A stretch of 64,000 bases of DNA. Source: Cytobacillus oceanisediminis. GTDB taxonomy: Bacteria > Bacillota > Bacilli > Bacillales > Cytobacillaceae. Below are positions 1 to 64,000 of this stretch, in pieces; position 1 is the first letter of the stretch, and each line of letters opens with the position of its first letter. A program made the position numbers and the translations under genes. A model generated the notes under the pieces. It saw only the letters and a list, made by a program, of their open reading frames with translations. It ran no database searches and had not been told where the DNA came from. The stretch lies in the NCBI RefSeq assembly GCF_004366035.1, contig NZ_SOEE01000002.1, positions 558,001-622,000 on the forward strand, in the 5' to 3' direction.

Positions 1-1882
1 TAATGCCCCCTATAAATACTGCGGGTCTCATCCAGACTTCATTGATTGACAAAGCAGCTGCTGTAAATAGTGAGATTGTATAAAATCCCAATGAGATTAA
101 AAACACGTTTCCGGCTTGAACTTTGTGCCCTTTCTTCGAAAGAACGCCATAAAGTATAAGCAGGGCAATACTTGCCATTACGGTATTCATGGCCATACCT
201 AACTCATTCTGATAAAAGCTTGACCAGCTTCGCAGATGTTCACCATAAAACATAAAGGCAAACCCGATTGACAAAGGAATGGCCCAGGGAATCGCTTCTG
301 TATAAAAAATCCGATTCTCAGCCATGTTCATAAGGTACATGACAAAGCTAAAGATTAATAGCATGGAGCCTGCAGCGAGCCAATCAAGAAAACCTACTGC
401 AGTCACAACTGAAAATAACATAATACTAACTGCCACATCCCGTGAGCTTGATTCCACCATTTTTAGAAGCGGATACTTAAGCAGATACCCGAGACTTATA
501 AAAAGCACAAAGCCAATGAAGAAAACAGGTAAAGATAGATTATTGAACTCAAAGCCTTTATCCAATATTAGTACTATTTCAAATAGAGCAGAGGCTAAAA
601 ATACGGGTGCCAGGTAAGCAAATAGCCCGTTCCCCATAACATTAGCCAAATATATAAACTGCACCGCTAGAATAATATAAGCCAGCAGCAGTGCTGCAGA
701 TGGTTCGCCGGCCATTAACATGATACCTTCCAATGAAATATATAGAAAAGAAAGTATGGAAACCGCTGCACTGGTCAGTCTAAAAATCTTATCCCAGGAA
801 TATTGCTTATCCATAACCTTAGGAACAAACAGAAAACTAATCCCTACAAACGCAAATAAAACTGGTCCTGCCGAATTTAAAATGGTATTTTCAATCAGCT
901 GATAGGCACCATAGACAATCAGTAAGCTGAAGACGAAATGAAACTCCTTCCTGCCTGTTACATATACCATTGATAAGTAAACGGCTGCTGTCAGCAGAAT
1001 ATTCACACTGTATAAAACATGGCTATTGAAAAATAAAAGCATCAATAATGTAGAGATCACTAAATTGATTTGAGCAAAGTAAATCAATTCTCCCGAAAAC
1101 AGTTTAAGGGAAGCTTGTTTTTTCAGGCGGTGATAAGCTGCGGACAGCAGAGCATTGAAGATCATCAATCCAAGAAAGAAACTGTCATTTTCAAGCTTCA
1201 ATGCTGCCAAGGTATAACCAGCCCCGGCAGACAGGGCAATATAAGCAAACCATACAAAAAGACGTGAGCCCAGCTTCTGTGCAAATATACTGTATACTGG
1301 AACGACCAGTAAACTGCCAGCAGCCCCGAGCACAAAGCGTCCTTCCCCATAAAAAGAAAGATAAGGGCCAAGCAATTGAAACCAGCCTATGGACAAAATA
1401 AATATTGGCAAGAATAAACTCCCAAGAACAATAAAAGCAAACGACGTTCTTTCTATCTTTAATACCTTACCCGAAATAAAGGCAAAGCCATAGAAAATAA
1501 GTGAAACAACTGCAATAGATGCACTTTTCATGAGATTTGACATTGTATCCCAATTGCTTGTTGCCACAAAAAGTCCGCCAATAAGGAGCAGGATGACTCC
1601 TACATTCAGCAGCCAGGAAATATTTCTTTCACGGACTTCTTCCTGAGATAATTTCTTTTTCACCGTTTTTTTTGCCGGCTGAATGGGCTTTTGTCTGATT
1701 TCTTCTGCAGCTTTTGCTGCCTTAACCTGCACTTGCTGCAGCTCTTCAAAGTCCTGATAGTACTGATGGTGGGCTTTCAAGGTGATTTCATAATGTTCCG
1801 ATGATATATAATCCTTTTCTTTCAATTTCGTGAGTTCAACTTGAAATATGTTCTGATGATATTTTTCTGTTTCGATCTTCAA
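1..1882 (-). CDS. large polytopic membrane protein, 3' end outside window
   Basis: The reading frame stays open from a TTG start at 1882 to the window edge, giving about 627 visible residues. An AGGTGG ribosome site lies about 5 bases before the TTG. The first ~115 residues are soluble and charged, with a Lys-rich stretch just before the first membrane helix (KPIQPAKKTVKKKLSQEEVR). After that, hydrophobic helices follow almost without break, probably 16 or more. The layout resembles large uncharacterised multi-helix proteins of Bacillaceae such as the DUF2157/SCO7613 type, but I see no catalytic motif. The function is unknown and the C-terminus lies beyond the left edge. Confidence 0.75.
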   Translation of the reverse strand, partial: MKIETEKYHQNIFQVELTKLKEKDYISSEHYEITLKAHHQYYQDFEELQQVQVKAAKAAEEIRQKPIQPAKKTVKKKLSQEEVRERNISWLLNVGVILLLIGGLFVATSNWDTMSNLMKSASIAVVSLIFYGFAFISGKVLKIERTSFAFIVLGSLFLPIFILSIGWFQLLGPYLSFYGEGRFVLGAAGSLLVVPVYSIFAQKLGSRLFVWFAYIALSAGAGYTLAALKLENDSFFLGLMIFNALLSAAYHRLKKQASLKLFSGELIYFAQINLVISTLLMLLFFNSHVLYSVNILLTAAVYLSMVYVTGRKEFHFVFSLLIVYGAYQLIENTILNSAGPVLFAFVGISFLFVPKVMDKQYSWDKIFRLTSAAVSILSFLYISLEGIMLMAGEPSAALLLAYIILAVQFIYLANVMGNGLFAYLAPVFLASALFEIVLILDKGFEFNNLSLPVFFIGFVLFISLGYLLKYPLLKMVESSSRDVAVSIMLFSVVTAVGFLDWLAAGSMLLIFSFVMYLMNMAENRIFYTEAIPWAIPLSIGFAFMFYGEHLRSWSSFYQNELGMAMNTVMASIALLILYGVLSKKGHKVQAGNVFLISLGFYTISLFTAAALSINEVWMRPAVFIGGI

Positions 1883-2239
1883 GGATCCACCTCTTTTAAA
1901 TCAAATTATATTCAATTGTTTCTATTAGTGTAATTTTACACATTATAAACTAATTAATCAATCCCGGTTTTGGCATTTTTCACCTCTCAAGGATGTTTAT
2001 ATAGATATTATTTAATTACAGGAAGAAATGGAATTTTGAGGAACTTCACGCACGCTTCTGGCCCAAACTCTCCCACCCCAATTATGGAACCCCTTGATTA
2101 ACCCGCATTCAACCCGTACCTTGCTGCTGCAAAAAAATCCAAATATTATATCTAATAAAATATTAAATAACAATTCTATCCGGAAAATTTTTTTTCCATT
2201 ATATTATTCTAGAAATTATTACATTTGGAGGAACCATCA
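1883..2239. other. AT-rich divergent intergenic region
   Basis: This stretch separates two divergently transcribed genes and must carry both promoters. It is AT-rich with several TATAAT-like words. I see no ORF with a ribosome site, no hairpin of note and no RNA gene. The ribosome site of the downstream surface-protein gene (GGAGG at 2227-2231) is at its right end. Confidence 0.5.
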
Positions 2240-3424
2240 TTGAAAAGACTAAGTATAATTATTGCGTCAATCTTATTGTTAAGCTTGTTTCCGGCTGTCA
2301 GCCTTGCAGCCCCAAGTAAAGATGAATTGGCTGAGTTTGTGAAGGAAACTAATTGGTCTGAAGAAGGATTAATTGACCACCTGGAATATTTTTGGGATAT
2401 GAATATCGAAGATTTTGATACGCTGGAGGAAATGATCGAATACCTGGGTGAGCCTATTACGGAAGAAAATCTTCAGCAGCTCTTAGCTGAATATGATTTT
2501 GAAACTGAGGAAGAGTTAGCGGCTCTTCTTGCGGAGAATGGAGAAATGGAAACGAGTGACGATGTTCGGGATGTTTTCCGATATATTGATGCTTTGGATT
2601 CCACTGTTTCTTTTTTAACATATACAGGCACTGAAATTAACGACGAAACTCTTAATCAGCTATTAAATGATTACGGGCTTACAAAAGGAGAGCTCATTTC
2701 CCTGCTTAAGGAGAACGATGACTCCCTTGAAAACTACGAATATATTGAGGACCTTGATATCATGGTTTCCATTTATCTGGGTGGAGATGAATGGCCTGGT
2801 GAAGACGAAATGAACCAAATACTCGCAGATATAGATCTTACCGATGGAGAACTTGAAGCATTATTTGAACATTTTATGACTTTAGATTTCGAGAACCCTG
2901 ACTTGCTTGATAAAATGATGGACCTTGAAAGCCGTTTAATGGCATTTGGCGAGTTTGATAGTGCCGGGGATTTAACAGAAGCAGAAATAGCTGAACTTAT
3001 CAGCATTATACAGGAAATGATGGATCTGTTCCAGCTTGATGCCGAGTTTTATCTTATGAAAGATGGCGAAAAAACCCATTTAACAACAGCTGAAATGGTT
3101 GCTTTGGAAGAAACAAATGGCCATGACCTGCTTATTGAACTTTATAATACTGAAGGCCAGTTCCTGGCAGATATGATTATTACAGCTGAGATGTTCAGTT
3201 CAGAGCTAATTGAAGACACAGTGACTGATTTGAATCAGGCTGAAACTGTTATTAAAAAGCAGGATCATGCTAAAGTCAAACCTGTTTCAAAACACGCAAA
3301 AACTGTAAAAGGCGGAAAGCTGCCAAACACAGCAGGCAACTATATAGAAGGAGTATTAGCAGGCATCGGCCTGGCCCTTATAGGATTTGCCATTTTACAC
3401 AGACGGAAAGTAAAAGCAGCGTGA
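2240..3424 (+). CDS. processed acidic surface protein with LPNTA sorting signal
   Basis: A 394-residue secreted, cell-wall-anchored protein. The TTG at 2240 is chosen because GGAGG at 2227-2231 sits 8 bases before it; the upstream in-frame TTG at 2225 overlaps that site. Residues ~1-25 form a signal peptide ending SLAAPS. The body is very acidic and contains repeated helical units of the type 'LxxLLxxYDFxxExELxxLL', at least four of them. Near the C-terminus are a Lys-rich stretch, the sorting motif LPNTA, a hydrophobic helix and the basic tail HRRKVKAA. This matches the 'processed acidic surface protein' family whose LPxTA signal is served by class D sortases. The sortase gene follows with a 4-base overlap, so the two are translated together. 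The role of the surface protein is unknown. Confidence 0.9.
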   Translation: MKRLSIIIASILLLSLFPAVSLAAPSKDELAEFVKETNWSEEGLIDHLEYFWDMNIEDFDTLEEMIEYLGEPITEENLQQLLAEYDFETEEELAALLAENGEMETSDDVRDVFRYIDALDSTVSFLTYTGTEINDETLNQLLNDYGLTKGELISLLKENDDSLENYEYIEDLDIMVSIYLGGDEWPGEDEMNQILADIDLTDGELEALFEHFMTLDFENPDLLDKMMDLESRLMAFGEFDSAGDLTEAEIAELISIIQEMMDLFQLDAEFYLMKDGEKTHLTTAEMVALEETNGHDLLIELYNTEGQFLADMIITAEMFSSELIEDTVTDLNQAETVIKKQDHAKVKPVSKHAKTVKGGKLPNTAGNYIEGVLAGIGLALIGFAILHRRKVKAA

Positions 3425-4017
3425 AAAGGAAATTTACATTAAAAGGAGCTATTGGTCTAATTTTTATTTTGTGTGGAATTTGGATTGCCGCTTCAAATCT
3501 TATGCCATATGTGAATAGCCAAAAAACTTCAGCCCATATAGATCCCTCCATCACTGTAAAAACAGATGTGAAGACTGAACAAAAAACGGAACAGCATAGC
3601 CTATACACTGTTCGTCCTAAAATGGGAGAAGATATGGGCGTTCTATCAATACCGAGGATATCGGCCCAACTTCCAATCTTCCATGGTACGGACGAAGATG
3701 AGTTAGAAAAGGGAGTTGGCCATTATGCCGGCAGCGTCCTTCCAGGAGAAGAAGACAATTCAGTCCTTTCCGGCCACCGGGATACAGTCTTTCGCAAACT
3801 TGGAGAAGTAGAGATTGGCGATTTGCTTGTCGTGAACACTTCTGCTGGTGAATTTACCTATAAAGTTCGTAAAATAAGAATCGTCGATGCAGACGACAGA
3901 ACCGTAATTGTTCCTAAGCCAAGAGCAACCCTTACTGTCACAACCTGCTATCCTTTTGACTTTATTGGAGATGCACCACAGAGGTATATCCTCATTGGGG
4001 ATCTTGTAAGAAAATAA
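3421..4017 (+). CDS. srtD: class D sortase
   Basis: A 198-residue membrane-anchored transpeptidase that cleaves LPxTA-type signals and links the protein to peptidoglycan. It has an N-terminal membrane helix (residues ~8-28) and then the sortase domain. The catalytic histidine is in LSGHRDT, the cysteine in TLTVTTCYPF and the arginine in APQRYILIG. The GTG start overlaps the stop codon of the upstream acidic LPNTA protein (GTGA), so that protein is its most likely dedicated substrate. A terminator follows directly, closing a two-gene operon. Known Bacillus class D sortases prefer LPNTA, matching the neighbour's motif. Confidence 0.95.
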   Translation: MKRKFTLKGAIGLIFILCGIWIAASNLMPYVNSQKTSAHIDPSITVKTDVKTEQKTEQHSLYTVRPKMGEDMGVLSIPRISAQLPIFHGTDEDELEKGVGHYAGSVLPGEEDNSVLSGHRDTVFRKLGEVEIGDLLVVNTSAGEFTYKVRKIRIVDADDRTVIVPKPRATLTVTTCYPFDFIGDAPQRYILIGDLVRK

Positions 4018-4043
4018 AAAACCCGCTAACCAGGCGGGTTTTT
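4016..4043 (+). terminator. intrinsic terminator of sortase operon
   Basis: The inverted repeat ACCCGC / GCGGGT (4021-4026 and 4034-4039) is followed by a T run and lies directly after the sortase stop codon. Confidence 0.85.
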
Positions 4044-4070
4044 AGAGGGAGGCCGTATTTGGCCTTCCAT

Positions 4071-4262
4071 TTATTCTGTAATTGTGACTAACTTTACATC
4101 TGTAAAATCAAATCGATGGTAGTGACCTTCAGTACAGGTTAGTTCTACAAATCCTTCAAGGTCTTTAATGCTTCCAATTACTTCGGATTTATTTTCTGCT
4201 TCAACCTCTTCTGTTACGGTAACACCTTTTTCAAAAGTATAAATAACCTTAAACGTATTCAT
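4071..4262 (-). CDS. small hypothetical protein, 63 aa
   Basis: A 63-residue acidic, soluble protein with a clear AAAGGAGAG ribosome site upstream of the ATG at 4262. The sequence alternates short beta-like and charged stretches (FKVIYTFEKGVTVTEEVEAE) with a central CTEGHYHRFDF segment holding one Cys and two His. There is no signal peptide or membrane helix. It faces the sortase operon tail-to-tail and stands alone. I do not recognise a family; the good ribosome site and codon use support a real gene. Confidence 0.65.
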   Translation of the reverse strand: MNTFKVIYTFEKGVTVTEEVEAENKSEVIGSIKDLEGFVELTCTEGHYHRFDFTDVKLVTITE

Positions 4263-4580
4263 GTGTGCTAAACTCTCCTTTCCCCATTCATGTTCCCGTG
4301 TACACAGTGTTTAAACAAAGAAATTTCTATTGCAGTTATTTTCCATTAGTCAGATATAGCTCCACTGTATCTCTCGATGGGAAGTTAAGGACAATACTTA
4401 CATTCGGCAAGGAGATAGCGTTTGATAGCAAAATGATATTCGACAGATATCGGCTGATATCACCATAAAACCACATATATTTCAGCAGTTTTTCAAAAGA
4501 GAGATTCAGAATTTCTTTTCTTCCATATGGATAATACTTTAAATCTGGTTTTATTAGTTTACATAATAAAATTATTTTAC
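4263..4580. other. intergenic region without supported gene
   Basis: About 320 bases between the small hypothetical gene and the terminator of the YebC-family gene. An open frame at 4336-4599 on the minus strand runs into that terminator and lacks a ribosome site, so I do not accept it. Nothing else is visible. Confidence 0.5.
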
Positions 4581-4612
4581 AAAAAAAGAAGTCCAGCAAT
4601 TAAGTGGACTTC
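4581..4612 (-). terminator. intrinsic terminator after yeeI
   Basis: Read on the minus strand, an 8-bp stem GAAGTCCA / TGGACTTC (4588-4595 with 4605-4612) is followed by seven T. Confidence 0.9.
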
Positions 4613-4621
4613 TCTTCCCGG

Positions 4622-5341
4622 TTATTCACCTAGGTCTGCATTATGATAAACTCGCTGGACATCTTCCAGATCCTCAAGAGCGTCAATCAGCTTTTCAAAT
4701 TGCGCCTGTGCATCAGCCTCAAGGGTGACTTCATTTTGCGGAAGCATTGTTAATTCAGCAACTGCAAACTCATTGATGCCTGCTGACTTAAATGCTTCCT
4801 GAACTGCATGAAACTGATCGGGTTCTGCATATACGATTACCGTATCATCTTCTTCCAGAATATCACGTGCATCTAAGTCTGCTTCCATCAGGATTTCCAG
4901 GACTTCTTCCTCCGTTTTGCCTTCAATGCCGATAACAGCAGTTGAGTCGAACATATAGGATACAGATCCGCTCACGCCCATATTCCCGCCATTTTTTCCG
5001 AATGCAGCACGTACGTTAGAAGCTGTGCGATTTACGTTATTTGTCAATGCATCGACTATTATCATCGATCCGCTAGGCCCGAATCCTTCATAGCGTAGCT
5101 CATCATAGTTTTCTTCCGCTCCGCCTTTTGCTTTTTCAATTGCACGATCAATGATATTTCTTGGCACGTTATATGTTTTTGCACGTTCGAGCACAAATTT
5201 TAAAGCCTGGTTTGCTTCCGGATCAGGCTCCCCTTGCTTGGCAACCACATATATTTCAAGTGCAAACTTGGAATAAACACGGCTCGTATTTGCGTCTTTT
5301 GATGCTTTCTTTTCTTTAATATTGTTCCATTTACGGCCCAT
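4622..5341 (-). CDS. yeeI: YebC/PmpR (TACO1) family protein, YeeI-type
   Basis: A 239-residue protein of the YebC/TACO1 family. Family members were long annotated as transcriptional regulators, and recent work ties them to translation of proline-rich stretches. The N-terminus [14 protein letters not shown] is the family signature, followed by [11 protein letters not shown] and the [15 protein letters not shown] block; the C-terminus ends [12 protein letters not shown]. The ATG at 5341 is preferred over the GTG at 5350 because it gives the conserved family start and the exact length of the B. subtilis YeeI protein as I recall it. It is a single-gene unit with its own terminator. The naming after B. 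subtilis is from memory of the sequence. Confidence 0.93.
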
Positions 5342-5504
5342 ATGTCCCACTCTCTTTCAACTTTGGATCTATGAAATTTATGATCAGAAATAGAGTCTTC
5401 TTTACTCGGAAGAACTCTCACCTGATTATTATACATTAAAACACCTGATTTTTTCGAGTATTGTTTCATAAGAAGAAGCGTGGGATTGCAGCGAGTATTG
5501 ATAA

Positions 5505-5532
5505 ATAAAAAAAGAGACACAAATGTGCCTCT
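5505..5532 (-). terminator. intrinsic terminator after Gfo/Idh gene
   Basis: On the minus strand AGAGGCACA / TGTGTCTCT forms a 9-bp stem with one G-U pair (5513-5521 with 5524-5532), followed by a T run. Confidence 0.85.
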
Positions 5533-5534
5533 AA

Positions 5535-6491
5535 TTAGCTGCTTAATAGGATTTTTTCAAGCTCCTTCTGCACCTGATACCCTTCTTTAAAGGAAACCAA
5601 TATTGCATGATCTCCTCTTATTGCTTTGAGGAGTTCAGCTGGCAGACTGTTTTCAGGCTCATCAAGCCTTAATATTTCTCCGCTGTTTTCAGACGTACTC
5701 TGTACAAGAACACTCCAGTTCTGCATATCCAATGTGCCCTTATCACCAAAAACCTTAAAAGACAGATGTTCTTTTTGCCCAATTCCCGCAATTCCGTTTA
5801 ATAGAACAGGAATGCCGCCTGGAAGCTTCAATGATGCGGTAAAGCTGGTTTCACATTGATGTTCATTATCCGGATATTCCACAAAAGAACGGATATTGAG
5901 CAGCTCTCCAAAGGTATCCTGTATCATATGAATAAAGTGAGGAGCTACTTCCCGGATAAAGCCTCCCTGTTCCCTGCTGGAAATCCAATCGTTCTGCTGC
6001 CATTCACGCGGCCATTGTGTAAATTGCAGGTGCAGTTCTACCTTCTTAATCTCGCCCAGTTCACCATTCTGTATCTTTTTCCTAAACTCTTTAAAGGCTG
6101 GGCTGTATGCCATTGGAAAATTCATGGCATGGATGATTCCTGCATTTTCAGCAGCTTCAAACATTTCCTTCGCCTCTTCAATGGAATTGGCCAGAGGCTT
6201 TTCGCAAAGAAGATGCTTGCCGCTCTTTATAATTTCCATACTAATTGAATGATGCCATTTGGGCGGAACACCTAAATAGATGAGTTTGATGGTTTCGTCC
6301 CTGAGCAGATCGGAATGATTTGTATGTATCACCGCATCTGGCAGCTCAGTTTTAAATTTATCTAATCGTTCGGCTTTTCGATCACAAAGCGCTGCAATCT
6401 CAAACTCCTCATGCTGCCGAAATTGACGCAGTATCCTTTCCCCTACAGCACCCATTCCAATTAATCCAACTTTAATCTTTTCCTTCAACAT
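5535..6491 (-). CDS. Gfo/Idh/MocA family oxidoreductase
   Basis: A 318-residue NAD(P)-dependent oxidoreductase, probably acting on a sugar or inositol-like substrate. Residues ~5-35 form a Rossmann fold with the dinucleotide loop VGLIGMGAVGERIL. The family motif EKPLANS, which carries the catalytic lysine, is near residue 96. The C-terminal half is the usual beta-sheet substrate domain. The length is normal. The ATG at 6491 follows AGGTGAAGT. The gene stands alone between terminators, so the context gives no substrate. Confidence 0.9.
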   Translation of the reverse strand: MLKEKIKVGLIGMGAVGERILRQFRQHEEFEIAALCDRKAERLDKFKTELPDAVIHTNHSDLLRDETIKLIYLGVPPKWHHSISMEIIKSGKHLLCEKPLANSIEEAKEMFEAAENAGIIHAMNFPMAYSPAFKEFRKKIQNGELGEIKKVELHLQFTQWPREWQQNDWISSREQGGFIREVAPHFIHMIQDTFGELLNIRSFVEYPDNEHQCETSFTASLKLPGGIPVLLNGIAGIGQKEHLSFKVFGDKGTLDMQNWSVLVQSTSENSGEILRLDEPENSLPAELLKAIRGDHAILVSFKEGYQVQKELEKILLSS

Positions 6492-6665
6492 ACTTCACCT
6501 GCTTGTTTAATTTCATAGTTCTCAATTGAATTATACAGTTTATTATAAAAATTCTAAAGTTGTAAATTCTCTAATAAGTTAATAAACAAAAGCTGGCCAA
6601 TAATTGGATAGAAAAACAATGAATGGGGATATTAAAAATAATTAACTAATTAGGAGGTGTCTTCG

Positions 6666-6887
6666 TTGAACCTTGATAAGGATATGCAGTTTGAAATCAA
6701 AAGTACTTTCGCCCCGAATCTTAACCGTTCCCAAACACTTAGAATTCTGGAGGTGACACAGAACAGCGTTGTCATCCAGATGGACAGGTCAAATGGACGC
6801 GGAGTTTTCCCGGCAGATAATTTTCATTATTGGATTAAACGAGGTTCCCTTATTAAATTGAATGACTATCATAAAAGAACCTCTTAG
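6666..6887 (+). CDS. small conserved-looking protein, 73 aa
   Basis: A 73-residue soluble protein. The TTG at 6666 is chosen because TTAGGAGGT sits directly upstream with proper spacing; the earlier GTG at 6657 overlaps that site. The sequence is compact and mixed alpha/beta, with the segment SNGRGVFPADNFHYWIKRG. There is no membrane helix and no motif I can name. It ends at a strong terminator and is a single-gene unit. Confidence 0.7.
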   Translation: MNLDKDMQFEIKSTFAPNLNRSQTLRILEVTQNSVVIQMDRSNGRGVFPADNFHYWIKRGSLIKLNDYHKRTS

Positions 6888-6920
6888 AACACTGGGCAGG
6901 AGCCAGTGTTCTTTATTTTT
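6886..6920 (+). terminator. intrinsic terminator
   Basis: AGAACACTGG / CCAGTGTTCT (6886-6895 with 6903-6912) forms a 10-bp stem followed by a T-rich tail. The stem starts at the stop codon of the 73-residue protein. Confidence 0.88.
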
Positions 6921-7157
6921 TGGATTCATCTATTTTAGCTTTATGATGCAACTCTTACCTTTCTGCCTCAATCAGGCAGATCCCTGCGCCTGCAGAATAA
7001 CCAGTTATTATTTTCCCTGCAGCCGAATCTATCTTATCCCTCCTGTATTACATATTTAATATTGTAATCATGGACCCTGAACAGGTTTAAAGAAATGAAA
7101 TGAAGTAAATAGCCTAAAAGAATGGATTAGTACAACTTAGATAAGGAGCATTGATAG

Positions 7158-8411
<1,254 letters not shown>

Positions 8412-8415
8412 AAAT

Positions 8416-8453
8416 AGAGGCATCCTGCTTATTAAAATGACAGGACGCCCCTT
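8416..8453. terminator. hairpin between convergent cypC and nuclease genes
   Basis: A 12-bp stem with G-U pairs is centred on CATCCTG / CAGGACG and lies between two convergent genes. It has a T-rich tail when read on the minus strand, so it mainly serves the nuclease gene. Confidence 0.65.
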
Positions 8454-8506
8454 AATATGGTTATTTCGCTATTAAGCGGTTGAACTTAAATATAAGTTGC
8501 AGGTTA

Positions 8507-9634
8507 TTAGCGTTCGCACGCATAATTGTCCTTGTCTCTATCATGTTTTGAGTCATAGGCAGGATGTGTAGAAGGCACACCATTTGGATATACCTTCCTT
8601 AACTCTGTACAGTTTTGGTAGGACTCATTGCTGCCTTCTCCAGAAGCAGAATTGCTGGCTGTATCACTGCTGTCATTCGACCCGCTGCCGCCGGCATTCC
8701 CCGAACTTGATGAAGAGCTGCTGGCTGCTGCAGAATCCAGGTCCCCTTTTGTTGTTCCCTCATCACCGAGAGCCCATAACCCTTTATTGGCTTCCCTTGC
8801 TTCCCTTCCAAATTCTCTGAAGTATTCGCTGTATTTTACATCCGGATTGTAGGTGGATGGCTCGGCATAACCATTCAGAACCAAGTGTGCATTGAACATT
8901 TTTTCACGTATTTCATTTTCGTCCATATCATCTGTTGGGATGTCCACCCAAATGATTCTTAGCAGGCGCCCATACCGGTCTGTATCAGAGACATCTTTTT
9001 GCATCCAGATTTTCTTGCCAGTCAGCTCAGATGTGGTAAATTGGCTCGCTTCTTTTCCGTATTCCTCTACTCTTGTTGTTGATTCGGGAGTGTTCACTCC
9101 AATCAGGCGGACTTTCCTCCCGTCTGATGTCTCAATTGTGTCACCGTCTACTACTCTGCCAACGGTAACTAGTTCCAGGCCCAGGCCCTCTGCAGCCTGA
9201 TTTTGATCCTGTTCCTGTTTTTGCTTTTCAGCCTCTTCTTGTTTCTGTTTTTCTTCCTGTTCTGCTTCCAGCTGTGCCTGATCCTCTGCCTGCTTTTTGG
9301 CTTCCTCTTCTTCAGCCTTCTCTTCAGCAAGCTTTTCTTCTTCAGCCTTCTTATCTGCTTCATCCTGATCTGTCTCTATTTGTTCTTTCTCAGGCACATG
9401 TACAGTTTCTGTTGCATCTGAATCTCCAGTTGCTAAAAAAATGGATAACACAAAGCCAGCAGCCATAATCCAGCCGGATCTTTTGAAATTTATCTTATAT
9501 TTCCGGTACTGATTATTTAAATATAATCCAATTAAAAAAATAGCTAACCCAATAAATGCGGCAGGAGCTGCAATTCCCAGTAATAGCATAAACACAATAG
9601 CAATAGTGAAAATAGTCCATCTTATAACTTTCAA
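8507..9634 (-). CDS. membrane-anchored thermonuclease (SNase domain + excalibur)
   Basis: A 375-residue nuclease. Residues ~1-70 contain two membrane helices. Residues ~85-150 are a charged Glu/Lys/Gln-rich helix made of AEEKLAEEK-like repeats. Residues ~155-290 form a staphylococcal-nuclease domain with VVDGDTIETSDGRKVRLIGV and the active-site arginine/glutamate region ESTTRVEEYGKEA. After a Ser/Gly-rich linker, the last ~35 residues form an excalibur calcium-binding motif with DRDKDNYACER. The architecture suggests extracellular or membrane-proximal DNA or RNA degradation, similar to B. subtilis YncB/YokF but with a longer anchor. It is a single gene. Confidence 0.9.
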   Translation of the reverse strand: MKVIRWTIFTIAIVFMLLLGIAAPAAFIGLAIFLIGLYLNNQYRKYKINFKRSGWIMAAGFVLSIFLATGDSDATETVHVPEKEQIETDQDEADKKAEEEKLAEEKAEEEEAKKQAEDQAQLEAEQEEKQKQEEAEKQKQEQDQNQAAEGLGLELVTVGRVVDGDTIETSDGRKVRLIGVNTPESTTRVEEYGKEASQFTTSELTGKKIWMQKDVSDTDRYGRLLRIIWVDIPTDDMDENEIREKMFNAHLVLNGYAEPSTYNPDVKYSEYFREFGREAREANKGLWALGDEGTTKGDLDSAAASSSSSSSGNAGGSGSNDSSDTASNSASGEGSNESYQNCTELRKVYPNGVPSTHPAYDSKHDRDKDNYACER

Positions 9635-9703
9635 ACTCTTTTTTCTCTCCCCTTTTTAAAAAATTATCCTAAATTAGCATAACTTTTTTCTGCATAAATA
9701 TAA

Positions 9704-9728
9704 ACACCAATTCACTAAAGAATTGGTG
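9704..9728 (-). terminator. intrinsic terminator after sdaAA
   Basis: CACCAATTC / GAATTGGTG (9-bp stem, about 9705-9728) followed by T-rich sequence on the minus strand lies 20 bases past the sdaAA stop. Confidence 0.8.
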
Positions 9729-9748
9729 TAATAAGCCAATAAACTAAA

Positions 9749-10627
9749 TTACTGTTTTTTCCCAAAAATCTCTTCCTGCAGTCTTCTTCCTGTTGGCGTT
9801 GCAGCCAGTCCTCCCTCAGCTGTTTCTCTGAGTGCTGAAGGCATGGATTGCCCGATAAGATACATTGCGTTGATGACTTCATCACATGGAATTCTGCTCG
9901 TAATTCCGGCGAGGGCCATGTCTGCTGCTGTCATGGCGTTGGAGGCTCCCATGGCATTTCGCTTAACACATGGAACTTCTACTAGTCCGGCAACTGGATC
10001 ACAAACAAGGCCCAGCATGTTTTTAAGTGTTATTGCCATAGCTTCAGCAGCCTGTTTTGGTGTCCCGCCTGCCATTTCTACAATAGATGCTGCCGCCATG
10101 CCGCTTGCAGACCCTACCTCAGCCTGACATCCTCCTGCTGCACCGGATATGGAGGCATTGTTTGCCACCACAAAACCAAATGCTGCTGAAGTAAACAGAA
10201 ATTCTATCATTTCCATTCGTGTTGGATTGAGAACTTCTTTTACAGCGAACAATGTACCCGGCACTACTCCAGCCGAACCTGCTGTAGGGGTGGCACAGAT
10301 TGTACCCATGGCTGCATTCACTTCATTGGTTGCAACCGCTTTGCTGACAGCATCCAATAAAATATTTCCTGATAAAGCCTTTCCGCTCTGAATGTACTTT
10401 TGCAGAAGGACTGCATCACCGCCAGTCAAACCCGTAACAGACGTAACACCTTTCAGTCCCCTCTCGACAGCCTGTTCCATCACAGTCAGATTGCGGTCCA
10501 TTTTAGCGATAATATCGTCACGAGTTAAACCAGTTACTTCTATCTCCTGCTGAATCATGATTTCAGCAATTTTTACACCTTTATTTTCAGCCAGCTCAAC
10601 AAGCTCAGCAACATTTCTAAACAACAT
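9749..10627 (-). CDS. sdaAA: L-serine dehydratase, alpha subunit
   Basis: A 292-residue subunit of the iron-sulfur L-serine dehydratase, which deaminates serine to pyruvate and ammonia. The cysteines expected for the 4Fe-4S cluster are visible in GTICATPTAGSAG, GGCQAEVGSA and LVCDPVAGLVEVPCVKRN. It begins 31 bases after the beta-subunit gene and is probably co-transcribed with it. Two-subunit enzymes of this kind are normal in Bacillus. The regulator and cre-like site upstream suggest carbon-source control. Confidence 0.97.
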   Translation of the reverse strand: MLFRNVAELVELAENKGVKIAEIMIQQEIEVTGLTRDDIIAKMDRNLTVMEQAVERGLKGVTSVTGLTGGDAVLLQKYIQSGKALSGNILLDAVSKAVATNEVNAAMGTICATPTAGSAGVVPGTLFAVKEVLNPTRMEMIEFLFTSAAFGFVVANNASISGAAGGCQAEVGSASGMAAASIVEMAGGTPKQAAEAMAITLKNMLGLVCDPVAGLVEVPCVKRNAMGASNAMTAADMALAGITSRIPCDEVINAMYLIGQSMPSALRETAEGGLAATPTGRRLQEEIFGKKQ

Positions 10628-10658
10628 TAGACTTTCCCTCCTGATGACCAGCTAACTA

Positions 10659-11321
10659 TTAGTCAACCATTCTGATAATTTGCGTGATATTCGGAAGCCC
10701 TTCAAGCTCTGTCATCACATCATGGCCGATTTTCTGATCCACTTCAATGACCATAATTGCCATTTTTCCTTTTTCCTTACGTGAAACTTCCATATGTCCT
10801 ATATTAATCTGGTGCTTTGATAAAATATTTGTAACAGCGGAGATAACTCCAAACTGATCGTTATGAACAACTAAAATGGCAGGATGTTCACCAGATAACT
10901 TAAGTTCAAAGGAATTCAGTTCGGTTATTTCAATTGTTCCGCCGCCAATGGATATTCCTACAAGTTCAAGTTCACGATCTCCTTCGGTAAGCTTGACTCT
11001 TACAGTATTAGGATGGTCTGTAACGGTATCTTCAACTGTAAAAATGACTTCAATCCCTGCTTCTTCAGCTAATTGAAGGGCAGAAGGAATCCGCTCGTCA
11101 AAAGTATCAAAGTCGAGGATTCCGCCAATAATGGCAACATCCGTACCATGTCCTTTATAGGTTTTTGCAAAAGAACCATATAAAGAAATCTCGGCTTTGG
11201 ACGGCTGTTTTCCGAAAAGAGTCCGGGCAACACGCCCAATGCGTGCAGCTCCGGCTGTATGTGAACTTGATGGTCCGATCATAACCGGACCAATAATATC
11301 AAACGCAGATCTGTATTTCAT
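10659..11321 (-). CDS. sdaAB: L-serine dehydratase, beta subunit
   Basis: A 220-residue beta subunit. The N-terminal ~140 residues are the serine dehydratase beta domain, with the GPSSSHTAGAARIGR motif near residue 16. The C-terminal ~70 residues form an ACT domain (AILVVHNDQFGVISAVTNIL), typical of amino-acid sensing. It lies between the YheO-type regulator (71-base gap) and sdaAA (37 bases to the next start codon region), all on the minus strand, which suggests one operon. Confidence 0.97.
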   Translation of the reverse strand: MKYRSAFDIIGPVMIGPSSSHTAGAARIGRVARTLFGKQPSKAEISLYGSFAKTYKGHGTDVAIIGGILDFDTFDERIPSALQLAEEAGIEVIFTVEDTVTDHPNTVRVKLTEGDRELELVGISIGGGTIEITELNSFELKLSGEHPAILVVHNDQFGVISAVTNILSKHQINIGHMEVSRKEKGKMAIMVIEVDQKIGHDVMTELEGLPNITQIIRMVD

Positions 11322-11392
11322 TTTTTATGCCCCTTTACGTTTAAGGTCTTTAAATTCAGATAGCTGCAATGAAAATTACAGCAGCAAGCTTT

Positions 11393-12064
11393 TTATTTAT
11401 GCTCCACAGCTTCGGGCTGCAGCTCATTAATCGTTCTGATTTTCTGCAGGTAATTATAAATGGTGAATTTGGAAACTCCAAGCACAGTTGCAACATAATC
11501 AGTTGCCCCTTTAATGAGAAATGTCCCTTTATCTTCAAGCTGGCGGACACATTCAACTTTTTCTTCTAGCGTCATCAATGAAGGTGCCTTCCTAAAACCT
11601 TGAAGTACCTGATCCACCATCTCGTGAATAACATCCTGGACGGAATTAAAAAAGGTCTCCGATTTAGAAGAATGTTCATCAAAGCTTATAAACTCTTCAA
11701 TTTCTCCTCCAAATTGCATGAGCAGACTAATATCATAATTAAGGCATAATGCACCAATTACTTTATTTTCATCATCACGGAGAAAAATCGTGGATGATTT
11801 CATGACATTCCCTTTTTTGGATTGTGTTTTATAATTGGCTATATCATTAACTTCGTTTTTATGTTTGGCTAATTCATTCAAAACAAGATCTGTGATGGGT
11901 GAGCCGATTTTCCTGTCCGTTATATCTCCTGCAATATGAATAAGCGATTTTTTTAAGTCGCTGAAATCGTGCACTGCCACTTCACAGCGGGAACCAAACA
12001 TTCGAACTAGCATATCTGCTGTCCGGATTGCCAGGTCAAAAACAGGTCTATGGCATTCCTTCAA
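11393..12064 (-). CDS. YheO-type PAS / HTH transcriptional regulator
   Basis: A 223-residue DNA-binding regulator. Residues ~5-115 match a YheO-like PAS domain (GSRCEVAVHDFSDLKKSL, IFLRDDENKVIGALCLNYD). Residues ~165-215 are a helix-turn-helix domain with GATDYVATVLGVSKFTIYNYL. The TTG at 12064 is chosen for the AAGGGAGTG site upstream. Relatives include DauR, which controls D-amino-acid use. Its position directly upstream of sdaAB-sdaAA suggests control of serine breakdown, with serine or a related amino acid as the signal; that is inference. Confidence 0.88.
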   Translation of the reverse strand: MKECHRPVFDLAIRTADMLVRMFGSRCEVAVHDFSDLKKSLIHIAGDITDRKIGSPITDLVLNELAKHKNEVNDIANYKTQSKKGNVMKSSTIFLRDDENKVIGALCLNYDISLLMQFGGEIEEFISFDEHSSKSETFFNSVQDVIHEMVDQVLQGFRKAPSLMTLEEKVECVRQLEDKGTFLIKGATDYVATVLGVSKFTIYNYLQKIRTINELQPEAVEHK

Positions 12065-12082
12065 CTTTGTCACTCCCTTTTG

Positions 12083-12104
12083 TGAAATCGCTTTCATTAT
12101 TATA
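12083..12104 (-). promoter_or_regulatory. cre-like CcpA site overlapping a TATAAT box
   Basis: TGAAATCGCTTTCA at 12083-12096 matches the CcpA consensus TGWAANCGNTNWCA at every position. On the minus strand a TATAAT box at 12104-12099 lies directly before it, so the site covers the expected transcription start of the regulator-sdaAB-sdaAA unit. This geometry is typical of carbon catabolite repression. Confidence 0.7.
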
Positions 12105-12194
12105 CTGCTCTATATTTCTATAATTTCATATTAACATAAAAACATAGATTGTTAAAATAAAATTTTAATAGCTACAAAAAAATTGTAAGTTACA

Positions 12195-12232
12195 TAAAAA
12201 AATTGCCGCAGCAAAATCAGATGCGGCAATTC
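12195..12232 (-). terminator. intrinsic terminator of 77-aa gene
   Basis: AATTGCCGCA / TGCGGCAATT forms a 10-bp stem (12201-12210 with 12222-12231), followed by T residues on the minus strand. Confidence 0.9.
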
Positions 12233-12236
12233 TATA

Positions 12237-12470
12237 TTATACATTTTTTAATACAAGATAAAGCCTGTTGACTCTCTCAGTTCGTTCCTCCTCAGAAGCA
12301 AGATCAAATTTTTTCAGCAAATGGAATACCTCATTTAAAATATCCTGTGTATGTTCCTCCTGAAAAAAAGATTGAAACAAAGAACTCATATCGTCCGGCA
12401 GAAAATCTTTCTGCTGTTCAAACTTATTTTGTACATCTTCCGGTGTGTGATCCAATTTACATTCACTCAT
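12237..12470 (-). CDS. small hypothetical protein, 77 aa
   Basis: The ATG at 12470 has a strong AGGAGG site 8 bases upstream; longer upstream starts lack one. The product is acidic and helical (KNKFEQQKDFLPDDMSSLF then EEHTQDILNEVFHLLKKFDL), with no membrane segment. I do not recognise a named family. It is a single-gene unit with its own terminator. Confidence 0.75.
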   Translation of the reverse strand: MSECKLDHTPEDVQNKFEQQKDFLPDDMSSLFQSFFQEEHTQDILNEVFHLLKKFDLASEEERTERVNRLYLVLKNV

Positions 12471-12622
12471 AAAAAAACCTCCTGTATGACTGTTACTTGC
12501 TTTTTTCATTATGATAAATCATTATTCTATTTTACCTTCTACAGTCCTATTAAAACATATACCTCTTCTGCATAGTTTCTTCAAACATTTCAACTATAAT
12601 AGAAGTAATTGATTTGAAATGA

Positions 12623-14026
12623 GTGAGTTCTTTGAGTAAACTTTCCATGAAGCTTGGCCTGCTGTTCTTTCTGATCCTTTTCGGGCTTGAAACAATTATG
12701 TTCTTCTTTTTACATAGTACCCTTGTTGAATCTCGTGTGGAGGAAGAGCTTATAGCTCTGCAGACACGCGGCAATTCACACCGTGCTATTCTTGAAAAGC
12801 ACTTTGATGAAAATACGATTTCACACGTGGCTCTGATGGAATCTGAAGCAAATACAGATGTAGTCATTACAAATTCGAATAAAGAGATCCTTGGTGCTTC
12901 TGTTGATAGCAGTTTGATCCAAAGGTACATAAAAAGGCCGATTACATCTTCAATAAGGAAAGGTAAAACCATCGAGGACAATTGGAAAAAAGAAGAATAT
13001 ATCTCAACAGTCAGCCCGATCGAACAGGATGGAGTGCTGATTGGCCATGTATATATGTTTCAGGATACAGCCTGGATTCAGTCGTTAATTTCACGATTAA
13101 ATAAACAATTTTTAATCGCCGGGTTCATTGCTGTCATTTTCACCATTACTATCATCATCTTTTTATCAAAGGCACTGGCAAAACCGCTGATTAAAATGAA
13201 GGAAGCCACCTCACAAATAAGCAGCGGTGATTTTTCAGTTTCCCTTCCTAAAACCGGTGACGATGAACTTGGGGATTTAGCACGGTCCATTCAGTTATTG
13301 GCGGGTGACCTGAATTACCTCAGAGAAGAACGAAATGAATTTTTATCCAGCATATCGCACGAACTTCGCACTCCTCTTACTTATATAAAGGGCTATGCTG
13401 ATATAGTTCAGAAGCGGGACCTGAGCCCGGAAGAAAGAAGTCAGTATTTATCAATAATCCTGGAGGAAACCAACCGGCTTTCAGATATGGTTAAAAATCT
13501 TTTCGATTTGGCTAGAATCGATAAAAATACCTTTGACATAAAAAAAAGACCTATTGATCTGAAGGAATTTATGAAAAAAATTGAAACAAAATTCTCACCG
13601 GCTTTCACCGAAAAAGGCATGCTGCTGTCTGTTAATTGTCTTGAATCAATTACCATATCTGCGGATGCATCAAGGCTGGAACAGATCATATTTAATCTTT
13701 TGGATAACGCCATTAAGTATTCCTCACCTGGAGATAAAACAACAATTAATATAAGCAGGACCAAAAAACATGTCATCATTAATATAAATGATACCGGAAG
13801 AGGGATCTCTGAGGAGGAACTGCCCTTTATTTTTAATCGATTTTACCGAGTGGATAAATCACGGGCAAGAGCTCTTGGAGGAACAGGTCTTGGACTCGCC
13901 ATTGTTAAGGAACTTGTCCATGCTCATGGAGGGACTATATCTGTCTGCAGCAGAGAAGGTGACGGAACAGAATTTGAAATTGTTTTTAAGGGAGAAACGG
14001 AATGTGAAAACAATACTTTTGGTTGA
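12623..14026 (+). CDS. sensor histidine kinase (HAMP, HisKA, HATPase)
   Basis: A 467-residue membrane sensor kinase. It has membrane helices at ~12-32 and ~165-187 flanking an extracellular sensor domain of about 130 residues, then a HAMP domain. The phosphoacceptor box FLSSISHELRTPLTYIKGY carries the histidine near residue 245. N, G1, F and G2 boxes follow (LDNAIKYSSPGD, NDTGRGISEEELPFIFNRFYR, GGTGLGLAIVKELV). The start is uncertain: GTG 12623, TTG 12632 and ATG 12647 are all in frame with weak ribosome sites. It overlaps the response-regulator gene by 23 bases, so the pair is one unit. The stimulus is unknown. Confidence 0.93.
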   Translation: MSSLSKLSMKLGLLFFLILFGLETIMFFFLHSTLVESRVEEELIALQTRGNSHRAILEKHFDENTISHVALMESEANTDVVITNSNKEILGASVDSSLIQRYIKRPITSSIRKGKTIEDNWKKEEYISTVSPIEQDGVLIGHVYMFQDTAWIQSLISRLNKQFLIAGFIAVIFTITIIIFLSKALAKPLIKMKEATSQISSGDFSVSLPKTGDDELGDLARSIQLLAGDLNYLREERNEFLSSISHELRTPLTYIKGYADIVQKRDLSPEERSQYLSIILEETNRLSDMVKNLFDLARIDKNTFDIKKRPIDLKEFMKKIETKFSPAFTEKGMLLSVNCLESITISADASRLEQIIFNLLDNAIKYSSPGDKTTINISRTKKHVIININDTGRGISEEELPFIFNRFYRVDKSRARALGGTGLGLAIVKELVHAHGGTISVCSREGDGTEFEIVFKGETECENNTFG

Positions 14027-14681
14027 CGATGAAACGAGAATGCTTGATCTAATTTCTTTATACTTAACGCCACGCGGCTACAATTGCATTAAATTGGCTT
14101 CAGGTTCAGATGCCTTGCTATACTTAGAAACCCGTTCTGCAGATCTCGTTCTTTTGGATGTTATGATGCCTGAAATGGATGGATGGAAAGTATGCGAGGA
14201 AATAAAAAAATATTGGGATATTCCCATCATCATGCTTACTGCCAAAAGCGAAAAGCCTGACATTGTAAAGGGATTGAACATCGGAGCAGATGATTATATT
14301 TTAAAGCCATTCGATGAAGAGGAATTATCCGCAAGGATTGAAGCAGTTCTGAGAAGAAGCAAAAAAGATGGAAAAACCAAAACCTTTAAAGGGCTGGAAC
14401 TTAAAGAAGATTCTTATGAGCTTTCCTATAAAAATAAGGAAATCCTTTTGACTCCCAAAGAGTTTTCAATGTTAAGCCTGTTCCTCTCAAACCTGAACAG
14501 AGTTTTTTCACGTGAGCATTTAATAGGCTCAGTATGGGGCTATGGAGTGTCAATCGAAGACCGCACCATCGATTCTCATGTCAGAAATTTACGGGAAAAA
14601 TTAAGAAAAGCCGGGTTTCCTGCAGATGAGTATCTGACGACTGTCTGGGGTTTGGGCTATAAATGGGCCGGAAAGGATTAA
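14004..14681 (+). CDS. OmpR-family response regulator
   Basis: A 225-residue regulator. The GTG at 14004 is chosen because it begins the receiver domain (VKTILLVDDETRM) and follows GGGAG. The receiver domain shows the acidic pair DDE, the phosphoacceptor aspartate in LVLLDVMMPEMDGW, the conserved Thr-Ala in MLTAKSE and the lysine in YILKPFDEEE. A winged-helix OmpR/PhoB DNA-binding domain occupies ~125-225 (LTPKEFSMLSLFL, DSHVRNLREKLRKA). It pairs with the upstream kinase and is followed after 3 bases by a VTT-domain membrane protein. Confidence 0.95.
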   Translation: MKTILLVDDETRMLDLISLYLTPRGYNCIKLASGSDALLYLETRSADLVLLDVMMPEMDGWKVCEEIKKYWDIPIIMLTAKSEKPDIVKGLNIGADDYILKPFDEEELSARIEAVLRRSKKDGKTKTFKGLELKEDSYELSYKNKEILLTPKEFSMLSLFLSNLNRVFSREHLIGSVWGYGVSIEDRTIDSHVRNLREKLRKAGFPADEYLTTVWGLGYKWAGKD

Positions 14682-14684
14682 TGG

Positions 14685-15245
14685 ATGTTTACTAATATCA
14701 TCGGATGGCTTTCAGATGTACCGATATTGGCAGCTTTTTTTAGCATATCTATGAACATTGCTGCGGCGATAACGGGGTTCCTCCCTAGTGCATTTATTAC
14801 TGCGGGCACAGTTGCCGCTTTTGATCTGAAATTGGGGCTAATCCTATTAATCATCGGAGAAGCTGCCGGAGCAATTATAAGTTTCATTCTTTATCGCAAA
14901 GGACTCACCAAGCTTACCTCCTCTTTTCCTCAGCTTAAGAATAACAAATTATTTTTTAAGCTGAGGAATATCGAAGGGCCAGCTGCCTATTTCATGGTTG
15001 TTTTGTTGAGAGTCCTGCCGTTTGTCCCATCAGGCGCAGTCACACTGGCAGCAGCATACAGCAAAATGAGGCTTCTGCCCTTTGGCATTGCCAGCACCAT
15101 AGGAAAAATACCTGCTTTGTTTATTGAAGCCTTTGCGGTTTCACATGCACTAAAATTTAATATGGAGCTGCAAATAGCCATATTCCTTTTAGCTGCTTTC
15201 TTCTTTTTGGTTTACTATTTATATAAAAGTTATAAATTAAGTTAA
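14685..15245 (+). CDS. VTT-domain (DedA/TVP38-like) membrane protein
   Basis: A 186-residue integral membrane protein of the VTT/TMEM64 type. Features are a re-entrant segment with GFLPSAFITAGTVAAF, the glycine-rich EAAGAIISFILYRKG, the RVLPFVPSGAVTLAAAYSKM motif and about five membrane helices. Related bacterial proteins are linked to lipid scrambling or flipping and membrane homeostasis; the exact substrate here is unknown. Its ATG is 4 bases past the response-regulator stop, so it is the third gene of the kinase operon and a plausible effector or sensor partner. Confidence 0.88.
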   Translation: MFTNIIGWLSDVPILAAFFSISMNIAAAITGFLPSAFITAGTVAAFDLKLGLILLIIGEAAGAIISFILYRKGLTKLTSSFPQLKNNKLFFKLRNIEGPAAYFMVVLLRVLPFVPSGAVTLAAAYSKMRLLPFGIASTIGKIPALFIEAFAVSHALKFNMELQIAIFLLAAFFFLVYYLYKSYKLS

Positions 15246-15274
15246 AGAGCTTATCTTAGGCAGATAAGCTCTTT
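15244..15274. terminator. bidirectional intrinsic terminator
   Basis: A perfect 13-bp stem AAAGAGCTTATCT / AGATAAGCTCTTT with a 5-base loop lies between convergent genes, with T-rich flanks on both strands. Confidence 0.92.
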
Positions 15275-15284
15275 CATTTTCTAT

Positions 15285-15884
15285 TTATTTAGAAGGAGAA
15301 AGCTCGTTTTCTGTTACCCACATGTGGTTTTTTACTTCCTGCCCGTCAGCTGTAGTAAAGTCAACCATATAGACAGTTGTTTCCTGCACAGAATCGATTT
15401 CGGCAGCTGCTCCTTCCATCCCCTTCATGTGACTTGCATTTAATGTTACCTCGTCGCCTTCTTTAAATGGCTCCTCTCCTGCATCTGCAATCTCTTCATG
15501 AACTACCCATTTATGATTTTCAACTTTTTCACCTCCGGTAGTTGGTGTGTAAGAGACCGTATATACGTTTGTATCGTATGCACCTGAAATTATTGCTTCG
15601 GCTCCCTCCATCCCTTCCATATGTCCTGCTGTAATGAAGGCCTTGCTTCCAACTTCATATTTAGGGTTCTCTGCTTCCTTTATACCTTCAGGGACTTCTC
15701 CGGAGCCGGAATGGTCCATGCCTGAATGGGCTCCTGAATGGCTGCTGCTTTCATTTTTCGTTGTGCTCTCTTCCTTGCTGGCACCTTCCTGTTCAGTGTC
15801 CCCGTCATTTCCGCCACATGCAGTTAAAGTTAATACTGCAGCCAAAGAAACAAACCAGATGGCGAATTTTTTTCTTGTCAGCAT
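15285..15884 (-). CDS. ydhK: YdhK-family lipoprotein (two DUF1541 domains)
   Basis: A 199-residue lipoprotein. A signal peptide with lipobox LTACGG puts the lipidated Cys near residue 23. A Ser/His-rich linker (SSHSGAHSGMDHSGSG) follows. Then come two DUF1541 repeats, each with a Met/Gly/His cluster (AGHMEGMEGAEAII, ASHMKGMEGAAAEI) and a closing NHxWV motif. Met/His-rich motifs suggest copper or other soft-metal binding on the outer membrane face. The neighbouring four-helix-bundle copper protein supports this. Regulation is not visible. Confidence 0.92.
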   Translation of the reverse strand: MLTRKKFAIWFVSLAAVLTLTACGGNDGDTEQEGASKEESTTKNESSSHSGAHSGMDHSGSGEVPEGIKEAENPKYEVGSKAFITAGHMEGMEGAEAIISGAYDTNVYTVSYTPTTGGEKVENHKWVVHEEIADAGEEPFKEGDEVTLNASHMKGMEGAAAEIDSVQETTVYMVDFTTADGQEVKNHMWVTENELSPSK

Positions 15885-16020
15885 ATCTATTCCTCCTTTT
15901 CTTCATGTTGTTAGTATGGCAATAAATTGTGCAGAAATTATGGAACAGGCTTACAAAAGGCTTATTTAATTTCCCTTTACTAATTGAAAATATGTACATT
16001 TATTCTGAGCCAATTTTGGC

Positions 16021-16068
16021 AAATAAAAATGGTAAACAGACACCCTGCTGGATGTCGGATGTCTGTTT
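16021..16068 (-). terminator. intrinsic terminator after copper protein gene
   Basis: AAACAGACA / TGTCTGTTT (16034-16042 with 16060-16068) with a T-rich tail on the minus strand. Confidence 0.75.
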
Positions 16069-16079
16069 AGTCAGTTTAA

Positions 16080-16409
16080 TTAAGCAGCCATTTTACGGCA
16101 TTCTTCCGCACATTTAAAGCATGCTTCAGCACAGCGCTGACAGTGGCCATGGTCGTGTTTATTGCACTCGTTTCCACATGCTTCACAAATCTCTGCACAT
16201 AGGGTGCAAATTTGCTTGGCAAAAGGGCTGTTTGACTGCATCGCCTTTGCTGCAAAGGCACAGATTTCTGCACACTCCCTGTCCAGGCGGATACAATCCG
16301 CCATCATTTTAACATCCTCTTCAGCTAAGCATTCATCAAAGCATACATTACAGGCTTTCATGCATTCTAAACAAGCCTGGATGCATTCTTCAAAAGATTG
16401 GCTATACAT
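16080..16409 (-). CDS. four-helix-bundle copper-binding protein (Csp family)
   Basis: A 109-residue cytosolic-type Cys-rich protein with no signal peptide. About 15 cysteines are spaced along four amphipathic helices as CxxxC/CxxC pairs (CIQACLECMKACNVCFDEC, CTLCAEICEACGNEC, CQRCAEACFKCAEEC), plus a His-containing NKHDHGHC segment. This is the copper-storage/YhjQ-type pattern in which cysteines line the core of a four-helix bundle and bind many Cu(I) ions. The ATG follows GGAAGGATG. With the YdhK lipoprotein next to it on the same strand it suggests a copper-handling pair, although each has its own terminator. Confidence 0.93.
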   Translation of the reverse strand: MYSQSFEECIQACLECMKACNVCFDECLAEEDVKMMADCIRLDRECAEICAFAAKAMQSNSPFAKQICTLCAEICEACGNECNKHDHGHCQRCAEACFKCAEECRKMAA

Positions 16410-16500
16410 TTTATCATCCTTCCTTTTATCTCTTTACAAATATACTCTACCCCTGCATTTTTTTAGTAAACTGCATATTTTCTGCATATATTCCGCATGC

Positions 16501-16531
16501 AAAAAAGAGAGCAGAGAGTTATTCTCTGCTC
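16501..16531 (-). terminator. intrinsic terminator after ltaS
   Basis: GAGCAGAGA / TCTCTGCTC (16509-16517 with 16523-16531) followed by a T run on the minus strand. Confidence 0.9.
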
Positions 16532-16538
16532 CTAAATA

Positions 16539-18506
16539 TTACTTCTGTATACCCGGCCCACTTCTTTCCTCTTTATATGGCACCTCTTTTTTTACATATG
16601 AGTAATCATTTCGGTTGACTGGAATAAATCCTTCCGGCTTATAAAAGCGCAGCAGGTCTTTGTAAACAATGTTATCTGACATCTCAAGCTCTTTTTTTGC
16701 CTGATCGGAAAACAGCTTACAGGCATTAGCTTCAGCTATTTCGCCGGTTTCAGTAAAATAACAGGTCTCTTCAATCTGTGTATATTCAGGGGAAATGAAG
16801 TTGCCGTTTCGGAACGGGACTACTTCACGGTGCTTATCTGATAATAGATCTGATCCCATTTCCAGGTGATTTTTTGTATCAATGCCCAGCAGGTGAAGTA
16901 ATGTCGGACGCACATCCACCTGTCCGCCAACATTATGGACAATGCCGCCATCCACTCCTGGTACATGGATGAATACTGGCACTCTTTGAAGCTTGGCATA
17001 TTCAAATGGTGTAATTTCTTTTCCGGTTACTTCCGCCATAGCTTCATTGTGGTTTTCGGAAATTCCGTAGTGATCGCCATACAGAACAACGACTGTTTGA
17101 TCATACAGCCCGGACTCCTTTAAATCATTAAAGAACTGCTGGAGTGCCTGGTCCATATAATTCGCCGACTGGAAATAGTGGTTAACCACATCATTATCCG
17201 TTTCGCCAGCAGGAAAATCAGTATCCCACTCATCCATTTTAAAAGGGAAGTGATTAGATAGAGTGATGAATTTTGTATAAAAAGGCTGTGGAAGACCGGT
17301 CAGCATCGACATGGATTCCTTGAAAAACGGTTTATCCTTCAACCCGTAGTTCTTAGTATTTTCATCGCTCATATTGTAATACTCAGCATCAAAAAACTTG
17401 TCATAGCCCATGGTTTTATACATTTCGTTACGGTTCCAGAATGTCTTGTAGTTTCCATGGAAAGCTGCTGAAGTATAGCCTTGAGACTTTAAGATAGCAG
17501 GTGTGCCATGGAAGGTATTTTGCGCTTTTGTTACATATACCGCTCCCTGTGACATTGGATATAGCGATGTATCCATGATGAACTCCGCGTCAGAGGTCTT
17601 TCCCTGTCCGGTTTGATTCACAATATTGTCAAAATAAAATGTCTTGCCGCTGTGTGCAAGTGAGTTCAGGAATGGAGTAACTTCTTTTCCATTCAGCTTG
17701 TAGTCAATAATAAAGGTCTGCAGAGATTCCATGGATACATAAATAACATTCATGCCCTTAGCTTTTCCGAAGTATTCAGGGTTCGGAGGTGAATACTTGG
17801 CTTTCACATAGTTCTCCACTTCAGTTACATCATTATTATCCGCCAGAGCCCTTTGGCTGGCAGACTTGGCATTTTGTACAATATCATATACGGTGAAATT
17901 GTATGCTCCAAGGTATTTCACCAAGTAATTGCGGTCAAAGGAACGTGTAAGCAAGTCCGGACGGTCATTCTCGGCTATCTCAAGATTAATGAAGAATACT
18001 ATGATTCCTGCAGCGATAACAGCCAGTGCAGGTTTACGGCTAATTTTCTTTCCTGGTTTGTACCATTTCCTGACTGCCAGGAAAAGAAGCAGAAGTGTAT
18101 CAGTAAAATAAAAAATATCCCATGGGGACATTAAAGAAAGAGCACTGTCCCCCAGCTGCCCCCCATTTACTTTTGCCTGCATTAGTACGGGAACTGTAAT
18201 AAAGTCGTTAAAGAATCTATAATAAACGACATTTGCATAAAGCAGGAAAGATAAAAATAAATTCAGGCCAATAAGTATGCCCGATTGCCATTTTCCTTTG
18301 AAAAACAAAGCAAATCCCAGGAATACCAATGTAGAACTTAATGGATTCAAAAACAGCAGAAATCGCTGTATGTCATTATTGATCCCTAAATTAAATTCGA
18401 TGCGGTAGGCTATATACGTTTTTAGCCAAAAAAGGATAACTGTCAGAAAGAACACAGCAAGGCTGCTTTTCGCCACTTTCCCAGGCGATTTAAATAACTT
18501 TCCCAT
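16539..18506 (-). CDS. ltaS: lipoteichoic acid synthase family protein
   Basis: A 655-residue glycerol-phosphate transferase that builds the lipoteichoic acid backbone from phosphatidylglycerol on the outer membrane face. Five membrane helices occupy ~1-175. The extracellular sulfatase-fold domain starts near residue 210. Visible metal and catalytic sites are the Glu in NVIYVSMESLQ, the nucleophilic Thr in GQGKTSDAEFI, and LYGDHYGISENH. Length and topology are normal for LtaS/YfnI/YqgS enzymes. I cannot tell which paralogue it is, since Bacillus species carry several. The ATG follows AGAGGTG. A perfect 11-bp hairpin lies about 35 bases upstream of the start. Confidence 0.93.
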   Translation of the reverse strand: MGKLFKSPGKVAKSSLAVFFLTVILFWLKTYIAYRIEFNLGINNDIQRFLLFLNPLSSTLVFLGFALFFKGKWQSGILIGLNLFLSFLLYANVVYYRFFNDFITVPVLMQAKVNGGQLGDSALSLMSPWDIFYFTDTLLLLFLAVRKWYKPGKKISRKPALAVIAAGIIVFFINLEIAENDRPDLLTRSFDRNYLVKYLGAYNFTVYDIVQNAKSASQRALADNNDVTEVENYVKAKYSPPNPEYFGKAKGMNVIYVSMESLQTFIIDYKLNGKEVTPFLNSLAHSGKTFYFDNIVNQTGQGKTSDAEFIMDTSLYPMSQGAVYVTKAQNTFHGTPAILKSQGYTSAAFHGNYKTFWNRNEMYKTMGYDKFFDAEYYNMSDENTKNYGLKDKPFFKESMSMLTGLPQPFYTKFITLSNHFPFKMDEWDTDFPAGETDNDVVNHYFQSANYMDQALQQFFNDLKESGLYDQTVVVLYGDHYGISENHNEAMAEVTGKEITPFEYAKLQRVPVFIHVPGVDGGIVHNVGGQVDVRPTLLHLLGIDTKNHLEMGSDLLSDKHREVVPFRNGNFISPEYTQIEETCYFTETGEIAEANACKLFSDQAKKELEMSDNIVYKDLLRFYKPEGFIPVNRNDYSYVKKEVPYKEERSGPGIQK

Positions 18507-18541
18507 AAGTGTGGTTTCACCTCTTAAATTGTAAACATGCG

Positions 18542-18567
18542 AAAAACTTAGCAGCGGCTAAGTTTTT
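18542..18567. promoter_or_regulatory. perfect hairpin upstream of ltaS
   Basis: AAAAACTTAGC / GCTAAGTTTTT (11-bp stem, 4-base loop) sits between divergent genes, not after one. On the minus strand it would be in the ltaS leader, ending in five T about 35 bases before the start codon. It could act as a leader terminator or a stabilising hairpin. Confidence 0.55.
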
Positions 18568-18836
18568 ATATGTAAAAAATATGTAAAGCCAACATTACTA
18601 AATGGTGAATGAATGTAAAATAATATAGCACAGTTTCAGATGAATGAAAACTGATATCTTCTTAATATCTTTCGCCTTTTTCCTGCAAAATCCAACAACT
18701 TTTTATAATAATTTTCTGTTAACCCAATCAATCTGATGATAAAATGAATTTTCCCTTCATAATTTCAGTGCTGCAGGAGTATTGATCTTAAAAAGGGCCA
18801 AGCTAATAATTAAACATAGATGATTGGAGAATCTTC
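18568..18836. other. divergent intergenic region
   Basis: The rest of the ltaS / YczE-like divergent spacer. It is AT-rich, with candidate promoter words on both strands. No ORF with a ribosome site, RNA gene or repeat other than the hairpin at its left edge. Confidence 0.4.
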
Positions 18837-19463
18837 ATGAAAGAACGTTTCTTATTTTTTATTATCGGGATGCTGATACTGACTATGGGTGTAGCCCTAA
18901 TTATCAGGTCAAACCTTGGAGCTTCTGCATGGGATGCCCTGGCTGTAGGTGAATCTCAAATGTTTCACTTAACAGTTGGCACCTTTGTTTTTATTAATGG
19001 AGTCGCACTCATTTTTATAAATGCTTTTTTAATGAAAAAAAAGCCTGAAGTCCTTGCAGCCATTTCCATCTTGATTATCGGCGCACTAATTGACTTTTGG
19101 CTTCTCGTTATTTTTGGTGACCTTTCCCCGCAAACATTGGCGGGTCAGTCATCCATATTGCTTTTTGGCATCCTTTCGATGGGAATGGGAGTGGCCATCT
19201 ATTTGCAGGCCAAATTCCCGGCTAGTCCGATGGATACATTGATGGTGGCCATTCACACTAGATTTGGATTGAATTTAAGAAATTCAAGGATTATCAGCGA
19301 AAGCTTTGCCCTGCTGCTTGCGTTCTTATTCAAAGGTGCAATCGGTGTAGGAACGATAGTTGTCACATTAACACTTGGTCTGGTTGTACAATTCTTTTAC
19401 CCGGTTTTCGAAAGAACGCTCGAAAAAATGCAGGTGCCCAAAGGCCCGCTTATTACCAAATGA
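18837..19463 (+). CDS. YczE/YyaS/YitT-family membrane protein
   Basis: A 208-residue membrane protein with five or six helices. The family motif NLGASAWDALAVG is near residue 28, with a second related motif FPASPMDTLMVAIHTRF near residue 128, indicating an internal duplication. YczE-family proteins are membrane proteins of poorly known function; B. subtilis YczE affects bacillomycin and surfactin-type synthesis indirectly. The ATG at 18837 has a weak GGAG site. It is a single-gene unit ending in a terminator that overlaps the end of the convergent helicase gene. Confidence 0.85.
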   Translation: MKERFLFFIIGMLILTMGVALIIRSNLGASAWDALAVGESQMFHLTVGTFVFINGVALIFINAFLMKKKPEVLAAISILIIGALIDFWLLVIFGDLSPQTLAGQSSILLFGILSMGMGVAIYLQAKFPASPMDTLMVAIHTRFGLNLRNSRIISESFALLLAFLFKGAIGVGTIVVTLTLGLVVQFFYPVFERTLEKMQVPKGPLITK

Positions 19464-19470
19464 TTACCCT

Positions 19471-19500
19471 CATCCTGCTCTTACCGGGCAGGATGTTTTA
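19471..19500 (+). terminator. intrinsic terminator after YczE-like gene
   Basis: CATCCTGC / GCAGGATG (19471-19478 with 19488-19495) followed by TTTT. It overlaps the last codons of the convergent helicase gene. Confidence 0.8.
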
Positions 19501-21790
19501 ACTTCTTAAACAAAATGGAATCCTTCCATTCATCAGGCAGCAGGGCCTGATACTTTGCCTGTACATACCTGTCATCCATTAAGACAATCATTCCTGTATC
19601 GTTTTCAGAACGAATTAGCCTGCCCCCTGCCTGAAGAACTTTGTTCATTCCAGGATAAGTATAGGCATAATCATAGCCGTTTTTCCCTTGCTGCTGGAAA
19701 TAAGCTTTCATCATATCACGTTCAAACCCGATCTGGGGAAGACCCACACCAACCACAAAAACACCATTCAGCCTATCTCCCTGCAAATCAATTCCTTCTG
19801 AAAAAACCCCGCCCATGACGGCAAATCCCAATAGAGTTCCGGAAGCATTTGGCTGAAATGCATCCAGAAACTCCTCCCTTTCTTCTTCATCCATTCCCGT
19901 TTTTTGAATGATTGTATGTACGTGCATTTCCTCATGGGTGAACCTTTCATAAACATTCTCCATATATTGATAGGATGGAAAGAAGATCAAGTAATTCCCC
20001 TTCTGTCCCTTTAGCATGTCCTTAATCGTGCTGACAATCGGTTCGATAGATCCTTCCCGGTCACGGTATCTGGTAGAAAGCGGCTGAATGTAGACCTTGG
20101 CCTGATCTTTGGAGAATGGGGAAGGAACGGAAACAATATAATCTTCCTCTTGAAAGCCAAGCATGTCCAGATAATAGTTAAGAGGCATTAAAGTAGCGGA
20201 AAAAAAGATAGCCGACTTATAACCTTTTCTGGCCTTACGCAGAAGATTCGATGGATCCAGGCAAAATAACTTGATGATCAGGTCATTCCTCTGCTTTTGA
20301 ATATAAGTTACAAACCTTTCATCATACAGTTTGCCTATTCTGATGAAGTTCTGAGCAGCAAAGAATACCTCCAGCAATTCTTCATCCGTATTGCTTCTGT
20401 TTTGCCCCAAATAGTTTTCGGCATTTTGAACAAATTCCTCAAGAACCTCAAAAAGCTCTTCAGGGGGATCTTTTTCTGCGACTTCCTGATTTTCACCACA
20501 TTTCTTTTTTAATGCAATAAAAATTCCATTAACCTGTTTTGCGCTAGTATGAATCCCTTTGTCCCTCCCCTTAAAGCTTCTGCTCAATTGAAGAAATGCT
20601 GATTTTTCCAGGGAACTTGAATACATTTCTCTTCCCCGGTCCACAAGGTTATGCGCTTCATCGATCAGAAGCGCCGTTTTCTTTTTCTCCTCTTCAAGCA
20701 GTCGCTTAAGTGAGACCCTCGGATCGAAAATATAGTTATAATCACCGATAATGGCATCAGCGGCATATGCAGCGTCCAGTGAAAATTCAAAAGGGCAGAC
20801 TTTATGCTTCATAGCATAATTTTCAATTGTTTTTCTGGTTATCATGTTCTCCTTCTTCAGGAGGTCAAGTACGGCATGGTTGATCCGGTCGTAATATCCA
20901 TTGGCAAACTCACAGCTGTCTTTTTGGCAATTGGTCTCTTCCTTAAAGCAAATTTTGTCCTTGGCAGTAATTGTGACCGATTTAAGATTCAATCCGCCAT
21001 CCCCCATAATGGCAACGGCCCCTTCAGCAGCCTGACGGGTAATGGTTTTAGCTGTGGCATAAATGATTCTCTGAATATGGCCTTCTCCAATGGCTTTTAA
21101 TGCTGGAAAAAGAGTAGAAATTGTTTTTCCAATGCCTGTAGGTGCGTTGGCAAATAAGTTTTTCTCCTCTGCAATGGTTTTGTAAACTGCCCCGGCAAAT
21201 TTCCTCTGGCCATTTCGGTAGGCAGGAAAAGGAAAAGCCAATTCTTGTATGCTCTTTGTTAATTCCTGTTGATGCTGAACCCTCAAGTCAGCATATGGAA
21301 AATAGGATTCCAGAAGGTAAAGTATAAATTCTTCAAGTTCACGAAAAGAATAGCTTTGCTGAAATCTTTTCACTTCATCTGTTTTAGATTGTACATAGGT
21401 TATTTGAACCCTCATCTCTGGAAGATTATGATCTTTTGCATACATGAAAGCATAGCATTTAGCCTGAGCCCAATGGACAGGGTAAGCAAATTCATCAATT
21501 TCAGATAGCGGGAGGGAAACAGACTTAATTTCATCGATAATGTGTTCTTCATTTCTGATGAGAAGCCCGTCACACCTGCCCTCAAGCTGAAAGTCGAGGT
21601 GATAGAAAGTTAAGGCTTCTTGCAGGTACACTTCTTTTTGATCTTCTTCCCCATAAAGTTTTTGGATTCTCTGATGAATCCTGGTTCCTTCTGAAAGCGG
21701 CACTGCAGAACGGAAGCCTGTTTCAATGCTGCCGCTTTTATAAACATATTCAACTAACGATCTAACCGATATTTTTATCTTATTTTCCAT
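19481..21790 (-). CDS. PD-(D/E)XK nuclease-DinG/XPD helicase fusion
   Basis: A 769-residue DNA repair enzyme. Residues ~25-150 form a Cas4/RecB-like PD-(D/E)XK nuclease module (GRCDGLLIRNEEHIIDEIKS, then a QAKCYAFMYA helix). From ~190 onward is a DEAD_2/XPD-type superfamily 2 helicase: Walker A NAPTGIGKTIST, four cysteines expected to hold a 4Fe-4S cluster (CFKEETNCQKDSC and KVCPFEF), the DEAH box LLIDEAHNLVD, and a C-terminal helicase domain with GVFSEGIDLQGD and QAGGRLIRSEND. It should be a 5'-3' helicase acting on damaged DNA. A LexA-like box overlaps its promoter. The ATG follows AAGGAG. Confidence 0.9.
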   Translation of the reverse strand: MENKIKISVRSLVEYVYKSGSIETGFRSAVPLSEGTRIHQRIQKLYGEEDQKEVYLQEALTFYHLDFQLEGRCDGLLIRNEEHIIDEIKSVSLPLSEIDEFAYPVHWAQAKCYAFMYAKDHNLPEMRVQITYVQSKTDEVKRFQQSYSFRELEEFILYLLESYFPYADLRVQHQQELTKSIQELAFPFPAYRNGQRKFAGAVYKTIAEEKNLFANAPTGIGKTISTLFPALKAIGEGHIQRIIYATAKTITRQAAEGAVAIMGDGGLNLKSVTITAKDKICFKEETNCQKDSCEFANGYYDRINHAVLDLLKKENMITRKTIENYAMKHKVCPFEFSLDAAYAADAIIGDYNYIFDPRVSLKRLLEEEKKKTALLIDEAHNLVDRGREMYSSSLEKSAFLQLSRSFKGRDKGIHTSAKQVNGIFIALKKKCGENQEVAEKDPPEELFEVLEEFVQNAENYLGQNRSNTDEELLEVFFAAQNFIRIGKLYDERFVTYIQKQRNDLIIKLFCLDPSNLLRKARKGYKSAIFFSATLMPLNYYLDMLGFQEEDYIVSVPSPFSKDQAKVYIQPLSTRYRDREGSIEPIVSTIKDMLKGQKGNYLIFFPSYQYMENVYERFTHEEMHVHTIIQKTGMDEEEREEFLDAFQPNASGTLLGFAVMGGVFSEGIDLQGDRLNGVFVVGVGLPQIGFERDMMKAYFQQQGKNGYDYAYTYPGMNKVLQAGGRLIRSENDTGMIVLMDDRYVQAKYQALLPDEWKDSILFKKLKHPAR

Positions 21791-21820
21791 TGAAACGGCT
21801 CCTTAGTTTATTATTTCTAC

Positions 21821-21838
21821 ATTATAGCACATACGTTC
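21821..21838 (-). promoter_or_regulatory. LexA-like box and TATAAT upstream of helicase
   Basis: On the minus strand GAACGTATGTGC (21838-21827) differs at one position from the Gram-positive LexA core GAACNNNNGTTC and keeps the R-N-R-Y centre. It directly abuts a TATAAT box (21826-21821), 30 bases before the helicase start codon, so a bound repressor would block transcription. Confidence 0.6.
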
Positions 21839-21949
21839 TATTGATAAGAAAGATTTGCAATATAAGGAAATGACCCTTTACAATTTAAGGAGAGAAAAAA
21901 TGGGAGGAGTGTGAGCGGATCTGTTCGTTGCCTGAACAGGCCATAAAAG

Positions 21950-22384
21950 TTGAAAAAAATTATTTTTTGGACAATAACCGGAGGGTCTTTTATATTATTG
22001 GGATTCCTAATCTATTTTGCTTCAATGGATCTGATATCAAATAAAGTAATGACAGAGGTTGCCGGCAGCATCACTGATGATGATCTGGAGATGCTTGCTG
22101 CTGATCCAAATGTAGAGGCCCTCCTCGGAAGCAGCCCAGAGGATTTAACAACAGTAAATCTAGAAAAGACATCGTTGCCGATCAAGACAAAAGACGAGGC
22201 AGTGAAGAAGATTTCAGAGAGCTTTTCGATGAAGGAAATCCAGCAGAGTGTCTCAAAAGTAAAAGGCGGACTGACTTCTGAAGAGCAGAATGAATTATAC
22301 AGTCTTTTAACAGAAAGGTTATCAGAGGAAGAATTAACTGCCCTGAAAATCATTGCTATACAGGAAGTAAAGAAGAGTGATTAA
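21950..22384 (+). CDS. membrane-anchored hypothetical protein, 144 aa
   Basis: A 144-residue protein with one N-terminal membrane helix (residues ~3-24) followed by an acidic, helical outer domain rich in Leu and Glu (SITDDDLEMLAADPNVEALL, LTSEEQNELYSLLTERLSEE). The start is uncertain: TTG at 21950 has only a weak ribosome site, and a CTGTTC/GAACAG inverted repeat lies just before it. No cysteine or catalytic motif is seen, and I do not recognise a named family. A small membrane protein gene follows on the same strand after ~110 bases. Confidence 0.7.
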   Translation: MKKIIFWTITGGSFILLGFLIYFASMDLISNKVMTEVAGSITDDDLEMLAADPNVEALLGSSPEDLTTVNLEKTSLPIKTKDEAVKKISESFSMKEIQQSVSKVKGGLTSEEQNELYSLLTERLSEEELTALKIIAIQEVKKSD

Positions 22385-22494
22385 CACCAGATAATTCCAA
22401 AGAACTGTTTTTGTGTTATTCCGAAGATTCGGGATATTAGACCAAGCAAAATTCCTTCCTTTTCATACCTTAGTATGGAAGGGAGGGATCTATA

Positions 22495-22680
22495 ATGTAT
22501 CAATTGGCATTATTATATCTTGCTTGCATGCTTGCAGGCTACGGATTGACAATGGTACCTGTTTCTGCAGTTATTACTTCAGGCATTGCCAGCTTTTTCA
22601 CCATTGTCGGCAGTCTGGCTATGATCATCTTTGGTCTTGCCATCCTTTATCTTGGCGTGAAAGCTTTGTTAGGGAAATAG
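22495..22680 (+). CDS. small membrane protein, 61 aa, two helices
   Basis: A 61-residue protein that is almost wholly hydrophobic, with two membrane helices (residues ~4-27 and ~34-57) and a short C-terminal basic end (GVKALLGK). GGAGGG lies 8 bases upstream of the ATG, and a strong terminator lies downstream. Two-helix proteins of this size may act as toxins, holins or membrane-protein partners; nothing here decides. Confidence 0.7.
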   Translation: MYQLALLYLACMLAGYGLTMVPVSAVITSGIASFFTIVGSLAMIIFGLAILYLGVKALLGK

Positions 22681-22693
22681 GTTACATTTTAGG

Positions 22694-22730
22694 AAACACC
22701 AGCACTGAGCGGCTGGTGTTTTCGTTTTAT
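22694..22730 (+). terminator. intrinsic terminator after 61-aa gene
   Basis: AAACACCAGC / GCTGGTGTTT (22694-22703 with 22712-22721) followed by a T-rich tail. Confidence 0.9.
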
Positions 22731-22749
22731 CTCCCTTTAACTGAACCCG

Positions 22750-23784
22750 TCATTCACCTGGCAGCAGCTGTGCTGAGGCAAGCTCGATCCCATTTTTATA
22801 AAACCTCTCAGCAATTACATGTCTTAACCGGCTTTCAAATTTCTGTTTGGCTTCAAAGTTTGCAACAGGGACTTCTATTAGAAAGTCCATGGCCTTATTG
22901 CGGAAATCCACAAAACGGATATCAGGTGCAGGTGCCGATAAAACCCCTTCTGTGTTGGGCATTTCCACGTCGACTGCTTCTCTGAGAAGCTTTTCAACTT
23001 TATCTGTATCAGTACCATACGCTACGCTGATTAGAACCTGGGCAAGCATTTCTGAGCCTGTCCGGTTCTTAATGATTTGTTCGATGAAGTATTGGTTTGG
23101 GACGATGAGTGTTCCCTCTTTAGCTGTGCGGACGATAGTGGATCTGAGACGGATGCTTTCTATTCTACCGATCTTATTATTGATCTCGATCACTTCCCCA
23201 ATTTCAATCGGCCGTTCAAAAAGGATAATGATGCCTGAAATAAAGTTACCGGCAATATTGCGCATGCCGAACCCTATACCAATGCCGAGAACCCCCAGTA
23301 GGGCAGCAGCCGCTGTTAAATCAAGGCCAACCGTTGTCAGGCTGATGGCGAGCGCTGCAATCATAACGGTATAATAGATCATTCTGTTGAATGAATAACC
23401 GAGCCCCCTGTCAACTCCATAGAATTCATAAACAGATGTTAATACATATTTGGTGAATACTTTTACGATCCGATTTGCAAGCGAGACTGTCAAAAAAGCT
23501 ACGATTATTAAATATAGCGTCACATCCACATCCCCTGCTGTGAACAGGGTATAAAAAAGCCATTTCTCCCTTGAAAAATAAAACAAGAATAGAATGATAA
23601 TTCCATAAAAAGCTGCCCAATTCACGAGTGAAGAAATTCCCTGAATGATCCGGTCGTTTTGTACTGACTTGCCCTTCCACTTTTTTACGAGTAAGTTAAC
23701 TGTCCATTTGGCAGCCAATATCACTCCTGCAAACAATAAAAACAGCATTGCTTCCTTAATGGTTACATTTTTTATAAACAGCAT
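22750..23784 (-). CDS. MscS-family mechanosensitive channel
   Basis: A 344-residue channel that opens under membrane tension to release solutes. It has five membrane helices. The pore helix and family signature read LLGVLGIGIGFGMRNIAGNF (residues ~165-185), followed by FISGIIILFERPIEIGEVIEI, the beta domain and a C-terminal cytosolic vestibule ending near a KFESRLRHVI helix. It has two or three more N-terminal helices than E. coli MscS, as is common in Bacillus. The ATG follows AAGGAGT. It is a single-gene unit. Confidence 0.93.
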   Translation of the reverse strand: MLFIKNVTIKEAMLFLLFAGVILAAKWTVNLLVKKWKGKSVQNDRIIQGISSLVNWAAFYGIIILFLFYFSREKWLFYTLFTAGDVDVTLYLIIVAFLTVSLANRIVKVFTKYVLTSVYEFYGVDRGLGYSFNRMIYYTVMIAALAISLTTVGLDLTAAAALLGVLGIGIGFGMRNIAGNFISGIIILFERPIEIGEVIEINNKIGRIESIRLRSTIVRTAKEGTLIVPNQYFIEQIIKNRTGSEMLAQVLISVAYGTDTDKVEKLLREAVDVEMPNTEGVLSAPAPDIRFVDFRNKAMDFLIEVPVANFEAKQKFESRLRHVIAERFYKNGIELASAQLLPGE

Positions 23785-23919
23785 CGTTATACTCCTTCAC
23801 CTGTGCGTTCTTATGTTTTACCTATTCCTCTTACATCGATTCTTAAACGGCTGTGTTTAATACTGTTTGAAAAAAGGAAAGGTGTTTACTAAATACATAT
23901 ATAAGGTTGGGGTATATGA

Positions 23920-25005
23920 ATGTGGATCAATAAACCATTTTTTAAATATGCAGCAGGCACTATTTTCGTATTAATCATCATTTTTCTGCTTGGAAAGATT
24001 GATTACTTCCTATGGCCAATTAGGGTTTTGGTTGCCACCATTTTCTTTCCGGTATTGATCGCTGGGATACTTTACTACATATTGAGGCCACTGGTTAGAT
24101 TGGTTTCCAGGCCTTTACCCAAAACAGCCAGTATTATCGTCATTTTTGCTGTGGTGCTAGGTGCAGGGTATTTAGGATTTAACGCAATCGGCAATTTGAT
24201 TGGCGGCCAGGTTACTGAACTAAGCGAAAACCTGCCGGCAAAGATGGAAGATTTATCGGATGAAACGGAGAAAGTGGTTGAAAAAAACAATATGGGCATG
24301 TTTTCTTATGACCAAGTCAAAAACAAAGCCTTGAACTTTTTAGAGACCATTTTATCTGGCGCTGGCGAGAACGTGATGAAAGTCTTCTCTACCATTACAA
24401 GCATTGTCACTGTCTTGGTTGTGGTGCCCTTTATTCTTTTCTACTTCCTAAAGGATGACCACAAGCTTCGGCCTTTTCTGTTAAAATATCTGCCGGATAA
24501 ACACGAGGAAGAAGGCAATAAAATTCTCGGAGATATTGATAAGACCTTGTTTTCCTATGTTACGGGCCAGTTTATAGTGGCTGTCGTTGATGGTGTATTA
24601 ATGTATATCGGCTATATGATTATAGGCTTGGACTACGCATTAACTTTGGCATTTTTTGCGATGTTCCTTACTGTCGTGCCATTTCTTGGTCCGGTACTTG
24701 GCATCATACCCGCCATTTTCATCGGTTTACTGCAAGGTCCCGGAATGGTATTAAAAATAGTACTGGTGCTTATCGCTGTTCAGCTGCTTGAAAGTAATCT
24801 CGTTTCCCCTCATGTGATGGGCAAAAGGCTTAACCTCCATCCGCTTACAGTCATCATTATCTTAATGGCTGCAGGATCAATTTATGGTTTTATCGGAATC
24901 CTCATTGCCATACCGTTCTACTCCGTCGTTAAGGTACTTGTAAAAGACTTTAGAAGATTTTACCGTTTAAGAACAAGGAAAAGCTTGCTCTCAGAAGAAA
25001 TATAA
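23920..25005 (+). CDS. AI-2E family transporter
   Basis: A 361-residue membrane protein of the AI-2E transporter (YubA/YdbI/YtvI-type) family. About eight helices, a central charged segment (SENLPAKMEDLSDETEKVVEK), and the family motifs FFAMFLTVVPFLGPVLGIIPA and ESNLVSPHVMGKRLNLHPL. Members include sodium/proton antiporters and autoinducer-2 exporters, so the substrate cannot be assigned from sequence. The ATG at 23920 follows AAGGTTGGGG. It is a single-gene unit. Confidence 0.92.
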   Translation: MWINKPFFKYAAGTIFVLIIIFLLGKIDYFLWPIRVLVATIFFPVLIAGILYYILRPLVRLVSRPLPKTASIIVIFAVVLGAGYLGFNAIGNLIGGQVTELSENLPAKMEDLSDETEKVVEKNNMGMFSYDQVKNKALNFLETILSGAGENVMKVFSTITSIVTVLVVVPFILFYFLKDDHKLRPFLLKYLPDKHEEEGNKILGDIDKTLFSYVTGQFIVAVVDGVLMYIGYMIIGLDYALTLAFFAMFLTVVPFLGPVLGIIPAIFIGLLQGPGMVLKIVLVLIAVQLLESNLVSPHVMGKRLNLHPLTVIIILMAAGSIYGFIGILIAIPFYSVVKVLVKDFRRFYRLRTRKSLLSEEI

Positions 25006-25013
25006 AGAGGCCG

Positions 25014-25040
25014 ACTGCCGTTCTGGCAGTTTTTTATTTA
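25014..25040 (+). terminator. intrinsic terminator after AI-2E transporter
   Basis: ACTGCC / GGCAGT stem with a 5-base loop and a T run (25014-25036). Confidence 0.88.
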
Positions 25041-25114
25041 TAGGGCATGCTTATCCCAAGAAATAACAGTATAATAAGAATTGCGTGTGAATAATTTGAG
25101 AGGAGATTTTCTAA

Positions 25115-26164
25115 ATGGCATACCCAAATACAAAAGAAACCATTAACTTACTAAAAGAAATCGTTTCTATTCCAAGTCCATCCGGAAATACCAATGAAGT
25201 GATTACATATGTGGAAAAGTTTTTGAATGAGCTTAATGTTGAAACAAAACGCAACCGCAAAGGAGGGCTAATTGCTTCCCTCCCCGGTAAAGACCAAAAT
25301 CGTCACCGGATGCTGACTGCCCATGTTGATACCCTGGGAGCAATTGTGAAAGAAATTAAGCCTAGCGGACGCCTGAAGATTGACCTGATCGGAGGATTTA
25401 AATATAACTCGATTGAAGGCGAATATTGTGAAATCGAAACATCTTCAGGCAATAAATTCACCGGCACCATTCTTATGCATCAAACATCTGTTCATGTATA
25501 CAAAGATGCCGGGAAAGCTGAAAGAAACCAGGAAAACATGGAAGTGCGCATTGATGAAAAAGTACATAATGAAGAGGACGTCCGTGCACTGGGCATTGAA
25601 GTTGGAGACTTTGTTTCCTTTGATCCGCGTGTGAAGACGACACCGGCAGGATTCATTAAGTCACGCCATCTTGACGACAAGGCAAGTGTCGCGATTCTTC
25701 TTCAGCTGATTAAACAGCTGAAAACTGAGAACATTGAACTGCCGTACACAACCCATTTCCTTATCTCAAATAATGAAGAAATCGGCTATGGCGGCAATTC
25801 CAATATCACACCGGAGACTGTAGAATATCTGGCTGTTGATATGGGTGCTATGGGAGACGGGCAATCGACTGATGAGTATACCGTTTCTATCTGTGTGAAG
25901 GATGCAAGCGGCCCTTATCACTACGAACTAAGAAAGCGGCTGGTTCAGCTTGCCAAGGATAATGGAATTGGGTATAAGCTTGATATCTATCCTTTTTACG
26001 GATCTGATGCTTCTGCAGCCATCCGTGCCGGACACGATATTGTCCACGGCTTAATCGGACCGGGAATTGATTCTTCCCATGCATTCGAACGTACACATGA
26101 GGATTCAATTGAGAATACAGCTAAGCTTCTGTATCACTATGTACAATCGGAGATGGTGCTTTAA
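25115..26164 (+). CDS. M42 family metallopeptidase (aminopeptidase)
   Basis: A 349-residue cytosolic aminopeptidase with two metal ions. Visible residues are the first ligand and catalytic acid in LTAHVDTLG, the bridging aspartate in RHLDDKASVAI, the general-base Glu pair in ISNNEEIGYGG, the ligand aspartate in EYLAVDMGAM and the last His in SSHAFERTHEDS. Bacillus genomes carry several paralogues (YsdC, YtoP, YhfE); I did not separate them. It is flanked by terminators and is a single gene. The ATG follows GAGAGGAG. Confidence 0.93.
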   Translation: MAYPNTKETINLLKEIVSIPSPSGNTNEVITYVEKFLNELNVETKRNRKGGLIASLPGKDQNRHRMLTAHVDTLGAIVKEIKPSGRLKIDLIGGFKYNSIEGEYCEIETSSGNKFTGTILMHQTSVHVYKDAGKAERNQENMEVRIDEKVHNEEDVRALGIEVGDFVSFDPRVKTTPAGFIKSRHLDDKASVAILLQLIKQLKTENIELPYTTHFLISNNEEIGYGGNSNITPETVEYLAVDMGAMGDGQSTDEYTVSICVKDASGPYHYELRKRLVQLAKDNGIGYKLDIYPFYGSDASAAIRAGHDIVHGLIGPGIDSSHAFERTHEDSIENTAKLLYHYVQSEMVL

Positions 26165-26172
26165 CAAAAAAT

Positions 26173-26206
26173 AAGAAACTGCACATCATGAGTGCAGTTT
26201 CTTTTA
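26173..26206. terminator. bidirectional terminator between M42 and cwlK-like genes
   Basis: A 12-bp stem AAGAAACTGCAC / GTGCAGTTTCTT (26173-26184 with 26192-26203) followed by T-rich sequence on the plus strand. It ends just before the convergent gene's stop codon. Confidence 0.88.
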
Positions 26207-26207
26207 T

Positions 26208-26786
26208 TTATTCAGTTTCAGGCGGTCTTTTTCCTCTTTGCAGTTCCCATATGGAAAGTCCAAAGTCCATTTGGAGATGGGGATAGTCTTTGAACTGTGT
26301 CCAATCCCCTCCCCATTCAAATCCAAGCCCCTTTGCGATTTCCACGACCTCCATCCAATCTGCTTTACTGTTGCCGTTGCCGTCATAATTCATATCCCAG
26401 ATAACCTGGCCGTTTACAGACATCAGGGCGAAATCAATCGCCAGTCCGAAATTATGGTAGGACTCTCCCCCTTTTGCATGAGTAACAATATTCCCCTCAG
26501 CAGTGCGGCCTTTTTCATATAAAGCATCCTGTTCCTCTATGCTTCTGAAATCCTGGGTGATAACAACGTTTATGCCTATGTCGGCAGCCTTAGAGATCAG
26601 CTGGTCCTTTTTTTCTGCAACTGCAGGGTGAAGCTCGGTCGGGAGAGAAGTTTCCTCCAAATTTGGTGGTCCTATATAATATCTGCTATATTCATAAACT
26701 ATTAACCCAATGGTGGATAATATGAGCAGAAAAACAACTAGTTTTAACAGTGATTTTACTGGCAAGATTTCAATTTCCTTTCTCAT
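26208..26786 (-). CDS. M15 peptidoglycan endopeptidase, CwlK-like
   Basis: A 192-residue membrane-anchored or secreted peptidase. An N-terminal membrane helix at ~12-30 is followed by a VanY/CwlK-type M15 domain: QDFRSIEEQDALYEKGRT, the zinc ligands in GGESYHNFGLAIDFAL (His and Asp), and FEWGGDWTQFKDYPHLQMD, which carries the catalytic Asp and last His. CwlK of B. subtilis cleaves L-alanyl-D-glutamate bonds in cell-wall peptides; the closely spaced 'GGDW..F.DYPH' motif supports the same activity. Confidence 0.9.
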   Translation of the reverse strand: MRKEIEILPVKSLLKLVVFLLILSTIGLIVYEYSRYYIGPPNLEETSLPTELHPAVAEKKDQLISKAADIGINVVITQDFRSIEEQDALYEKGRTAEGNIVTHAKGGESYHNFGLAIDFALMSVNGQVIWDMNYDGNGNSKADWMEVVEIAKGLGFEWGGDWTQFKDYPHLQMDFGLSIWELQRGKRPPETE

Positions 26787-26814
26787 CGGTATTCCCTATA
26801 TGTATATTAAATCA

Positions 26815-26847
26815 TAAAAAGCCTCGGATTTCCCGTATCCGAGGCTT
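26815..26847 (-). terminator. intrinsic terminator of JAMM/coiled-coil operon
   Basis: AAGCCTCGGAT / ATCCGAGGCTT (11-bp stem, 26819-26829 with 26837-26847) followed by TTTT on the minus strand. Confidence 0.92.
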
Positions 26848-26893
26848 ATATGACGATCTACACAACACACCTGTTAAATTAGAAAGGATAAAA

Positions 26894-27397
26894 TTATCTT
26901 ATAACTTCAAATTTCACTTGAAAAGCCTTATGGTCAATTATTTTAAAACACTTTATACTAGTCTTCCTATTTGCGAATGAAATAATAAAATAGGCTGCTG
27001 CGGGATCATGAAAGTTTCTGATGTCATCTCTTGAAGGCAATGGGGCTGCGGAAGGATGTGAATGGTACATGCCTGTCATAGTTTGAGAGAATTTTTTCAT
27101 TTCAGTTAAGGCAGCTGAGACCTGTTTCATATCCATTGCAAAAGAAGTTGGACTTTTTTCCGTACTCCTAATTTTCCACATCATCTCGTTTCGGCCATGT
27201 TGACCGGAAAGAAGCCCACATGCTTCATAAGGAAGCTCTTCTCTGCAATGATTAATCATTTCATTCAAAACCGAACGATTTATATAAACAACATTTTTGT
27301 TGTAAAAGTCAAATTTATGGTTAACGGCCGCAGCAGCTCCTGCGTCTGGGTTGAGTGGCACTCGCAGTTCCCGAAACATAGATTTTTTTCTTGCCAT
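26894..27397 (-). CDS. M67-family JAMM/MPN+ metallopeptidase
   Basis: A 167-residue zinc peptidase or isopeptidase of the JAB/MPN+ type. The conserved glutamate is in LPYEACGLLSG, and the zinc motif HSHPxxxxxPSxxD is complete in YHSHPSAAPLPSRDD. The frame's first ATG (27397) lies inside the preceding small gene, giving a 77-base overlap in a different frame. No strong ribosome site is seen at either candidate ATG, so translation is probably coupled and the first ~30 residues (Ala-rich) are uncertain. It is the last gene of a three-gene minus-strand unit with a coiled-coil protein. Bacterial JAMM enzymes cleave protein-modifier or sulfur-carrier C-termini or process protein partners; the target here is unknown. 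Confidence 0.85.
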   Translation of the reverse strand: MARKKSMFRELRVPLNPDAGAAAAVNHKFDFYNKNVVYINRSVLNEMINHCREELPYEACGLLSGQHGRNEMMWKIRSTEKSPTSFAMDMKQVSAALTEMKKFSQTMTGMYHSHPSAAPLPSRDDIRNFHDPAAAYFIISFANRKTSIKCFKIIDHKAFQVKFEVIR

Positions 27398-27524
27398 TGC
27401 TCGATGTTTGTTTTAATTCTTGATTTTTCCCTTTTAAAAGCCCTGATGCTTTCTTGGCCTTATTACCAGCTGGGAATTTTCTCGCTTTTTTAAAACTTTC
27501 ATAAAATTTTTTCGGTGTTTCCAC
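27321..27524 (-). CDS. small Lys-rich protein with CCGR tail, 67 aa
   Basis: The GTG at 27524 is preferred for the GGGAGTGG site 5 bases upstream. The product is strongly basic (KKFYESFKKARKF, KNQELKQTSSNGKKK) and ends RRRSCCGR. It lies 28 bases after the coiled-coil gene and overlaps the JAMM peptidase gene by 77 bases. I know no family for it. It could be a small structural or substrate protein of the neighbouring peptidase. It is also possible that only one of the two overlapping frames is translated in the shared stretch. Confidence 0.55.
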   Translation of the reverse strand: METPKKFYESFKKARKFPAGNKAKKASGLLKGKNQELKQTSSNGKKKIYVSGTASATQPRRRSCCGR

Positions 27525-27552
27525 TTCAACCACTCCCGTTAGTTTTTTATTT

Positions 27553-28989
27553 TTAGTATTTAAAAGGATTAAAAACACTGCTCTGCGATCGAGCCTGAGG
27601 GTAGAATTTCTGGATTAAATCCAGTTTGTTCTGAGCTCGCTGCTGACTTGGATTCATTTGTCTTGGCTGATTATTCATATTCCTTTGCATTCCATTTGCA
27701 TTAGAGGTCCTGGACCTCCTAATGGAGCTTTGTTTTTGTTCAAATTGTCTCATTTCTGTTCTTTGGCTGCGTTGAGCATTTGCATTTTGCTGCTTCATCT
27801 TTTTCGATATTTTTTCCTTCTTCTGCATTTTCTGCGGAGGTAATGAAGATTGGTTATTCATATTTTCATATTCTTTTAACTGCTGCGATTTTGCATCCAG
27901 CTCTTCTTTCAAAAGATCCAATTCTGAAATCTTTTTTTCAAGACTAATATTTTTCTGCTTATATTCCTGAATCTCATCTTTGAGCTGCTGGATTTCATAT
28001 AAATACTCATCTTCACTGCCAGCTATGGCCTGCAGATTTTCCTTTAAGTCAACCATTTCCTGCAGATAAAGTTCTTCATTTTTTTCATACTGGTCAAATT
28101 GCTTACTAAGCTTTTCCAGAACTTCTTCATATGAACTAACCGTAGCTTTCAATTCATTGATGGTACTTTGTAATTCTGCTGTTTTTTCCAAATACTGAGT
28201 TTGTTTATCTCCATTAAGCCAATTCCAAGCCAACTCTAACCAACTCCCTCTCTTTATGTTATTCATGTCCATTTCATGATGAATAGGCATAATAATCCCT
28301 TTTACTGCCCAATTTTCATGGAATACCTGATAATCGCTGCCCAACTTCTGTATCCTCAGATAGTCCTTTTTCTTTAAGTCCGTTAATTGGTTAATCTTTC
28401 TTTCAATTAGTTCAATGCTCTGCTTTTTATCTGGTCCCTTTTGAGTTACAGGGTATGAAGCCCCTGGTTCTAAGCTTCTTGCTTCACGATTTAACTGGTG
28501 ACGCACTTTTTTATTTCCTTTTCCATTTTTTCGCTGAAGTGCGTTCTTGTAAAACTGTGTTCTTTTTTCGTGAATAGCAGCCAAATGTTTATAATCGGAT
28601 ATTTCTCTTTTCATTTGTTTCTTTTGTAAAACAAACTCTTTAATCATTAAGTCTTTTTTCTTTTTATCTTTTCTCCATTTTCCCTCCTCGAGGCGAAGAT
28701 GTTTTAAATAATGCCTGATTTCTCCAATGATCATTTCTGTTTGGAGGAGAGCATCGTGCGGGTTATTAAATTTCTCCTTATGGACTGAGAAGCTGAGAGT
28801 CTTTTGATTTGTTATCCCTTTATTCTTATTCAAGGAAATCTTATTATCTTGGTCATTTTGTAAACTTTTTCTGTTTGGCTGTATATCATGTTTGGAGGAA
28901 AAAAGTCTGTCTTGAAGATTTTTCATCTCACACGAGTATCGTTGCCAATTGCCGTTCCTCACTAATACAACTTTGGCCCTTTTCAACAT
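27553..28989 (-). CDS. long coiled-coil protein, 478 aa
   Basis: A 478-residue protein with no signal peptide. The ATG at 28989 is chosen for the GGGAGGAG site upstream. The N-terminal ~240 residues are basic and helical (KKKKDLMIKEFVLQKKQMKR). Residues ~250-400 show heptad-like coiled coil (LEKTAELQSTINELKATVSS, LKDEIQEYKQKNISLEKKIS). The last ~90 residues are Gln/Asn/Arg/Met-rich and low in complexity (RNMNNQPRQMNPSQQRAQ), ending FNPFKY. Such basic Gln/Asn tails occur in spore coat and exosporium proteins, but this is only similarity of composition. It is the first gene of an operon with the small basic protein and the JAMM peptidase. Confidence 0.8.
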   Translation of the reverse strand: MLKRAKVVLVRNGNWQRYSCEMKNLQDRLFSSKHDIQPNRKSLQNDQDNKISLNKNKGITNQKTLSFSVHKEKFNNPHDALLQTEMIIGEIRHYLKHLRLEEGKWRKDKKKKDLMIKEFVLQKKQMKREISDYKHLAAIHEKRTQFYKNALQRKNGKGNKKVRHQLNREARSLEPGASYPVTQKGPDKKQSIELIERKINQLTDLKKKDYLRIQKLGSDYQVFHENWAVKGIIMPIHHEMDMNNIKRGSWLELAWNWLNGDKQTQYLEKTAELQSTINELKATVSSYEEVLEKLSKQFDQYEKNEELYLQEMVDLKENLQAIAGSEDEYLYEIQQLKDEIQEYKQKNISLEKKISELDLLKEELDAKSQQLKEYENMNNQSSLPPQKMQKKEKISKKMKQQNANAQRSQRTEMRQFEQKQSSIRRSRTSNANGMQRNMNNQPRQMNPSQQRAQNKLDLIQKFYPQARSQSSVFNPFKY

Positions 28990-29113
28990 TTCACTCTCCT
29001 CCCTCTGCACAGATTCTTGATATATCTATATGTATTTATTTTTGTCACGTTACAAGCTTAAAGAACATTAAGTTATTACTACTTATGAGAATATTAAGAC
29101 CGAGGTGTTAACC

Positions 29114-29716
29114 ATGGAAAAGATTTATCTTCTAGATGAGTTTTTAACTGTTCCGTATTTGGAGGAACTCGTGAAAAGCATTGGTTTGAAAATGGTAAAT
29201 CCCCCGCCACAAGAGCTTGAAGAGACCCTAAAATATTATAAACAGTGTTTAAGAGGCTCACTTGACGAGCCATACATCATGACTGATCACCAAAAAGCTA
29301 AAGTGAGAATTCCGCTAAACCAAGACGAGTACTATTGCATGGAATGGAACATGACGAAGCTGAAGTATCTTATAAAACGAGAACAAATAAAAAAAGTGGA
29401 AGTCACAGAAAAGATCATTGCTTCTTCTCTCCCGGCTCAATGCGAAGGCAATAAAGATGATAATTTGACACTGCTATCCTTCCCTCCAATCACAAGCAAA
29501 TATATCCTTGCTGAAGGAAATAAGGAAAACATAAGCACCGAAAAAAAAATATGGGATGCCTATCTGATCCAGCCTCAAATACATCTTCAGGCAGTGACCC
29601 GTTCCATTTATAGGAATTTATTTGCTATCCATTTTAATTATTCCCTTATATGCAGTTATGTCGCCGGGCAGCTTACCCTTAAAGAAGTGGAAGCGAGAGT
29701 ACTTCCAGTTATATAA
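29114..29716 (+). CDS. hypothetical protein, 200 aa, beside glycosyltransferase
   Basis: The ATG at 29114 has GAGGTG 6 bases upstream. The product is soluble and mixed alpha/beta, starting MEKIYLLDEFLTVPYLEELV, with a central TDHQKAKVRIPLNQDEYYCM segment. No membrane helix or known catalytic motif was found. Twenty-one bases separate it from a glycosyltransferase gene on the same strand, so the two form an operon, divergent from the coiled-coil/JAMM operon. A role in substrate recognition or surface assembly is possible but unsupported by motif. Confidence 0.7.
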   Translation: MEKIYLLDEFLTVPYLEELVKSIGLKMVNPPPQELEETLKYYKQCLRGSLDEPYIMTDHQKAKVRIPLNQDEYYCMEWNMTKLKYLIKREQIKKVEVTEKIIASSLPAQCEGNKDDNLTLLSFPPITSKYILAEGNKENISTEKKIWDAYLIQPQIHLQAVTRSIYRNLFAIHFNYSLICSYVAGQLTLKEVEARVLPVI

Positions 29717-29737
29717 CATTAAAGGAGTGAGATAAAT

Positions 29738-30622
29738 TTGCTTGCTTCCATTATCTTTCCTGTTAAAAACGAAGGAAACAACGTAAAAAACACTCTTGAA
29801 TCTTTTTTCTCTGCGGAGATTAACTTTCCATATGAAATTATTATTGTAAATGACCAGTCTGATGATCATTGCTGTGATTTTCTTCAGGATCAGTTTTTGG
29901 ATAAAAACATCACAGTGGTGAATACACCAGGTGTAGGAGCAGCAAATGCAAGAAATGCAGGAGCAGAAAAAGCAAATGGGAACATTCTTGTATTTTGTGA
30001 TGCACACCTGGAATTTGAAGATTTGTGGCTCGACAGGCTGCTTGAATCAATTCTTGATGGGACCTGCGATTCCATTACCCCCGCCATTGGTGCTATAGGC
30101 AATCCCAATTTTATCGGGTATGGCCAAACACTATGGGTAAATGAAAGATCTAATAAATTCAGGACCCACTGGAATACCAAAAGGGATCATCTATTTGAAA
30201 CAGCCATTTTGCCAGGAGGGTGCTTTGCGATCAGAAGAGATGTATTTGAGGATGTGGAAGGATTTGAAACAGGGTTTCCGACTTGGGGTCATGAAGATGT
30301 GGAACTTTCTATTAAGCTCTGGTTATTCGGCTACAATTGTTATGTTCAGCCGGAAACGAAAGTACTGCATTTATTTAGGAAAGTACAGCCCTACAAAATC
30401 GAAATGGAAGATTACTACTATAACCTATTAAGACTTGCCTATCTGCATTTTAATCCCAGCCGCATTCAAAAAATCCGTAAAATGATGGTAAAGCATACAA
30501 AGTCAAAAGCCGTGGAAAATAGAGTGATTCAGAATGGGGCGATGGAGAAGAAACAGGTTTATTTGAAGAAAAGGAAATTTGATGATGATTGGTATTTTCG
30601 GAGGTTTGGGATTGAGTTTTGA
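29738..30622 (+). CDS. family 2 glycosyltransferase, GalNAc-transferase-like
   Basis: A 294-residue GT-A enzyme. The TTG at 29738 follows AAAGGAG. It begins SIIFPVKNEGNNVKNTL and has the UDP-binding EIIIVNDQSDDH. The metal motif is CDAHLEFEDLWLDRLLESI, a DxH form like that of polypeptide GalNAc transferases rather than the usual DxD. The later GGCFAIRRDVFEDVEGFETG and FPTWGHEDVELSIKLWLFGY also match that group, where GWExxE positions the acceptor. It may therefore glycosylate a protein. The C-terminal ~60 residues are basic. The acceptor is unknown; surface or coiled-coil proteins nearby are candidates. Confidence 0.88.
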   Translation: MLASIIFPVKNEGNNVKNTLESFFSAEINFPYEIIIVNDQSDDHCCDFLQDQFLDKNITVVNTPGVGAANARNAGAEKANGNILVFCDAHLEFEDLWLDRLLESILDGTCDSITPAIGAIGNPNFIGYGQTLWVNERSNKFRTHWNTKRDHLFETAILPGGCFAIRRDVFEDVEGFETGFPTWGHEDVELSIKLWLFGYNCYVQPETKVLHLFRKVQPYKIEMEDYYYNLLRLAYLHFNPSRIQKIRKMMVKHTKSKAVENRVIQNGAMEKKQVYLKKRKFDDDWYFRRFGIEF

Positions 30623-30705
30623 TAGCATTTTTAAGCAAACAAGGAACCATCCATCAGCATCAATTAACAGACTCCCAGGATGATTCCTCAAATGAGCTCT
30701 ATATG

Positions 30706-31869
30706 CTAGACGTTATTGCTAAATCCCTTCCTTAAAATATCCGCTACTTCGGGCCTTGTAATTTCAGGTGGAAGCTGCTCTCCATTTCTTAGCATCTCCC
30801 TGACTTTGGTGCCGCTTAGAAAAAAGCGGTCCTCTTCTAAGTGAGGACATGTCTTAGCGGACGCCATATTCATGCATTTTTTACAAAAAAAACTATGTTC
30901 AAAAAATATCAGTTTAATTCCAATTTTGTCCGGGTCAAAATTGGAAAATATTTTTTGAGCATCATAAGTTCCATAATAATTTCCGACACCTGCATGATCT
31001 CTTCCGACAATGAAGTGTGTACACCCATAATTCTTGCGGATAATGGCATGATGCACAGCTTCCCTCGGGCCTGCATAGCGCATAGCTCCCGGATAGATTA
31101 CCAACCTAACCCGTTCCTTCGGATAATAATTATCCAGCAATACACTGTAGCTTTCCATTCTGATATCTGCTGGTATATCATCCCCTTTTGTTTCTCCAAC
31201 CAGCGGATGAAGTAAAAGGCCATCTACAATCTCCAAGGCACACTTTTGCAGGTATTCATGAGCCCGATGTACTGGATTACGTGTCTGGAAGCCAACGATT
31301 GTGCTCCATTTTAAGTCATTGAACATTTTTCTTGTTTCAGCTGGTTCTTTTAGATAGTCTTCAAATGGTGCGTGTGAAGGCTGATTAAGTGCATAAACTG
31401 GACCTGCAACATAAATATCCCCTTGGGTATTTAATTTCTTCACACCAGGATGATGTTGATCGTTTGTGCCGTAAACCTTCAATGCCTCATATTCTTTGTT
31501 GTAACTATATATCTCCCCTATTTTAATAACTCCATAGGGTTTATTGTCTTTCCCTCTTAGGAGGACTTCATCTCCTATTTTAAGTTGTTCAGCCTCCTTT
31601 TTATCAAGGGGAAGTGTGATGGGTATTGTCCAGGGAAGACCGCTTGTGAGATGCATGTTTTCCAATACACTGAGGTATTCCTTTTGATTCATAAACCCGC
31701 AAAGTGGACTGTAACCGCCATTTGTAATTAGTTCAATATCAGATATAGTCCAATTCGAAATTGAAATATAAGGCATGGAATCTTGTTTTGATAAATATTT
31801 TTTTCTCTCCCCTTTAGATAACCTCCCGTTTACTAAAGTTCCTCCATGAGGTTCTATATTTGAATTCAT
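30706..31869 (-). CDS. sat: sulfate adenylyltransferase (ATP sulfurylase)
   Basis: A 387-residue enzyme making adenylyl sulfate (APS) from ATP and sulfate. Active-site motifs are QTRNPVHRAHEYL and VGRDHAGVGNYYG. Four cysteines in FFCKKCMNMASAKTCPH near residue 335 resemble the zinc-binding loop of bacterial single-chain enzymes. Full length. The ATG follows AAGGAGGG. It is the last gene of a minus-strand unit with APS kinase and a TauE/SafE transporter. No APS or PAPS reductase lies nearby, so the product appears to go to PAPS rather than to sulfite. Confidence 0.97.
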   Translation of the reverse strand: MNSNIEPHGGTLVNGRLSKGERKKYLSKQDSMPYISISNWTISDIELITNGGYSPLCGFMNQKEYLSVLENMHLTSGLPWTIPITLPLDKKEAEQLKIGDEVLLRGKDNKPYGVIKIGEIYSYNKEYEALKVYGTNDQHHPGVKKLNTQGDIYVAGPVYALNQPSHAPFEDYLKEPAETRKMFNDLKWSTIVGFQTRNPVHRAHEYLQKCALEIVDGLLLHPLVGETKGDDIPADIRMESYSVLLDNYYPKERVRLVIYPGAMRYAGPREAVHHAIIRKNYGCTHFIVGRDHAGVGNYYGTYDAQKIFSNFDPDKIGIKLIFFEHSFFCKKCMNMASAKTCPHLEEDRFFLSGTKVREMLRNGEQLPPEITRPEVADILRKGFSNNV

Positions 31870-31888
31870 TTTTTCCCTCCTTAACTAT

Positions 31889-32482
31889 TTACAGAAATCT
31901 TTTTAGATACTCATAAAGAGATTCAGTACACTCTTTTATTGAATTTTTCGAAGTCTCTAGGATGATTTCTGGATTCTCAGGCACTTCGTAAGGCGAAGAA
32001 ATCCCTGTAAACTCTTTGATTTCCCCTTTTTTTGCCCTTTGGTATAAGCCCTTTGGATCTCTTTTTTCGCACTCTTCCAGGGAGCAATTGACATACACTT
32101 CAATAAACTCGTCCTTATCAACCATATCTCTGACCAGTTTACGCTCTGAAGCGAATGGTGATATAAAGGTAACCAGTACCACAATTCCGCTCTCGACAAA
32201 TAACTTTGCTACCTCTCCGATTCTCCGAATATTTTCTTTTCGATCTACTTGACTAAACCCTAAATCGCTATTTAGTCCCTGCCGGATATTATCTCCATCC
32301 AAGATATAAGTGGAGATTCCTTTTGAGTTCAGAATTTCCTCTAGTTCATTTGCAAGTGTTGTCTTTCCCGATCCGGATAAACCAGTAAACCAAATAATCA
32401 TGCTATTATGTCCATGGAGTACTCTTCGTTTCTCCTTTGTTACTTTAAATATAGGAGCAAATAAATTCTTTTCTTGATCCAT
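31889..32482 (-). CDS. cysC: adenylylsulfate kinase
   Basis: A 197-residue kinase that phosphorylates APS to PAPS, the universal sulfate donor. It shows the P-loop WFTGLSGSGKTTLA, the LDGDNIRQGLNSDLGFSQVDRKENIRR block, which covers APS binding, and the EVYVNCSLEECEKRDPKGLYQRA lid region. The ATG follows AAGGAGGG. It is 19 bases from the sat gene and 32 bases from the transporter gene. Confidence 0.97.
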   Translation of the reverse strand: MDQEKNLFAPIFKVTKEKRRVLHGHNSMIIWFTGLSGSGKTTLANELEEILNSKGISTYILDGDNIRQGLNSDLGFSQVDRKENIRRIGEVAKLFVESGIVVLVTFISPFASERKLVRDMVDKDEFIEVYVNCSLEECEKRDPKGLYQRAKKGEIKEFTGISSPYEVPENPEIILETSKNSIKECTESLYEYLKRFL

Positions 32483-32514
32483 ACCTTCCCTCCTTTTTTT
32501 GTGTCATCCATAAA

Positions 32515-33375
32515 TTAGCCTTTATTATTTTTTTTAATTGTAAAAATTATAGCTATTAGCCAAAGTATAAAAAGACAGGCATATAAAAGGTAAGATAGTG
32601 TCACTTCTATATCTGCCAGATTGATAATCGTATGAAAATTGGTTATGATAATTACTCCCCCTACTGCTACTCCAAGGATGTATGAAGGCAGTTTCCTTAC
32701 GAGCCATGCTGCAATAGGGGCGGCGAACATCCCGCCTATCATTAAAGCAATAACCCAAAACCAATCAAATTCCTGCCAGCCTAAAGATATTAGAAAACCT
32801 GCAGTAGCTGATAATGCTATTACAAATTCACTCGTATCAACAGTTCCAATCACTTTTCTTGGAACTGTGTCTTTTTGGGCCAGAAGAACAGGTGTGGTAA
32901 TGGGACCCCAGCCGCCTCCACCGGTAGCGTCAGCAAACCCTCCTAACAGACCGAGGATCGCCGCCTTTTTGTTTGATAGCTCAATACCCCTATTCTCATT
33001 ATAGGCATTCTTCAAAAACAAAAAGCGGAACAAAATGTAAAATCCCAATGATAATAAAAAGACAGAGATAAAGGGCCTGACAGCTTCTCCTGGTATATTG
33101 CTTAAAAAACAGGCTCCTATAAATGCTCCTACACCGCCGGGAAGAATTAATTTTAATACTGTCCCCCTGTCTACGTTCCCAAACTTAAAGTGAAAAAACC
33201 CTGAGGCAGCAGTCGTTACCACTTCAGACATATGAATACTGGCAGATGCTACTGCAGGGGCCATACCTAACATTAAAAGCAAAGAGGAGGAGGTAACCCC
33301 ATAAGCCATTCCCAGAGATCCGTCAATTAATTGGGCAATGAATCCAACAATTGTGACAGTAAGTAATTTTCTCAA
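32515..33375 (-). CDS. TauE/SafE-family sulfur-anion transporter
   Basis: A 286-residue membrane protein with eight or nine helices. It carries the two family repeats with GLLGGFADATGGGGWGPITTPV and the N-terminal FIAQLIDGSLGMAYGVTSSSLLL. TauE/SafE proteins move sulfite, sulfoacetate or other sulfur anions; next to Sat and CysC, sulfate or sulfite transport is most likely. The TTG at 33375 follows TTGGAGC. As the first gene of the tauE-cysC-sat unit, its promoter must lie just upstream. Confidence 0.92.
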   Translation of the reverse strand: MRKLLTVTIVGFIAQLIDGSLGMAYGVTSSSLLLMLGMAPAVASASIHMSEVVTTAASGFFHFKFGNVDRGTVLKLILPGGVGAFIGACFLSNIPGEAVRPFISVFLLSLGFYILFRFLFLKNAYNENRGIELSNKKAAILGLLGGFADATGGGGWGPITTPVLLAQKDTVPRKVIGTVDTSEFVIALSATAGFLISLGWQEFDWFWVIALMIGGMFAAPIAAWLVRKLPSYILGVAVGGVIIITNFHTIINLADIEVTLSYLLYACLFILWLIAIIFTIKKNNKG

Positions 33376-33473
33376 ATGCTCTGCTCCAATCTATTTGATC
33401 TAATACATGAGGGTATATTTTATTAAATTCAAATCTCTTAAACTTGAAACGGCTAATGCACCAGGCAGAAGCG

Positions 33474-33503
33474 AAAAAAAATGCCGGGAATTTTACTTCC
33501 CGG
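33474..33503 (-). terminator. intrinsic terminator of 135-aa gene
   Basis: CCGGGAA / TTCCCGG (33484-33490 with 33497-33503) followed by eight T on the minus strand. Confidence 0.9.
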
Positions 33504-33507
33504 AAAT

Positions 33508-33915
33508 TTATAATTTAATCATATTCTTAAAATTTGAAGCAAAAGCATTTATATCTGGATACTTTTCTAATTCCTCAAGAATTTCCAGTACCTGTGTTCT
33601 GTTATATGGAATATTTTCTAGTAAGTTTGTTAAATTTTTTTCATGCCAAAGTTTTGCAGCTATTTGCCGAAACACTTTATTAAATAAGTTTGAAATTCCT
33701 TTAAATTTATTAGAATAACCTTCTAGGAATTTCAAATAAGAATCATATATTAAATGTACATTTGGAACAGTTATGCCCAGGAAGTGTATAACAAACATTC
33801 GTAATTGCACTTCAGAATATTTGTTGAATACTCTCACAAAGTTTTTTATCGCATCATGAGGATTAGACTTTGCAACAGGGTGTTCTTGATGATAAGCAAC
33901 TAACCCATTATTCAA
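33508..33915 (-). CDS. hypothetical helical protein, 135 aa
   Basis: The TTG at 33915 is chosen because AAGGAG lies 8 bases upstream; the GTG at 33924 overlaps that site. The product is soluble, basic and helical, ending ILEELEKYPDINAFASNFKN. No membrane helix or known motif. It sits between the sulfate operon and the glycosyltransferase of the sugar operon, in its own unit with a terminator. Function unknown. Confidence 0.65.
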   Translation of the reverse strand: MNNGLVAYHQEHPVAKSNPHDAIKNFVRVFNKYSEVQLRMFVIHFLGITVPNVHLIYDSYLKFLEGYSNKFKGISNLFNKVFRQIAAKLWHEKNLTNLLENIPYNRTQVLEILEELEKYPDINAFASNFKNMIKL

Positions 33916-34082
33916 ACTACTCACTCCTTAAGCTAATAATTATAGAATCAAGATTATTATTTATCGTTAATAGAAAGCCGCCTATAAAGATATTTTTAAA
34001 ATAACTGTTGGCACTTTCTCGTCAGTAAAGTAAGCCGCAAAGCAAACAGTAGACAGCCCTTACTTAAAAGCTGTTTCAAGAT

Positions 34083-34850
34083 TTAACTAAATTTATTTTT
34101 CAAATACTGGTCCATCTCCTCTTTGTGTTGTAATTTTACCCTTTCTGTTTCCTCTAACACATCATTCATAAAGAGCTTTGTTCCCATATTCCTATGAACT
34201 CTATATAAGGTGAGCGGAATATTTAAATGTCCAATTTCATATTTTAAAAAAACCCTGATCCAATAATCATAATCATTTGCATATACCAGGGACTCATTAA
34301 ATAACCCTACTCTTTCAATAACATCTCTCCGCATCATAATTGTGGAACCATTTATCGGACAGCCCATTCTTAAACTATTTAGCAGCTCATCATGTGAAAA
34401 ACCTGCAGGGCCAACAGAATTAGAGATAATTCTATTCTCTTCGTTTATGCAAAAGTAATTGGTATAGGAAAACAAAAAATTTTCATTCCTCATGAAATTT
34501 AATTGCGTTTCCACCTTGGTAGCAAAAAATAAGTCGTCTGAACTTAGCCATACAATGTAATCCCCTGTCGAATTTCTAATTCCCTCATTTAAAGCCGAGG
34601 CAGTTCCGCCATTTTTTTTTCTAATATAGATAATTTTGTCCTTAAGCGGTTTTATCATCGGAAAGTGATGAGTGGATCCATCATCAACCACAATAACTTC
34701 TATATTTTGATACGTTTGTTTTAAAGCACTGGTAATTGCTCTTGCAACGAACCTACAGTTATAGAATGGAATAATAATTGATACGAGAGGGCTTTCTTTG
34801 TGTTCCACTGTGATTTCAATCCTTTCTAACCCGAATCGGGTGAACATCAT
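34083..34850 (-). CDS. family 2 glycosyltransferase
   Basis: A GT-A fold enzyme of up to 255 residues. It starts its domain with LVSIIIPFYNCRFVARAITS, has IEVIVVDDGST, the metal site VWLSSDDLFF (Asp-Asp) and RMGCPINGSTIMMRRDVIERVG. A C-terminal ~40 residues with KLFMNDVLEETERVKLQHKE follow. The start is uncertain: ATG 34850 and 34847 or GTG 34808 (with AGAAAGGA) are all possible. It lies 228 bases after the nucleotide-sugar operon and probably uses its product. Confidence 0.85.
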   Translation of the reverse strand: MMFTRFGLERIEITVEHKESPLVSIIIPFYNCRFVARAITSALKQTYQNIEVIVVDDGSTHHFPMIKPLKDKIIYIRKKNGGTASALNEGIRNSTGDYIVWLSSDDLFFATKVETQLNFMRNENFLFSYTNYFCINEENRIISNSVGPAGFSHDELLNSLRMGCPINGSTIMMRRDVIERVGLFNESLVYANDYDYWIRVFLKYEIGHLNIPLTLYRVHRNMGTKLFMNDVLEETERVKLQHKEEMDQYLKNKFS

Positions 34851-35078
34851 CCTCTATATATCCAAGTATTGAAAAAAAACTCTTAAAAATCGGTGTTCAC
34901 ATCTGCTTTAACTCTAAACTTAATATAAGAAGCGGCCCACCCCTTATCATAAGCTAGATGGGCTGATTAGCACCAAATAAACACTGGACGACTATTGGTA
35001 AAAGTTAAGTGAATTTTTTCCAACTATCCATTTTTAGATGTTCTTAGGAAACGGCATCATAAATATGATATTCCAGAG

Positions 35079-36005
35079 TCAACCCCTTCCTCTGGAATAA
35101 TTTCTTCTATAATAATTAAGACTTTCTTCAAGTGATGTTTTTATGCAGAATTTCGGGCTCCATCCCAAATCGTTCATTTTTTTAGAAGAAATCTCAACTT
35201 TTTCTTCTTTTTTGCTTACATCAGAAGATTTGATACTATAATTAATTGGCGTCATGGTTTTAAATACCAATGCGATTTCCTCTAAAGAACGGCTTTTTCC
35301 TGATGAAATGGGATAGATTTCTTTACTTACCCCTTTTCTAAAAAGGATTTCATATGCTCTGATGGCATCTCGTACATCTATGAAATCGCGTTGTGCACAT
35401 AGATTTTTCACTTCAAGTATTGGTTTAGCATTACGGCTTTCCATTTCAGCAATCTTTTTTGCAAACACAGAGCAAACTCCGTTTGACCTTCCGGGGCCTA
35501 TTAGATTCGTTGGTTGGGCAATGACAATTGAAAGGCCATATAGTTCTGCCCATGCTCTTGCAGCAAGTACTTGAAGCGTTTTACTGAGGCTATATGGATG
35601 ATTAATAGCAGATATATTGGAGGGGTCGATTTCGAGAGCTGATCCAACTATGACAGATTTTGAATTAGGGCATTCTTTTTGGAGTGCGTCCAGCAAATAA
35701 AGAGTAGAGAGTACATTTGTTTCCATTGTAATTATGGGATCTTCCCATGATTCACCAACATGATTTTGACCTGCCAAATGCAGAAGATATTGCGGTTTTA
35801 CTTTTTTTATTAAATTTAGCACCGACTCTTTGATATTAAGATCGCATTGTTCTACCATTACACCATCGATAGCAATATCCCTTCTTGTGACAGCAACTAC
35901 GTCATATCCAGCAGATGTAAAATATCTGGAGGAATGAAGGCCGGTATATCCAGCTGCACCAGTAATTAATATTTTAGACTTCCCGCTCACTTTTCTTTCA
36001 TCCAC
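35079..36005 (-). CDS. extended SDR nucleotide-sugar epimerase/reductase
   Basis: A ~308-residue NAD(P)-dependent short-chain enzyme of the GDP-mannose 4,6-dehydratase/reductase type. The nucleotide loop is ITGAAGYTGLHSSRYF, the structural DLNIKES and HLAGQNHVGESWEDP follow, and the catalytic Tyr-x3-Lys is HPYSLSKTLQ. The start is uncertain: ATG 36005 or GTG 35990, the latter giving a GTGA overlap with the upstream gene and a better ribosome site. It is the fourth gene of the sugar operon. The sequence does not fix whether it acts on UDP-sugars with the others or makes a second sugar. Confidence 0.85.
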   Translation of the reverse strand: MDERKVSGKSKILITGAAGYTGLHSSRYFTSAGYDVVAVTRRDIAIDGVMVEQCDLNIKESVLNLIKKVKPQYLLHLAGQNHVGESWEDPIITMETNVLSTLYLLDALQKECPNSKSVIVGSALEIDPSNISAINHPYSLSKTLQVLAARAWAELYGLSIVIAQPTNLIGPGRSNGVCSVFAKKIAEMESRNAKPILEVKNLCAQRDFIDVRDAIRAYEILFRKGVSKEIYPISSGKSRSLEEIALVFKTMTPINYSIKSSDVSKKEEKVEISSKKMNDLGWSPKFCIKTSLEESLNYYRRNYSRGRG

Positions 36006-36817
36006 TCTCTAAGATCAAATAGCATTTCCTCATAAGCTGAAACTTCATACTTTTTATAATTGCTTCTTGTATTAATAATGGTCCTGTCCTGTCTTATTTC
36101 ACTATCTGGCTGAATTATAACGTCATTTTTATTAAAAATGTCTTTGATCAAAATCAGCAATGCAAATTTTGATATCTTTTTATCGGATGATAAGTGATAT
36201 AATCCCGTAATATTCTGCTTAATCATCCAATCAATTGCCTTTGCTAATTCAAGAGTTGTAACACCATTCCAATAAACTTCCTTATATCCCTTAATAGTCC
36301 CTTTTTGCCTCATAAACCATAAAAATAGGCCGATTCCGGAATCTTTTAATTCTGGACCTATTATAGAAGTACGAATGGTTAAATGCTTATCGCTTATGAT
36401 TTCTCCAAGCTGCTTTGATTGAGCGTAAACAGAAGTGCCATCTGGTATGTCATATTCCGTATAATTTCCTTTAGTTCCTAAAAAAACACAATCCGTACTA
36501 ATATGAATCAGTTTGCCATTGTACCGCTCTGTAAATTTGACTAACTGATGCGGAAGCAAGCTATTAACCTGAAAGGCAAGCTTTTGATTATTTGCTGCAA
36601 AGTCATTTAATATCCCGATACAATTTATAATTATATCTGGTTTTTCATTATTGATGACCTCTTCAAGCATCAATGAATCTGTGATATCTAGATAGATTCC
36701 ATCTTTATCTTCTTTATTCCTTGAAGTATAAATAACGTCATATAGCGGCTGCCTTTGAAGATAATCAACTATCATATGGCCAGCCATCCCTTTTCCTCCA
36801 AGGACTAATACCTTCAT
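35987..36817 (-). CDS. RmlD-like 4-keto-sugar reductase
   Basis: A 276-residue NAD(P)H-dependent reductase. It has VLVLGGKGMAGHMIVDYL, IINCIGILNDFAANN and the catalytic triad region STDCVFLGTKGNYTE with YAQSKQLGE (Tyr-x3-Lys). It is one domain, without the C-terminal cupin of CapF/FnlB. That size and similarity to RmlD fit WbvR-type reductases of the L-QuiNAc/L-RhaNAc route better than the FucNAc route. It starts one base after the dehydratase gene ends. Confidence 0.85.
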   Translation of the reverse strand: MKVLVLGGKGMAGHMIVDYLQRQPLYDVIYTSRNKEDKDGIYLDITDSLMLEEVINNEKPDIIINCIGILNDFAANNQKLAFQVNSLLPHQLVKFTERYNGKLIHISTDCVFLGTKGNYTEYDIPDGTSVYAQSKQLGEIISDKHLTIRTSIIGPELKDSGIGLFLWFMRQKGTIKGYKEVYWNGVTTLELAKAIDWMIKQNITGLYHLSSDKKISKFALLILIKDIFNKNDVIIQPDSEIRQDRTIINTRSNYKKYEVSAYEEMLFDLREWMKEK

Positions 36818-37804
36818 CTATATAAACCTGCCTTTCCTTAAAATTCCCCTGATTTCATCCTTGCTCATTAGGTCTTTGCTGGAATTATAGTTTAAAAGAT
36901 TAACCGGTTTATAATTAGCATATTTTTCTTTTAAGCCATCAATATGAATACTTGGCAAAATGACAAAATACTCTTCATCATATGCAATTGTTGTTTCACT
37001 TTCATATTCTGAAAGGAGAAGTTCATGTATCTTCTCTCCAGGCCTGACACCCAGAATGTCAACCTCTATTCCTTTTTTTCCCATATCCTCTGATAAAACA
37101 TGAGCAAGATCTAGAATTTTACATGCCGGCATCTTCATAACAAAAATCTCCCCGCCCATACTCTCAAAAGTGGCTTTGAATACCAGCTTGATAGCTTCTT
37201 CAATTGTTAAGAAAAATCTTGTCATTGCAGGATCAGTAATACCAATCCTTCCTTTTTCCTGTATTTGTTTCTTAAAGACATGGATTACACTTCCATTTGT
37301 TCCAAGAACATTTCCACCTCTTATGCAAACAAATTTAGTGTCTGTGTTAAGAGTATTGGCGTGGATGATCAGCCTTTCCCCCATTGCTTTAGATAAACCA
37401 TAAAAATTGGAGGGATTTGCCGCTTTATCAGTTGAAATATAGACAACTCTTTTTACCTTGTTTTCAATGGCTGCTTCAATAACATTTTGTGTTCCGTGAA
37501 CATTAGTTTTCAATGCTTCTAGTGGCTGATACTCACATACTGGTACATGCTTCAGGGCAGCAAGGTGAAAAACATAATCAACACCCTCAGATGCTTCCAT
37601 GATAATTTCTTTTTCTTTAATATCTCCGATTACAAAATGAAGCAGCGGGTTATTGTCAAATTCTTGCTTCATCAAAAATTGGTTAGATTCGTTCCTGGAA
37701 AAAATTCTTATCTCCTTAGGATTATAATCCAAAAGCTGCCTAACAAGTTCATAACCCCAAGAACCCGTTCCTCCAGTAATTAAAATTGTCTGGTTCTTAA
37801 ACAA
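36818..37804 (-). CDS. UDP-GlcNAc 4,6-dehydratase/5-epimerase (CapE/WbjB type)
   Basis: A 328-residue enzyme of the polysaccharide biosynthesis CapD-like group. Seen are TGGTGSWGYELVRQLL, FVIGDIKEKEII, the active region YISTDKAANPSNFYGLSKAMG with a Tyr-x3-Lys pair, and a late MTRFFLTIEEAI segment. It should convert UDP-GlcNAc to UDP-2-acetamido-2,6-dideoxy-4-keto-L-hexose. The TTG at 37804 overlaps the end of the epimerase gene (TTGTTTAA) and follows GGGAGG. Confidence 0.9.
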   Translation of the reverse strand: MFKNQTILITGGTGSWGYELVRQLLDYNPKEIRIFSRNESNQFLMKQEFDNNPLLHFVIGDIKEKEIIMEASEGVDYVFHLAALKHVPVCEYQPLEALKTNVHGTQNVIEAAIENKVKRVVYISTDKAANPSNFYGLSKAMGERLIIHANTLNTDTKFVCIRGGNVLGTNGSVIHVFKKQIQEKGRIGITDPAMTRFFLTIEEAIKLVFKATFESMGGEIFVMKMPACKILDLAHVLSEDMGKKGIEVDILGVRPGEKIHELLLSEYESETTIAYDEEYFVILPSIHIDGLKEKYANYKPVNLLNYNSSKDLMSKDEIRGILRKGRFI

Positions 37805-38888
37805 CTTCCATGCCTCCCATCAATAATTTCACCACTTTATCAGAAACACCAGTCTCGCCATATCCCTCAGGCAAAGGCCAGTCTCTCTCTCCATTCAGCA
37901 TTACATTTACACAATTTAATATCTTTCCAGAGTCAATACCTGATAGAACATTGCTTCCGCAATCAATTGTTTCAGGCCTTTCAGTTGTCCGACGTACTGT
38001 AACCGTGGGGACACGAAAAATACAGCACTCCTCCTGGACAGTTCCACTATCAGTTAAAACACATAACGCCTTTTGCTCCAATTGAACAAAATCAAAGAAA
38101 CCAAAAGGTTCATGAAATTCAACAAAGGTATTTAGCCTAAATGATTCAAGCTTTTGAAGCTTGGATTTGGTTCGGGGGTGTATACTGCAGATGATTCTTT
38201 TCCGGTAAACCTCTGCCACCCTGTTGATTCCATTCATGATTTCTCTTAGGTGGCTTATATTATCTACATTCTCAGCCCTGTGAATTGTTGCCAAAAAGTA
38301 TTCCTCTTCCTTTAGACCAAGTGACTTAATTATTTGACTCTGCTCAATACTGGTTTTATAAGCACTTAATACTTCTTTTATTGGGTTTCCAGAAAGGATG
38401 ATTCTATTTTTTGGAAATCCTTCTCTCATTAAATTTTCTTTGCTTTGTGGTGTATAAGGCATATTAAAACTGGCAATAGCATCGATTATTTTTCGGTTCT
38501 TTTCTTCCGGAACATCCAGATCGAAACACCGATTCCCCGCTTCCATATGAATAACCGGGATTCCCATTCTCTCTGCCAGGATGGCACTTAATCCGCTATT
38601 TGTATCTCCAAGCACCAAAACCTTATCCGGCTTTTCTTTTAGAAGGATATTTTCTAATTGATTAAACATATTTCCAAGCTGCCCACCTAAAGTGGCCTGT
38701 TTTTTCGATAAGAAATAATCTGGTTCCCTGATCTTTAATTCCCGAAAAAACAGGTCGCTTAATGACTCAGTAAAGTTTTGGCCAGTATGGACAAGTATGT
38801 GTTTCGAGGCAAGCAAATCAAGTTTTTTAATAATAAGGCTAAGACGAATTATTTCTGGTCTTGTCCCCAAAATTGTCATAATCCTCAC
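37797..38888 (-). CDS. UDP-GlcNAc 2-epimerase family (CapG/FnlC/WbvD type)
   Basis: A 363-residue nonhydrolysing 2-epimerase with a GT-B fold. It has TILGTRPEIIRLSLI, VLGDTNSGLSA with IPVIHMEAGNR, the catalytic-site LATIHRAENVD and LTDSGTVQEECCIF near the C-terminus. The GTG at 38888 is chosen for the AAAGGAG site 8 bases upstream. It is the first gene of the nucleotide-sugar operon; in the L-FucNAc and L-QuiNAc routes a WecB-type enzyme inverts C2 as the last step. Confidence 0.92.
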   Translation of the reverse strand: MRIMTILGTRPEIIRLSLIIKKLDLLASKHILVHTGQNFTESLSDLFFRELKIREPDYFLSKKQATLGGQLGNMFNQLENILLKEKPDKVLVLGDTNSGLSAILAERMGIPVIHMEAGNRCFDLDVPEEKNRKIIDAIASFNMPYTPQSKENLMREGFPKNRIILSGNPIKEVLSAYKTSIEQSQIIKSLGLKEEEYFLATIHRAENVDNISHLREIMNGINRVAEVYRKRIICSIHPRTKSKLQKLESFRLNTFVEFHEPFGFFDFVQLEQKALCVLTDSGTVQEECCIFRVPTVTVRRTTERPETIDCGSNVLSGIDSGKILNCVNVMLNGERDWPLPEGYGETGVSDKVVKLLMGGMEVV

Positions 38889-39018
38889 TTTGTGCACTCC
38901 TTTCAGCTAAAATCATTATTTCAATTCGTCCCTATTAACCTATTCATATATCTTTGATTTGAATAGGTTTGTATCATCTATTTAAGTTAATTTTTTTGCT
39001 GTCAAAATAGATTCTTTG

Positions 39019-39045
39019 AAAAAAAAAGAAGGGTTGCCCCTTCTT
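39019..39045 (-). terminator. intrinsic terminator of cysteine-containing protein gene
   Basis: AAGAAGGG / CCCTTCTT stem with a 4-base loop, followed by a run of T on the minus strand. Confidence 0.9.
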
Positions 39046-39072
39046 CACATAGTTATTTGTTTATTCATAGAA

Positions 39073-40299
39073 TTAATCATCTAGTAAATTAGGGAAAGTA
39101 ACACAATCCTGTACAACCAGATCTTCATCCGGTACAAATCCTAATCCTGCTGCAGCAAATGTCACCAATGGTAATCCCGCAAGATCAGTAAGAACAATGG
39201 CATAAGCATCTGGGGCAGCACCGATGTTTTCAATCAGTGTCAATGTGAACAAAACAGTACGATCAGCTACACCAGGATCTGCAAAGCTTACAGTACCTGA
39301 ACCTTCGACAGTCATAGTTGTAATTCCTAAAACTTCTGTACATTCCGGCATTCCAATTTCTGCAGCAGTAAACGTGAAGCTTTGATCCACAGTTCCTGTT
39401 CCTGTTCCTGTTGGAACTACGAAATCTTCTACAATCCACGAAATGGTGCTTCCACTCAATTGACAGTTGTCGCAAATTTCGGCGTTTAGTTCAGTAGTAA
39501 ATGACCCTGCAACTAATGGTGCATCAAAAAGAATTCCTGCGAAGGTAATATCAACAGGACCAGTCAATGGATCAGTATCCACAAACGCCTGGCAATCACA
39601 GTTGTCACGCGGGAAGAAGTCACATTGTGCAGGCCACTCGAATTCCGGACAAACGCCGTTAGTAGGAAGTTCAATGTCATTTGGACGCGGGAAGCAGAAT
39701 TTAGCAAGTACTTCTAGTTTTACGTCTGCTTCTACTTGAATCTCGAAACAGATATCCAGCATAACCTGAAGGCCAAGGTCTGGATCTCCAGTTTCGATGA
39801 AGTTAGTGTCACAGTCTAGTGAAATTAAACGGCAGAACACGTTATCAGCTGTAAACGGTTCTGGAGCACATACAACTAGACGGCGGGATTCACTGATAGT
39901 CGGACGGAATTGGCAGATGATAGCGCCTGTGCTATCAAAAATAGTAATGAGTGGTCTGATAGTGAAGATGACTTTTACAATGGCCACTTCTACTAATCTT
40001 CCACCAAGAGTAATTTCACGTCTTTCGATTCTGGAAGATACTGTGCACAATGCGTTTCCATCCGTATCTGGAGGAGTCAGCGGGAAGAATCCTCCTACAT
40101 CCGGAACCTCACATGTTACATCCAGAGGTGTTCTTCCATCAGCAACCGCTGCAGCGACTGCAGCTGCGCAATCATCCGGCAAGGTTATTCCTGTGTCTTT
40201 AGAGATAGCATCAAAAACCCAGTCATAAACCTTGGATACCCGAATACATTCTTCTTGAACGTTATTAGGAGTCAATTGGGATCCTCTAATAGGTTTCAA
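39073..40299 (-). CDS. cysteine-containing putative surface/spore protein, 408 aa
   Basis: A 408-residue acidic, beta-rich protein with about 20 cysteines and no signal peptide or membrane helix. The TTG at 40299 follows AAAGGATG. The N-terminus has NNVQEECIRVSKVYDWVFD, a Cys-x-x-Val-x-Lys-Val-Tyr-Asp-Trp-Val motif that I recall from uncharacterised spore-surface-type proteins. A middle part holds paired Cys (RDNCDCQAF, AEICDNCQLSG). The C-terminal part is a beta-rich acidic domain with a GTGTGTVD run. Absence of a secretion signal with many cysteines suggests assembly from the mother-cell side of a spore. A candidate sigma-K-like promoter lies at 40336-40361. Confidence 0.7.
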   Translation of the reverse strand: MKPIRGSQLTPNNVQEECIRVSKVYDWVFDAISKDTGITLPDDCAAAVAAAVADGRTPLDVTCEVPDVGGFFPLTPPDTDGNALCTVSSRIERREITLGGRLVEVAIVKVIFTIRPLITIFDSTGAIICQFRPTISESRRLVVCAPEPFTADNVFCRLISLDCDTNFIETGDPDLGLQVMLDICFEIQVEADVKLEVLAKFCFPRPNDIELPTNGVCPEFEWPAQCDFFPRDNCDCQAFVDTDPLTGPVDITFAGILFDAPLVAGSFTTELNAEICDNCQLSGSTISWIVEDFVVPTGTGTGTVDQSFTFTAAEIGMPECTEVLGITTMTVEGSGTVSFADPGVADRTVLFTLTLIENIGAAPDAYAIVLTDLAGLPLVTFAAAGLGFVPDEDLVVQDCVTFPNLLDD

Positions 40300-40335
40300 G
40301 CAAATCATCCTTTCTAATAGGTTGTGTTTTCACTT

Positions 40336-40361
40336 CATAGTATGGATATATTTAGAATTGT
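40336..40361 (-). promoter_or_regulatory. candidate sigma-K-like promoter
   Basis: Read on the minus strand: AC, 15 bases, then CATACTATG. The sigma-K consensus is AC, 15-17 bases, CATANNNTA; the last pair differs. Offered as a hint only. Confidence 0.3.
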
Positions 40362-40395
40362 GTTCTAATCAAATAGCCTGTTTTTGTTGATTCTC

Positions 40396-40424
40396 ACGAA
40401 TTCGGTCTCTTCTTCATATATATA
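40396..40424 (+). promoter_or_regulatory. candidate sigma-K-like promoter
   Basis: AC (40396-40397), 17 bases, then CATATATATA (40415-40424). It is close to but does not exactly match the sigma-K consensus. Low confidence. Confidence 0.28.
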
Positions 40425-40462
40425 GGTGTTACAAATGCAATTGATAAAAGGAGACTGTACAC

Positions 40463-41647
40463 ATGACCTATTCTGTTTTTATTGATGGCGAACTTTTAGG
40501 CAAAGCTCTCTATCAGTCAGCAGTTAGCCTGGCATTATTTTGTGAGCAACAGGGATTTGAAGCAGTTATTGATCAAAACAAAGAAACCATTAATATTGAA
40601 ACCGGAAGAAAGCAGCACCCTATCTCAATTTCATCTCGTTCAAAGAACCAGCCGAGCAAGGACGCTGTTCTAAAATTGAATGATATTCTTAAAGCTGAGG
40701 GTTTGGATCTTTTGAAAGAACCAAGTATCACAATATTTTTGGATAGCATTGACCAGCAGTATTCTGATCAGCAATTGATCATTGAACATAATGTTCTTCT
40801 TGATGAAAGGCTAAAAAATCTTCTAATTATAGAGTTCAATAAAGCAAAAATACCTTTTGTATTAAATGAAAAGAAAAATTTAGCTGCTGATGGGAAACAG
40901 CAATTAGCCTTCAGATCTCAATTTAACGAAAATGATCGACTAATAGTAAGCATATCTCGTGCGTTTATCAGGTACTGCAGCGTTAAACCTAATGCAAATA
41001 ATTCGGCTATAGTGCCAATGCCACTTATAAAGTCCTGGATAAGCTCCTTGTTAGATCAAACATCACTGACTAAAACACAAGAAAAGAAAGCAGCACCAAA
41101 GGTTCCTGAAAAAACCATTAAACCCGAAAAGAATAAAAATATCTCAGCAGTCAACAGTCAAGACCTACGATTAAAGAAAGCAAATGCTGAAGTTTTCCTA
41201 AATTACACAATGCTCATTCCAAGACCGGATGATGAACAAAAAGAGTATATGGTGAACGGTTCAATCATAATGAAAAACACTGGAGATCTCGATTTAAAAA
41301 ATCCTGTCATCTGCATAAAAGTACCCACTGATTCAGGGGTCTCTTTACAGGGTCAGATTCTGCCGCCGAAACTTGTTGCAGGTCTCGCCATGAAGGGCAG
41401 TGATGGAGAAAAAGGCTGGAAATATGTATATGATGACTGGAGAGAAAGAGTGAAAACCAAAGGAGAATATTGGATAACTTCCATTCAGGATTTAACCATT
41501 CCACCCGGAGGTTCTGAGGCATTTAACGGATTAAAGGTCCTCATAAGAGAGCCTAAAAATTCCTCGGTCGGTATCCATGCATTTGTATATTTTAATGAAG
41601 GGAAACAACAATACGCTTCCAACAACACCATTTCACTTTCATTTTAA
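40463..41647 (+). CDS. two-domain protein of unknown function, 394 aa
   Basis: A 394-residue soluble protein. The N-terminal ~200 residues are alpha/beta and resemble in outline an amidase or copper-amine-oxidase-like fold, but no metal or catalytic residues can be assigned. A Lys/Pro-rich linker (PKVPEKTIKPEKNKN) follows. The C-terminal ~150 residues are beta-rich, with IMKNTGDLDLKNPVICIKVP, in the style of cell-surface Ig-like domains. No signal peptide. The ATG follows AAAGGAG. It is divergent from the cysteine-containing protein gene and ends at its own terminator. A candidate sigma-K-like promoter is at 40396-40424. Confidence 0.7.
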   Translation: MTYSVFIDGELLGKALYQSAVSLALFCEQQGFEAVIDQNKETINIETGRKQHPISISSRSKNQPSKDAVLKLNDILKAEGLDLLKEPSITIFLDSIDQQYSDQQLIIEHNVLLDERLKNLLIIEFNKAKIPFVLNEKKNLAADGKQQLAFRSQFNENDRLIVSISRAFIRYCSVKPNANNSAIVPMPLIKSWISSLLDQTSLTKTQEKKAAPKVPEKTIKPEKNKNISAVNSQDLRLKKANAEVFLNYTMLIPRPDDEQKEYMVNGSIIMKNTGDLDLKNPVICIKVPTDSGVSLQGQILPPKLVAGLAMKGSDGEKGWKYVYDDWRERVKTKGEYWITSIQDLTIPPGGSEAFNGLKVLIREPKNSSVGIHAFVYFNEGKQQYASNNTISLSF

Positions 41648-41676
41648 GCCTGTTTTAAACAGGCTTTTTATTTTGC
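41645..41676 (+). terminator. intrinsic terminator after 394-aa gene
   Basis: AAGCCTGTTT / AAACAGGCTT (41647-41656 with 41657-41666) followed by TTTTATTTTG. Confidence 0.9.
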
Positions 41677-41742
41677 ACAATCTGCCTATCAGCACATAGG
41701 ATAATACCAAATGCTCTAATTGTAAGGTTAGGAGGGCACATC

Positions 41743-42669
41743 ATGTTGAATGCACCATTCATAAAAGAAGATGGGAAACAGGACAATAGAATTCTTCAGC
41801 AAAAGGTTATTTACCTTACTGCTGAAATCTCAAAATATAAAAATAAGATTAAGGATTACCAGGAAAATTATCATTACAGTCAATTGGAAACCTTGAAAAA
41901 TGAAAATCAATACTTAAAGGAACAAATACAAAAAAAACAGCAGGATGAATTAGATATTAAAGAAGAACTTAGTTCTGCAATCGCCCACTATAAAAAGAAC
42001 CTGAAAGAACTTTCTTCTAAAGAAGCAGATTACCTCGTTAAGATTGAAACACTAGATGAACAGATCCGGAAAAGTGAGAAGCTCATTTTAACCCTGCAGG
42101 AAAATAACACCTCTATACGTCAGGAAATTGAAGAGTTCCAAAAAAATAGACTCTACCTGCATAAACAACTTTCAGAAAAAGATTCTGAACTGATCAAGTT
42201 GAAAAATGAGAATGAACAACTCCAATCAAAGAATAATGAATTTAAAGACTTAATTGTTTACATGAGAGATGAATTGAACAATTACTCAAATCAATTAGCG
42301 ACAATCGAAAAAAAGGATCAGCTTATTATAGACGACCTGCAATATAACTTATCCATACAAAAAGCGGAAAATGAAAAGCTTCTTCTTGAAATACTGGAAT
42401 ACCGTACCTTAATTAGCGAATATGAAGATAAAATAATGACAAATGAAGCGTATATAGAAGAATTAAAAATAAAAGAAGATACAAACCTTCAGCTTCAACA
42501 GCAAAATGAGCAGCTGCAAGCATTAAACAGGGATTTATATGATGAAAATGTGTTGATGGAGCAAATACAAAAAGAAATAATTGCTCAATTACTATTAATT
42601 AGAGATGAAATCAAGGAATATCCAAACTCCCCTTTTAGATCGGTTGTTGTATCTAACAGTAAACTTTGA
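41743..42669 (+). CDS. coiled-coil protein, 308 aa
   Basis: A 308-residue protein that is almost entirely coiled coil. Heptad repeats extend from ~20 to ~290 (KVIYLTAEISKYKNKIKDYQ, LETLDEQIRKSEKLILTLQE-like units). It is Glu/Lys/Gln/Asn-rich with no Cys, signal peptide or membrane helix. The ATG follows TTAGGAGGG. A second coiled-coil gene follows after 63 bases on the same strand, so they are probably co-transcribed. It may be a scaffold protein. Confidence 0.78.
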   Translation: MLNAPFIKEDGKQDNRILQQKVIYLTAEISKYKNKIKDYQENYHYSQLETLKNENQYLKEQIQKKQQDELDIKEELSSAIAHYKKNLKELSSKEADYLVKIETLDEQIRKSEKLILTLQENNTSIRQEIEEFQKNRLYLHKQLSEKDSELIKLKNENEQLQSKNNEFKDLIVYMRDELNNYSNQLATIEKKDQLIIDDLQYNLSIQKAENEKLLLEILEYRTLISEYEDKIMTNEAYIEELKIKEDTNLQLQQQNEQLQALNRDLYDENVLMEQIQKEIIAQLLLIRDEIKEYPNSPFRSVVVSNSKL

Positions 42670-42732
42670 GGCAATGCTAAAAAATAAAGTTATGTGCAGA
42701 AAAGTTAGAAAATATCAGAAAGGAGAATGAAC

Positions 42733-43434
42733 ATGCTCCGCAATCATACCCCCAATTTGGATAGCCAGATACAGCAGAAAATCACTGAACTAAAATCAGA
42801 ATTAGCCAAATATCAATCCATGCTCAGCCCCTCTTTTAAAAGAGATGACTCAACAGAAGGCAAAAATAACATAAAGCAAATTACTGAATTGATCAATAAA
42901 AATGATATTTTGAGAAAGAAATTGGCTTCATTATCTGAAGAAAATAAAAAACAAAGTTCCTATTTGCATATATTACAGAAGTCAGTTTATGAGCTTCATA
43001 ATAAAGAATTAACTGAAGAATTTTTTATAAAAGAAGATAAAGACTTGATTTACAAATTAGAAAGCCGAATATATGAGCTTGAATTAGCGTTTTGGGAAAT
43101 GCATTGTAAAATTGAGAATTTGGAAAGGGAAAATGAAAGACTGATTAAATTACCTGAAAATGAAAATACACTTCACTTATTCCATAAATCAGATTCTGGT
43201 GACACCAGCAGTGAGATCATTGTATTAAAGGAAGAAAAGAGACTTGAACAGTTAGTAAGTATAGAAACGAACACAGTAACAGCCTTCAGCAATTCAACGC
43301 TTCAAAAAAAATTTTATGATGAAGCTGAAATTATTAACCCTTTAACTGACCGCAATATAGAGCTTGAAAGGGCTATAAAACTATTAGAGGGAAAAATTTT
43401 ATCATTAGAGAATAAAATGAATCATCAAGAATAA
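42733..43434 (+). CDS. coiled-coil protein, 233 aa
   Basis: A 233-residue coiled-coil protein. The second ATG at 42733 is chosen because AAAGGAG lies 7 bases upstream. Heptads occupy ~5-140 (IQQKITELKSELAKYQSML, LEREN) and again ~205-233 (ERAIKLLEGKILSLENKM). The middle is less regular. No membrane helix, signal or Cys-rich part. It resembles the neighbouring 308-residue protein in style, and both resemble the coiled-coil protein at 27.5-29.0 kb. Confidence 0.75.
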   Translation: MLRNHTPNLDSQIQQKITELKSELAKYQSMLSPSFKRDDSTEGKNNIKQITELINKNDILRKKLASLSEENKKQSSYLHILQKSVYELHNKELTEEFFIKEDKDLIYKLESRIYELELAFWEMHCKIENLERENERLIKLPENENTLHLFHKSDSGDTSSEIIVLKEEKRLEQLVSIETNTVTAFSNSTLQKKFYDEAEIINPLTDRNIELERAIKLLEGKILSLENKMNHQE

Positions 43435-43491
43435 CACGCCTTTGAATGGGTCGTGTTTATTTTCTTTCCTTCTCCAATAACCGTTCAGTTT

Positions 43492-43516
43492 GTTTTAAAA
43501 TGCTCATTTTGGGTAA
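43492..43516 (+). promoter_or_regulatory. sigma-B promoter of csbD
   Basis: GTTTTA (43492-43497), 13 bases, GGGTAA (43511-43516). This matches the sigma-B consensus GTTTAA/GGGWAW with normal spacing, directly upstream of a CsbD gene, the classic sigma-B target. Confidence 0.82.
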
Positions 43517-43550
43517 ATAAGAAGCAAGCAAACACAAGGAGGAGATACTT

Positions 43551-43742
43551 ATGAACAAAGACCAGACAAATGGCAATGTGGACCAATTAAAAGGCGAATT
43601 TAAAAAGCAATACGGCAAACTGACCAATAATGAATCCAAAGAAACTGAAGGAAATATGGATAAAGTAAAAGGACAGGCACAGGAAAAATGGGGAGATGCA
43701 AAGGAAGCACTGTCAAAGACTTTTAGTGATCGCAGAGATTAA
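43551..43742 (+). CDS. CsbD family stress protein
   Basis: A 63-residue small hydrophilic protein of the CsbD family (general stress response). The family pattern is complete: NGNVDQLKGEFKKQYGKLTN, then EGNMDKVKGQAQEKWGDAKE. GGAGGAG lies 8 bases upstream of the ATG, and a clear sigma-B promoter is at 43492-43516. The molecular role of CsbD is not known. Confidence 0.95.
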   Translation: MNKDQTNGNVDQLKGEFKKQYGKLTNNESKETEGNMDKVKGQAQEKWGDAKEALSKTFSDRRD

Positions 43743-43785
43743 AAAAAAGTACTCAGCGCTGCATTTGAGCGTTGAGTACTTTTTC
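43741..43785. terminator. bidirectional terminator between csbD and lytE
   Basis: AAAGTACTCAGCGCT / GAGCGTTGAGTACTTT forms a long stem (one G-U) with T runs on both strands. Confidence 0.92.
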
Positions 43786-43798
43786 ATGATCAGAATGA

Positions 43799-44791
43799 TT
43801 AAAAAGTCGTTTTCGCACCTAAATAACGAGGTTTCCAATATGAATTATTCATATCGCTGATTTCTACACCGCGTGAAGAACCAGCATGAATGAACTTGTA
43901 ATTGCCAAGATAGATTCCAGCATGTGATGGACCGGACTTGTATGTTTCAAAGAAAACCAAATCGCCCACTCTCGGTGCTGCAACATGTTTTGTCGCGGTC
44001 CAAATGGATGCTACAGTACGAGGAATAGAGATTCCCACTTTACCATATACGTAGTTCAGGTAGCCGCTGCAGTCGAATCCGGCAGGTGTGCTTCCTGCCC
44101 ATTCATAAGGAGAACCAATGTATTTCTTTGCTTCATCGATCAATTCATTCACCTTTGATGTCGTTTGGCCTGCTACCTGTGATTCTGCCGGCTTGCTTGA
44201 TGCCGTACCAATTACTTTTAGAGTCTGACCGGCATAAATCAAGTCAGAAGAAAGGTTGTTCATTGCCTTTAGTTGTGAAACCGATAAGTTATGGCGAGAT
44301 GCAATACCTGAAAGAGTGTCGCCTCTTTTGATGGTATAAGATCCAGTGCTTGCAGGAGCAGGAGCAGAAGGTGCAGCAGTGTTAGCCGAACCTTTTACTA
44401 TTAGCTTTTGACCTGGATATATCGTGTCACTGCTGATTCCGTTTAAACTTTTTAGTGTACTGACGGAAAGGCCATGTGTTTTTGCAATTCCCCATAAAGT
44501 ATCGCCTGATTTCACTGTGTAGCTGACAGTACTGCTGGAAGACCCGACTGCTGAAGCGTCATGGCTGTGCGGTGCCAGCAGAGTCAGGGCTTGTCCTTTA
44601 TAAATTATCGATCCTGATATATTATTCCATGTCTTTAACTCTTCAATTGAAAGATTGTTAGAGCGGGAGATTCCCCATAAGGTGTCGCCAGACTGAACTA
44701 TATATTTATTTTCATGAGCACTTGCTTCTCCATTGAACGGTGTAATCAAAAAACCAGCTGTCGCAGCCATTGTAAGTAGTTGTTTCTTCAA
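43799..44791 (-). CDS. lytE: cell-wall endopeptidase with three LysM, LytE-like
   Basis: A 330-residue secreted D,L-endopeptidase that cuts peptidoglycan crosslink peptides during elongation and separation. The TTG at 44791 is chosen for the TAAGGAG upstream. A signal peptide is followed by three LysM domains, each starting as 'YxVxxGDTLWGI' (residues ~30-75, ~90-135, ~150-195). After a Ser/Gln linker comes a C-terminal NlpC/P60 domain with the Cys nucleophile in AGFDCSGYLNYV and the His in GPSHAGIYLG. This is the domain order and length of LytE. Confidence 0.93.
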   Translation of the reverse strand: MKKQLLTMAATAGFLITPFNGEASAHENKYIVQSGDTLWGISRSNNLSIEELKTWNNISGSIIYKGQALTLLAPHSHDASAVGSSSSTVSYTVKSGDTLWGIAKTHGLSVSTLKSLNGISSDTIYPGQKLIVKGSANTAAPSAPAPASTGSYTIKRGDTLSGIASRHNLSVSQLKAMNNLSSDLIYAGQTLKVIGTASSKPAESQVAGQTTSKVNELIDEAKKYIGSPYEWAGSTPAGFDCSGYLNYVYGKVGISIPRTVASIWTATKHVAAPRVGDLVFFETYKSGPSHAGIYLGNYKFIHAGSSRGVEISDMNNSYWKPRYLGAKTTF

Positions 44792-45039
44792 GTTGTACAC
44801 TCCTTAAATTTCATTGACAACCTAATATTAGTAATAATTCTAGTAAAATCCTATCTGAAAATAATGGACTAATAGGCAGAAACAACCATAATTTCATAGT
44901 ATTCCCTCGAGTTGTAAATTTGTAGTAAATTTATCCTGCATTTATTGGTGGTAATTTCCAAGATATCAGAAGAAATCGGGTCGTTTATCGTCATATTTCA
45001 GATTATTCTAATTAAACTTTTTTCTTCCTAAACAAAAAA

Positions 45040-45070
45040 ATAGATCAGCATTCTTAAGCTGATCTATTTA
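45040..45070 (-). terminator. intrinsic terminator after selB
   Basis: AAATAGATCAGC / GCTGATCTATTT stem followed by a T run on the minus strand. Confidence 0.92.
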
Positions 45071-45081
45071 CAGAAAACTCA

Positions 45082-46959
45082 TTAAATCCATATTCTTTTA
45101 TTTTCTGCTCTGCGTGTAATACCCAAAGAATCAAGCTTTTCGAGAAAAGGAATCATATACTTTCTGGAAAGACCCAAAACTTCCTTTGCATGGCCCACTT
45201 CAAATTCAGCATCTGTGCTCTTTTTCAGTTCTTCAACCGCTTCTCTAAAATGATCACCATGCCAATAGTTTTGTGCATCCAGCGGTACGACGATTTCCTG
45301 GTCTTCTAAATATCGTTTTAAATCGCCTTTGAGATTCTCAGGAATCCCGGCGGAAGCATAATAATCATCAAAAGGCTTTACTTTATATCCATCTTTTTTT
45401 AATTCCGCAAGAAGATTGTCAGTGCGTTTTTGCCAGCTTTTCGGCACATGAGGATAAAAATCTTTATTCTGCAAAAACTGTCCTGTTCTTTGAAATGCAC
45501 TTTTTTCAATCCCTGAATTTAAAACAAATTCAACCAGCATTTTAGGATATTGATTCTGCATTGCCTGCAGCAATTCTGCTTTATTGGCCCCTTGCTTCAT
45601 TGGATTTTCCAGGTGGAACTCATTCAGGCGGTCAGCTATTTCTTCTTCTATTGCCTCTTTGATGGCTAATAAAGTGAATTCCTTGCTGTTAACTCTCAGG
45701 AAATCTTCTTCATGAAGTATTTCCTTAACCGTCAATTCATCCAGCGAGGTTTTTACTGTAACCTCCGAAAGCGAAAGCACCTTATTTTCTGACAAAGCCG
45801 CTTTTATGCGATCTTTCGGTGTCCCTTCTTTTTTCCTGCTTAAGTCCTCAATGGTTTTTTGGCCGAACCGGTATTTTTCACCGTTCGGATCAATCACCCA
45901 GCCCCCGCCAACGGTCTCCTGGGGACTCGGCCGTCTTAAAATGAACCTGTCTCCCCTTTTGGCGACGACTTCCTCTTCTAAACGCAGCTGGCAGAGAATT
46001 TCTCCTTCTGAATTGGATAATTCATTACGGTCAAAAAAGACGATTTTCCCCATGACCTCAGCTGTACCAATATGGCATTTGATCGGCATTCTCTGTTTGA
46101 CGATATGCTCTAAATCTCCCACCATTTTTACCGCTACATCAATGGTTTTCGTGACGCTGAAATGCTCAGATGATACAAGGACCTCGCCCCGCTCAATATC
46201 CTCCTTCGAAACACCCGAAAGGTTAATGGCTGCCCTTTGCCCTGCAAATGCCGATTTTGCAGGCTGATGATGTACCTGCAGCTGGCGTGCCCTGGTCTCA
46301 ATACCATTTGGCATGATTTTCAGAAGCTGTCCTTCTTCGACTTTTCCTTCATAAACAGTGCCTCTGACTACAGTTCCCTGTCCTTTCACCGTAAAGACCT
46401 GATCGATTGGAAGGCGGAATGCACCTTTTGCATCCCGTGTGTCCTGTTCTTTCAGCGTATGAATAATCAGCTCCTTTAACTCTTCAATCCCTTTGCCTGA
46501 CAGACTATCTGTTAAAATAAAGGGAACATCTTCAAAAACAGTGCCTTTCAGTTCCTCAAGAATTTCTTCTTTTACAAGGCCGGTGAACTCTTCGTCCACA
46601 CGGTCAATTTTTGTTATGGCGACAATGCCATTCCGGATCCCCAGAAAATCGAGAATTTCCAGATGTTCTTTTGTTTGCGGCATAACACCCTCATCTGCTG
46701 CGACAGCCAGAATGACTAAGTCTATTCCAGCAACACCTGCAATCATTTGCCTGATAAAACGTTCATGACCCGGTACATCCACGACTGAAATTTGAAGTTC
46801 CTCATCTTCGTGTAAAGGGGCAAATCCCAGTTCTATGGATATTTGCCTTTCTTTTTCTTCTTTAAGCCTATCTGTATCCACATTTGTTAATGCTTTTGTC
46901 AATGTAGTTTTTCCATGATCGATATGGCCGGCCATACCGATTGTAAAATATCTTTTCAT
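45082..46959 (-). CDS. selB: selenocysteine-specific elongation factor SelB
   Basis: A 625-residue GTPase that delivers Sec-tRNA to UGA codons marked by a SECIS hairpin. The ATG at 46959 begins MKRYFTIGMAGHIDHGKTT and follows AGGTGG; longer starts lack the family N-terminus. GTPase motifs are GHIDHGKTT, VVDVPGHERF and ITKID. The ISIELGFAPL segment is the SelB signature. Domains 2 and 3 follow, then winged-helix repeats up to SLGITRRAENKRIWI, which bind the SECIS. No selA, selD or selC (tRNA-Sec) is in view. Its neighbours are pantothenate kinase and YwaF, so context does not explain it. Confidence 0.95.
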   Translation of the reverse strand: MKRYFTIGMAGHIDHGKTTLTKALTNVDTDRLKEEKERQISIELGFAPLHEDEELQISVVDVPGHERFIRQMIAGVAGIDLVILAVAADEGVMPQTKEHLEILDFLGIRNGIVAITKIDRVDEEFTGLVKEEILEELKGTVFEDVPFILTDSLSGKGIEELKELIIHTLKEQDTRDAKGAFRLPIDQVFTVKGQGTVVRGTVYEGKVEEGQLLKIMPNGIETRARQLQVHHQPAKSAFAGQRAAINLSGVSKEDIERGEVLVSSEHFSVTKTIDVAVKMVGDLEHIVKQRMPIKCHIGTAEVMGKIVFFDRNELSNSEGEILCQLRLEEEVVAKRGDRFILRRPSPQETVGGGWVIDPNGEKYRFGQKTIEDLSRKKEGTPKDRIKAALSENKVLSLSEVTVKTSLDELTVKEILHEEDFLRVNSKEFTLLAIKEAIEEEIADRLNEFHLENPMKQGANKAELLQAMQNQYPKMLVEFVLNSGIEKSAFQRTGQFLQNKDFYPHVPKSWQKRTDNLLAELKKDGYKVKPFDDYYASAGIPENLKGDLKRYLEDQEIVVPLDAQNYWHGDHFREAVEELKKSTDAEFEVGHAKEVLGLSRKYMIPFLEKLDSLGITRRAENKRIWI

Positions 46960-47035
46960 CAAATCTGCCACCTGCTTCTTTTTGCATTCTTTTTCCACTG
47001 TATCCTGAAAAAAAGAATCTTTCAATCATCTGATT

Positions 47036-47839
47036 TTATAAAGACAGCATCGCACCTATAGCTCCACAATACGCCCCATTTTGAATAAAGACAGGATTCT
47101 TGCCAAGCATGGAGGTATACTTCTTTAAAAGGTGCTTTAACGGTTCATTATACTGAACCGTGCTTCCTATATAAATAATATCGCCAACCTGGTGCTGAAC
47201 TGAAGCCTGAGTGCTTAGGAGCACAATTGTTTCTGCAATCATGTTTGTTAAACTGGCAGCTTTGTCTTCCTTGCTTACATGATCATCTTTAATTTTCCCA
47301 AAATTGCTGGCAGTCAGGCTGCCATCTATCGGTGAGTTGAATGGTGCGTAAATATCTTTAACCATTAAATCTGCATTTTCGGCTTTCCCGCTGCATGCCA
47401 GGGAAACAAACGCGGAAAAATCTTTTTCACCTGTCAGCAATCTCCCCAGGCCCATCAATGTGCCACCGCCGATTCCGCTCCCGGACACTCTTGAGATTCT
47501 CCCGCCGCTGTTCAGGCAAATTGAAGTTCCTGTGCCTATACTTATTAAGAGAAATTTTTCATAAGATAAACCATCTTTCTTCATAAAATAGGATGCACCC
47601 ATACCGCTTGACTCAAATTCAGGAACAATCCGGGAATTTTGAAAAAACTCATTTTTAAGGTATTCAGCCTTCCCGCCTGTCAAGGCAATTGGCGCATCAG
47701 CAGCAGTCATTTTCAGCCAATTCATAGAACTGTACAACTCATCAATCGAATAGCTTTTGTAATGAATTTGACCTTGTTCTTCAAAAGCCATTTTCAGCAG
47801 AGAACCTCCAGCATCAATTCCTATTTTTGCAGGTTTCAT
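47036..47839 (-). CDS. coaW: type II pantothenate kinase
   Basis: A 267-residue kinase doing the first step of coenzyme A synthesis. The ATG at 47839 follows AAAGGCGG. It has the acetate/sugar-kinase fold: phosphate loop GIDAGGSLLKMAFEE, SIGTGTSICLNSG, SGSGIGGGTLMGLG and YIGSTVQYN. It resembles the Bacillus/Staphylococcus type II enzymes, which are not inhibited by CoA. It overlaps the preceding gene by 26 bases. Confidence 0.93.
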   Translation of the reverse strand: MKPAKIGIDAGGSLLKMAFEEQGQIHYKSYSIDELYSSMNWLKMTAADAPIALTGGKAEYLKNEFFQNSRIVPEFESSGMGASYFMKKDGLSYEKFLLISIGTGTSICLNSGGRISRVSGSGIGGGTLMGLGRLLTGEKDFSAFVSLACSGKAENADLMVKDIYAPFNSPIDGSLTASNFGKIKDDHVSKEDKAASLTNMIAETIVLLSTQASVQHQVGDIIYIGSTVQYNEPLKHLLKKYTSMLGKNPVFIQNGAYCGAIGAMLSL

Positions 47840-48572
47840 GCAGATTCCGCCTTTCCTTTCCAGCTTTATCTTTTCCAATCATTTTGAATGGCAGCAGCAA
47901 TAATAAAAACAGGAATAGTGCCGCTATTTCCATTGTTATTATGTAATAAGGGTGAGGTCCAAAGTAATCTATTAATGATGGATTTACCGGCTTACGGGAA
48001 AGGAACATATAATTTCCTCCTGTTAGCTTGTTTGCGAAAAATGCCGCTGCTGCACAGAAATTCAGGAAGATAAAAGCTTGGAACAAACCCTTTCCTGTTG
48101 GTCTGAATTGATGAACAAACACGAAATAAAGGCAGGTCCAAACAATTAGATTATGGGTAATAAAAAATTGAAAATAGCGAAAATGAGGAAAGCCTAGAAA
48201 CATCTCAGGAGTTAGAATCGCCATTAATGCCCCTGTGACTCCAATGTAATAGACAATCTGGAAGACAGTCTTAGATTTCGTTGCCAATAATAACAGGCAA
48301 AGAACTAAGCTTATGGAGCAAAGCTGAAGCGGCAGGGTGAAGGAAAGGTCCCACTTCCCTCCATGATAAAGCCAGAGATGGTAAAGCAGTTCCAATGTGA
48401 AAAGCAGAAGAAACATATACAGCCTGAATTTATGATCAAGCCGGTATAACCCTTTTCTGAATATGAATAAAAGTACAGCTGCTGCTGCAAACAAAACGAC
48501 CATGGCAATATGAGATGCGGAAAAAACCATAAAAGGGAAGGCTTTATAATCATGAGAAAATACTCCGGACAA
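47814..48572 (-). CDS. TIGR02206/YwaF-family membrane protein
   Basis: A 252-residue membrane protein with seven helices, of the YwaF (TIGR02206, TMEM164-like) family. Motifs seen are LPLQLCSISLVLCLLLLATKS, MAILTPEMFLGFPHFRYFQFFITHN and LTGGNYMFLSRKP near the sixth helix. The function is not known. It overlaps the pantothenate kinase gene by 26 bases, so the two are translated together. Confidence 0.88.
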   Translation of the reverse strand: MSGVFSHDYKAFPFMVFSASHIAMVVLFAAAAVLLFIFRKGLYRLDHKFRLYMFLLLFTLELLYHLWLYHGGKWDLSFTLPLQLCSISLVLCLLLLATKSKTVFQIVYYIGVTGALMAILTPEMFLGFPHFRYFQFFITHNLIVWTCLYFVFVHQFRPTGKGLFQAFIFLNFCAAAAFFANKLTGGNYMFLSRKPVNPSLIDYFGPHPYYIITMEIAALFLFLLLLLPFKMIGKDKAGKERRNLHETCKNRN

Positions 48573-48639
48573 ACTATTCTCTCCCTTCCGGGCTGGAGAC
48601 TGCTCTCCAGGCCAGGGAAAGAATCAGTCTCCAATTAAA

Positions 48640-49014
48640 TTATTTATTGAACCAAAGGGGATCATCATTATCAGCTTCCCCATTATAATTAATCAATACC
48701 TCTTCACCTGCTTTAATGTCCCTATAGGCGAAAAAGTCAAAGGTATGATTATCAAAATTGATATCATATACTGCATTTGGCTTGTAGGAATGGTTGAAAA
48801 GCATCCCATAGCCTAATAAAATAGCGCTGTGATTTTTCCCGTATTCAAACGCATAATCAGCCAGAGCGGTTTTTTCAATATGCTGATGCTCTATGTTTGG
48901 ATAAGGAAGAACCGGAGCCTCATGAATCAGTTCACCCTTCTTGATATCACGAGTAGCAAAGACTCCTCTATTATGTTCGCCATCGCTTACTGCTGATGTC
49001 TTAATTTCGATCAT
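48640..49014 (-). CDS. SET domain protein, 124 aa
   Basis: A 124-residue protein made of one SET domain and no other: RGVFATRDIKKGELIHEAPV at the start, ILLGYGMLFNHSYKPNAVYD (the NHSxxPN pattern that binds S-adenosylmethionine), and YRDIKAGEEVLINYNGE at the end. SET domains methylate lysine in proteins. No cysteine zinc sites follow. The target in bacteria is not known. The ATG at 49014 has only a weak ribosome site. Confidence 0.9.
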   Translation of the reverse strand: MIEIKTSAVSDGEHNRGVFATRDIKKGELIHEAPVLPYPNIEHQHIEKTALADYAFEYGKNHSAILLGYGMLFNHSYKPNAVYDINFDNHTFDFFAYRDIKAGEEVLINYNGEADNDDPLWFNK

Positions 49015-49050
49015 TTCATTACCTGCACATTCTCGTCAATGACGTATTTT

Positions 49051-49728
49051 TTATTTTTCAGCGAGCCTAAATTCACCAAATTCCAATTTCTTTGTGGTCT
49101 CAAGCTGAATCACTTCAGGAGAGTACAGCTCTATGCTATTAGAAAATAGCGGACCGTCATATACAAATGTATGATACTCACCTGATTCACCCATCGGACA
49201 AACAGGCTTATCTTCAATTTCACTTACAAAGTCATGATTAAGTTCTTTGCCCAGCCAGGAATTATCCAATACCTCTTCCCGAACCCTTATGACTTTGGCT
49301 TTATACCCTGATTCCACAAAGGCCTTTAAAGCCTTAAGACTATCTTTCTCCTCCATCCATAGAGGATATACCGCATCCAATCCTGCTTCGGCCGCTGTTT
49401 TTTCTCCCCATTCGCGGTGCCCATCCAAGTAGAGATCTCCATATGCAATGCCTGTAATCCCATATGTATCTTTTATTTTTCTTAAATCACTTACGAAACG
49501 CTCTGAGTAATCTTCAAAGGTACAATAAATAAACTCTGCAGGTATGGATAAACTTTTAGCCTGAAGCTGGATTAATTCCTTTTTTTCACCATGCCCAAAG
49601 GTTCTGCCAATTTCCTGCGGAACCGTTGTCAGAAGGCATACAACCTCGTACCCCTGTTTTATCAGCACATCTAGAGCCAGACAGCTGTCTTTGCCGCCGC
49701 TCCATGATAAAACTACTTTCTTCCCCAA
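49051..49728 (-). CDS. Dph6-like ATP-binding protein (DUF71)
   Basis: A 225-residue adenine-nucleotide alpha-hydrolase of the DUF71 family. The pyrophosphate loop is LSWSGGKDSCLALDVL. The signature of this family, GIAYGDLYLDGHREWGEKT, follows, then YPLWMEEKDSLKALKAF and the late GESGEYHTFVYDGPLF. In eukaryotes the family makes diphthamide; bacteria lack diphthamide, so the true amidation substrate is unknown. The ATG is supported by the family N-terminus. Confidence 0.9.
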   Translation of the reverse strand: MGKKVVLSWSGGKDSCLALDVLIKQGYEVVCLLTTVPQEIGRTFGHGEKKELIQLQAKSLSIPAEFIYCTFEDYSERFVSDLRKIKDTYGITGIAYGDLYLDGHREWGEKTAAEAGLDAVYPLWMEEKDSLKALKAFVESGYKAKVIRVREEVLDNSWLGKELNHDFVSEIEDKPVCPMGESGEYHTFVYDGPLFSNSIELYSPEVIQLETTKKLEFGEFRLAEK

Positions 49729-49753
49729 CAGTCATCACCAACTTTAATAGTAT

Positions 49754-49786
49754 GGGAAAAAGGATAGAAGGTCTATCCTTTTTCCC
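49754..49786. terminator. strong bidirectional terminator after sbcC
   Basis: A perfect 15-bp inverted repeat GGGAAAAAGGATAGA / TCTATCCTTTTTCCC with a 3-base loop. Both sides have T tracts. Confidence 0.88.
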
Positions 49787-49793
49787 CTGAATC

Positions 49794-52700
49794 CTAATTT
49801 AAAAATTGAAACTGTGTACGGCTTCCTGTCTGGCTTGCAGTTACCTCAAGACGTGCATCAATTCTTTCCTTCAGCTCAGGAACATGAGAGATGATGCCTA
49901 CAAGCCTTCCGCTGCTTTGAATTTCGATCAATGCTTCTATTGCCTGGTCTAATGATTCGGGATCAAGTGTCCCAAATCCTTCATCAATGAACATCGTCTC
50001 AAGGGAAACGCCTCCTGCGTATTGCTGCACCACGTCTGCCAGACCAAGAGCAAGTGCAAGCGCTGCTTTAAAGCTTTCCCCGCCAGATAAAGTTTTAACA
50101 TGCCTTTCCTGCCCAGTGTATTGATCGAACACAAGTAATTCCAGGCCGCTTTGTGCGTTACCCTTTGACCGGTCAGTTTTTCGAAGCAGCATATATCTAC
50201 CGCTGGTCATCTTTGATAAACGTCCGTTAGCTTCCCTCAGTATATCATCTAAAAATGCCGCCAGGACAAATCGTTCAAAAGTAATTCGGTAAGTATTCTG
50301 CCCTTTTGAAATTTCATACAAGTGCCCAATTACTTTGTACCTTTCCTCAAGGGCTTTCATATTTTGATTTATATCTTTGATTTTTTGCATAGTCTCTTCA
50401 TTTTGTTTTTTCTTCATAAACAGATTTGTATATTGATCCTGCAGCAGTTTCAATTGATCATCTGTTTCTTGCAATAATAGCTGTAAGCTTTCCAGGTCAG
50501 GTTTTTCAATCCCTTCCAAGAGCTGCATTAGCTCAGTGTACCGATCATGAACAGAACGGACTTCTTCCCGATATTCCCTTACTTCAACTTCAAGCTGCCT
50601 GATTTGATCTTCTGATTTTTTGGCATCCCGGTATTCTCCGTAGATTTCAAAGCCCTGGTCTTTCATGCGCTGCACAAAATTCTGCCTTTCGGCTGCAAGC
50701 TTTTCCTCAATTTTAACAGCCTGCTTTTGAAGTGTCTCCATCTTTGCCTGTTCAGCCATATGGACCGACTTTGCATCTTGATAATTCTGCTGGGCTGTTT
50801 CCAGCTGCCTTTGCATTATTTCAAGTTTCTCAGCAGCCGTTCTCAAACTCGACTCGTAAGCTTCAATAGACCGCAGGTTTTCAGGAATCGTGTCCATCAT
50901 CCTCGCCAAGTTGCTTCTTTTTTCCGCATGCAAAATGGCTGCGTCATTTAGTTGGTCTTGCAGCCGGTCAATTTCTGCAGCTAGTGCTTCTTTCCTCTGC
51001 TGTGTTTTTTCCAATTCAGCAGTACAGTTTTCCAGCATGGAAGATTTTTTCTTCAGCTCAGCATGTAGTGTCAAAAGATCCTTTTTTTGATCGGCAAGAG
51101 TATTTTTCATTACAAGCAAACTTTCTTGTTTAAAGTCAGGACGGTGTTTTTGTATTTGGGCGGTCAGTTCAGCCAATCCACTCTCGCTGGAATTCATGCG
51201 GGACTGGGCTTCATAAAAAGCAGACTCCGCTTTCGCTTTTTCGGCTTCAATTTGAACTGCCTGTTTTTTTGCTTCCTTCAGGTCTTGCTCATCCGGTATA
51301 TCATGTGGAGATACAGCCGGAGTGGGATGGTGGTCTGAGCCGCAGACCGGACATGCCTCCCCGTTTTGGAGCCTGTCTGCTAAGATTGCTGCCTGTCCAT
51401 GAAGCCACTTGCCCTCCAGTTGCTCCACAAGCAGTTTGGCATCAGTCAGCCTGGACGATGTCTGATCAAAATAATCTCTCTTATTGTTGAAGGCATTCAT
51501 TGATAATTGATGCTCTTTATGCAGCTCTTCATATTTATGAAGCCGTTCTATTTCGTCTGCTAGTTTCTCCAGGTTTCGTTCATTCTCCATCTGTGCAAGC
51601 TTGCTCTTTTCAATGTCCTGCTTTTCTTCAGTCAGTGTTTTTATTTGCTGATCAGCTTTTTGATGGGCTTCATCTTTCTGTCTTTTTTGAAGCCTGAGGT
51701 TTTCAAGATTTTTTTCAAGAGAACAGACCAGCTTTTCCACTTTTGCATAAGAAAGAATGTCCTCTTTCATACTTTGCAGGTGACTAACCTGTTCGGCAGC
51801 CTGTTTTCTTTCTGCCTCGCGGTTCTTTTCAGTTTCCCATTTATCTTGCTTTTCTTTTAATAGTGCTTCAAGAGTGCCTAAATTTTTCTGAAGCTCATGA
51901 AGATCGGCATGTGCTGCATCCAGATCTTTCTTCAGTTCATGACAGAGCTGCTCCTGCTGATTGAGCAGGGCTGCTTTCTGGGCAAGAGCTATGGCATTCT
52001 CTTTTGCAGTGTATTGATCCCTTAGCCCTTCCAGCTCTTCTTTCCTTTGCTTTAGCTCTTCTTTCGCCTTCAGCTGTTTGAGCACCATTTCAGCTTCATA
52101 GAGCTTTTGCTGAAGATGATCTCTCTCTTCCTTTTTTTTCCTGCCTGCTTCTGTCAGCTCAGCAAGGCCAACTGCCATCTCCTTAACTTCCTCTGCAAGA
52201 AGCGGCATGAGCAGGGTGTCATTGACACTTCCTGCTTCGAGGTAAGATTTCAGCTCCTCGCTATATAAAGCCTGCACCTGATTAAAATACTGATCTCTCA
52301 GTTTTATCTGTTCTTCTACCGTTCTTTTTAATTCAGTTGCATCTTCTTTAAGTTTTTCTTCTATGCGCTTGTATATTTGAGTATGGAATAACCGCTGAAG
52401 AATGACTTCTTTATCCTTGCTTTCAGAAGTTAGGAGCTTTCGGAACTCTCCCTGGGGAATCATCAGAATTTGCCTGAACTGATTGCTGTCAATGATCATA
52501 ATTTCTTTTATCTTTTCATCAACATCCCTGACATTTGAAGCAAGGAGCTTTTGCTCTCCATTTTCACCATACATATAAAGTTCTGCTTTGGCGCTTACTG
52601 TCGTCGTGCCATCGCCGCGCTCTTTTTTCTTTTCCTGCTGAGGAGATCTTGTAATGTAATACCTTTTATTTCTTAAAATGAATTCGAGGGAAATCTCGGT

Positions 52701-52928
52701 TAATGTATGATTTTTCGCAAACTGGCTTCGAAGTTCAGAGCCATTCCGATCCTCCCCGCTTGCCTTTCCATAAATCGCGTAGCTGATGCCGTCAAAAATA
52801 GTGGTTTTGCCTGAACCCGTCTTGCCGGAGATGACAAACATGGTCCGATTTCCAAGTTCCGTAAAATCAATGCTCTCACTGTCTGCGTAGGGTCCAAACG
52901 CCTGCATCGTTAATTTTAATGGCTTCAT
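49794..52928 (-). CDS. sbcC: DNA exonuclease subunit SbcC
   Basis: A 1044-residue SMC-like ATPase that pairs with SbcD to cut hairpins and protein-blocked DNA ends. Walker A is in SGKTGSGKTTIFDGISYA near residue 36. Two long coiled-coil arms flank the zinc-hook CPVCGSDHHPT (around residue 520), which dimerises the protein. The signature LSGGESFKAALALALGLAD and Walker B ETMFIDEGFGTLDPESLDQ lie in the C-terminal ~110 residues. The first codon overlaps the sbcD stop (ATGA). Confidence 0.97.
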   Translation of the reverse strand: MKPLKLTMQAFGPYADSESIDFTELGNRTMFVISGKTGSGKTTIFDGISYAIYGKASGEDRNGSELRSQFAKNHTLTEISLEFILRNKRYYITRSPQQEKKKERGDGTTTVSAKAELYMYGENGEQKLLASNVRDVDEKIKEIMIIDSNQFRQILMIPQGEFRKLLTSESKDKEVILQRLFHTQIYKRIEEKLKEDATELKRTVEEQIKLRDQYFNQVQALYSEELKSYLEAGSVNDTLLMPLLAEEVKEMAVGLAELTEAGRKKKEERDHLQQKLYEAEMVLKQLKAKEELKQRKEELEGLRDQYTAKENAIALAQKAALLNQQEQLCHELKKDLDAAHADLHELQKNLGTLEALLKEKQDKWETEKNREAERKQAAEQVSHLQSMKEDILSYAKVEKLVCSLEKNLENLRLQKRQKDEAHQKADQQIKTLTEEKQDIEKSKLAQMENERNLEKLADEIERLHKYEELHKEHQLSMNAFNNKRDYFDQTSSRLTDAKLLVEQLEGKWLHGQAAILADRLQNGEACPVCGSDHHPTPAVSPHDIPDEQDLKEAKKQAVQIEAEKAKAESAFYEAQSRMNSSESGLAELTAQIQKHRPDFKQESLLVMKNTLADQKKDLLTLHAELKKKSSMLENCTAELEKTQQRKEALAAEIDRLQDQLNDAAILHAEKRSNLARMMDTIPENLRSIEAYESSLRTAAEKLEIMQRQLETAQQNYQDAKSVHMAEQAKMETLQKQAVKIEEKLAAERQNFVQRMKDQGFEIYGEYRDAKKSEDQIRQLEVEVREYREEVRSVHDRYTELMQLLEGIEKPDLESLQLLLQETDDQLKLLQDQYTNLFMKKKQNEETMQKIKDINQNMKALEERYKVIGHLYEISKGQNTYRITFERFVLAAFLDDILREANGRLSKMTSGRYMLLRKTDRSKGNAQSGLELLVFDQYTGQERHVKTLSGGESFKAALALALGLADVVQQYAGGVSLETMFIDEGFGTLDPESLDQAIEALIEIQSSGRLVGIISHVPELKERIDARLEVTASQTGSRTQFQFLN

Positions 52929-54070
52929 TTCAGCGCCTCCTCCCTCAGCACTTTTTCAATCACATCGGTCATAACCTGCTGTTTATCTTTTGTAAATTCG
53001 GAAGTGGTCATTTGTTCATAGAATTGTTTAAACAGATCAAGCTCTGACTTTTTCTCTTCCTTTATCGATAGGAAAGAGCTTTTTTTCTTTATATCTGTAA
53101 CGGCTATCCTTCTTTCAAGGTGAAGAACATTCGGGTAGACCTGTCTCAGCTTATTAATTGGATCAAGCAATGCGCCTTCATCAAAAAGGGTGATTTTCAG
53201 ATAGTCATCAAGGTTCTGTTTTTCATAGAAAGCTGGATCCATCAGTTCATCAAGATGCCCTTCTATCTCTCTCAAGTCTTTTTTGGGCTTAAGTGAACGG
53301 GTACGCAAGGCAAATTCGCCATTTTCCTTCATTTCTACAATAGAAACGGATTTCTCCTGTTTAGCTTCGGAAAAAGAATATTTTAATAGGGAGCCTGAAT
53401 AGCGGATCTTGTCATGCTTTATGGCATCAGGACTATGCAAATGTCCAAGTGCCGTATAGGAGAAAGGATCAAAGCAGCTAGAATGGACACAGCCTGATCC
53501 TCCGACAGAGAGTGTCCTCTCCGAGTCACTGGTAGCTCCGCCCAGAACAAAAGCATGTCCGACAAGAACGTTCGGTTCATTTGGGTTCAGGTACTGTTCA
53601 ATTCTGTTCACAATTGCCTTCATTGCATCATCATGGGAGTGCACACGGTCATCATCAAGCAAATGCCTGACCATTCCGGGTTCAGCATACGGTACCAGAT
53701 AAAAGTTCACACCATTAATATGTATGGGCTTAAAATCATCTACCAGTTTTCCAGACAAGTAGAACTTGCTTTGTTTATACCAGGAGCTTCCAAAGGATAG
53801 CCTTTCAGCGCTGTCATGGTTTCCGCCTATTGCAACCACAGGTGTATTGAGCTCTACATTTATTTTAAAAAGAATTTCATTCAGCAATTCTACAGCATCA
53901 GTCGGAGGTACGGACCGGTCATATAAGTCTCCTGCAATAACGACTGCATCCGGCTTTTCTTCCTCTACCACGTCAATAAATTGATGCAAAAAATGACGCT
54001 GATCTTCGGTCATATATACACCATGGACCAGCTTGCCCAAATGCCAATCAGCGGTATGGATAAATTTCAT
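52925..54070 (-). CDS. sbcD: DNA exonuclease subunit SbcD
   Basis: A 381-residue metallophosphoesterase, the nuclease half of SbcCD. The ATG at 54070 begins MKFIHTADWHLGKLVHG, after GAGGGTG. The dinuclear metal site is visible: DWHLG, VIAGDLYDRS, GGNHDSAERL, VGHAFVLGG and ALGHLHSPDAIKH. Its gene overlaps sbcC by 4 bases. A LexA-like box at 54164-54175 lies ~95 bases upstream. Confidence 0.97.
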   Translation of the reverse strand: MKFIHTADWHLGKLVHGVYMTEDQRHFLHQFIDVVEEEKPDAVVIAGDLYDRSVPPTDAVELLNEILFKINVELNTPVVAIGGNHDSAERLSFGSSWYKQSKFYLSGKLVDDFKPIHINGVNFYLVPYAEPGMVRHLLDDDRVHSHDDAMKAIVNRIEQYLNPNEPNVLVGHAFVLGGATSDSERTLSVGGSGCVHSSCFDPFSYTALGHLHSPDAIKHDKIRYSGSLLKYSFSEAKQEKSVSIVEMKENGEFALRTRSLKPKKDLREIEGHLDELMDPAFYEKQNLDDYLKITLFDEGALLDPINKLRQVYPNVLHLERRIAVTDIKKKSSFLSIKEEKKSELDLFKQFYEQMTTSEFTKDKQQVMTDVIEKVLREEALK

Positions 54071-54163
54071 ATCTAACACCCTCTTTTCCTTGCCTGAGAT
54101 TCTTTCTGCAATGTTACCATTATACCAAATCAAAAAACGGCAGAGGCTAAGCAAAATTTAACA

Positions 54164-54175
54164 GAACATTCGTTC
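54164..54175 (-). promoter_or_regulatory. LexA-like box upstream of sbcD
   Basis: GAACATTCGTTC is a full palindromic LexA half-site pair (GAACNNNNGTTC), about 95 bases before the sbcD start. It suggests SOS control of the sbcDC operon. Confidence 0.65.
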
Positions 54176-54218
54176 TAATTATATCAGAGATTTTTTCCAA
54201 AACATAGCATTGTTCGAA

Positions 54219-54246
54219 AAGAAAAAGAGCCCAGCATAGGCTCTTT
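54219..54246 (-). terminator. intrinsic terminator after NhaC-family gene
   Basis: AAAGAGCC / GGCTCTTT (54224-54231 with 54239-54246) followed by T-rich sequence on the minus strand. Confidence 0.85.
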
Positions 54247-54249
54247 CAT

Positions 54250-55533
54250 CTATTGCTTTTTTAGTTTAGGGAAGTTGATCAAAATGGCAATAATACCACA
54301 AATGCCTATTAATATCGGATAAAAGGAATATGCCATAATGCTCACCGGCGAAATGGCAGCAAGTCCGGATGCAGCCAGCATCTGTGCTCCATATGGGATA
54401 GTCCCTTGTACAAAACAGGCAAATATATCAAGAATACTTGCTGATTTACGCGGGTCAATCTCATATTGATCTGCAATTTTTTTGGCAAGCGGCCCCGCAA
54501 TAATAATGGCAATTGTGTTATTGGCTGTAGATAAATTTGTCAGGGATACAAGTGACGCAATACCAAATTCAGCTCCCTTGCGGGATTTTATTTTGCTTGT
54601 AGCCATGTGAAGCAAGTAATCAATTCCGCCATTAAATCGGATGATCTCAACCAATCCGCCAATGAGGATGGCGATTATCGCAAGGTTCTGCATACCAGCC
54701 ATTCCCTCAGCAATCATTTGCAGGAATGAAACAAAAGTATAGCTGCCGTCTGCAATTCCGATCAGGCCAGCAAGAAGGATACCCCCGCTAAGCACAAGAA
54801 TAACATTCATGCCAAGCAAAGCAGCAGCCAATACGCCAAGATAAGGGACTACTTTCAAAAAGCTGTAATCCCCGCTGGTTACCACGCTTTCCTGACCTGC
54901 TGTTAAAATCCCTAGAATCAAAGCTGTAAGCAAAGCAGCAGGCAGGACGATTAAGAAATTCACACGGAATTTATCCGTCATTCTCGTTCCTTGAGTCCTG
55001 ACAGCAGCAATGGTCGTATCTGAAATGACGGAAAGATTATCCCCAAACATGGCACCCCCTATTATTGCTGCAATCGCCAATGCTGTAGAAACATCTGTCT
55101 CCGCTGAAAGGGCTACACCAATTGGAGCAAGAGCTACAATTGTTCCCATGGATGTTCCCATCGATAACGAAATAAAGCATGCAATGATAAAAATTCCGAC
55201 CATAAGCAGATTCTGCGGGATAAAAGAGAGTGCAAGGTTCACCGTCGAATCAACTGCCCCCATTCCCTTAGCCGTACCAGAAAAAGCCCCTGCCAGGATA
55301 AAAATGATGGACATTAATATGATATCAGGATGTCCGGCCCCTTTCGTGAATATCTCTACTTTTTCCATGAATGGCTTTTTTCTGTTCATTGCCAGTGCTA
55401 TTCCGGCTGTAGCGGAAACAATGACAATGATTGGAATACTATTAAAATCTCCTGTTGCAATGCCGCTTCCTATAAAAATTAGAAGGAAAGCCAAAAGCGG
55501 CAATAATGCCCAGGGATTCCCCTTGTTTTTCAT
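54250..55533 (-). CDS. NhaC-family transporter, probable methionine transporter
   Basis: A 427-residue membrane transporter with about 12 helices, formally of the Na+/H+ antiporter NhaC superfamily. The ATG at 55533 follows GAGAGGAG; longer starts overlap the riboswitch terminator. Motifs are SLSMGTSMGTIVALAPIG and the symmetric GAMFGDNLSVISDTTIAA and LTNLSTANNTIAII. Its leader holds a full SAM-I riboswitch with terminator. NhaC-type genes under S-boxes were predicted by comparative genomics to be methionine transporters (MetT). Methionine uptake is therefore more likely than sodium/proton exchange, but sequence alone does not prove it. Confidence 0.88.
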   Translation of the reverse strand: MKNKGNPWALLPLLAFLLIFIGSGIATGDFNSIPIIVIVSATAGIALAMNRKKPFMEKVEIFTKGAGHPDIILMSIIFILAGAFSGTAKGMGAVDSTVNLALSFIPQNLLMVGIFIIACFISLSMGTSMGTIVALAPIGVALSAETDVSTALAIAAIIGGAMFGDNLSVISDTTIAAVRTQGTRMTDKFRVNFLIVLPAALLTALILGILTAGQESVVTSGDYSFLKVVPYLGVLAAALLGMNVILVLSGGILLAGLIGIADGSYTFVSFLQMIAEGMAGMQNLAIIAILIGGLVEIIRFNGGIDYLLHMATSKIKSRKGAEFGIASLVSLTNLSTANNTIAIIIAGPLAKKIADQYEIDPRKSASILDIFACFVQGTIPYGAQMLAASGLAAISPVSIMAYSFYPILIGICGIIAILINFPKLKKQ

Positions 55534-55572
55534 AAAAAAATCTCCTCTCCGAATGGAATTTCCTGCAAAATA

Positions 55573-55722
55573 AAAAGACCTCTTCAAGCAAGAAGAGATC
55601 TAACAAATCAATCGTTCTCTTCTTATCTGCCAAGCACCTCTGCTTGCTGGATTTGGCACAGCGCTCTATAGAGCCCGCTGCCGAGACATCTTAGGGCCAG
55701 TCCCTCAGTCTCTCTTGATAAG
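55573..55722 (-). promoter_or_regulatory. SAM-I (S-box) riboswitch with terminator
   Basis: On the minus strand, the P1 stem CTTATCAAGAG (5' side) pairs with the GCAGATAAGA end. The conserved core GAGGGACTGGCCC, a CGGCAGCGGG three-way element and the GTGCCAAATCCAGC / GCTTGGCAGA part all fit SAM-I. It is followed by a 9-bp terminator GATCTCTTC / GAAGAGGTC with TTTTT just before the gene's ribosome site (aptamer about 55620-55722; terminator about 55573-55602). High SAM should stop transcription of the transporter. Confidence 0.95.
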
Positions 55723-55763
55723 CGATTCATATGAAATTATTCTGAAATAACTCACGTTTGAAA

Positions 55764-55791
55764 ATTATACAGGAAACTCGCGAAACTTCAA
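55764..55791 (-). promoter_or_regulatory. sigma-A promoter of the S-box operon
   Basis: On the minus strand TTGAAG (55791-55786), 16 bases, TATAAT (55769-55764), about 40 bases before the riboswitch starts. Confidence 0.75.
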
Positions 55792-55856
55792 GCACTTTTT
55801 TGTTATGGACTAAGAATCTGAATAATACTTTAAAGAGTGAAAATAGAGATTGGGGT

Positions 55857-55880
55857 TAAAAAAAGCCGCAATGCGGCTTA
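55857..55880 (-). terminator. intrinsic terminator after DUF421 gene
   Basis: AAGCCGC / GCGGCTT with a short loop and a T run on the minus strand (55863-55879). Confidence 0.85.
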
Positions 55881-55883
55881 AAA

Positions 55884-56468
55884 CTAGTGCAGATCTTTGG
55901 GATTTGGCGGGGTATGGCCCTTTTTCAGCTCCTGAAAGATATCCTCTGATGCTTGAGGTGCAAGCTGAACAGGCGACTGCAAAATCATTTCTCCCATCAG
56001 CCTTTTAAATTCTCCAACAGTCAAAGGCTTGGCATCATTCATTAACTCATACCCAAGCTGTCCATTCGGTTCAAGAGTGGCCATTTTGACATCTGAAATT
56101 TTTGTGATTCCGCTGGTTCTGAGCCTCATTTCCAGCTGATCAGCTGTAAAGCGCAATTTCCTCATATTTGCTGTTTTTAGTTTTCCATTCTCAATCACAA
56201 TTTTAGATTTGCCCGTTATAAATTTTTCAATAAAATTAAACTTAACCTGAAGATATTCCATTAATATTAATGATCCAACTAAGATAGCTGCTGCAGCAAT
56301 CGTTTTCCAAACACTAGTCTCAACGATCGGCTGAATAATGATGGTACCTATTGAAATCATCACAACTGTTTGGGCTAGTGTCATTTGTGAGATGGATTTT
56401 CTTCCGGCCACACGCAAAAGCAGCACCCCTGAAAAAATTAAAAGGACTGATTCCCATATAAAGTTCAT
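55884..56468 (-). CDS. DUF421 (YetF-type) membrane protein
   Basis: A 194-residue membrane protein. The ATG at 56468 follows GGGAGGTGG. The first ~85 residues hold three helices, then the typical soluble domain of the DUF421/YetF group: LRVAGRKSISQMTLAQTVVMI near residue 17, IIENGKLKTANMRKLRFTADQLEMRLR and KMATLEPNGQLGYE. YetF proteins are membrane proteins of unknown role, several linked to spore germination or stress. It is a single-gene unit. Confidence 0.9.
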   Translation of the reverse strand: MNFIWESVLLIFSGVLLLRVAGRKSISQMTLAQTVVMISIGTIIIQPIVETSVWKTIAAAAILVGSLILMEYLQVKFNFIEKFITGKSKIVIENGKLKTANMRKLRFTADQLEMRLRTSGITKISDVKMATLEPNGQLGYELMNDAKPLTVGEFKRLMGEMILQSPVQLAPQASEDIFQELKKGHTPPNPKDLH

Positions 56469-56533
56469 CCTATAGCCACCTCCCTTTTTCTCATAGGTTA
56501 TGGCATAGCAGGTACTTATATACAATCGGTAAT

Positions 56534-56572
56534 AAATAAAACAGCCTGACCATGTGGCCAGGCTGTTTTTGT
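56534..56572. terminator. terminator after cspD
   Basis: AAACAGCCTG / CAGGCTGTTT (56539-56548 with 56559-56568) with A/T tracts on both sides. Confidence 0.88.
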
Positions 56573-56585
56573 ATGGGTCTGTCGA

Positions 56586-56786
56586 TTATAGTTTAGTTAC
56601 GTTAGCTGCTTGAGGTCCGCGTGCACCTTCAACAACTTCGAAAGATACTTCTTGGCCTTCTTCTAAAGATTTGAAACCTTCAGATTGGATAGCAGAGTAA
56701 TGTACGAATACGTCGTTTCCGTCTTCACCTTCGATGAATCCGAAACCTTTTTCAGCATTGAACCATTTTACTTTACCGTTTTTCAT
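56586..56786 (-). CDS. cspD: cold-shock protein
   Basis: A 66-residue single-domain RNA chaperone. RNP1 (KGFGFIE) and RNP2 (DVFVHYSAI) motifs are intact. The whole sequence is very close to B. subtilis CspD as I recall it. The ATG follows AGGAGGATTTTTTTC. The ~130-base leader, with a TGGCT / AGCCA hairpin directly before the ribosome site, is typical of csp genes, which are controlled after transcription. Confidence 0.96.
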
Positions 56787-57131
56787 GAAAAAAATCCTCC
56801 TATTGGCTAGAAAAAGCCATGTGTAAATTCACCATATACACGCTTATAACTTTACATTCATTACTCATCCAGACCATTGCCTAACGGTTGAAAAAGCAGC
56901 TAGCAAAATATAACACGATGCATAACGGCTGATTCAAATTTAGCACTTATAGGAAGGAATGTCAACTATACCACCCGTTTACAGGAGTAATTTTCAAACT
57001 ATTTCGCCTTCTTTAGCTTCCAATATGTGTAAATCTATTATGTTAATATATACCATTTTAGAGACAAGCAGACAAACAAATTATATGATGCATTCATAAA
57101 ATATAGAAAACAGGATCAGGAGGTGAGTGGA
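56787..57131. other. divergent region with csp leader
   Basis: Contains the csp 5' leader, its promoter around 56905-56940 (TTGAAT and TATATT-like words on the minus strand), and the promoter of the holin gene. A TGGCT/AGCCA hairpin lies immediately before the csp ribosome site. Otherwise no gene. Confidence 0.5.
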
Positions 57132-57404
57132 TTGAACTTACTGGATTTTTTAAACCAGAATTATTACATGCTGGTCCCGGCCCTATGGGTAATTGGGTAT
57201 GCATTAAAACAAACACCAAAAATTCCTGATTGGTCAATCTTATGGATTCTTGTAATTATTTCTGTTTCCGCAGGCAGCCTTGCATTTGGCTTTTCTTTTG
57301 AAGGGCTCCTTAACGGAATCGTTGCAGCAGGCGTTGCGGTGCTCGGGCATCAAATGATGAAACAGACTATAGAAGGTGCATACAGCAATAAAAGAAATAG
57401 GTGA
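57132..57404 (+). CDS. phage holin-family protein (orphan)
   Basis: A 90-residue membrane protein. The TTG at 57132 is chosen for the AGGAGG site; the GTG at 57123 overlaps it. Three hydrophobic stretches, with TPKIPDWSILWILVIISVSAG, and a polar charged tail fit the Bacillus phage_holin_5_2-type family (homologous to 'KTPKIPDW' proteins). It stands alone, with no endolysin or other phage gene nearby, so it is either a phage remnant or a domesticated membrane protein. Confidence 0.8.
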   Translation: MNLLDFLNQNYYMLVPALWVIGYALKQTPKIPDWSILWILVIISVSAGSLAFGFSFEGLLNGIVAAGVAVLGHQMMKQTIEGAYSNKRNR

Positions 57405-57410
57405 TATCAA

Positions 57411-57446
57411 AAAAGGTTCATCCCAATTGGGATGAACCTTTTATTT
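57411..57446. terminator. palindromic terminator
   Basis: AAAGGTTCATCCC AATT GGGATGAACCTTT is a perfect 30-base palindrome followed by T-rich sequence. It separates convergent genes. Confidence 0.9.
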
Positions 57447-57452
57447 ACTCTA

Positions 57453-57779
57453 TTATTTTAAGCCCGCCAGGACATTTACAATATCTTCTCCAGTCATTTC
57501 CTGTGCTTTTGCAAAACTGTATACATGATTCGATGCCCAGTAATCATAAAGCCTGGCAAGATCATTTCGGTCATATACTTTATTGGCAAACGTGCTAAAA
57601 AAATAAACGATCAGGACATTTACGACATTTGCCGGCAGCTGTTTTCTGTTTGCAAGCGTGCCCAAAGTTATTTTTTCCAATCCTCTAATATTACCGCCTG
57701 TTAAGTATTCAACCATCTCAAGCGGGGAAGAAGTTTCACACTTTTGCACAAAATCAGGGTCATTTAATAAATTTAACAT
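57453..57779 (-). CDS. DnaB/DnaD C-terminal-like protein, 108 aa
   Basis: The ATG at 57779 follows GAGGGGAGAG. Residues ~38-105 match the DnaB_2/DnaD replication-protein fold (LANRKQLPANVVNVLIVYFF, YDRNDLARLYDYWASNHVYS, KAQEMTG), with Leu/Trp positions like those of helicase loaders. It lacks the N-terminal domain of DnaD and DnaB, so it is not a complete loader. It may interact with replication proteins, but there is no phage context. A short single gene. Confidence 0.7.
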   Translation of the reverse strand: MLNLLNDPDFVQKCETSSPLEMVEYLTGGNIRGLEKITLGTLANRKQLPANVVNVLIVYFFSTFANKVYDRNDLARLYDYWASNHVYSFAKAQEMTGEDIVNVLAGLK

Positions 57780-57907
57780 AGGTCTCTCCCCTCTATAACT
57801 TCTATTTATACACATTTGGAGGAGATCAATAAACCCTTTTGGGTATTTTGTATCGAAAATGATATAAATAGCTGAGATTTGTTAAATAAATGTCACTTGC
57901 TCTTAGG

Positions 57908-58660
57908 TTAACCGCGAATGAACCCTCCCTCGGAATGAATCACCTGTCCTGTTATCCACTTTGACTCTTCACTTGCCAGAAATGCTGCAAGATTGGCTGA
58001 GTCTTCAGGCTGGCCGATTCTGCCGGCTGGAAATTTAGGCAAAAGGTGACTTCTAATGCTTTCATCCATCCATGTAGAATCAGTGGGACCAGGGTTAATC
58101 GCATTGACGGTTATTCCTAAATGAGCAATTTCTGCTGACAGAGATCTGGTAAATGCCGTGATGGCTGCTTTAGTAGAAGCATAGGCCAATTCACCGGGCA
58201 TTGGCCCCAGTTCTTGTCCGGAAGTCATATTAATGATTCGTCCGTAAGGCAAATTCCAATCCGGAAATCTTTTGGCGAATTCTGTGCATAGAAGAAATAC
58301 GGCTCTCATATTAACCGCATAGTGTGCGTCCAGTGTTTTTGCATTAAGTTCCAGATATCCATCTCTTGTTGAATGAGCTGCATTATTAACAAGTATCATC
58401 GGCTTTCCAACTGTCAAAGCAGCAGATTCAAGCACCTTTTCTGCTGATTGAACATCTGATAAGTCTTCTTCAAGACCTTTGCATGCAACCCCGATTTCCG
58501 ATATCTCCTTGCTGAATACTTTTTCCCAATGGGGCTCGGCATCCCAATAAGTAAAGAATATGTTAAAATTTCGGATAGCCAGCTTTCGGCAAATAGCAGC
58601 ACCTATGCCTTTATGGCTGCTGACACCTGTAACAATAACGGTCTTATTCTGTTGATTCAT
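57908..58660 (-). CDS. short-chain dehydrogenase (SDR family)
   Basis: A 250-residue NAD(P)-dependent oxidoreductase. The dinucleotide loop is VTGVSSHKGIGAAICRKL, longer than the usual TGxxxGIG. The Asn of the catalytic set is in VNNAAHSTRDG, with Ser in INMTSGQELG and Tyr-x3-Lys in YASTKAAITA. It resembles FabG-type 3-oxoacyl reductases in fold, but substrate cannot be read. Single gene. A hairpin with T tract (58724-58747) lies 60 bases upstream of its start. Confidence 0.9.
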   Translation of the reverse strand: MNQQNKTVIVTGVSSHKGIGAAICRKLAIRNFNIFFTYWDAEPHWEKVFSKEISEIGVACKGLEEDLSDVQSAEKVLESAALTVGKPMILVNNAAHSTRDGYLELNAKTLDAHYAVNMRAVFLLCTEFAKRFPDWNLPYGRIINMTSGQELGPMPGELAYASTKAAITAFTRSLSAEIAHLGITVNAINPGPTDSTWMDESIRSHLLPKFPAGRIGQPEDSANLAAFLASEESKWITGQVIHSEGGFIRG

Positions 58661-58716
58661 TCAGCTTTCCCTCCAATTTGGGCCTGCTGCGACTAGCCAG
58701 GAGATAAAGATTCCAA

Positions 58717-58869
58717 TAAAAAAGCAGATACACAACAAGGTATCTGCCAGCTTATGGTTTGAGATTCCACAGCAAGGCATTCCTCGTTTTCATCATTTTT
58801 AAAAATAGAGAGGCCTTTGCAACATAATGAGAAAGCTGCCCTATTTTAGCTTAAAATGATTACAAGTTC
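58717..58869 (-). ncRNA. candidate structured RNA with promoter and terminator
   Basis: On the minus strand a TATAAT box (58881-58876) is followed by a gene-free, folding stretch of ~150 bases, then a strong terminator GCAGATAC / GTATCTGC with T6 (58747-58724 and beyond). Between them, CAGCTT pairs with AAGCTG, and a GCAAAGGC...GCCTTGC stem pairs inside, with an asymmetric bubble. This outline resembles 6S-type RNAs or a regulatory leader of the SDR gene. I cannot assign an RNA family by eye, and no good -35 box is seen. Confidence 0.45.
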
Positions 58870-59015
58870 TGCCACATTATAGAATCTCAATTCCCCTTCC
58901 GTATATCTCCTAATTTGAGCATATCTGCAAGAACGGGAAAAAGCAACAAAATTTTTCAGATTGCTCTGTTAGTTTACGTCAGCATTCATCCAGACATTAA
59001 AAGAGAACGATTACG
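58870..59015. other. intergenic region after rpmG
   Basis: No supported gene. A plus-strand frame covering part of it is antisense to rpmG and lacks a ribosome site. Confidence 0.4.
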
Positions 59016-59165
59016 TTATTTTGTTTCCCTGTGCAGGGTGTGTTTTTTTAGCTTTGGAGAGTATTTCATTAATTCAATTCTATCAGGATTATTTCTTTTA
59101 TTTTTAGTTGTAATATAGTTGCGATCCCCTGTTTCAGTGCATGCCAAAGTAATTTTCACTCTCAT
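59016..59165 (-). CDS. rpmG: ribosomal protein L33, zinc-free form
   Basis: A 49-residue L33: [18 protein letters not shown], then [18 protein letters not shown] and a LHRETK end. Only one Cys is left of the four in zinc-binding L33 (TLACTET rather than TLACTEC, and no Cys pair later). It is therefore the C-minus paralogue normally made under zinc starvation to free zinc from ribosomes. Its ATG overlaps the yciC stop (ATGA) and follows GGAGG, so it is translated with the zinc GTPase. A Zur-like box lies upstream of yciC. Confidence 0.95.
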
Positions 59166-60364
59166 ATGATTTCCTCCATTATAGCAGAATTAAAAGCTGG
59201 CAGCCTGTCAGCCAGCATGCTCCAGTCTGAACTCATTTCTTTGTCGGTTAGTAAACACCTATCCAGACTTAATGCAATTTCTTCTTGTTTCATATCCATG
59301 CCAATGAAAACAAGCTCTGTCATTCTGTCTCCAAATTCCTTATCCCATTTATCAAGCAGTTCTGATTCATTTTTTAACATTTCGTTTATTTCCACTTCTG
59401 GAAGAGCTGCTATCCATTCCCCAGCACCTTGCAGTGTTATGGATGACCCTGCCTGAGACAGGAGCCCAGCCATGTCATTTCGGGAAGCCAGCCAGAAAAA
59501 GCCTTTGGCTCTCACAATATCTGCAGGGAAATCCTCTAGCCATTGCATGAATCTTTCTGGATGGAACGGCCTTTTCCTTCTATATACAAAGGATGAAATT
59601 CCATATTCTTCAGTTTCCGGCGTATGTTCCTCATTAAGCTCCTTAATCCAGCCTGCTCCCTGGCTCGCCGTTTCAAAATCAAAAAGGCTAGTATTAAGGA
59701 TCTCTTCCGGTTCAATCCCTGAATTTACGGCTTTAATAATTTTCGCTTCAGGATTTAACTTTTCTAATACAGCCTTAAGTTCATCAGCCCTTTCCGGATC
59801 AACCAAATCCATTTTGTTCAGCACCAGGACATTCGCAAATTCTATTTGGTCAATTAATAGGTCAACAACTTCCCTGACGTCACTTTCATCTGTGCCCTGT
59901 TTGCGGTCCAGAAGAGTTTCTCCGGATGCAAAGTCATGCCAAAAACGATTTGCATCTACAACTGTAACCATGGTGTCAAGCCTGCACCTTCTTGAAAGAT
60001 TAATTCCCAAACTTTCATCGATATAAGTAAAAGTCTGGGCAACCGGAATAGGTTCTGATATTCCTGAGGATTCAATCAGGATATAATCAATATCCCCATC
60101 TTTAACCAGCCTTTCGACTTCTATCATTAAGTCTTCTCTCAGAGTACAGCAGATGCAGCCGTTTTGAAGCTCTACCAGTTTTTCATCGGCCCTGGAAAAA
60201 CCGCCTTTTTTTACCATGGATGCGTCTATATTGATTTCACTCATATCATTTACAATCACTGCAATTTTCTGATTGCTGCGATTATGTAAAATGTGGTTGA
60301 GCAGAGTGGTCTTTCCTGCTCCTAAATAGCCGCTCAGTACGGTGACGGGTATCTTCTGTGTCAT
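59162..60364 (-). CDS. yciC: CobW/YciC zinc metallochaperone GTPase
   Basis: A 400-residue GTPase of the COG0523 group. The ATG at 60364 begins [20 protein letters not shown], after AAAGGAG. The P-loop GYLGAGKTT and the metal motif CICC in [13 protein letters not shown] are intact, followed by [16 protein letters not shown] and a CobW C-terminal domain. In B. subtilis the homologue (YciC/ZagA) is strongly induced by zinc starvation and delivers zinc to enzymes such as FolE. It overlaps the rpmG gene and has a Zur-like box 111 bases upstream. Confidence 0.95.
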
Positions 60365-60474
60365 GATTTTCTCCTTTTCAATATAAATAGTACTCATTCC
60401 GATTTACAGCAGATTAGTCCCCACTAATCCGATTAGATATAGTGCTGGCTCGAAAATATTGGCGGGTTTTTATC

Positions 60475-60495
60475 AAATCGTAATCGTTACGTTTT
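60475..60495. promoter_or_regulatory. Zur-like box upstream of yciC
   Basis: AAATCGTAATCGTTACGTTTT differs at two positions from the Bacillus Zur consensus AAATCGTAATNATTACGATTT. It lies upstream of yciC-rpmG. Confidence 0.75.
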
Positions 60496-60620
60496 AAATC
60501 ATATTAAAATTTTCTATCGATTGCAAGGATAAACATTATATTTTTTTATCCTCCAATTCTCCTATCCTTTCAAAATGCTCATAATCCCATTTACAATATC
60601 ATAAAATTAATATAGAGTAT

Positions 60621-60641
60621 AAAACGAAATCATTACGATTT
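60621..60641. promoter_or_regulatory. Zur-like box upstream of ycgR
   Basis: The second half-site ATTACGATTT is perfect and the first (AAAACGAAAT) differs at two positions. It sits 20 bases before the ycgR start codon, where it would block transcription. Confidence 0.75.
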
Positions 60642-60660
60642 TAAAACGCAGGAGGATACT

Positions 60661-61653
60661 ATGAATCGAGTTTTTCGCAGCCATATTATTGATATAACGG
60701 GCATAATTTTGATAGCCATTCTGGTATATTTAATATCTTTCAGCTCTGGCTTAGGAGTATCTTTTGATATTCCCCCTTCTCTGTTAAATTTGAATGTTAT
60801 CTTTATCAGCATCCTGATAGAAGCATTGCCATTTGTCCTGATAGGTGTGCTGATTGCAGGGTTTATCCAAATTTTCATTACAGAAGATCATATAAAAAGG
60901 TGGATTCCGAAAAATAGAACAGCTGCTGTTGTAATGAGCTGTGTGGCGGGCGCCCTTTTTCCAGCGTGTGAATGCGGAATTGTCCCTATCATACGCCGTC
61001 TTATGTCCAAGGGTGTTCCAGTATATGCAGCGATTGGTTTTATGCTGACTGGGCCCTTGATTAATCCCATCGTCATTGCTTCTACATACATGGCTTTTGG
61101 AAACGATTTTGAAATAGCGGGCTTACGAATGGGACTGGGATTTCTAATTGCCATTATAGTTGCCTTTAGTGTGAGCATCTTCTTTAAGTCCGGGCAATTG
61201 AAGAAAACTCTCCATTTACCCCACAGCAGTGAAAACAATCGTTCTTTCCTGGATCGGATTTGGTCGATGCTGACTCATTCAATCGATGAATTTTTTGACA
61301 TGGCCAAATATTTAATAATTGGTGCTTTATTAGCTTCCATTGTACAAGTCTATATGCCGGCAAAAACATTTTTGCAAAATGCTGATAATCCGGTAGTATC
61401 TTTGCTGATCATGATGGGCTTTGCTTATATTTTGTCACTATGCTCAGAGGCCGACGCTTTTATTGGTGCCTCATTCAGCAGCATATTTCCTAAGTCTTCC
61501 GTACTCGGATTCCTCATCTTTGGTCCCATGATCGATTTTAAAAATACCATCATGATGCTTAGTGTGTTTCGGATGAAGTTTGTTCTTGGGGTATTAGCGC
61601 TGACTGCTTCCGTTGTCTTTTTCACGCTGCTTCTTGTACAGAATTTCATTTAG
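60661..61653 (+). CDS. ycgR: UPF0718 permease, YcgR-type
   Basis: A 330-residue permease with about eight helices in two repeats. Signature motifs are GALFPACECGIVPIIRRLMSKGVP (with the CxC pair), MLTGPLINPIVIASTYMAF, and LCSEADAFIGASFSSIFP. It is close to the UPF0718/ArsP permease family. B. subtilis YcgR pairs with YcgQ. GGAGG lies before the ATG. The Zur-like box suggests that it acts in zinc stress, perhaps moving zinc or a zinc complex; substrate unproven. Confidence 0.9.
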   Translation: MNRVFRSHIIDITGIILIAILVYLISFSSGLGVSFDIPPSLLNLNVIFISILIEALPFVLIGVLIAGFIQIFITEDHIKRWIPKNRTAAVVMSCVAGALFPACECGIVPIIRRLMSKGVPVYAAIGFMLTGPLINPIVIASTYMAFGNDFEIAGLRMGLGFLIAIIVAFSVSIFFKSGQLKKTLHLPHSSENNRSFLDRIWSMLTHSIDEFFDMAKYLIIGALLASIVQVYMPAKTFLQNADNPVVSLLIMMGFAYILSLCSEADAFIGASFSSIFPKSSVLGFLIFGPMIDFKNTIMMLSVFRMKFVLGVLALTASVVFFTLLLVQNFI

Positions 61654-61663
61654 GAGGATTGCT

Positions 61664-62638
61664 ATGAAAATCCATTTTCAGCAGGCATTAAGGGCGCTTA
61701 TTCTATTGGCTTTTTGCGGACTGATTTTTCAGCTTCATTATACAGGTGACATAACCAAATATATTAATCCGAAGTATGTCCGCTTAAGTCAATCCGCTTC
61801 CATACTGTTTTTATTTTTATTTTTTATTCAGATTACCAGGATTTGGACTTCCACAAAAGAAGAAGTGGATCACGAACATCATCACGGCGAGGATTGCTGC
61901 CACCATGACGATCATAACTGTTCTCATCATCATGACCATGGTGATACACCGTTTACAGGTAAAAAGCTGCTGTCCTATTCCATTATATTATTTCCGCTAT
62001 TAACAGGATTCTTATTGCCTGCAAAGACTCTTGATGCTTCAATTGCTGAAAAAAAAGGCGGGCTGGCCATACTTGGTAATCAAAAAAAAGAGGTGAATAC
62101 ATCGGCAGGTTCTGAGCAATCAGACTTTGACCTTGAAGACTATTCTTTTGAAGAAGAGCTGGAAGAAGCCGAGGAGCTGGAGCATGACCTATCTGTAAAT
62201 GAAGAAGTAGAGGAAATATCCAATGAAGAATTTGAGCAATTAAAAAAGGACCTGTATTCGTCTCCTGCTATTAAGATGGATGATAAAGTTTTTAGCTTGT
62301 ATTATGAGGAAATCGGTAAGGATATTGATAAATTCATTGGCAGGGAAATTGAATTTCAGGGATTTATATATAAAGAAGAAGGACTTGCTTCCAATCAGCT
62401 TGTCATTTCCAGGTTTTTGATTACGCATTGTGTAGCAGATGCAAGTATGATTGGCTTTCTTTCAGAAATGGAGGAAGCTCCGAAACTCTATGATAATATG
62501 TGGGTCAAGGTTAGCGGAGTAATAGACAAGGCAGTCTATAATGGAACAGAGCTTCCTTTGATTAAAATTAAGGATTGGAAAGAAATTGAGGAGCCGTTTA
62601 TTCCATATCTGTATCCATTAACCATTAAAATCTTATAG
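61664..62638 (+). CDS. ycgQ: YcgQ/TIGR03943 permease partner with His-rich loop
   Basis: A 324-residue protein. The ATG at 61664 follows AGGAGG, and the longer frame upstream overlaps ycgR. Two or three N-terminal helices are followed by a His/Asp/Cys-rich loop (DHEHHHGEDCCHHDDHNC, then SHHHDHGD), typical of zinc-binding sites, then two more helices and an acidic C-terminal domain with IEFQGFIYKEEGL and TAxx-like IGFLSEMEEAPKLYDNMW. The TIGR03943/DUF1980 family pairs with UPF0718 permeases. The gene starts 10 bases after ycgR. Confidence 0.9.
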   Translation: MKIHFQQALRALILLAFCGLIFQLHYTGDITKYINPKYVRLSQSASILFLFLFFIQITRIWTSTKEEVDHEHHHGEDCCHHDDHNCSHHHDHGDTPFTGKKLLSYSIILFPLLTGFLLPAKTLDASIAEKKGGLAILGNQKKEVNTSAGSEQSDFDLEDYSFEEELEEAEELEHDLSVNEEVEEISNEEFEQLKKDLYSSPAIKMDDKVFSLYYEEIGKDIDKFIGREIEFQGFIYKEEGLASNQLVISRFLITHCVADASMIGFLSEMEEAPKLYDNMWVKVSGVIDKAVYNGTELPLIKIKDWKEIEEPFIPYLYPLTIKIL

Positions 62639-62646
62639 TGTAAAGT

Positions 62647-62676
62647 AAAAGGGACTCAGGCTGAGTCCCTTTTATA
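62647..62676. terminator. bidirectional terminator between ycgQ and MCP
   Basis: AAAAGGGACTCAG / CTGAGTCCCTTTT stem with T tail. The last bases overlap the MCP stop codon. Confidence 0.88.
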
Positions 62677-64000
62677 ATTTAAATCTCGACACAACTTCCT
62701 GCAATTCTTCAGCAAGCTTTGCAAGTGACCCGGCTGATGATGATACTTCTTCCATTGTGGCAAGCTGTTCCTCTGTTGCTGCAGAAGTTTCCTGTGAAGC
62801 TGCTGCATTTTTTTCTGAAATATCCTGCACATTTGTCATGACATCAATGATCTGGCTGGTTAAGGCCGTCAGTTCCTCAACTGAGGATGAAACTTCCTCG
62901 ACTTTATATGTTACATCGCCCATTGAATGGGCAATTTCGGCAAAAGCCGCACTTGCTTCCATCGTATCTTCAAGGCCCTCTTTCACCTGTTCATTCCCTT
63001 TCTCCATTGCCTGAACGGCCTGCTTTGTTTCTTCCTGAACAAGACCAATCATTTGCTGGATCTGAACAGCAGATTGTTTGGAACCCTCTGCCAGTTTGCG
63101 GACTTCATCGGCTACAACCGAAAATCCCCTGCCATGCTCACCAGCCCTTGCAGCTTCAATGGCTGCATTGAGTGCAAGCAAATTGGTCTGCTCGGCGATA
63201 GTGGTAATCAGCTCCATGATATTGCTGATTTCTTTTGATCGGGATTCGAGCGTATAAATATACTGTGTGGCATCACCTACTGAAGTATTTATTTCATTCA
63301 TCTGCCTTACAACATTTCCGACCGATTTAGTGCCTTTTTTAGTTAAATAATCAGTTTTTTCTGCTGCTTCAAGCATCAGCTCGCTGCTTGAAGAAATCTG
63401 CTGCATTCCGGAAGCAATCTCCTCCATTGAAGAAGATACCTCTCTAAAACGGTAAAGCTGCTGTTCGGTGCCAAGGGCATTTTTTTGTGAAATAGCTGCA
63501 ACCTGTTCAGAAGCCAATGAACTTTCCTCTGCACTCGCAGCCAGTTCCTCACTGCTTGATGCAACTTGTTCTGAAGTGTTTCTTACCTGGCTGACAACAG
63601 ATCTTAAATCTTTTACCATCTTATTTAAAGATAAAATAAACGCTCCTATTTCATCCCTGTTTTTTACTTTAATGGAGCTCTGGCTTAAATCCCCTCCAGC
63701 CACCTTGTCTATCGTAGCTGCAGCCAGATTTATCGGCCTTGAGATCATTCTGCTTATAAAATATGCGATCGCCATCGCAGCCAGAATGGCTGCAATCGTA
63801 ATGATAAAAGTAATGACCTGAGCAGATTTTACGCTGGATACTGTTTCATTTATCCCAGCATCTAATTGGGTTTCATAAAATTTTACAAGTTCATCCGCTT
63901 TTTTGTTAAAATCCTGGCTGACCTGTTTATCGGAGGTTTCAACTAATGACATGTATGCATTATTATCTTCCAGCTTAAACTTAATTTCTTTATCAATAAT
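62672..64000 (-). CDS. methyl-accepting chemotaxis protein, 5' end outside window
   Basis: The frame stays open to the right edge, giving ~442 visible C-terminal residues; the N-terminal signal-sensing part and start are outside. A membrane helix ([20 protein letters not shown]) is followed by HAMP ([16 protein letters not shown]...[15 protein letters not shown]), then a long coiled-coil signalling domain with the hairpin tip [29 protein letters not shown], where CheA and CheW bind. Gln/Glu methylation sites ([10 protein letters not shown]) are present. It should bind CheW and control tumbling. Confidence 0.95.

Follow-up and report, generated by a model that had tools for sequence, protein, structure and literature searches.

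According to passages of the work on Bacillus megaterium, BMQ_0737-GFP ranks with the proteins that lie outermost on the spores of this species (PMC4656864). In the Bacillus subtilis crust, surface sugars and glycosyltransferases are tied to crust proteins, and spore-surface glycans influence spore adhesion and hydrophobicity, as described in excerpts of one report (PMC10502511). The outermost spore layer of the B. cereus group carries O-glycans in the BclA/anthrose system (excerpted text of PMC4996414), and cassette genes have been lost in some strains of the group (part of PMC7793302). Our searches of the open literature found no paper describing sulfated glycans on Bacillus spores. Sulfotransferase-PAPS gene sets are known for other bacterial glycans.

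Here we analyzed a 64,000-nucleotide stretch of a Cytobacillus oceanisediminis genome (the window), in which positions 26894-43434 probably form a spore-surface building site that combines an outer-coat protein type with sugar-making and sulfate-activating genes. Our main reading, to which we assign a probability of about 60%, is that the locus glycosylates the spore surface and that its branch for sulfation, which may be functional in relatives, has been orphaned in the window strain. The preliminary description of this DNA, as a possible surface-layer or spore-surface glycosylation and sulfation system, is partly supported as a whole. ORF and profile searches recovered every gene that it had listed in 26894-43434, each in its place; 20 proteins, from ORFs covering 26208-44800, were scanned against profile families. 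A TauE/SafE permease, a 203-aa protein, a small basic Cys-Cys protein and a truncated glycosyltransferase tail were additional genes of the region.

Coat protein, core genes and promoters

The Cys-containing protein of 411 aa (39073..40308, minus strand) matches NCBIfam NF052457, the BMQ_0737 family of morphogenetic spore coat proteins, with 118.3 bits (120.1 in a genome-wide profile search), above the membership cut-off of 71. Its identity to the C. oceanisediminis protein is 94%; a PDB sequence search returned nothing convincing (best E 0.006, a RecA chain). The spore-surface placement is supported by this match and by passages of PMC4656864 that place BMQ_0737 among the outermost spore proteins of B. 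megaterium; by family membership, the window protein would have a role in the outer coat. Members of this family turn up in 192 of 397 genomes of the order, and having one is by itself nothing unusual. The surface-layer alternative did not hold: no S-layer, anchoring or export family (SLH or like) was matched in Pfam among the 20 proteins scanned, and the Cys protein belongs to a coat family. An S-layer glycosylation locus was therefore rejected.

Several further genes accompany the coat gene. The JAMM metallopeptidase (Prok-JAB; 26894..27397, minus; PF14464, E 3e-17) carries the motif HxHx7SxxD, as do in all 28 of the 29 labelled homologous ORFs; its start codon is uncertain because the listed start overlaps a small upstream gene. 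Between it and coiled-coil protein 1, which has a Gln/Asn-rich tail (27553..29010, minus), lies the gene for a small basic protein of about 70 aa (27321..about 27533, minus). Its tail ends Cys-Cys-Gly-Arg, it shares 69 aa with its C. oceanisediminis counterpart at 100% identity, and homologues occur in genomes G036, G001 and G003. The plus strand encodes a two-domain protein of 394 aa (40463..41647), followed by coiled-coil proteins 2 (41743..42669) and 3 (42727..43434). The C-terminal part of the two-domain protein resembles stand-alone 163-aa proteins that adjoin the coat gene elsewhere; the protein had no profile-family match and no PDB sequence match. Single-sequence structure predictions yielded no usable models (pLDDT 34.9 and 32.4).

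Comparison of gene neighborhoods, proposed in the preliminary description, revealed that coat, JAMM and two-domain genes are clustered in many genomes of other genera, so the refutation set out there, independent occurrence at unrelated loci, did not come about. On 37 coat-gene contigs, the fetched stretch holds a JAMM gene in 28 cases and a two-domain homologue in 30. This linkage leads to the question of the JAMM substrate in the spore coat. Outside the cassette center, the block is collinear with C. oceanisediminis 2691 at 78-98% protein identity; identity drops to 65% for the glycosyltransferase tail and to 75% for the second glycosyltransferase, and the cassette center of strain 2691 holds extra genes in comparison to the window. 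A scan for related loci returned one locus. Based on the collinearity and the linkage counts across genomes, a chance neighborhood was rejected.

The sigma-K consensus is AC-N14-17-CATANNNT. This pattern was found upstream of 35 of 41 members of the coat family (expected 2.8). The site of the window coat gene (40336..40363, minus; AC, 15 or 17 bases, CATACTATG) is not significant on its own (p about 0.46), and that of coiled coil 2 (41677..41703, plus; AC-N16-CATAGGATA) agrees at 8/8 positions, with an uncorrected p of 0.03 for 17 window genes tried. Single window sites are thus weak except for coiled coil 2, and the cross-genome comparison carries the argument. Five of 12 labelled coiled coil 2 homologues have such a site (expected 0.4), as do 65 of 590 other ORFs of at least 150 aa in the same stretches (expected 24.8). 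No excess was detected for WecB (0/9), Sat (0/18), the GalNAc-transferase-like gene (0/13), JAMM (1/29) and, likewise, CysC; sulfotransferase genes had sites in 4 of 42 cases (expected 1.4), and the 4 of 9 for TauE are four related genomes sharing one site. Sigma-K control, which had been read from weak promoters, is therefore supported at the sequence level for the coat family and coiled coil 2 but not for WecB, Sat, the GalNAc-transferase-like gene and JAMM. A strict sigma-E pattern had no hits for WecB, Sat, TauE, sulfotransferase and GalNAc-transferase-like genes, with 1/16 for CysC and 6/590 for other ORFs. The region has 22 terminator-like sites (expected 13.3), and such hairpins set the coat gene, the sugar operon and the PAPS operon apart from one another, one lying after the coat gene (39025..39046, minus) and one between a glycosyltransferase remnant and TauE (33484..33503, minus); sporulation expression of the cassette is for this reason a proposal.

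Sugar cassette and sulfate-activating genes

A GT2-type glycosyltransferase with a GT7C domain (29738..30622, plus; PF00535, PF02709) has polypeptide GalNAc-transferases as its best solved relatives (2d7i, E 9e-20). Based on this resemblance, it is a candidate polypeptide GalNAc-transferase, which would transfer GalNAc to Ser/Thr. Its partner gene encodes the 203-aa protein (29105..29716, plus), which had no match in family profile searches and thus has no function assigned by families; the pair recurs in G001, G003, G004, G036, G047 and G048.

Four genes form one nucleotide-sugar operon on the minus strand (35079-38897): a WecB-like UDP-HexNAc 2-epimerase (37797..38897; TIGR00236, 277 bits, cut-off 210), a UDP-GlcNAc 4,6-dehydratase of the PseB/CapE/FnlA type (36818..37804; PF02719), an RmlD-like reductase (35987..36817; PF04321, under the rmlD cut-off) and an SDR epimerase/reductase (35079..36005; PF01370). 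The dehydratase matches 2gn4 (E 4e-76) and CapE 3vvb (7e-65) in the PDB and stays below the equivalog cut-offs of FnlA (270 of 730 bits) and PseB (330 of 408 bits). Glycosylation with a 6-deoxy amino sugar is plausible, with its identity and configuration only predicted. A second GT2 glycosyltransferase (34083..34850, minus) matches chondroitin synthase (2z87/2z86, E 1.5e-24) and, at 5e-9, SpsA (1h7l). It is followed by a 133-aa C-terminal remnant that lacks the GT2 domain (33508..33924, minus) and is 65% identical to residues 472-604 of a 604-aa glycosyltransferase of C. oceanisediminis 2691 (L003:8051-9865), in which the GT2 domain spans residues 218-348. In agreement with the preliminary description, no flippase or polymerase, and no chain-length family, was found among the 20 proteins. 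Genome G036 keeps the core (JAMM 93%, coiled coil 1 87%, GalNAc-transferase-like 89% and coat protein 93%), and its site has another cassette in place, without TauE-CysC-Sat and without the WecB operon. The cassette between the core blocks is exchangeable between close relatives, as shown for G036.

The PAPS module consists of a TauE/SafE permease (32515..33375, minus; PF01925), perhaps a sulfate importer, whose relatives adjoin sat/cysC, the APS kinase CysC (31889..32482, minus; TIGR00455, 271 bits, cut-off 139) and the ATP sulfurylase Sat (30706..31869, minus; NF003166, 567 bits, cut-off 387). The distance to the coat gene is 7.5 kb for CysC and 8.4 kb for Sat. The genome has two APS kinases and another sat-cysC pair (L023), which makes the window PAPS genes a second set. 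The reported lack of a PAPS reductase at the locus was confirmed; the reductase gene adjoins the pair at L023.

The window genome had no match to the Pfam sulfotransferase families PF13469, PF00685 and PF03567, nor to a 28-sequence sulfotransferase alignment that does find the single C. oceanisediminis copy, and sulfation by the window strain is thus not supported. What stands of the proposed sulfate is that the PAPS genes are real and that relatives have sulfotransferases at the locus. The ORFs of Sat, CysC and TauE are open, with dN/dS of 0.10-0.12, the look of purifying selection, which fits a recent loss of the sulfotransferase but also an undetected use. Values of dS were 1.2 for the remnant and second glycosyltransferase, 0.50-0.85 for PseB, TauE, SDR and RmlD, and between 0.12 and 0.42 for the 12 remaining genes of the comparison; this spread points to exchange of cassette parts over plain deletion, so that we infer the loss as such. 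Given that the sulfotransferase and most of the neighboring glycosyltransferase are absent, the PAPS genes, which are intact, most likely represent a branch that has been orphaned.

We consider it unlikely that spore glycan sulfation persists in the window strain by way of an enzyme from some unrecognised sulfotransferase family, for which the 203-aa protein or the product of a gene outside the locus might be candidates. Such an enzyme would agree with the conserved open PAPS genes, the presence of their motif segments GLSGSGKT and RNPVHRAH, and the missing family match of the 203-aa protein. However, three Pfam families and the local alignment gave no hit in the window genome, and the pairing of the 203-aa gene with the GalNAc-transferase-like gene is also present in G036, a genome with a single APS kinase match that lies on a different contig.

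Sulfotransferases in relatives and the proposed pathway

The cassette of C. oceanisediminis 2691 carries a PF00685 sulfotransferase (L003:6468-7241) that had no PDB sequence match at E 0.001. In G003, which belongs to another genus, the sulfotransferase shares its cassette with WecB-PseB-RmlD-SDR and TauE-CysC-Sat. Linkage was tested within the family (193 genomes, PF00685 and PF03567). Sixteen genomes have both a coat gene and a sulfotransferase; the two lie within 30 kb in 13 of them (expected 0.2), which, with related genomes not independent, rests on four genera. The sulfotransferase list includes sub-cut-off hits (G061, G024) and fragments (G048), PF13469 hits (15 of 193 genomes) were left out of the count, and the G053 coat gene and G033 hits were not among the fetched stretches. 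In G156, a sub-cut-off PF13469 match and the coat gene are 2 kb apart. The two genes are apart in 3 of the 16 genomes, a coat-family hit is missing from 27 of 43 sulfotransferase genomes, and neither PF00685 nor PF03567 was hit in 20 of the 36 genomes with a coat gene, which argues for sulfation as an option and not as part of the core. In 13 of the 36 genomes with a coat gene, an APS kinase or fused Sat-CysC is no more than about 20 kb away from it; this count includes G064, with its gene in two broken pieces, and excludes the G001 APS kinase, which lies outside the fetched stretch at a distance of about 24.6 kb. An APS kinase gene lies within 30 kb in at least 20 of the 43 sulfotransferase genomes (five positions rounded).

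These gene rows also bear on the idea that TauE-CysC-Sat supplies sulfur during sporulation for Cys-containing coat proteins, with a PAPS reductase from another operon and no sulfation. The coat protein does contain Cys, and TauE relatives (about 60%) stand in sat and cysC gene rows of G025-G027 that look assimilatory by gene order; nevertheless, Sat/CysC-type genes stand with sulfotransferases in relatives, and the window genome has a separate sat-cysC set with a PAPS reductase and no reductase at the locus, making this a quite improbable account. Least probable is a vegetative capsule or wall polysaccharide cassette with incidental coat-gene adjacency: such sugar genes also serve capsules and no sporulation promoter was seen for the cassette, but the 20 proteins include no flippase, polymerase or chain-length family, the cassette is linked to the coat gene in four genera, and the core itself includes a glycosyltransferase.

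Under the main reading of a spore-surface glycosylation locus, the core would comprise the BMQ_0737-type coat protein, its two-domain partner, the JAMM peptidase and the coiled-coil proteins, to which the larger coat type would add the GalNAc-transferase-like enzyme, often with the 203-aa partner. The core may be produced by the mother cell at a late stage of sporulation, with sigma-K control predicted from sequence, and would build an outer coat or exosporium layer, a coat role suggested by family and other roles by conjecture. The GalNAc-transferase-like enzyme probably adds the first sugar directly to a coat protein within the cytoplasm of the mother cell. Enzymes of the cassette would synthesize a 6-deoxy-HexNAc nucleotide sugar and elongate the glycan; with such cytoplasmic assembly, no flippase or polymerase would be needed. 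In one cassette type, TauE would import sulfate, Sat and CysC would make PAPS, and the sulfotransferase would sulfate the glycan, steps for which relatives have the genes and activity is presumed. In the window strain, the sulfotransferase and most of the neighboring glycosyltransferase would be gone, most likely leaving the PAPS genes orphaned.

There is, in our judgment, an even chance for the joint claim that several Bacillaceae genera sulfate the spore glycans of the outermost layer via one locus, consisting of a BMQ_0737-type coat protein, glycosyltransferases (GalNAc-transferase-like in some), an exchangeable cassette, a dedicated PAPS module and at least one sulfotransferase, with the window strain as a natural sulfation-deficient relative. 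If true, it would mean a sulfated, negatively charged spore coat whose surface chemistry is strongly acidic. Gram-positive sulfotransferases would thereby gain a new place of action, and C. oceanisediminis, with the enzyme, and the window strain, without it, would serve as a natural test pair.

Comparison with known systems

Pathways of the CapE/FnlA/WbjB type lead to UDP-L-FucNAc or L-QuiNAc. They share with the window operon a 4,6-dehydratase and a 2-epimerase of the same broad families, whereas the window has an RmlD-type reductase and an extra SDR. Since the matches fall under the FnlA and PseB cut-offs, the product of the operon is not fixed by this likeness. Sulfotransferase-PAPS sets for other bacterial glycans likewise hold Sat, CysC, a permease and a sulfotransferase close together; in contrast to them, this locus is tied to a spore coat gene.

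BMQ_0737 of Bacillus (Priestia) megaterium QM B1551 is the closest coat protein by the family match over cut-off and the family-wide sigma-K-like site, although excerpts of the reports mention no sugar or sulfate genes alongside it (PMC4656864, PMC4674009). Outermost-layer glycans and cassette gene loss, as described in parts of PMC4996414 and PMC7793302, would be common to the BclA/anthrose system and the window locus, which in contrast has other sugar genes and no collagen-like protein among its 20 proteins. The B. subtilis sps/cge crust glycans (rhamnose, quinovose, legionaminic acid) are approached through the second glycosyltransferase, which matches SpsA (E 5e-9); sulfated sugars are not mentioned in the excerpted report (PMC10502511). 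Unlike sps/cge, the window locus has another sugar operon, another coat protein and PAPS genes, with sulfotransferases in its relatives.

Gene content and conserved core

Based on the ORF list and family scans, all the genes that the preliminary description had assigned to 26894-43434 are present, together with a TauE/SafE permease gene (32515-33375), a gene for a 203-aa unknown protein (29105-29716) and an ORF at 33508-33924. The closest named relative found for this genome (5.84 Mb, 61 contigs) is Cytobacillus oceanisediminis 2691 (NZ_CP015506.1, locus L003; hereafter strain 2691), whose gene row is the same in another compared genome, G047. A small, basic protein whose tail carries Cys-Cys, encoded on the minus strand from 27321 to about 27533 and overlapping the listed JAMM gene start, is 100% identical to the strain 2691 copy over 69 aa, has homologs in G036 and G001 and two in G003, and may be an unannotated coat protein. 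A LysM-NlpC/P60 cell-wall hydrolase gene (43799-44800) borders the locus and adjoins it in G034, G047, G048 and G052 as well.

The 411-aa Cys-containing protein scored 118 bits with NF052457, the BMQ_0737 family of morphogenetic spore coat proteins (cut-off 71). Manetsberger reportedly devoted a 2014 paper to the BMQ_0737 gene. BMQ_0737 of B. megaterium is ranked with the outermost spore proteins (PMC4656864). The coat gene occurs in 36 of 193 genomes of the family, and its neighborhood was examined on 37 contigs from 34 of the 36. Within the fetched stretches, the JAMM gene lies on 28/37 contigs and a homolog of the two-domain protein (394 aa, 40463-41647, plus strand) on 30/37; a JAMM gene additional to these 28 lies in G036, in the stretch next to the fetched one. 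Of 29 labelled JAMM ORFs, 28 retain the whole motif; the remaining one, in G048, is a frame-broken piece. Where found, the GalNAc-transferase-like gene accompanies the larger coat type (about 370-430 aa), and G108 carries it with no coat-family match.

Sigma-K-like promoters and the sugar cassette

Upstream regions were scanned for the sigma-K-like consensus AC-N14-17-CATANNNT. It preceded 35 of 41 coat-family genes (2.8 in dinucleotide shuffles); the 41 include a 127-aa overlapping ORF in G143 and an over-long one in G132, neither of which has a site. Among other ORFs of at least 150 aa from these stretches, 65/590 had a site (24.8 in shuffles). One such site in the window precedes the coat gene, with 40336 on the minus strand as its last base, and another precedes coiled coil 2 and has its last base at 41703. 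No excess was found upstream of WecB (0/9), ATP sulfurylase (Sat; 0/18), the GalNAc-transferase-like gene (0/13) or JAMM (1/29). Sulfotransferase genes had a site in 4/42 cases (1.4 expected) and TauE in 4/9, all in four genomes having one same site.

Between the core blocks, the window carries an exchangeable cassette of WecB, a PseB/CapE-like dehydratase, an RmlD-like reductase, an SDR and a glycosyltransferase (GT). G036 matches the window closely in JAMM (93%), coiled coil 1 (87%), the 203-aa protein (89%), the GalNAc-transferase-like protein (89%), coat (93%), the two-domain protein (89%) and coiled coils 2 and 3 (80%), and has other genes between the core blocks; TauE, APS kinase (CysC), Sat and the WecB operon are missing there, and its single APS kinase match is located on another contig. 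The WecB-PseB-RmlD-SDR genes also occur together in G003, G044, G047, G050, G108 (WecB on the opposite strand to the rest), G132, G133 and G143, while the RmlD-like and SDR genes of G048 read as a single long ORF. The cassette product is probably a UDP-6-deoxy-HexNAc. Because the window dehydratase falls under the cut-off of both the FnlA and PseB models, and its closest solved enzymes are of both kinds, no L-configuration was assigned. Cassette expression and target protein, like the identity of the sugar, are what we infer. Within the strain 2691 cassette, L003:3189-4697 encodes an insertion-element transposase with Mu-type C-terminal and rve domains.

PAPS genes and sulfotransferases

Sat, CysC and TauE of the window form a second PAPS set; the other lies in a separate gene row (L023) that includes PAPS reductase and a PHO4-family permease. 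In strain 2691, coat-WecB-PseB-RmlD-SDR are followed first by the insertion element plus a DUF4915 piece and next by GT-sulfotransferase-GT-604-aa GT-TauE-CysC-Sat, the named genes sharing one strand. Its sulfotransferase (L003:6468-7241; PF00685, 51 bits) has a PKSGT-like segment (PKSST in this copy) and an RDxRD segment in common with three relatives. G003, of a different genus, has coat-WecB-PseB-RmlD-SDR-GT-sulfotransferase, other genes, and GT-TauE-CysC-Sat. In G133, a family scan identified a fused Sat-CysC (L028:10432-12201) with the coat gene about 7 kb away; G143 and G153 have ORFs similar to it in size and match, the fusion itself being scanned in G133 only. A CitMHS/sodium-sulfate-type permease adjoins CysC and Sat in G056 (L018), as if permeases were interchangeable.

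Linkage was tested with PF00685 and PF03567 (E 0.001) across the 193 genomes, with random placement on 5.3 Mb as expectation. A sulfotransferase match was found in 43 genomes, 16 of which also have the coat gene; the two lie at most 30 kb apart in 13 of the 16 (0.2 expected), these 13 representing 4 genera and not being independent. The exceptions are G001 and G053, with the genes far apart, and G050, with separate contigs. Co-presence was only mildly associated (16, 27, 20, 130; Fisher p 0.0014), and therefore the sulfotransferase is neither required by coat loci nor restricted to them. In 13/36 coat-gene genomes, including G043, G050 and G055, the coat gene has an APS kinase or fused Sat-CysC gene no more than about 20 kb away.

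L070 (G108:C1:870000-889900) groups Sat, CysC, WecB, PseB, RmlD, SDR, GT, the GalNAc-transferase-like gene and a sulfotransferase with a sigma-K-like site 71 bases upstream, with no coat-family match. L083 (G063:C36, about 17.4-21.3 kb), in a genome likewise without such a match, is a separate sulfation module of adjacent PF03567 sulfotransferase, CysC, Sat and TauE. Close to the coat gene, several ORFs of 220-234 aa gave weak matches to Sulfotransfer_3 (L029:714-1385 in G133, 23.5 bits against a cut-off of 27; G132:C31:31343; G156:C34:68543; G064:C138:19852, above cut-off) and perhaps represent a divergent sulfotransferase in further coat loci.

The window genome gave no match at E 0.001 to PF13469, PF00685 or PF03567, nor to a 28-sequence sulfotransferase alignment that recovers the single strain 2691 copy at 156 bits. 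The sulfotransferase preceding the 604-aa GT in L003 is absent from the window, where ORF 33508-33924 is 65% identical to residues 472-604 of that GT and does not include its GT2 domain (residues 218-348). Synonymous divergence (dS) was 1.2 for this ORF and the second GT (34083-34850, minus strand), 0.50-0.85 for PseB, TauE, SDR and RmlD, and 0.12-0.42 for the remaining 12 compared genes; given this spread, exchange of cassette parts is likelier than plain deletion. As the window comes from a draft assembly, an assembly error at that place is a possible alternative. The G048 sulfotransferase is split, but the JAMM and coiled-coil genes of that genome are broken as well, pointing to sequencing error there. 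Of the sulfation originally proposed, the PAPS genes are confirmed; sulfation itself, as we infer, makes a good hypothesis for relatives, and in the window genome this branch is probably defunct.

Likely spore-surface glycosylation and known enzymes

Among the papers listed from the open literature on sulfotransferases or sulfated glycans of Bacillus spores or exosporium, judged mostly by title, none was relevant, which is weak evidence of novelty, most subscription papers lying outside that literature. Of the surface-layer or spore-surface locations first suggested, the spore surface is well supported by gene content, linkage and the coat-gene promoter pattern, and glycosylation by the locus is likely. 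The best solved relatives of the GalNAc-transferase-like product are polypeptide GalNAc-transferases (E 9e-20), and the enzyme would be a natural candidate for starting glycan assembly on protein itself, within the cytoplasm.
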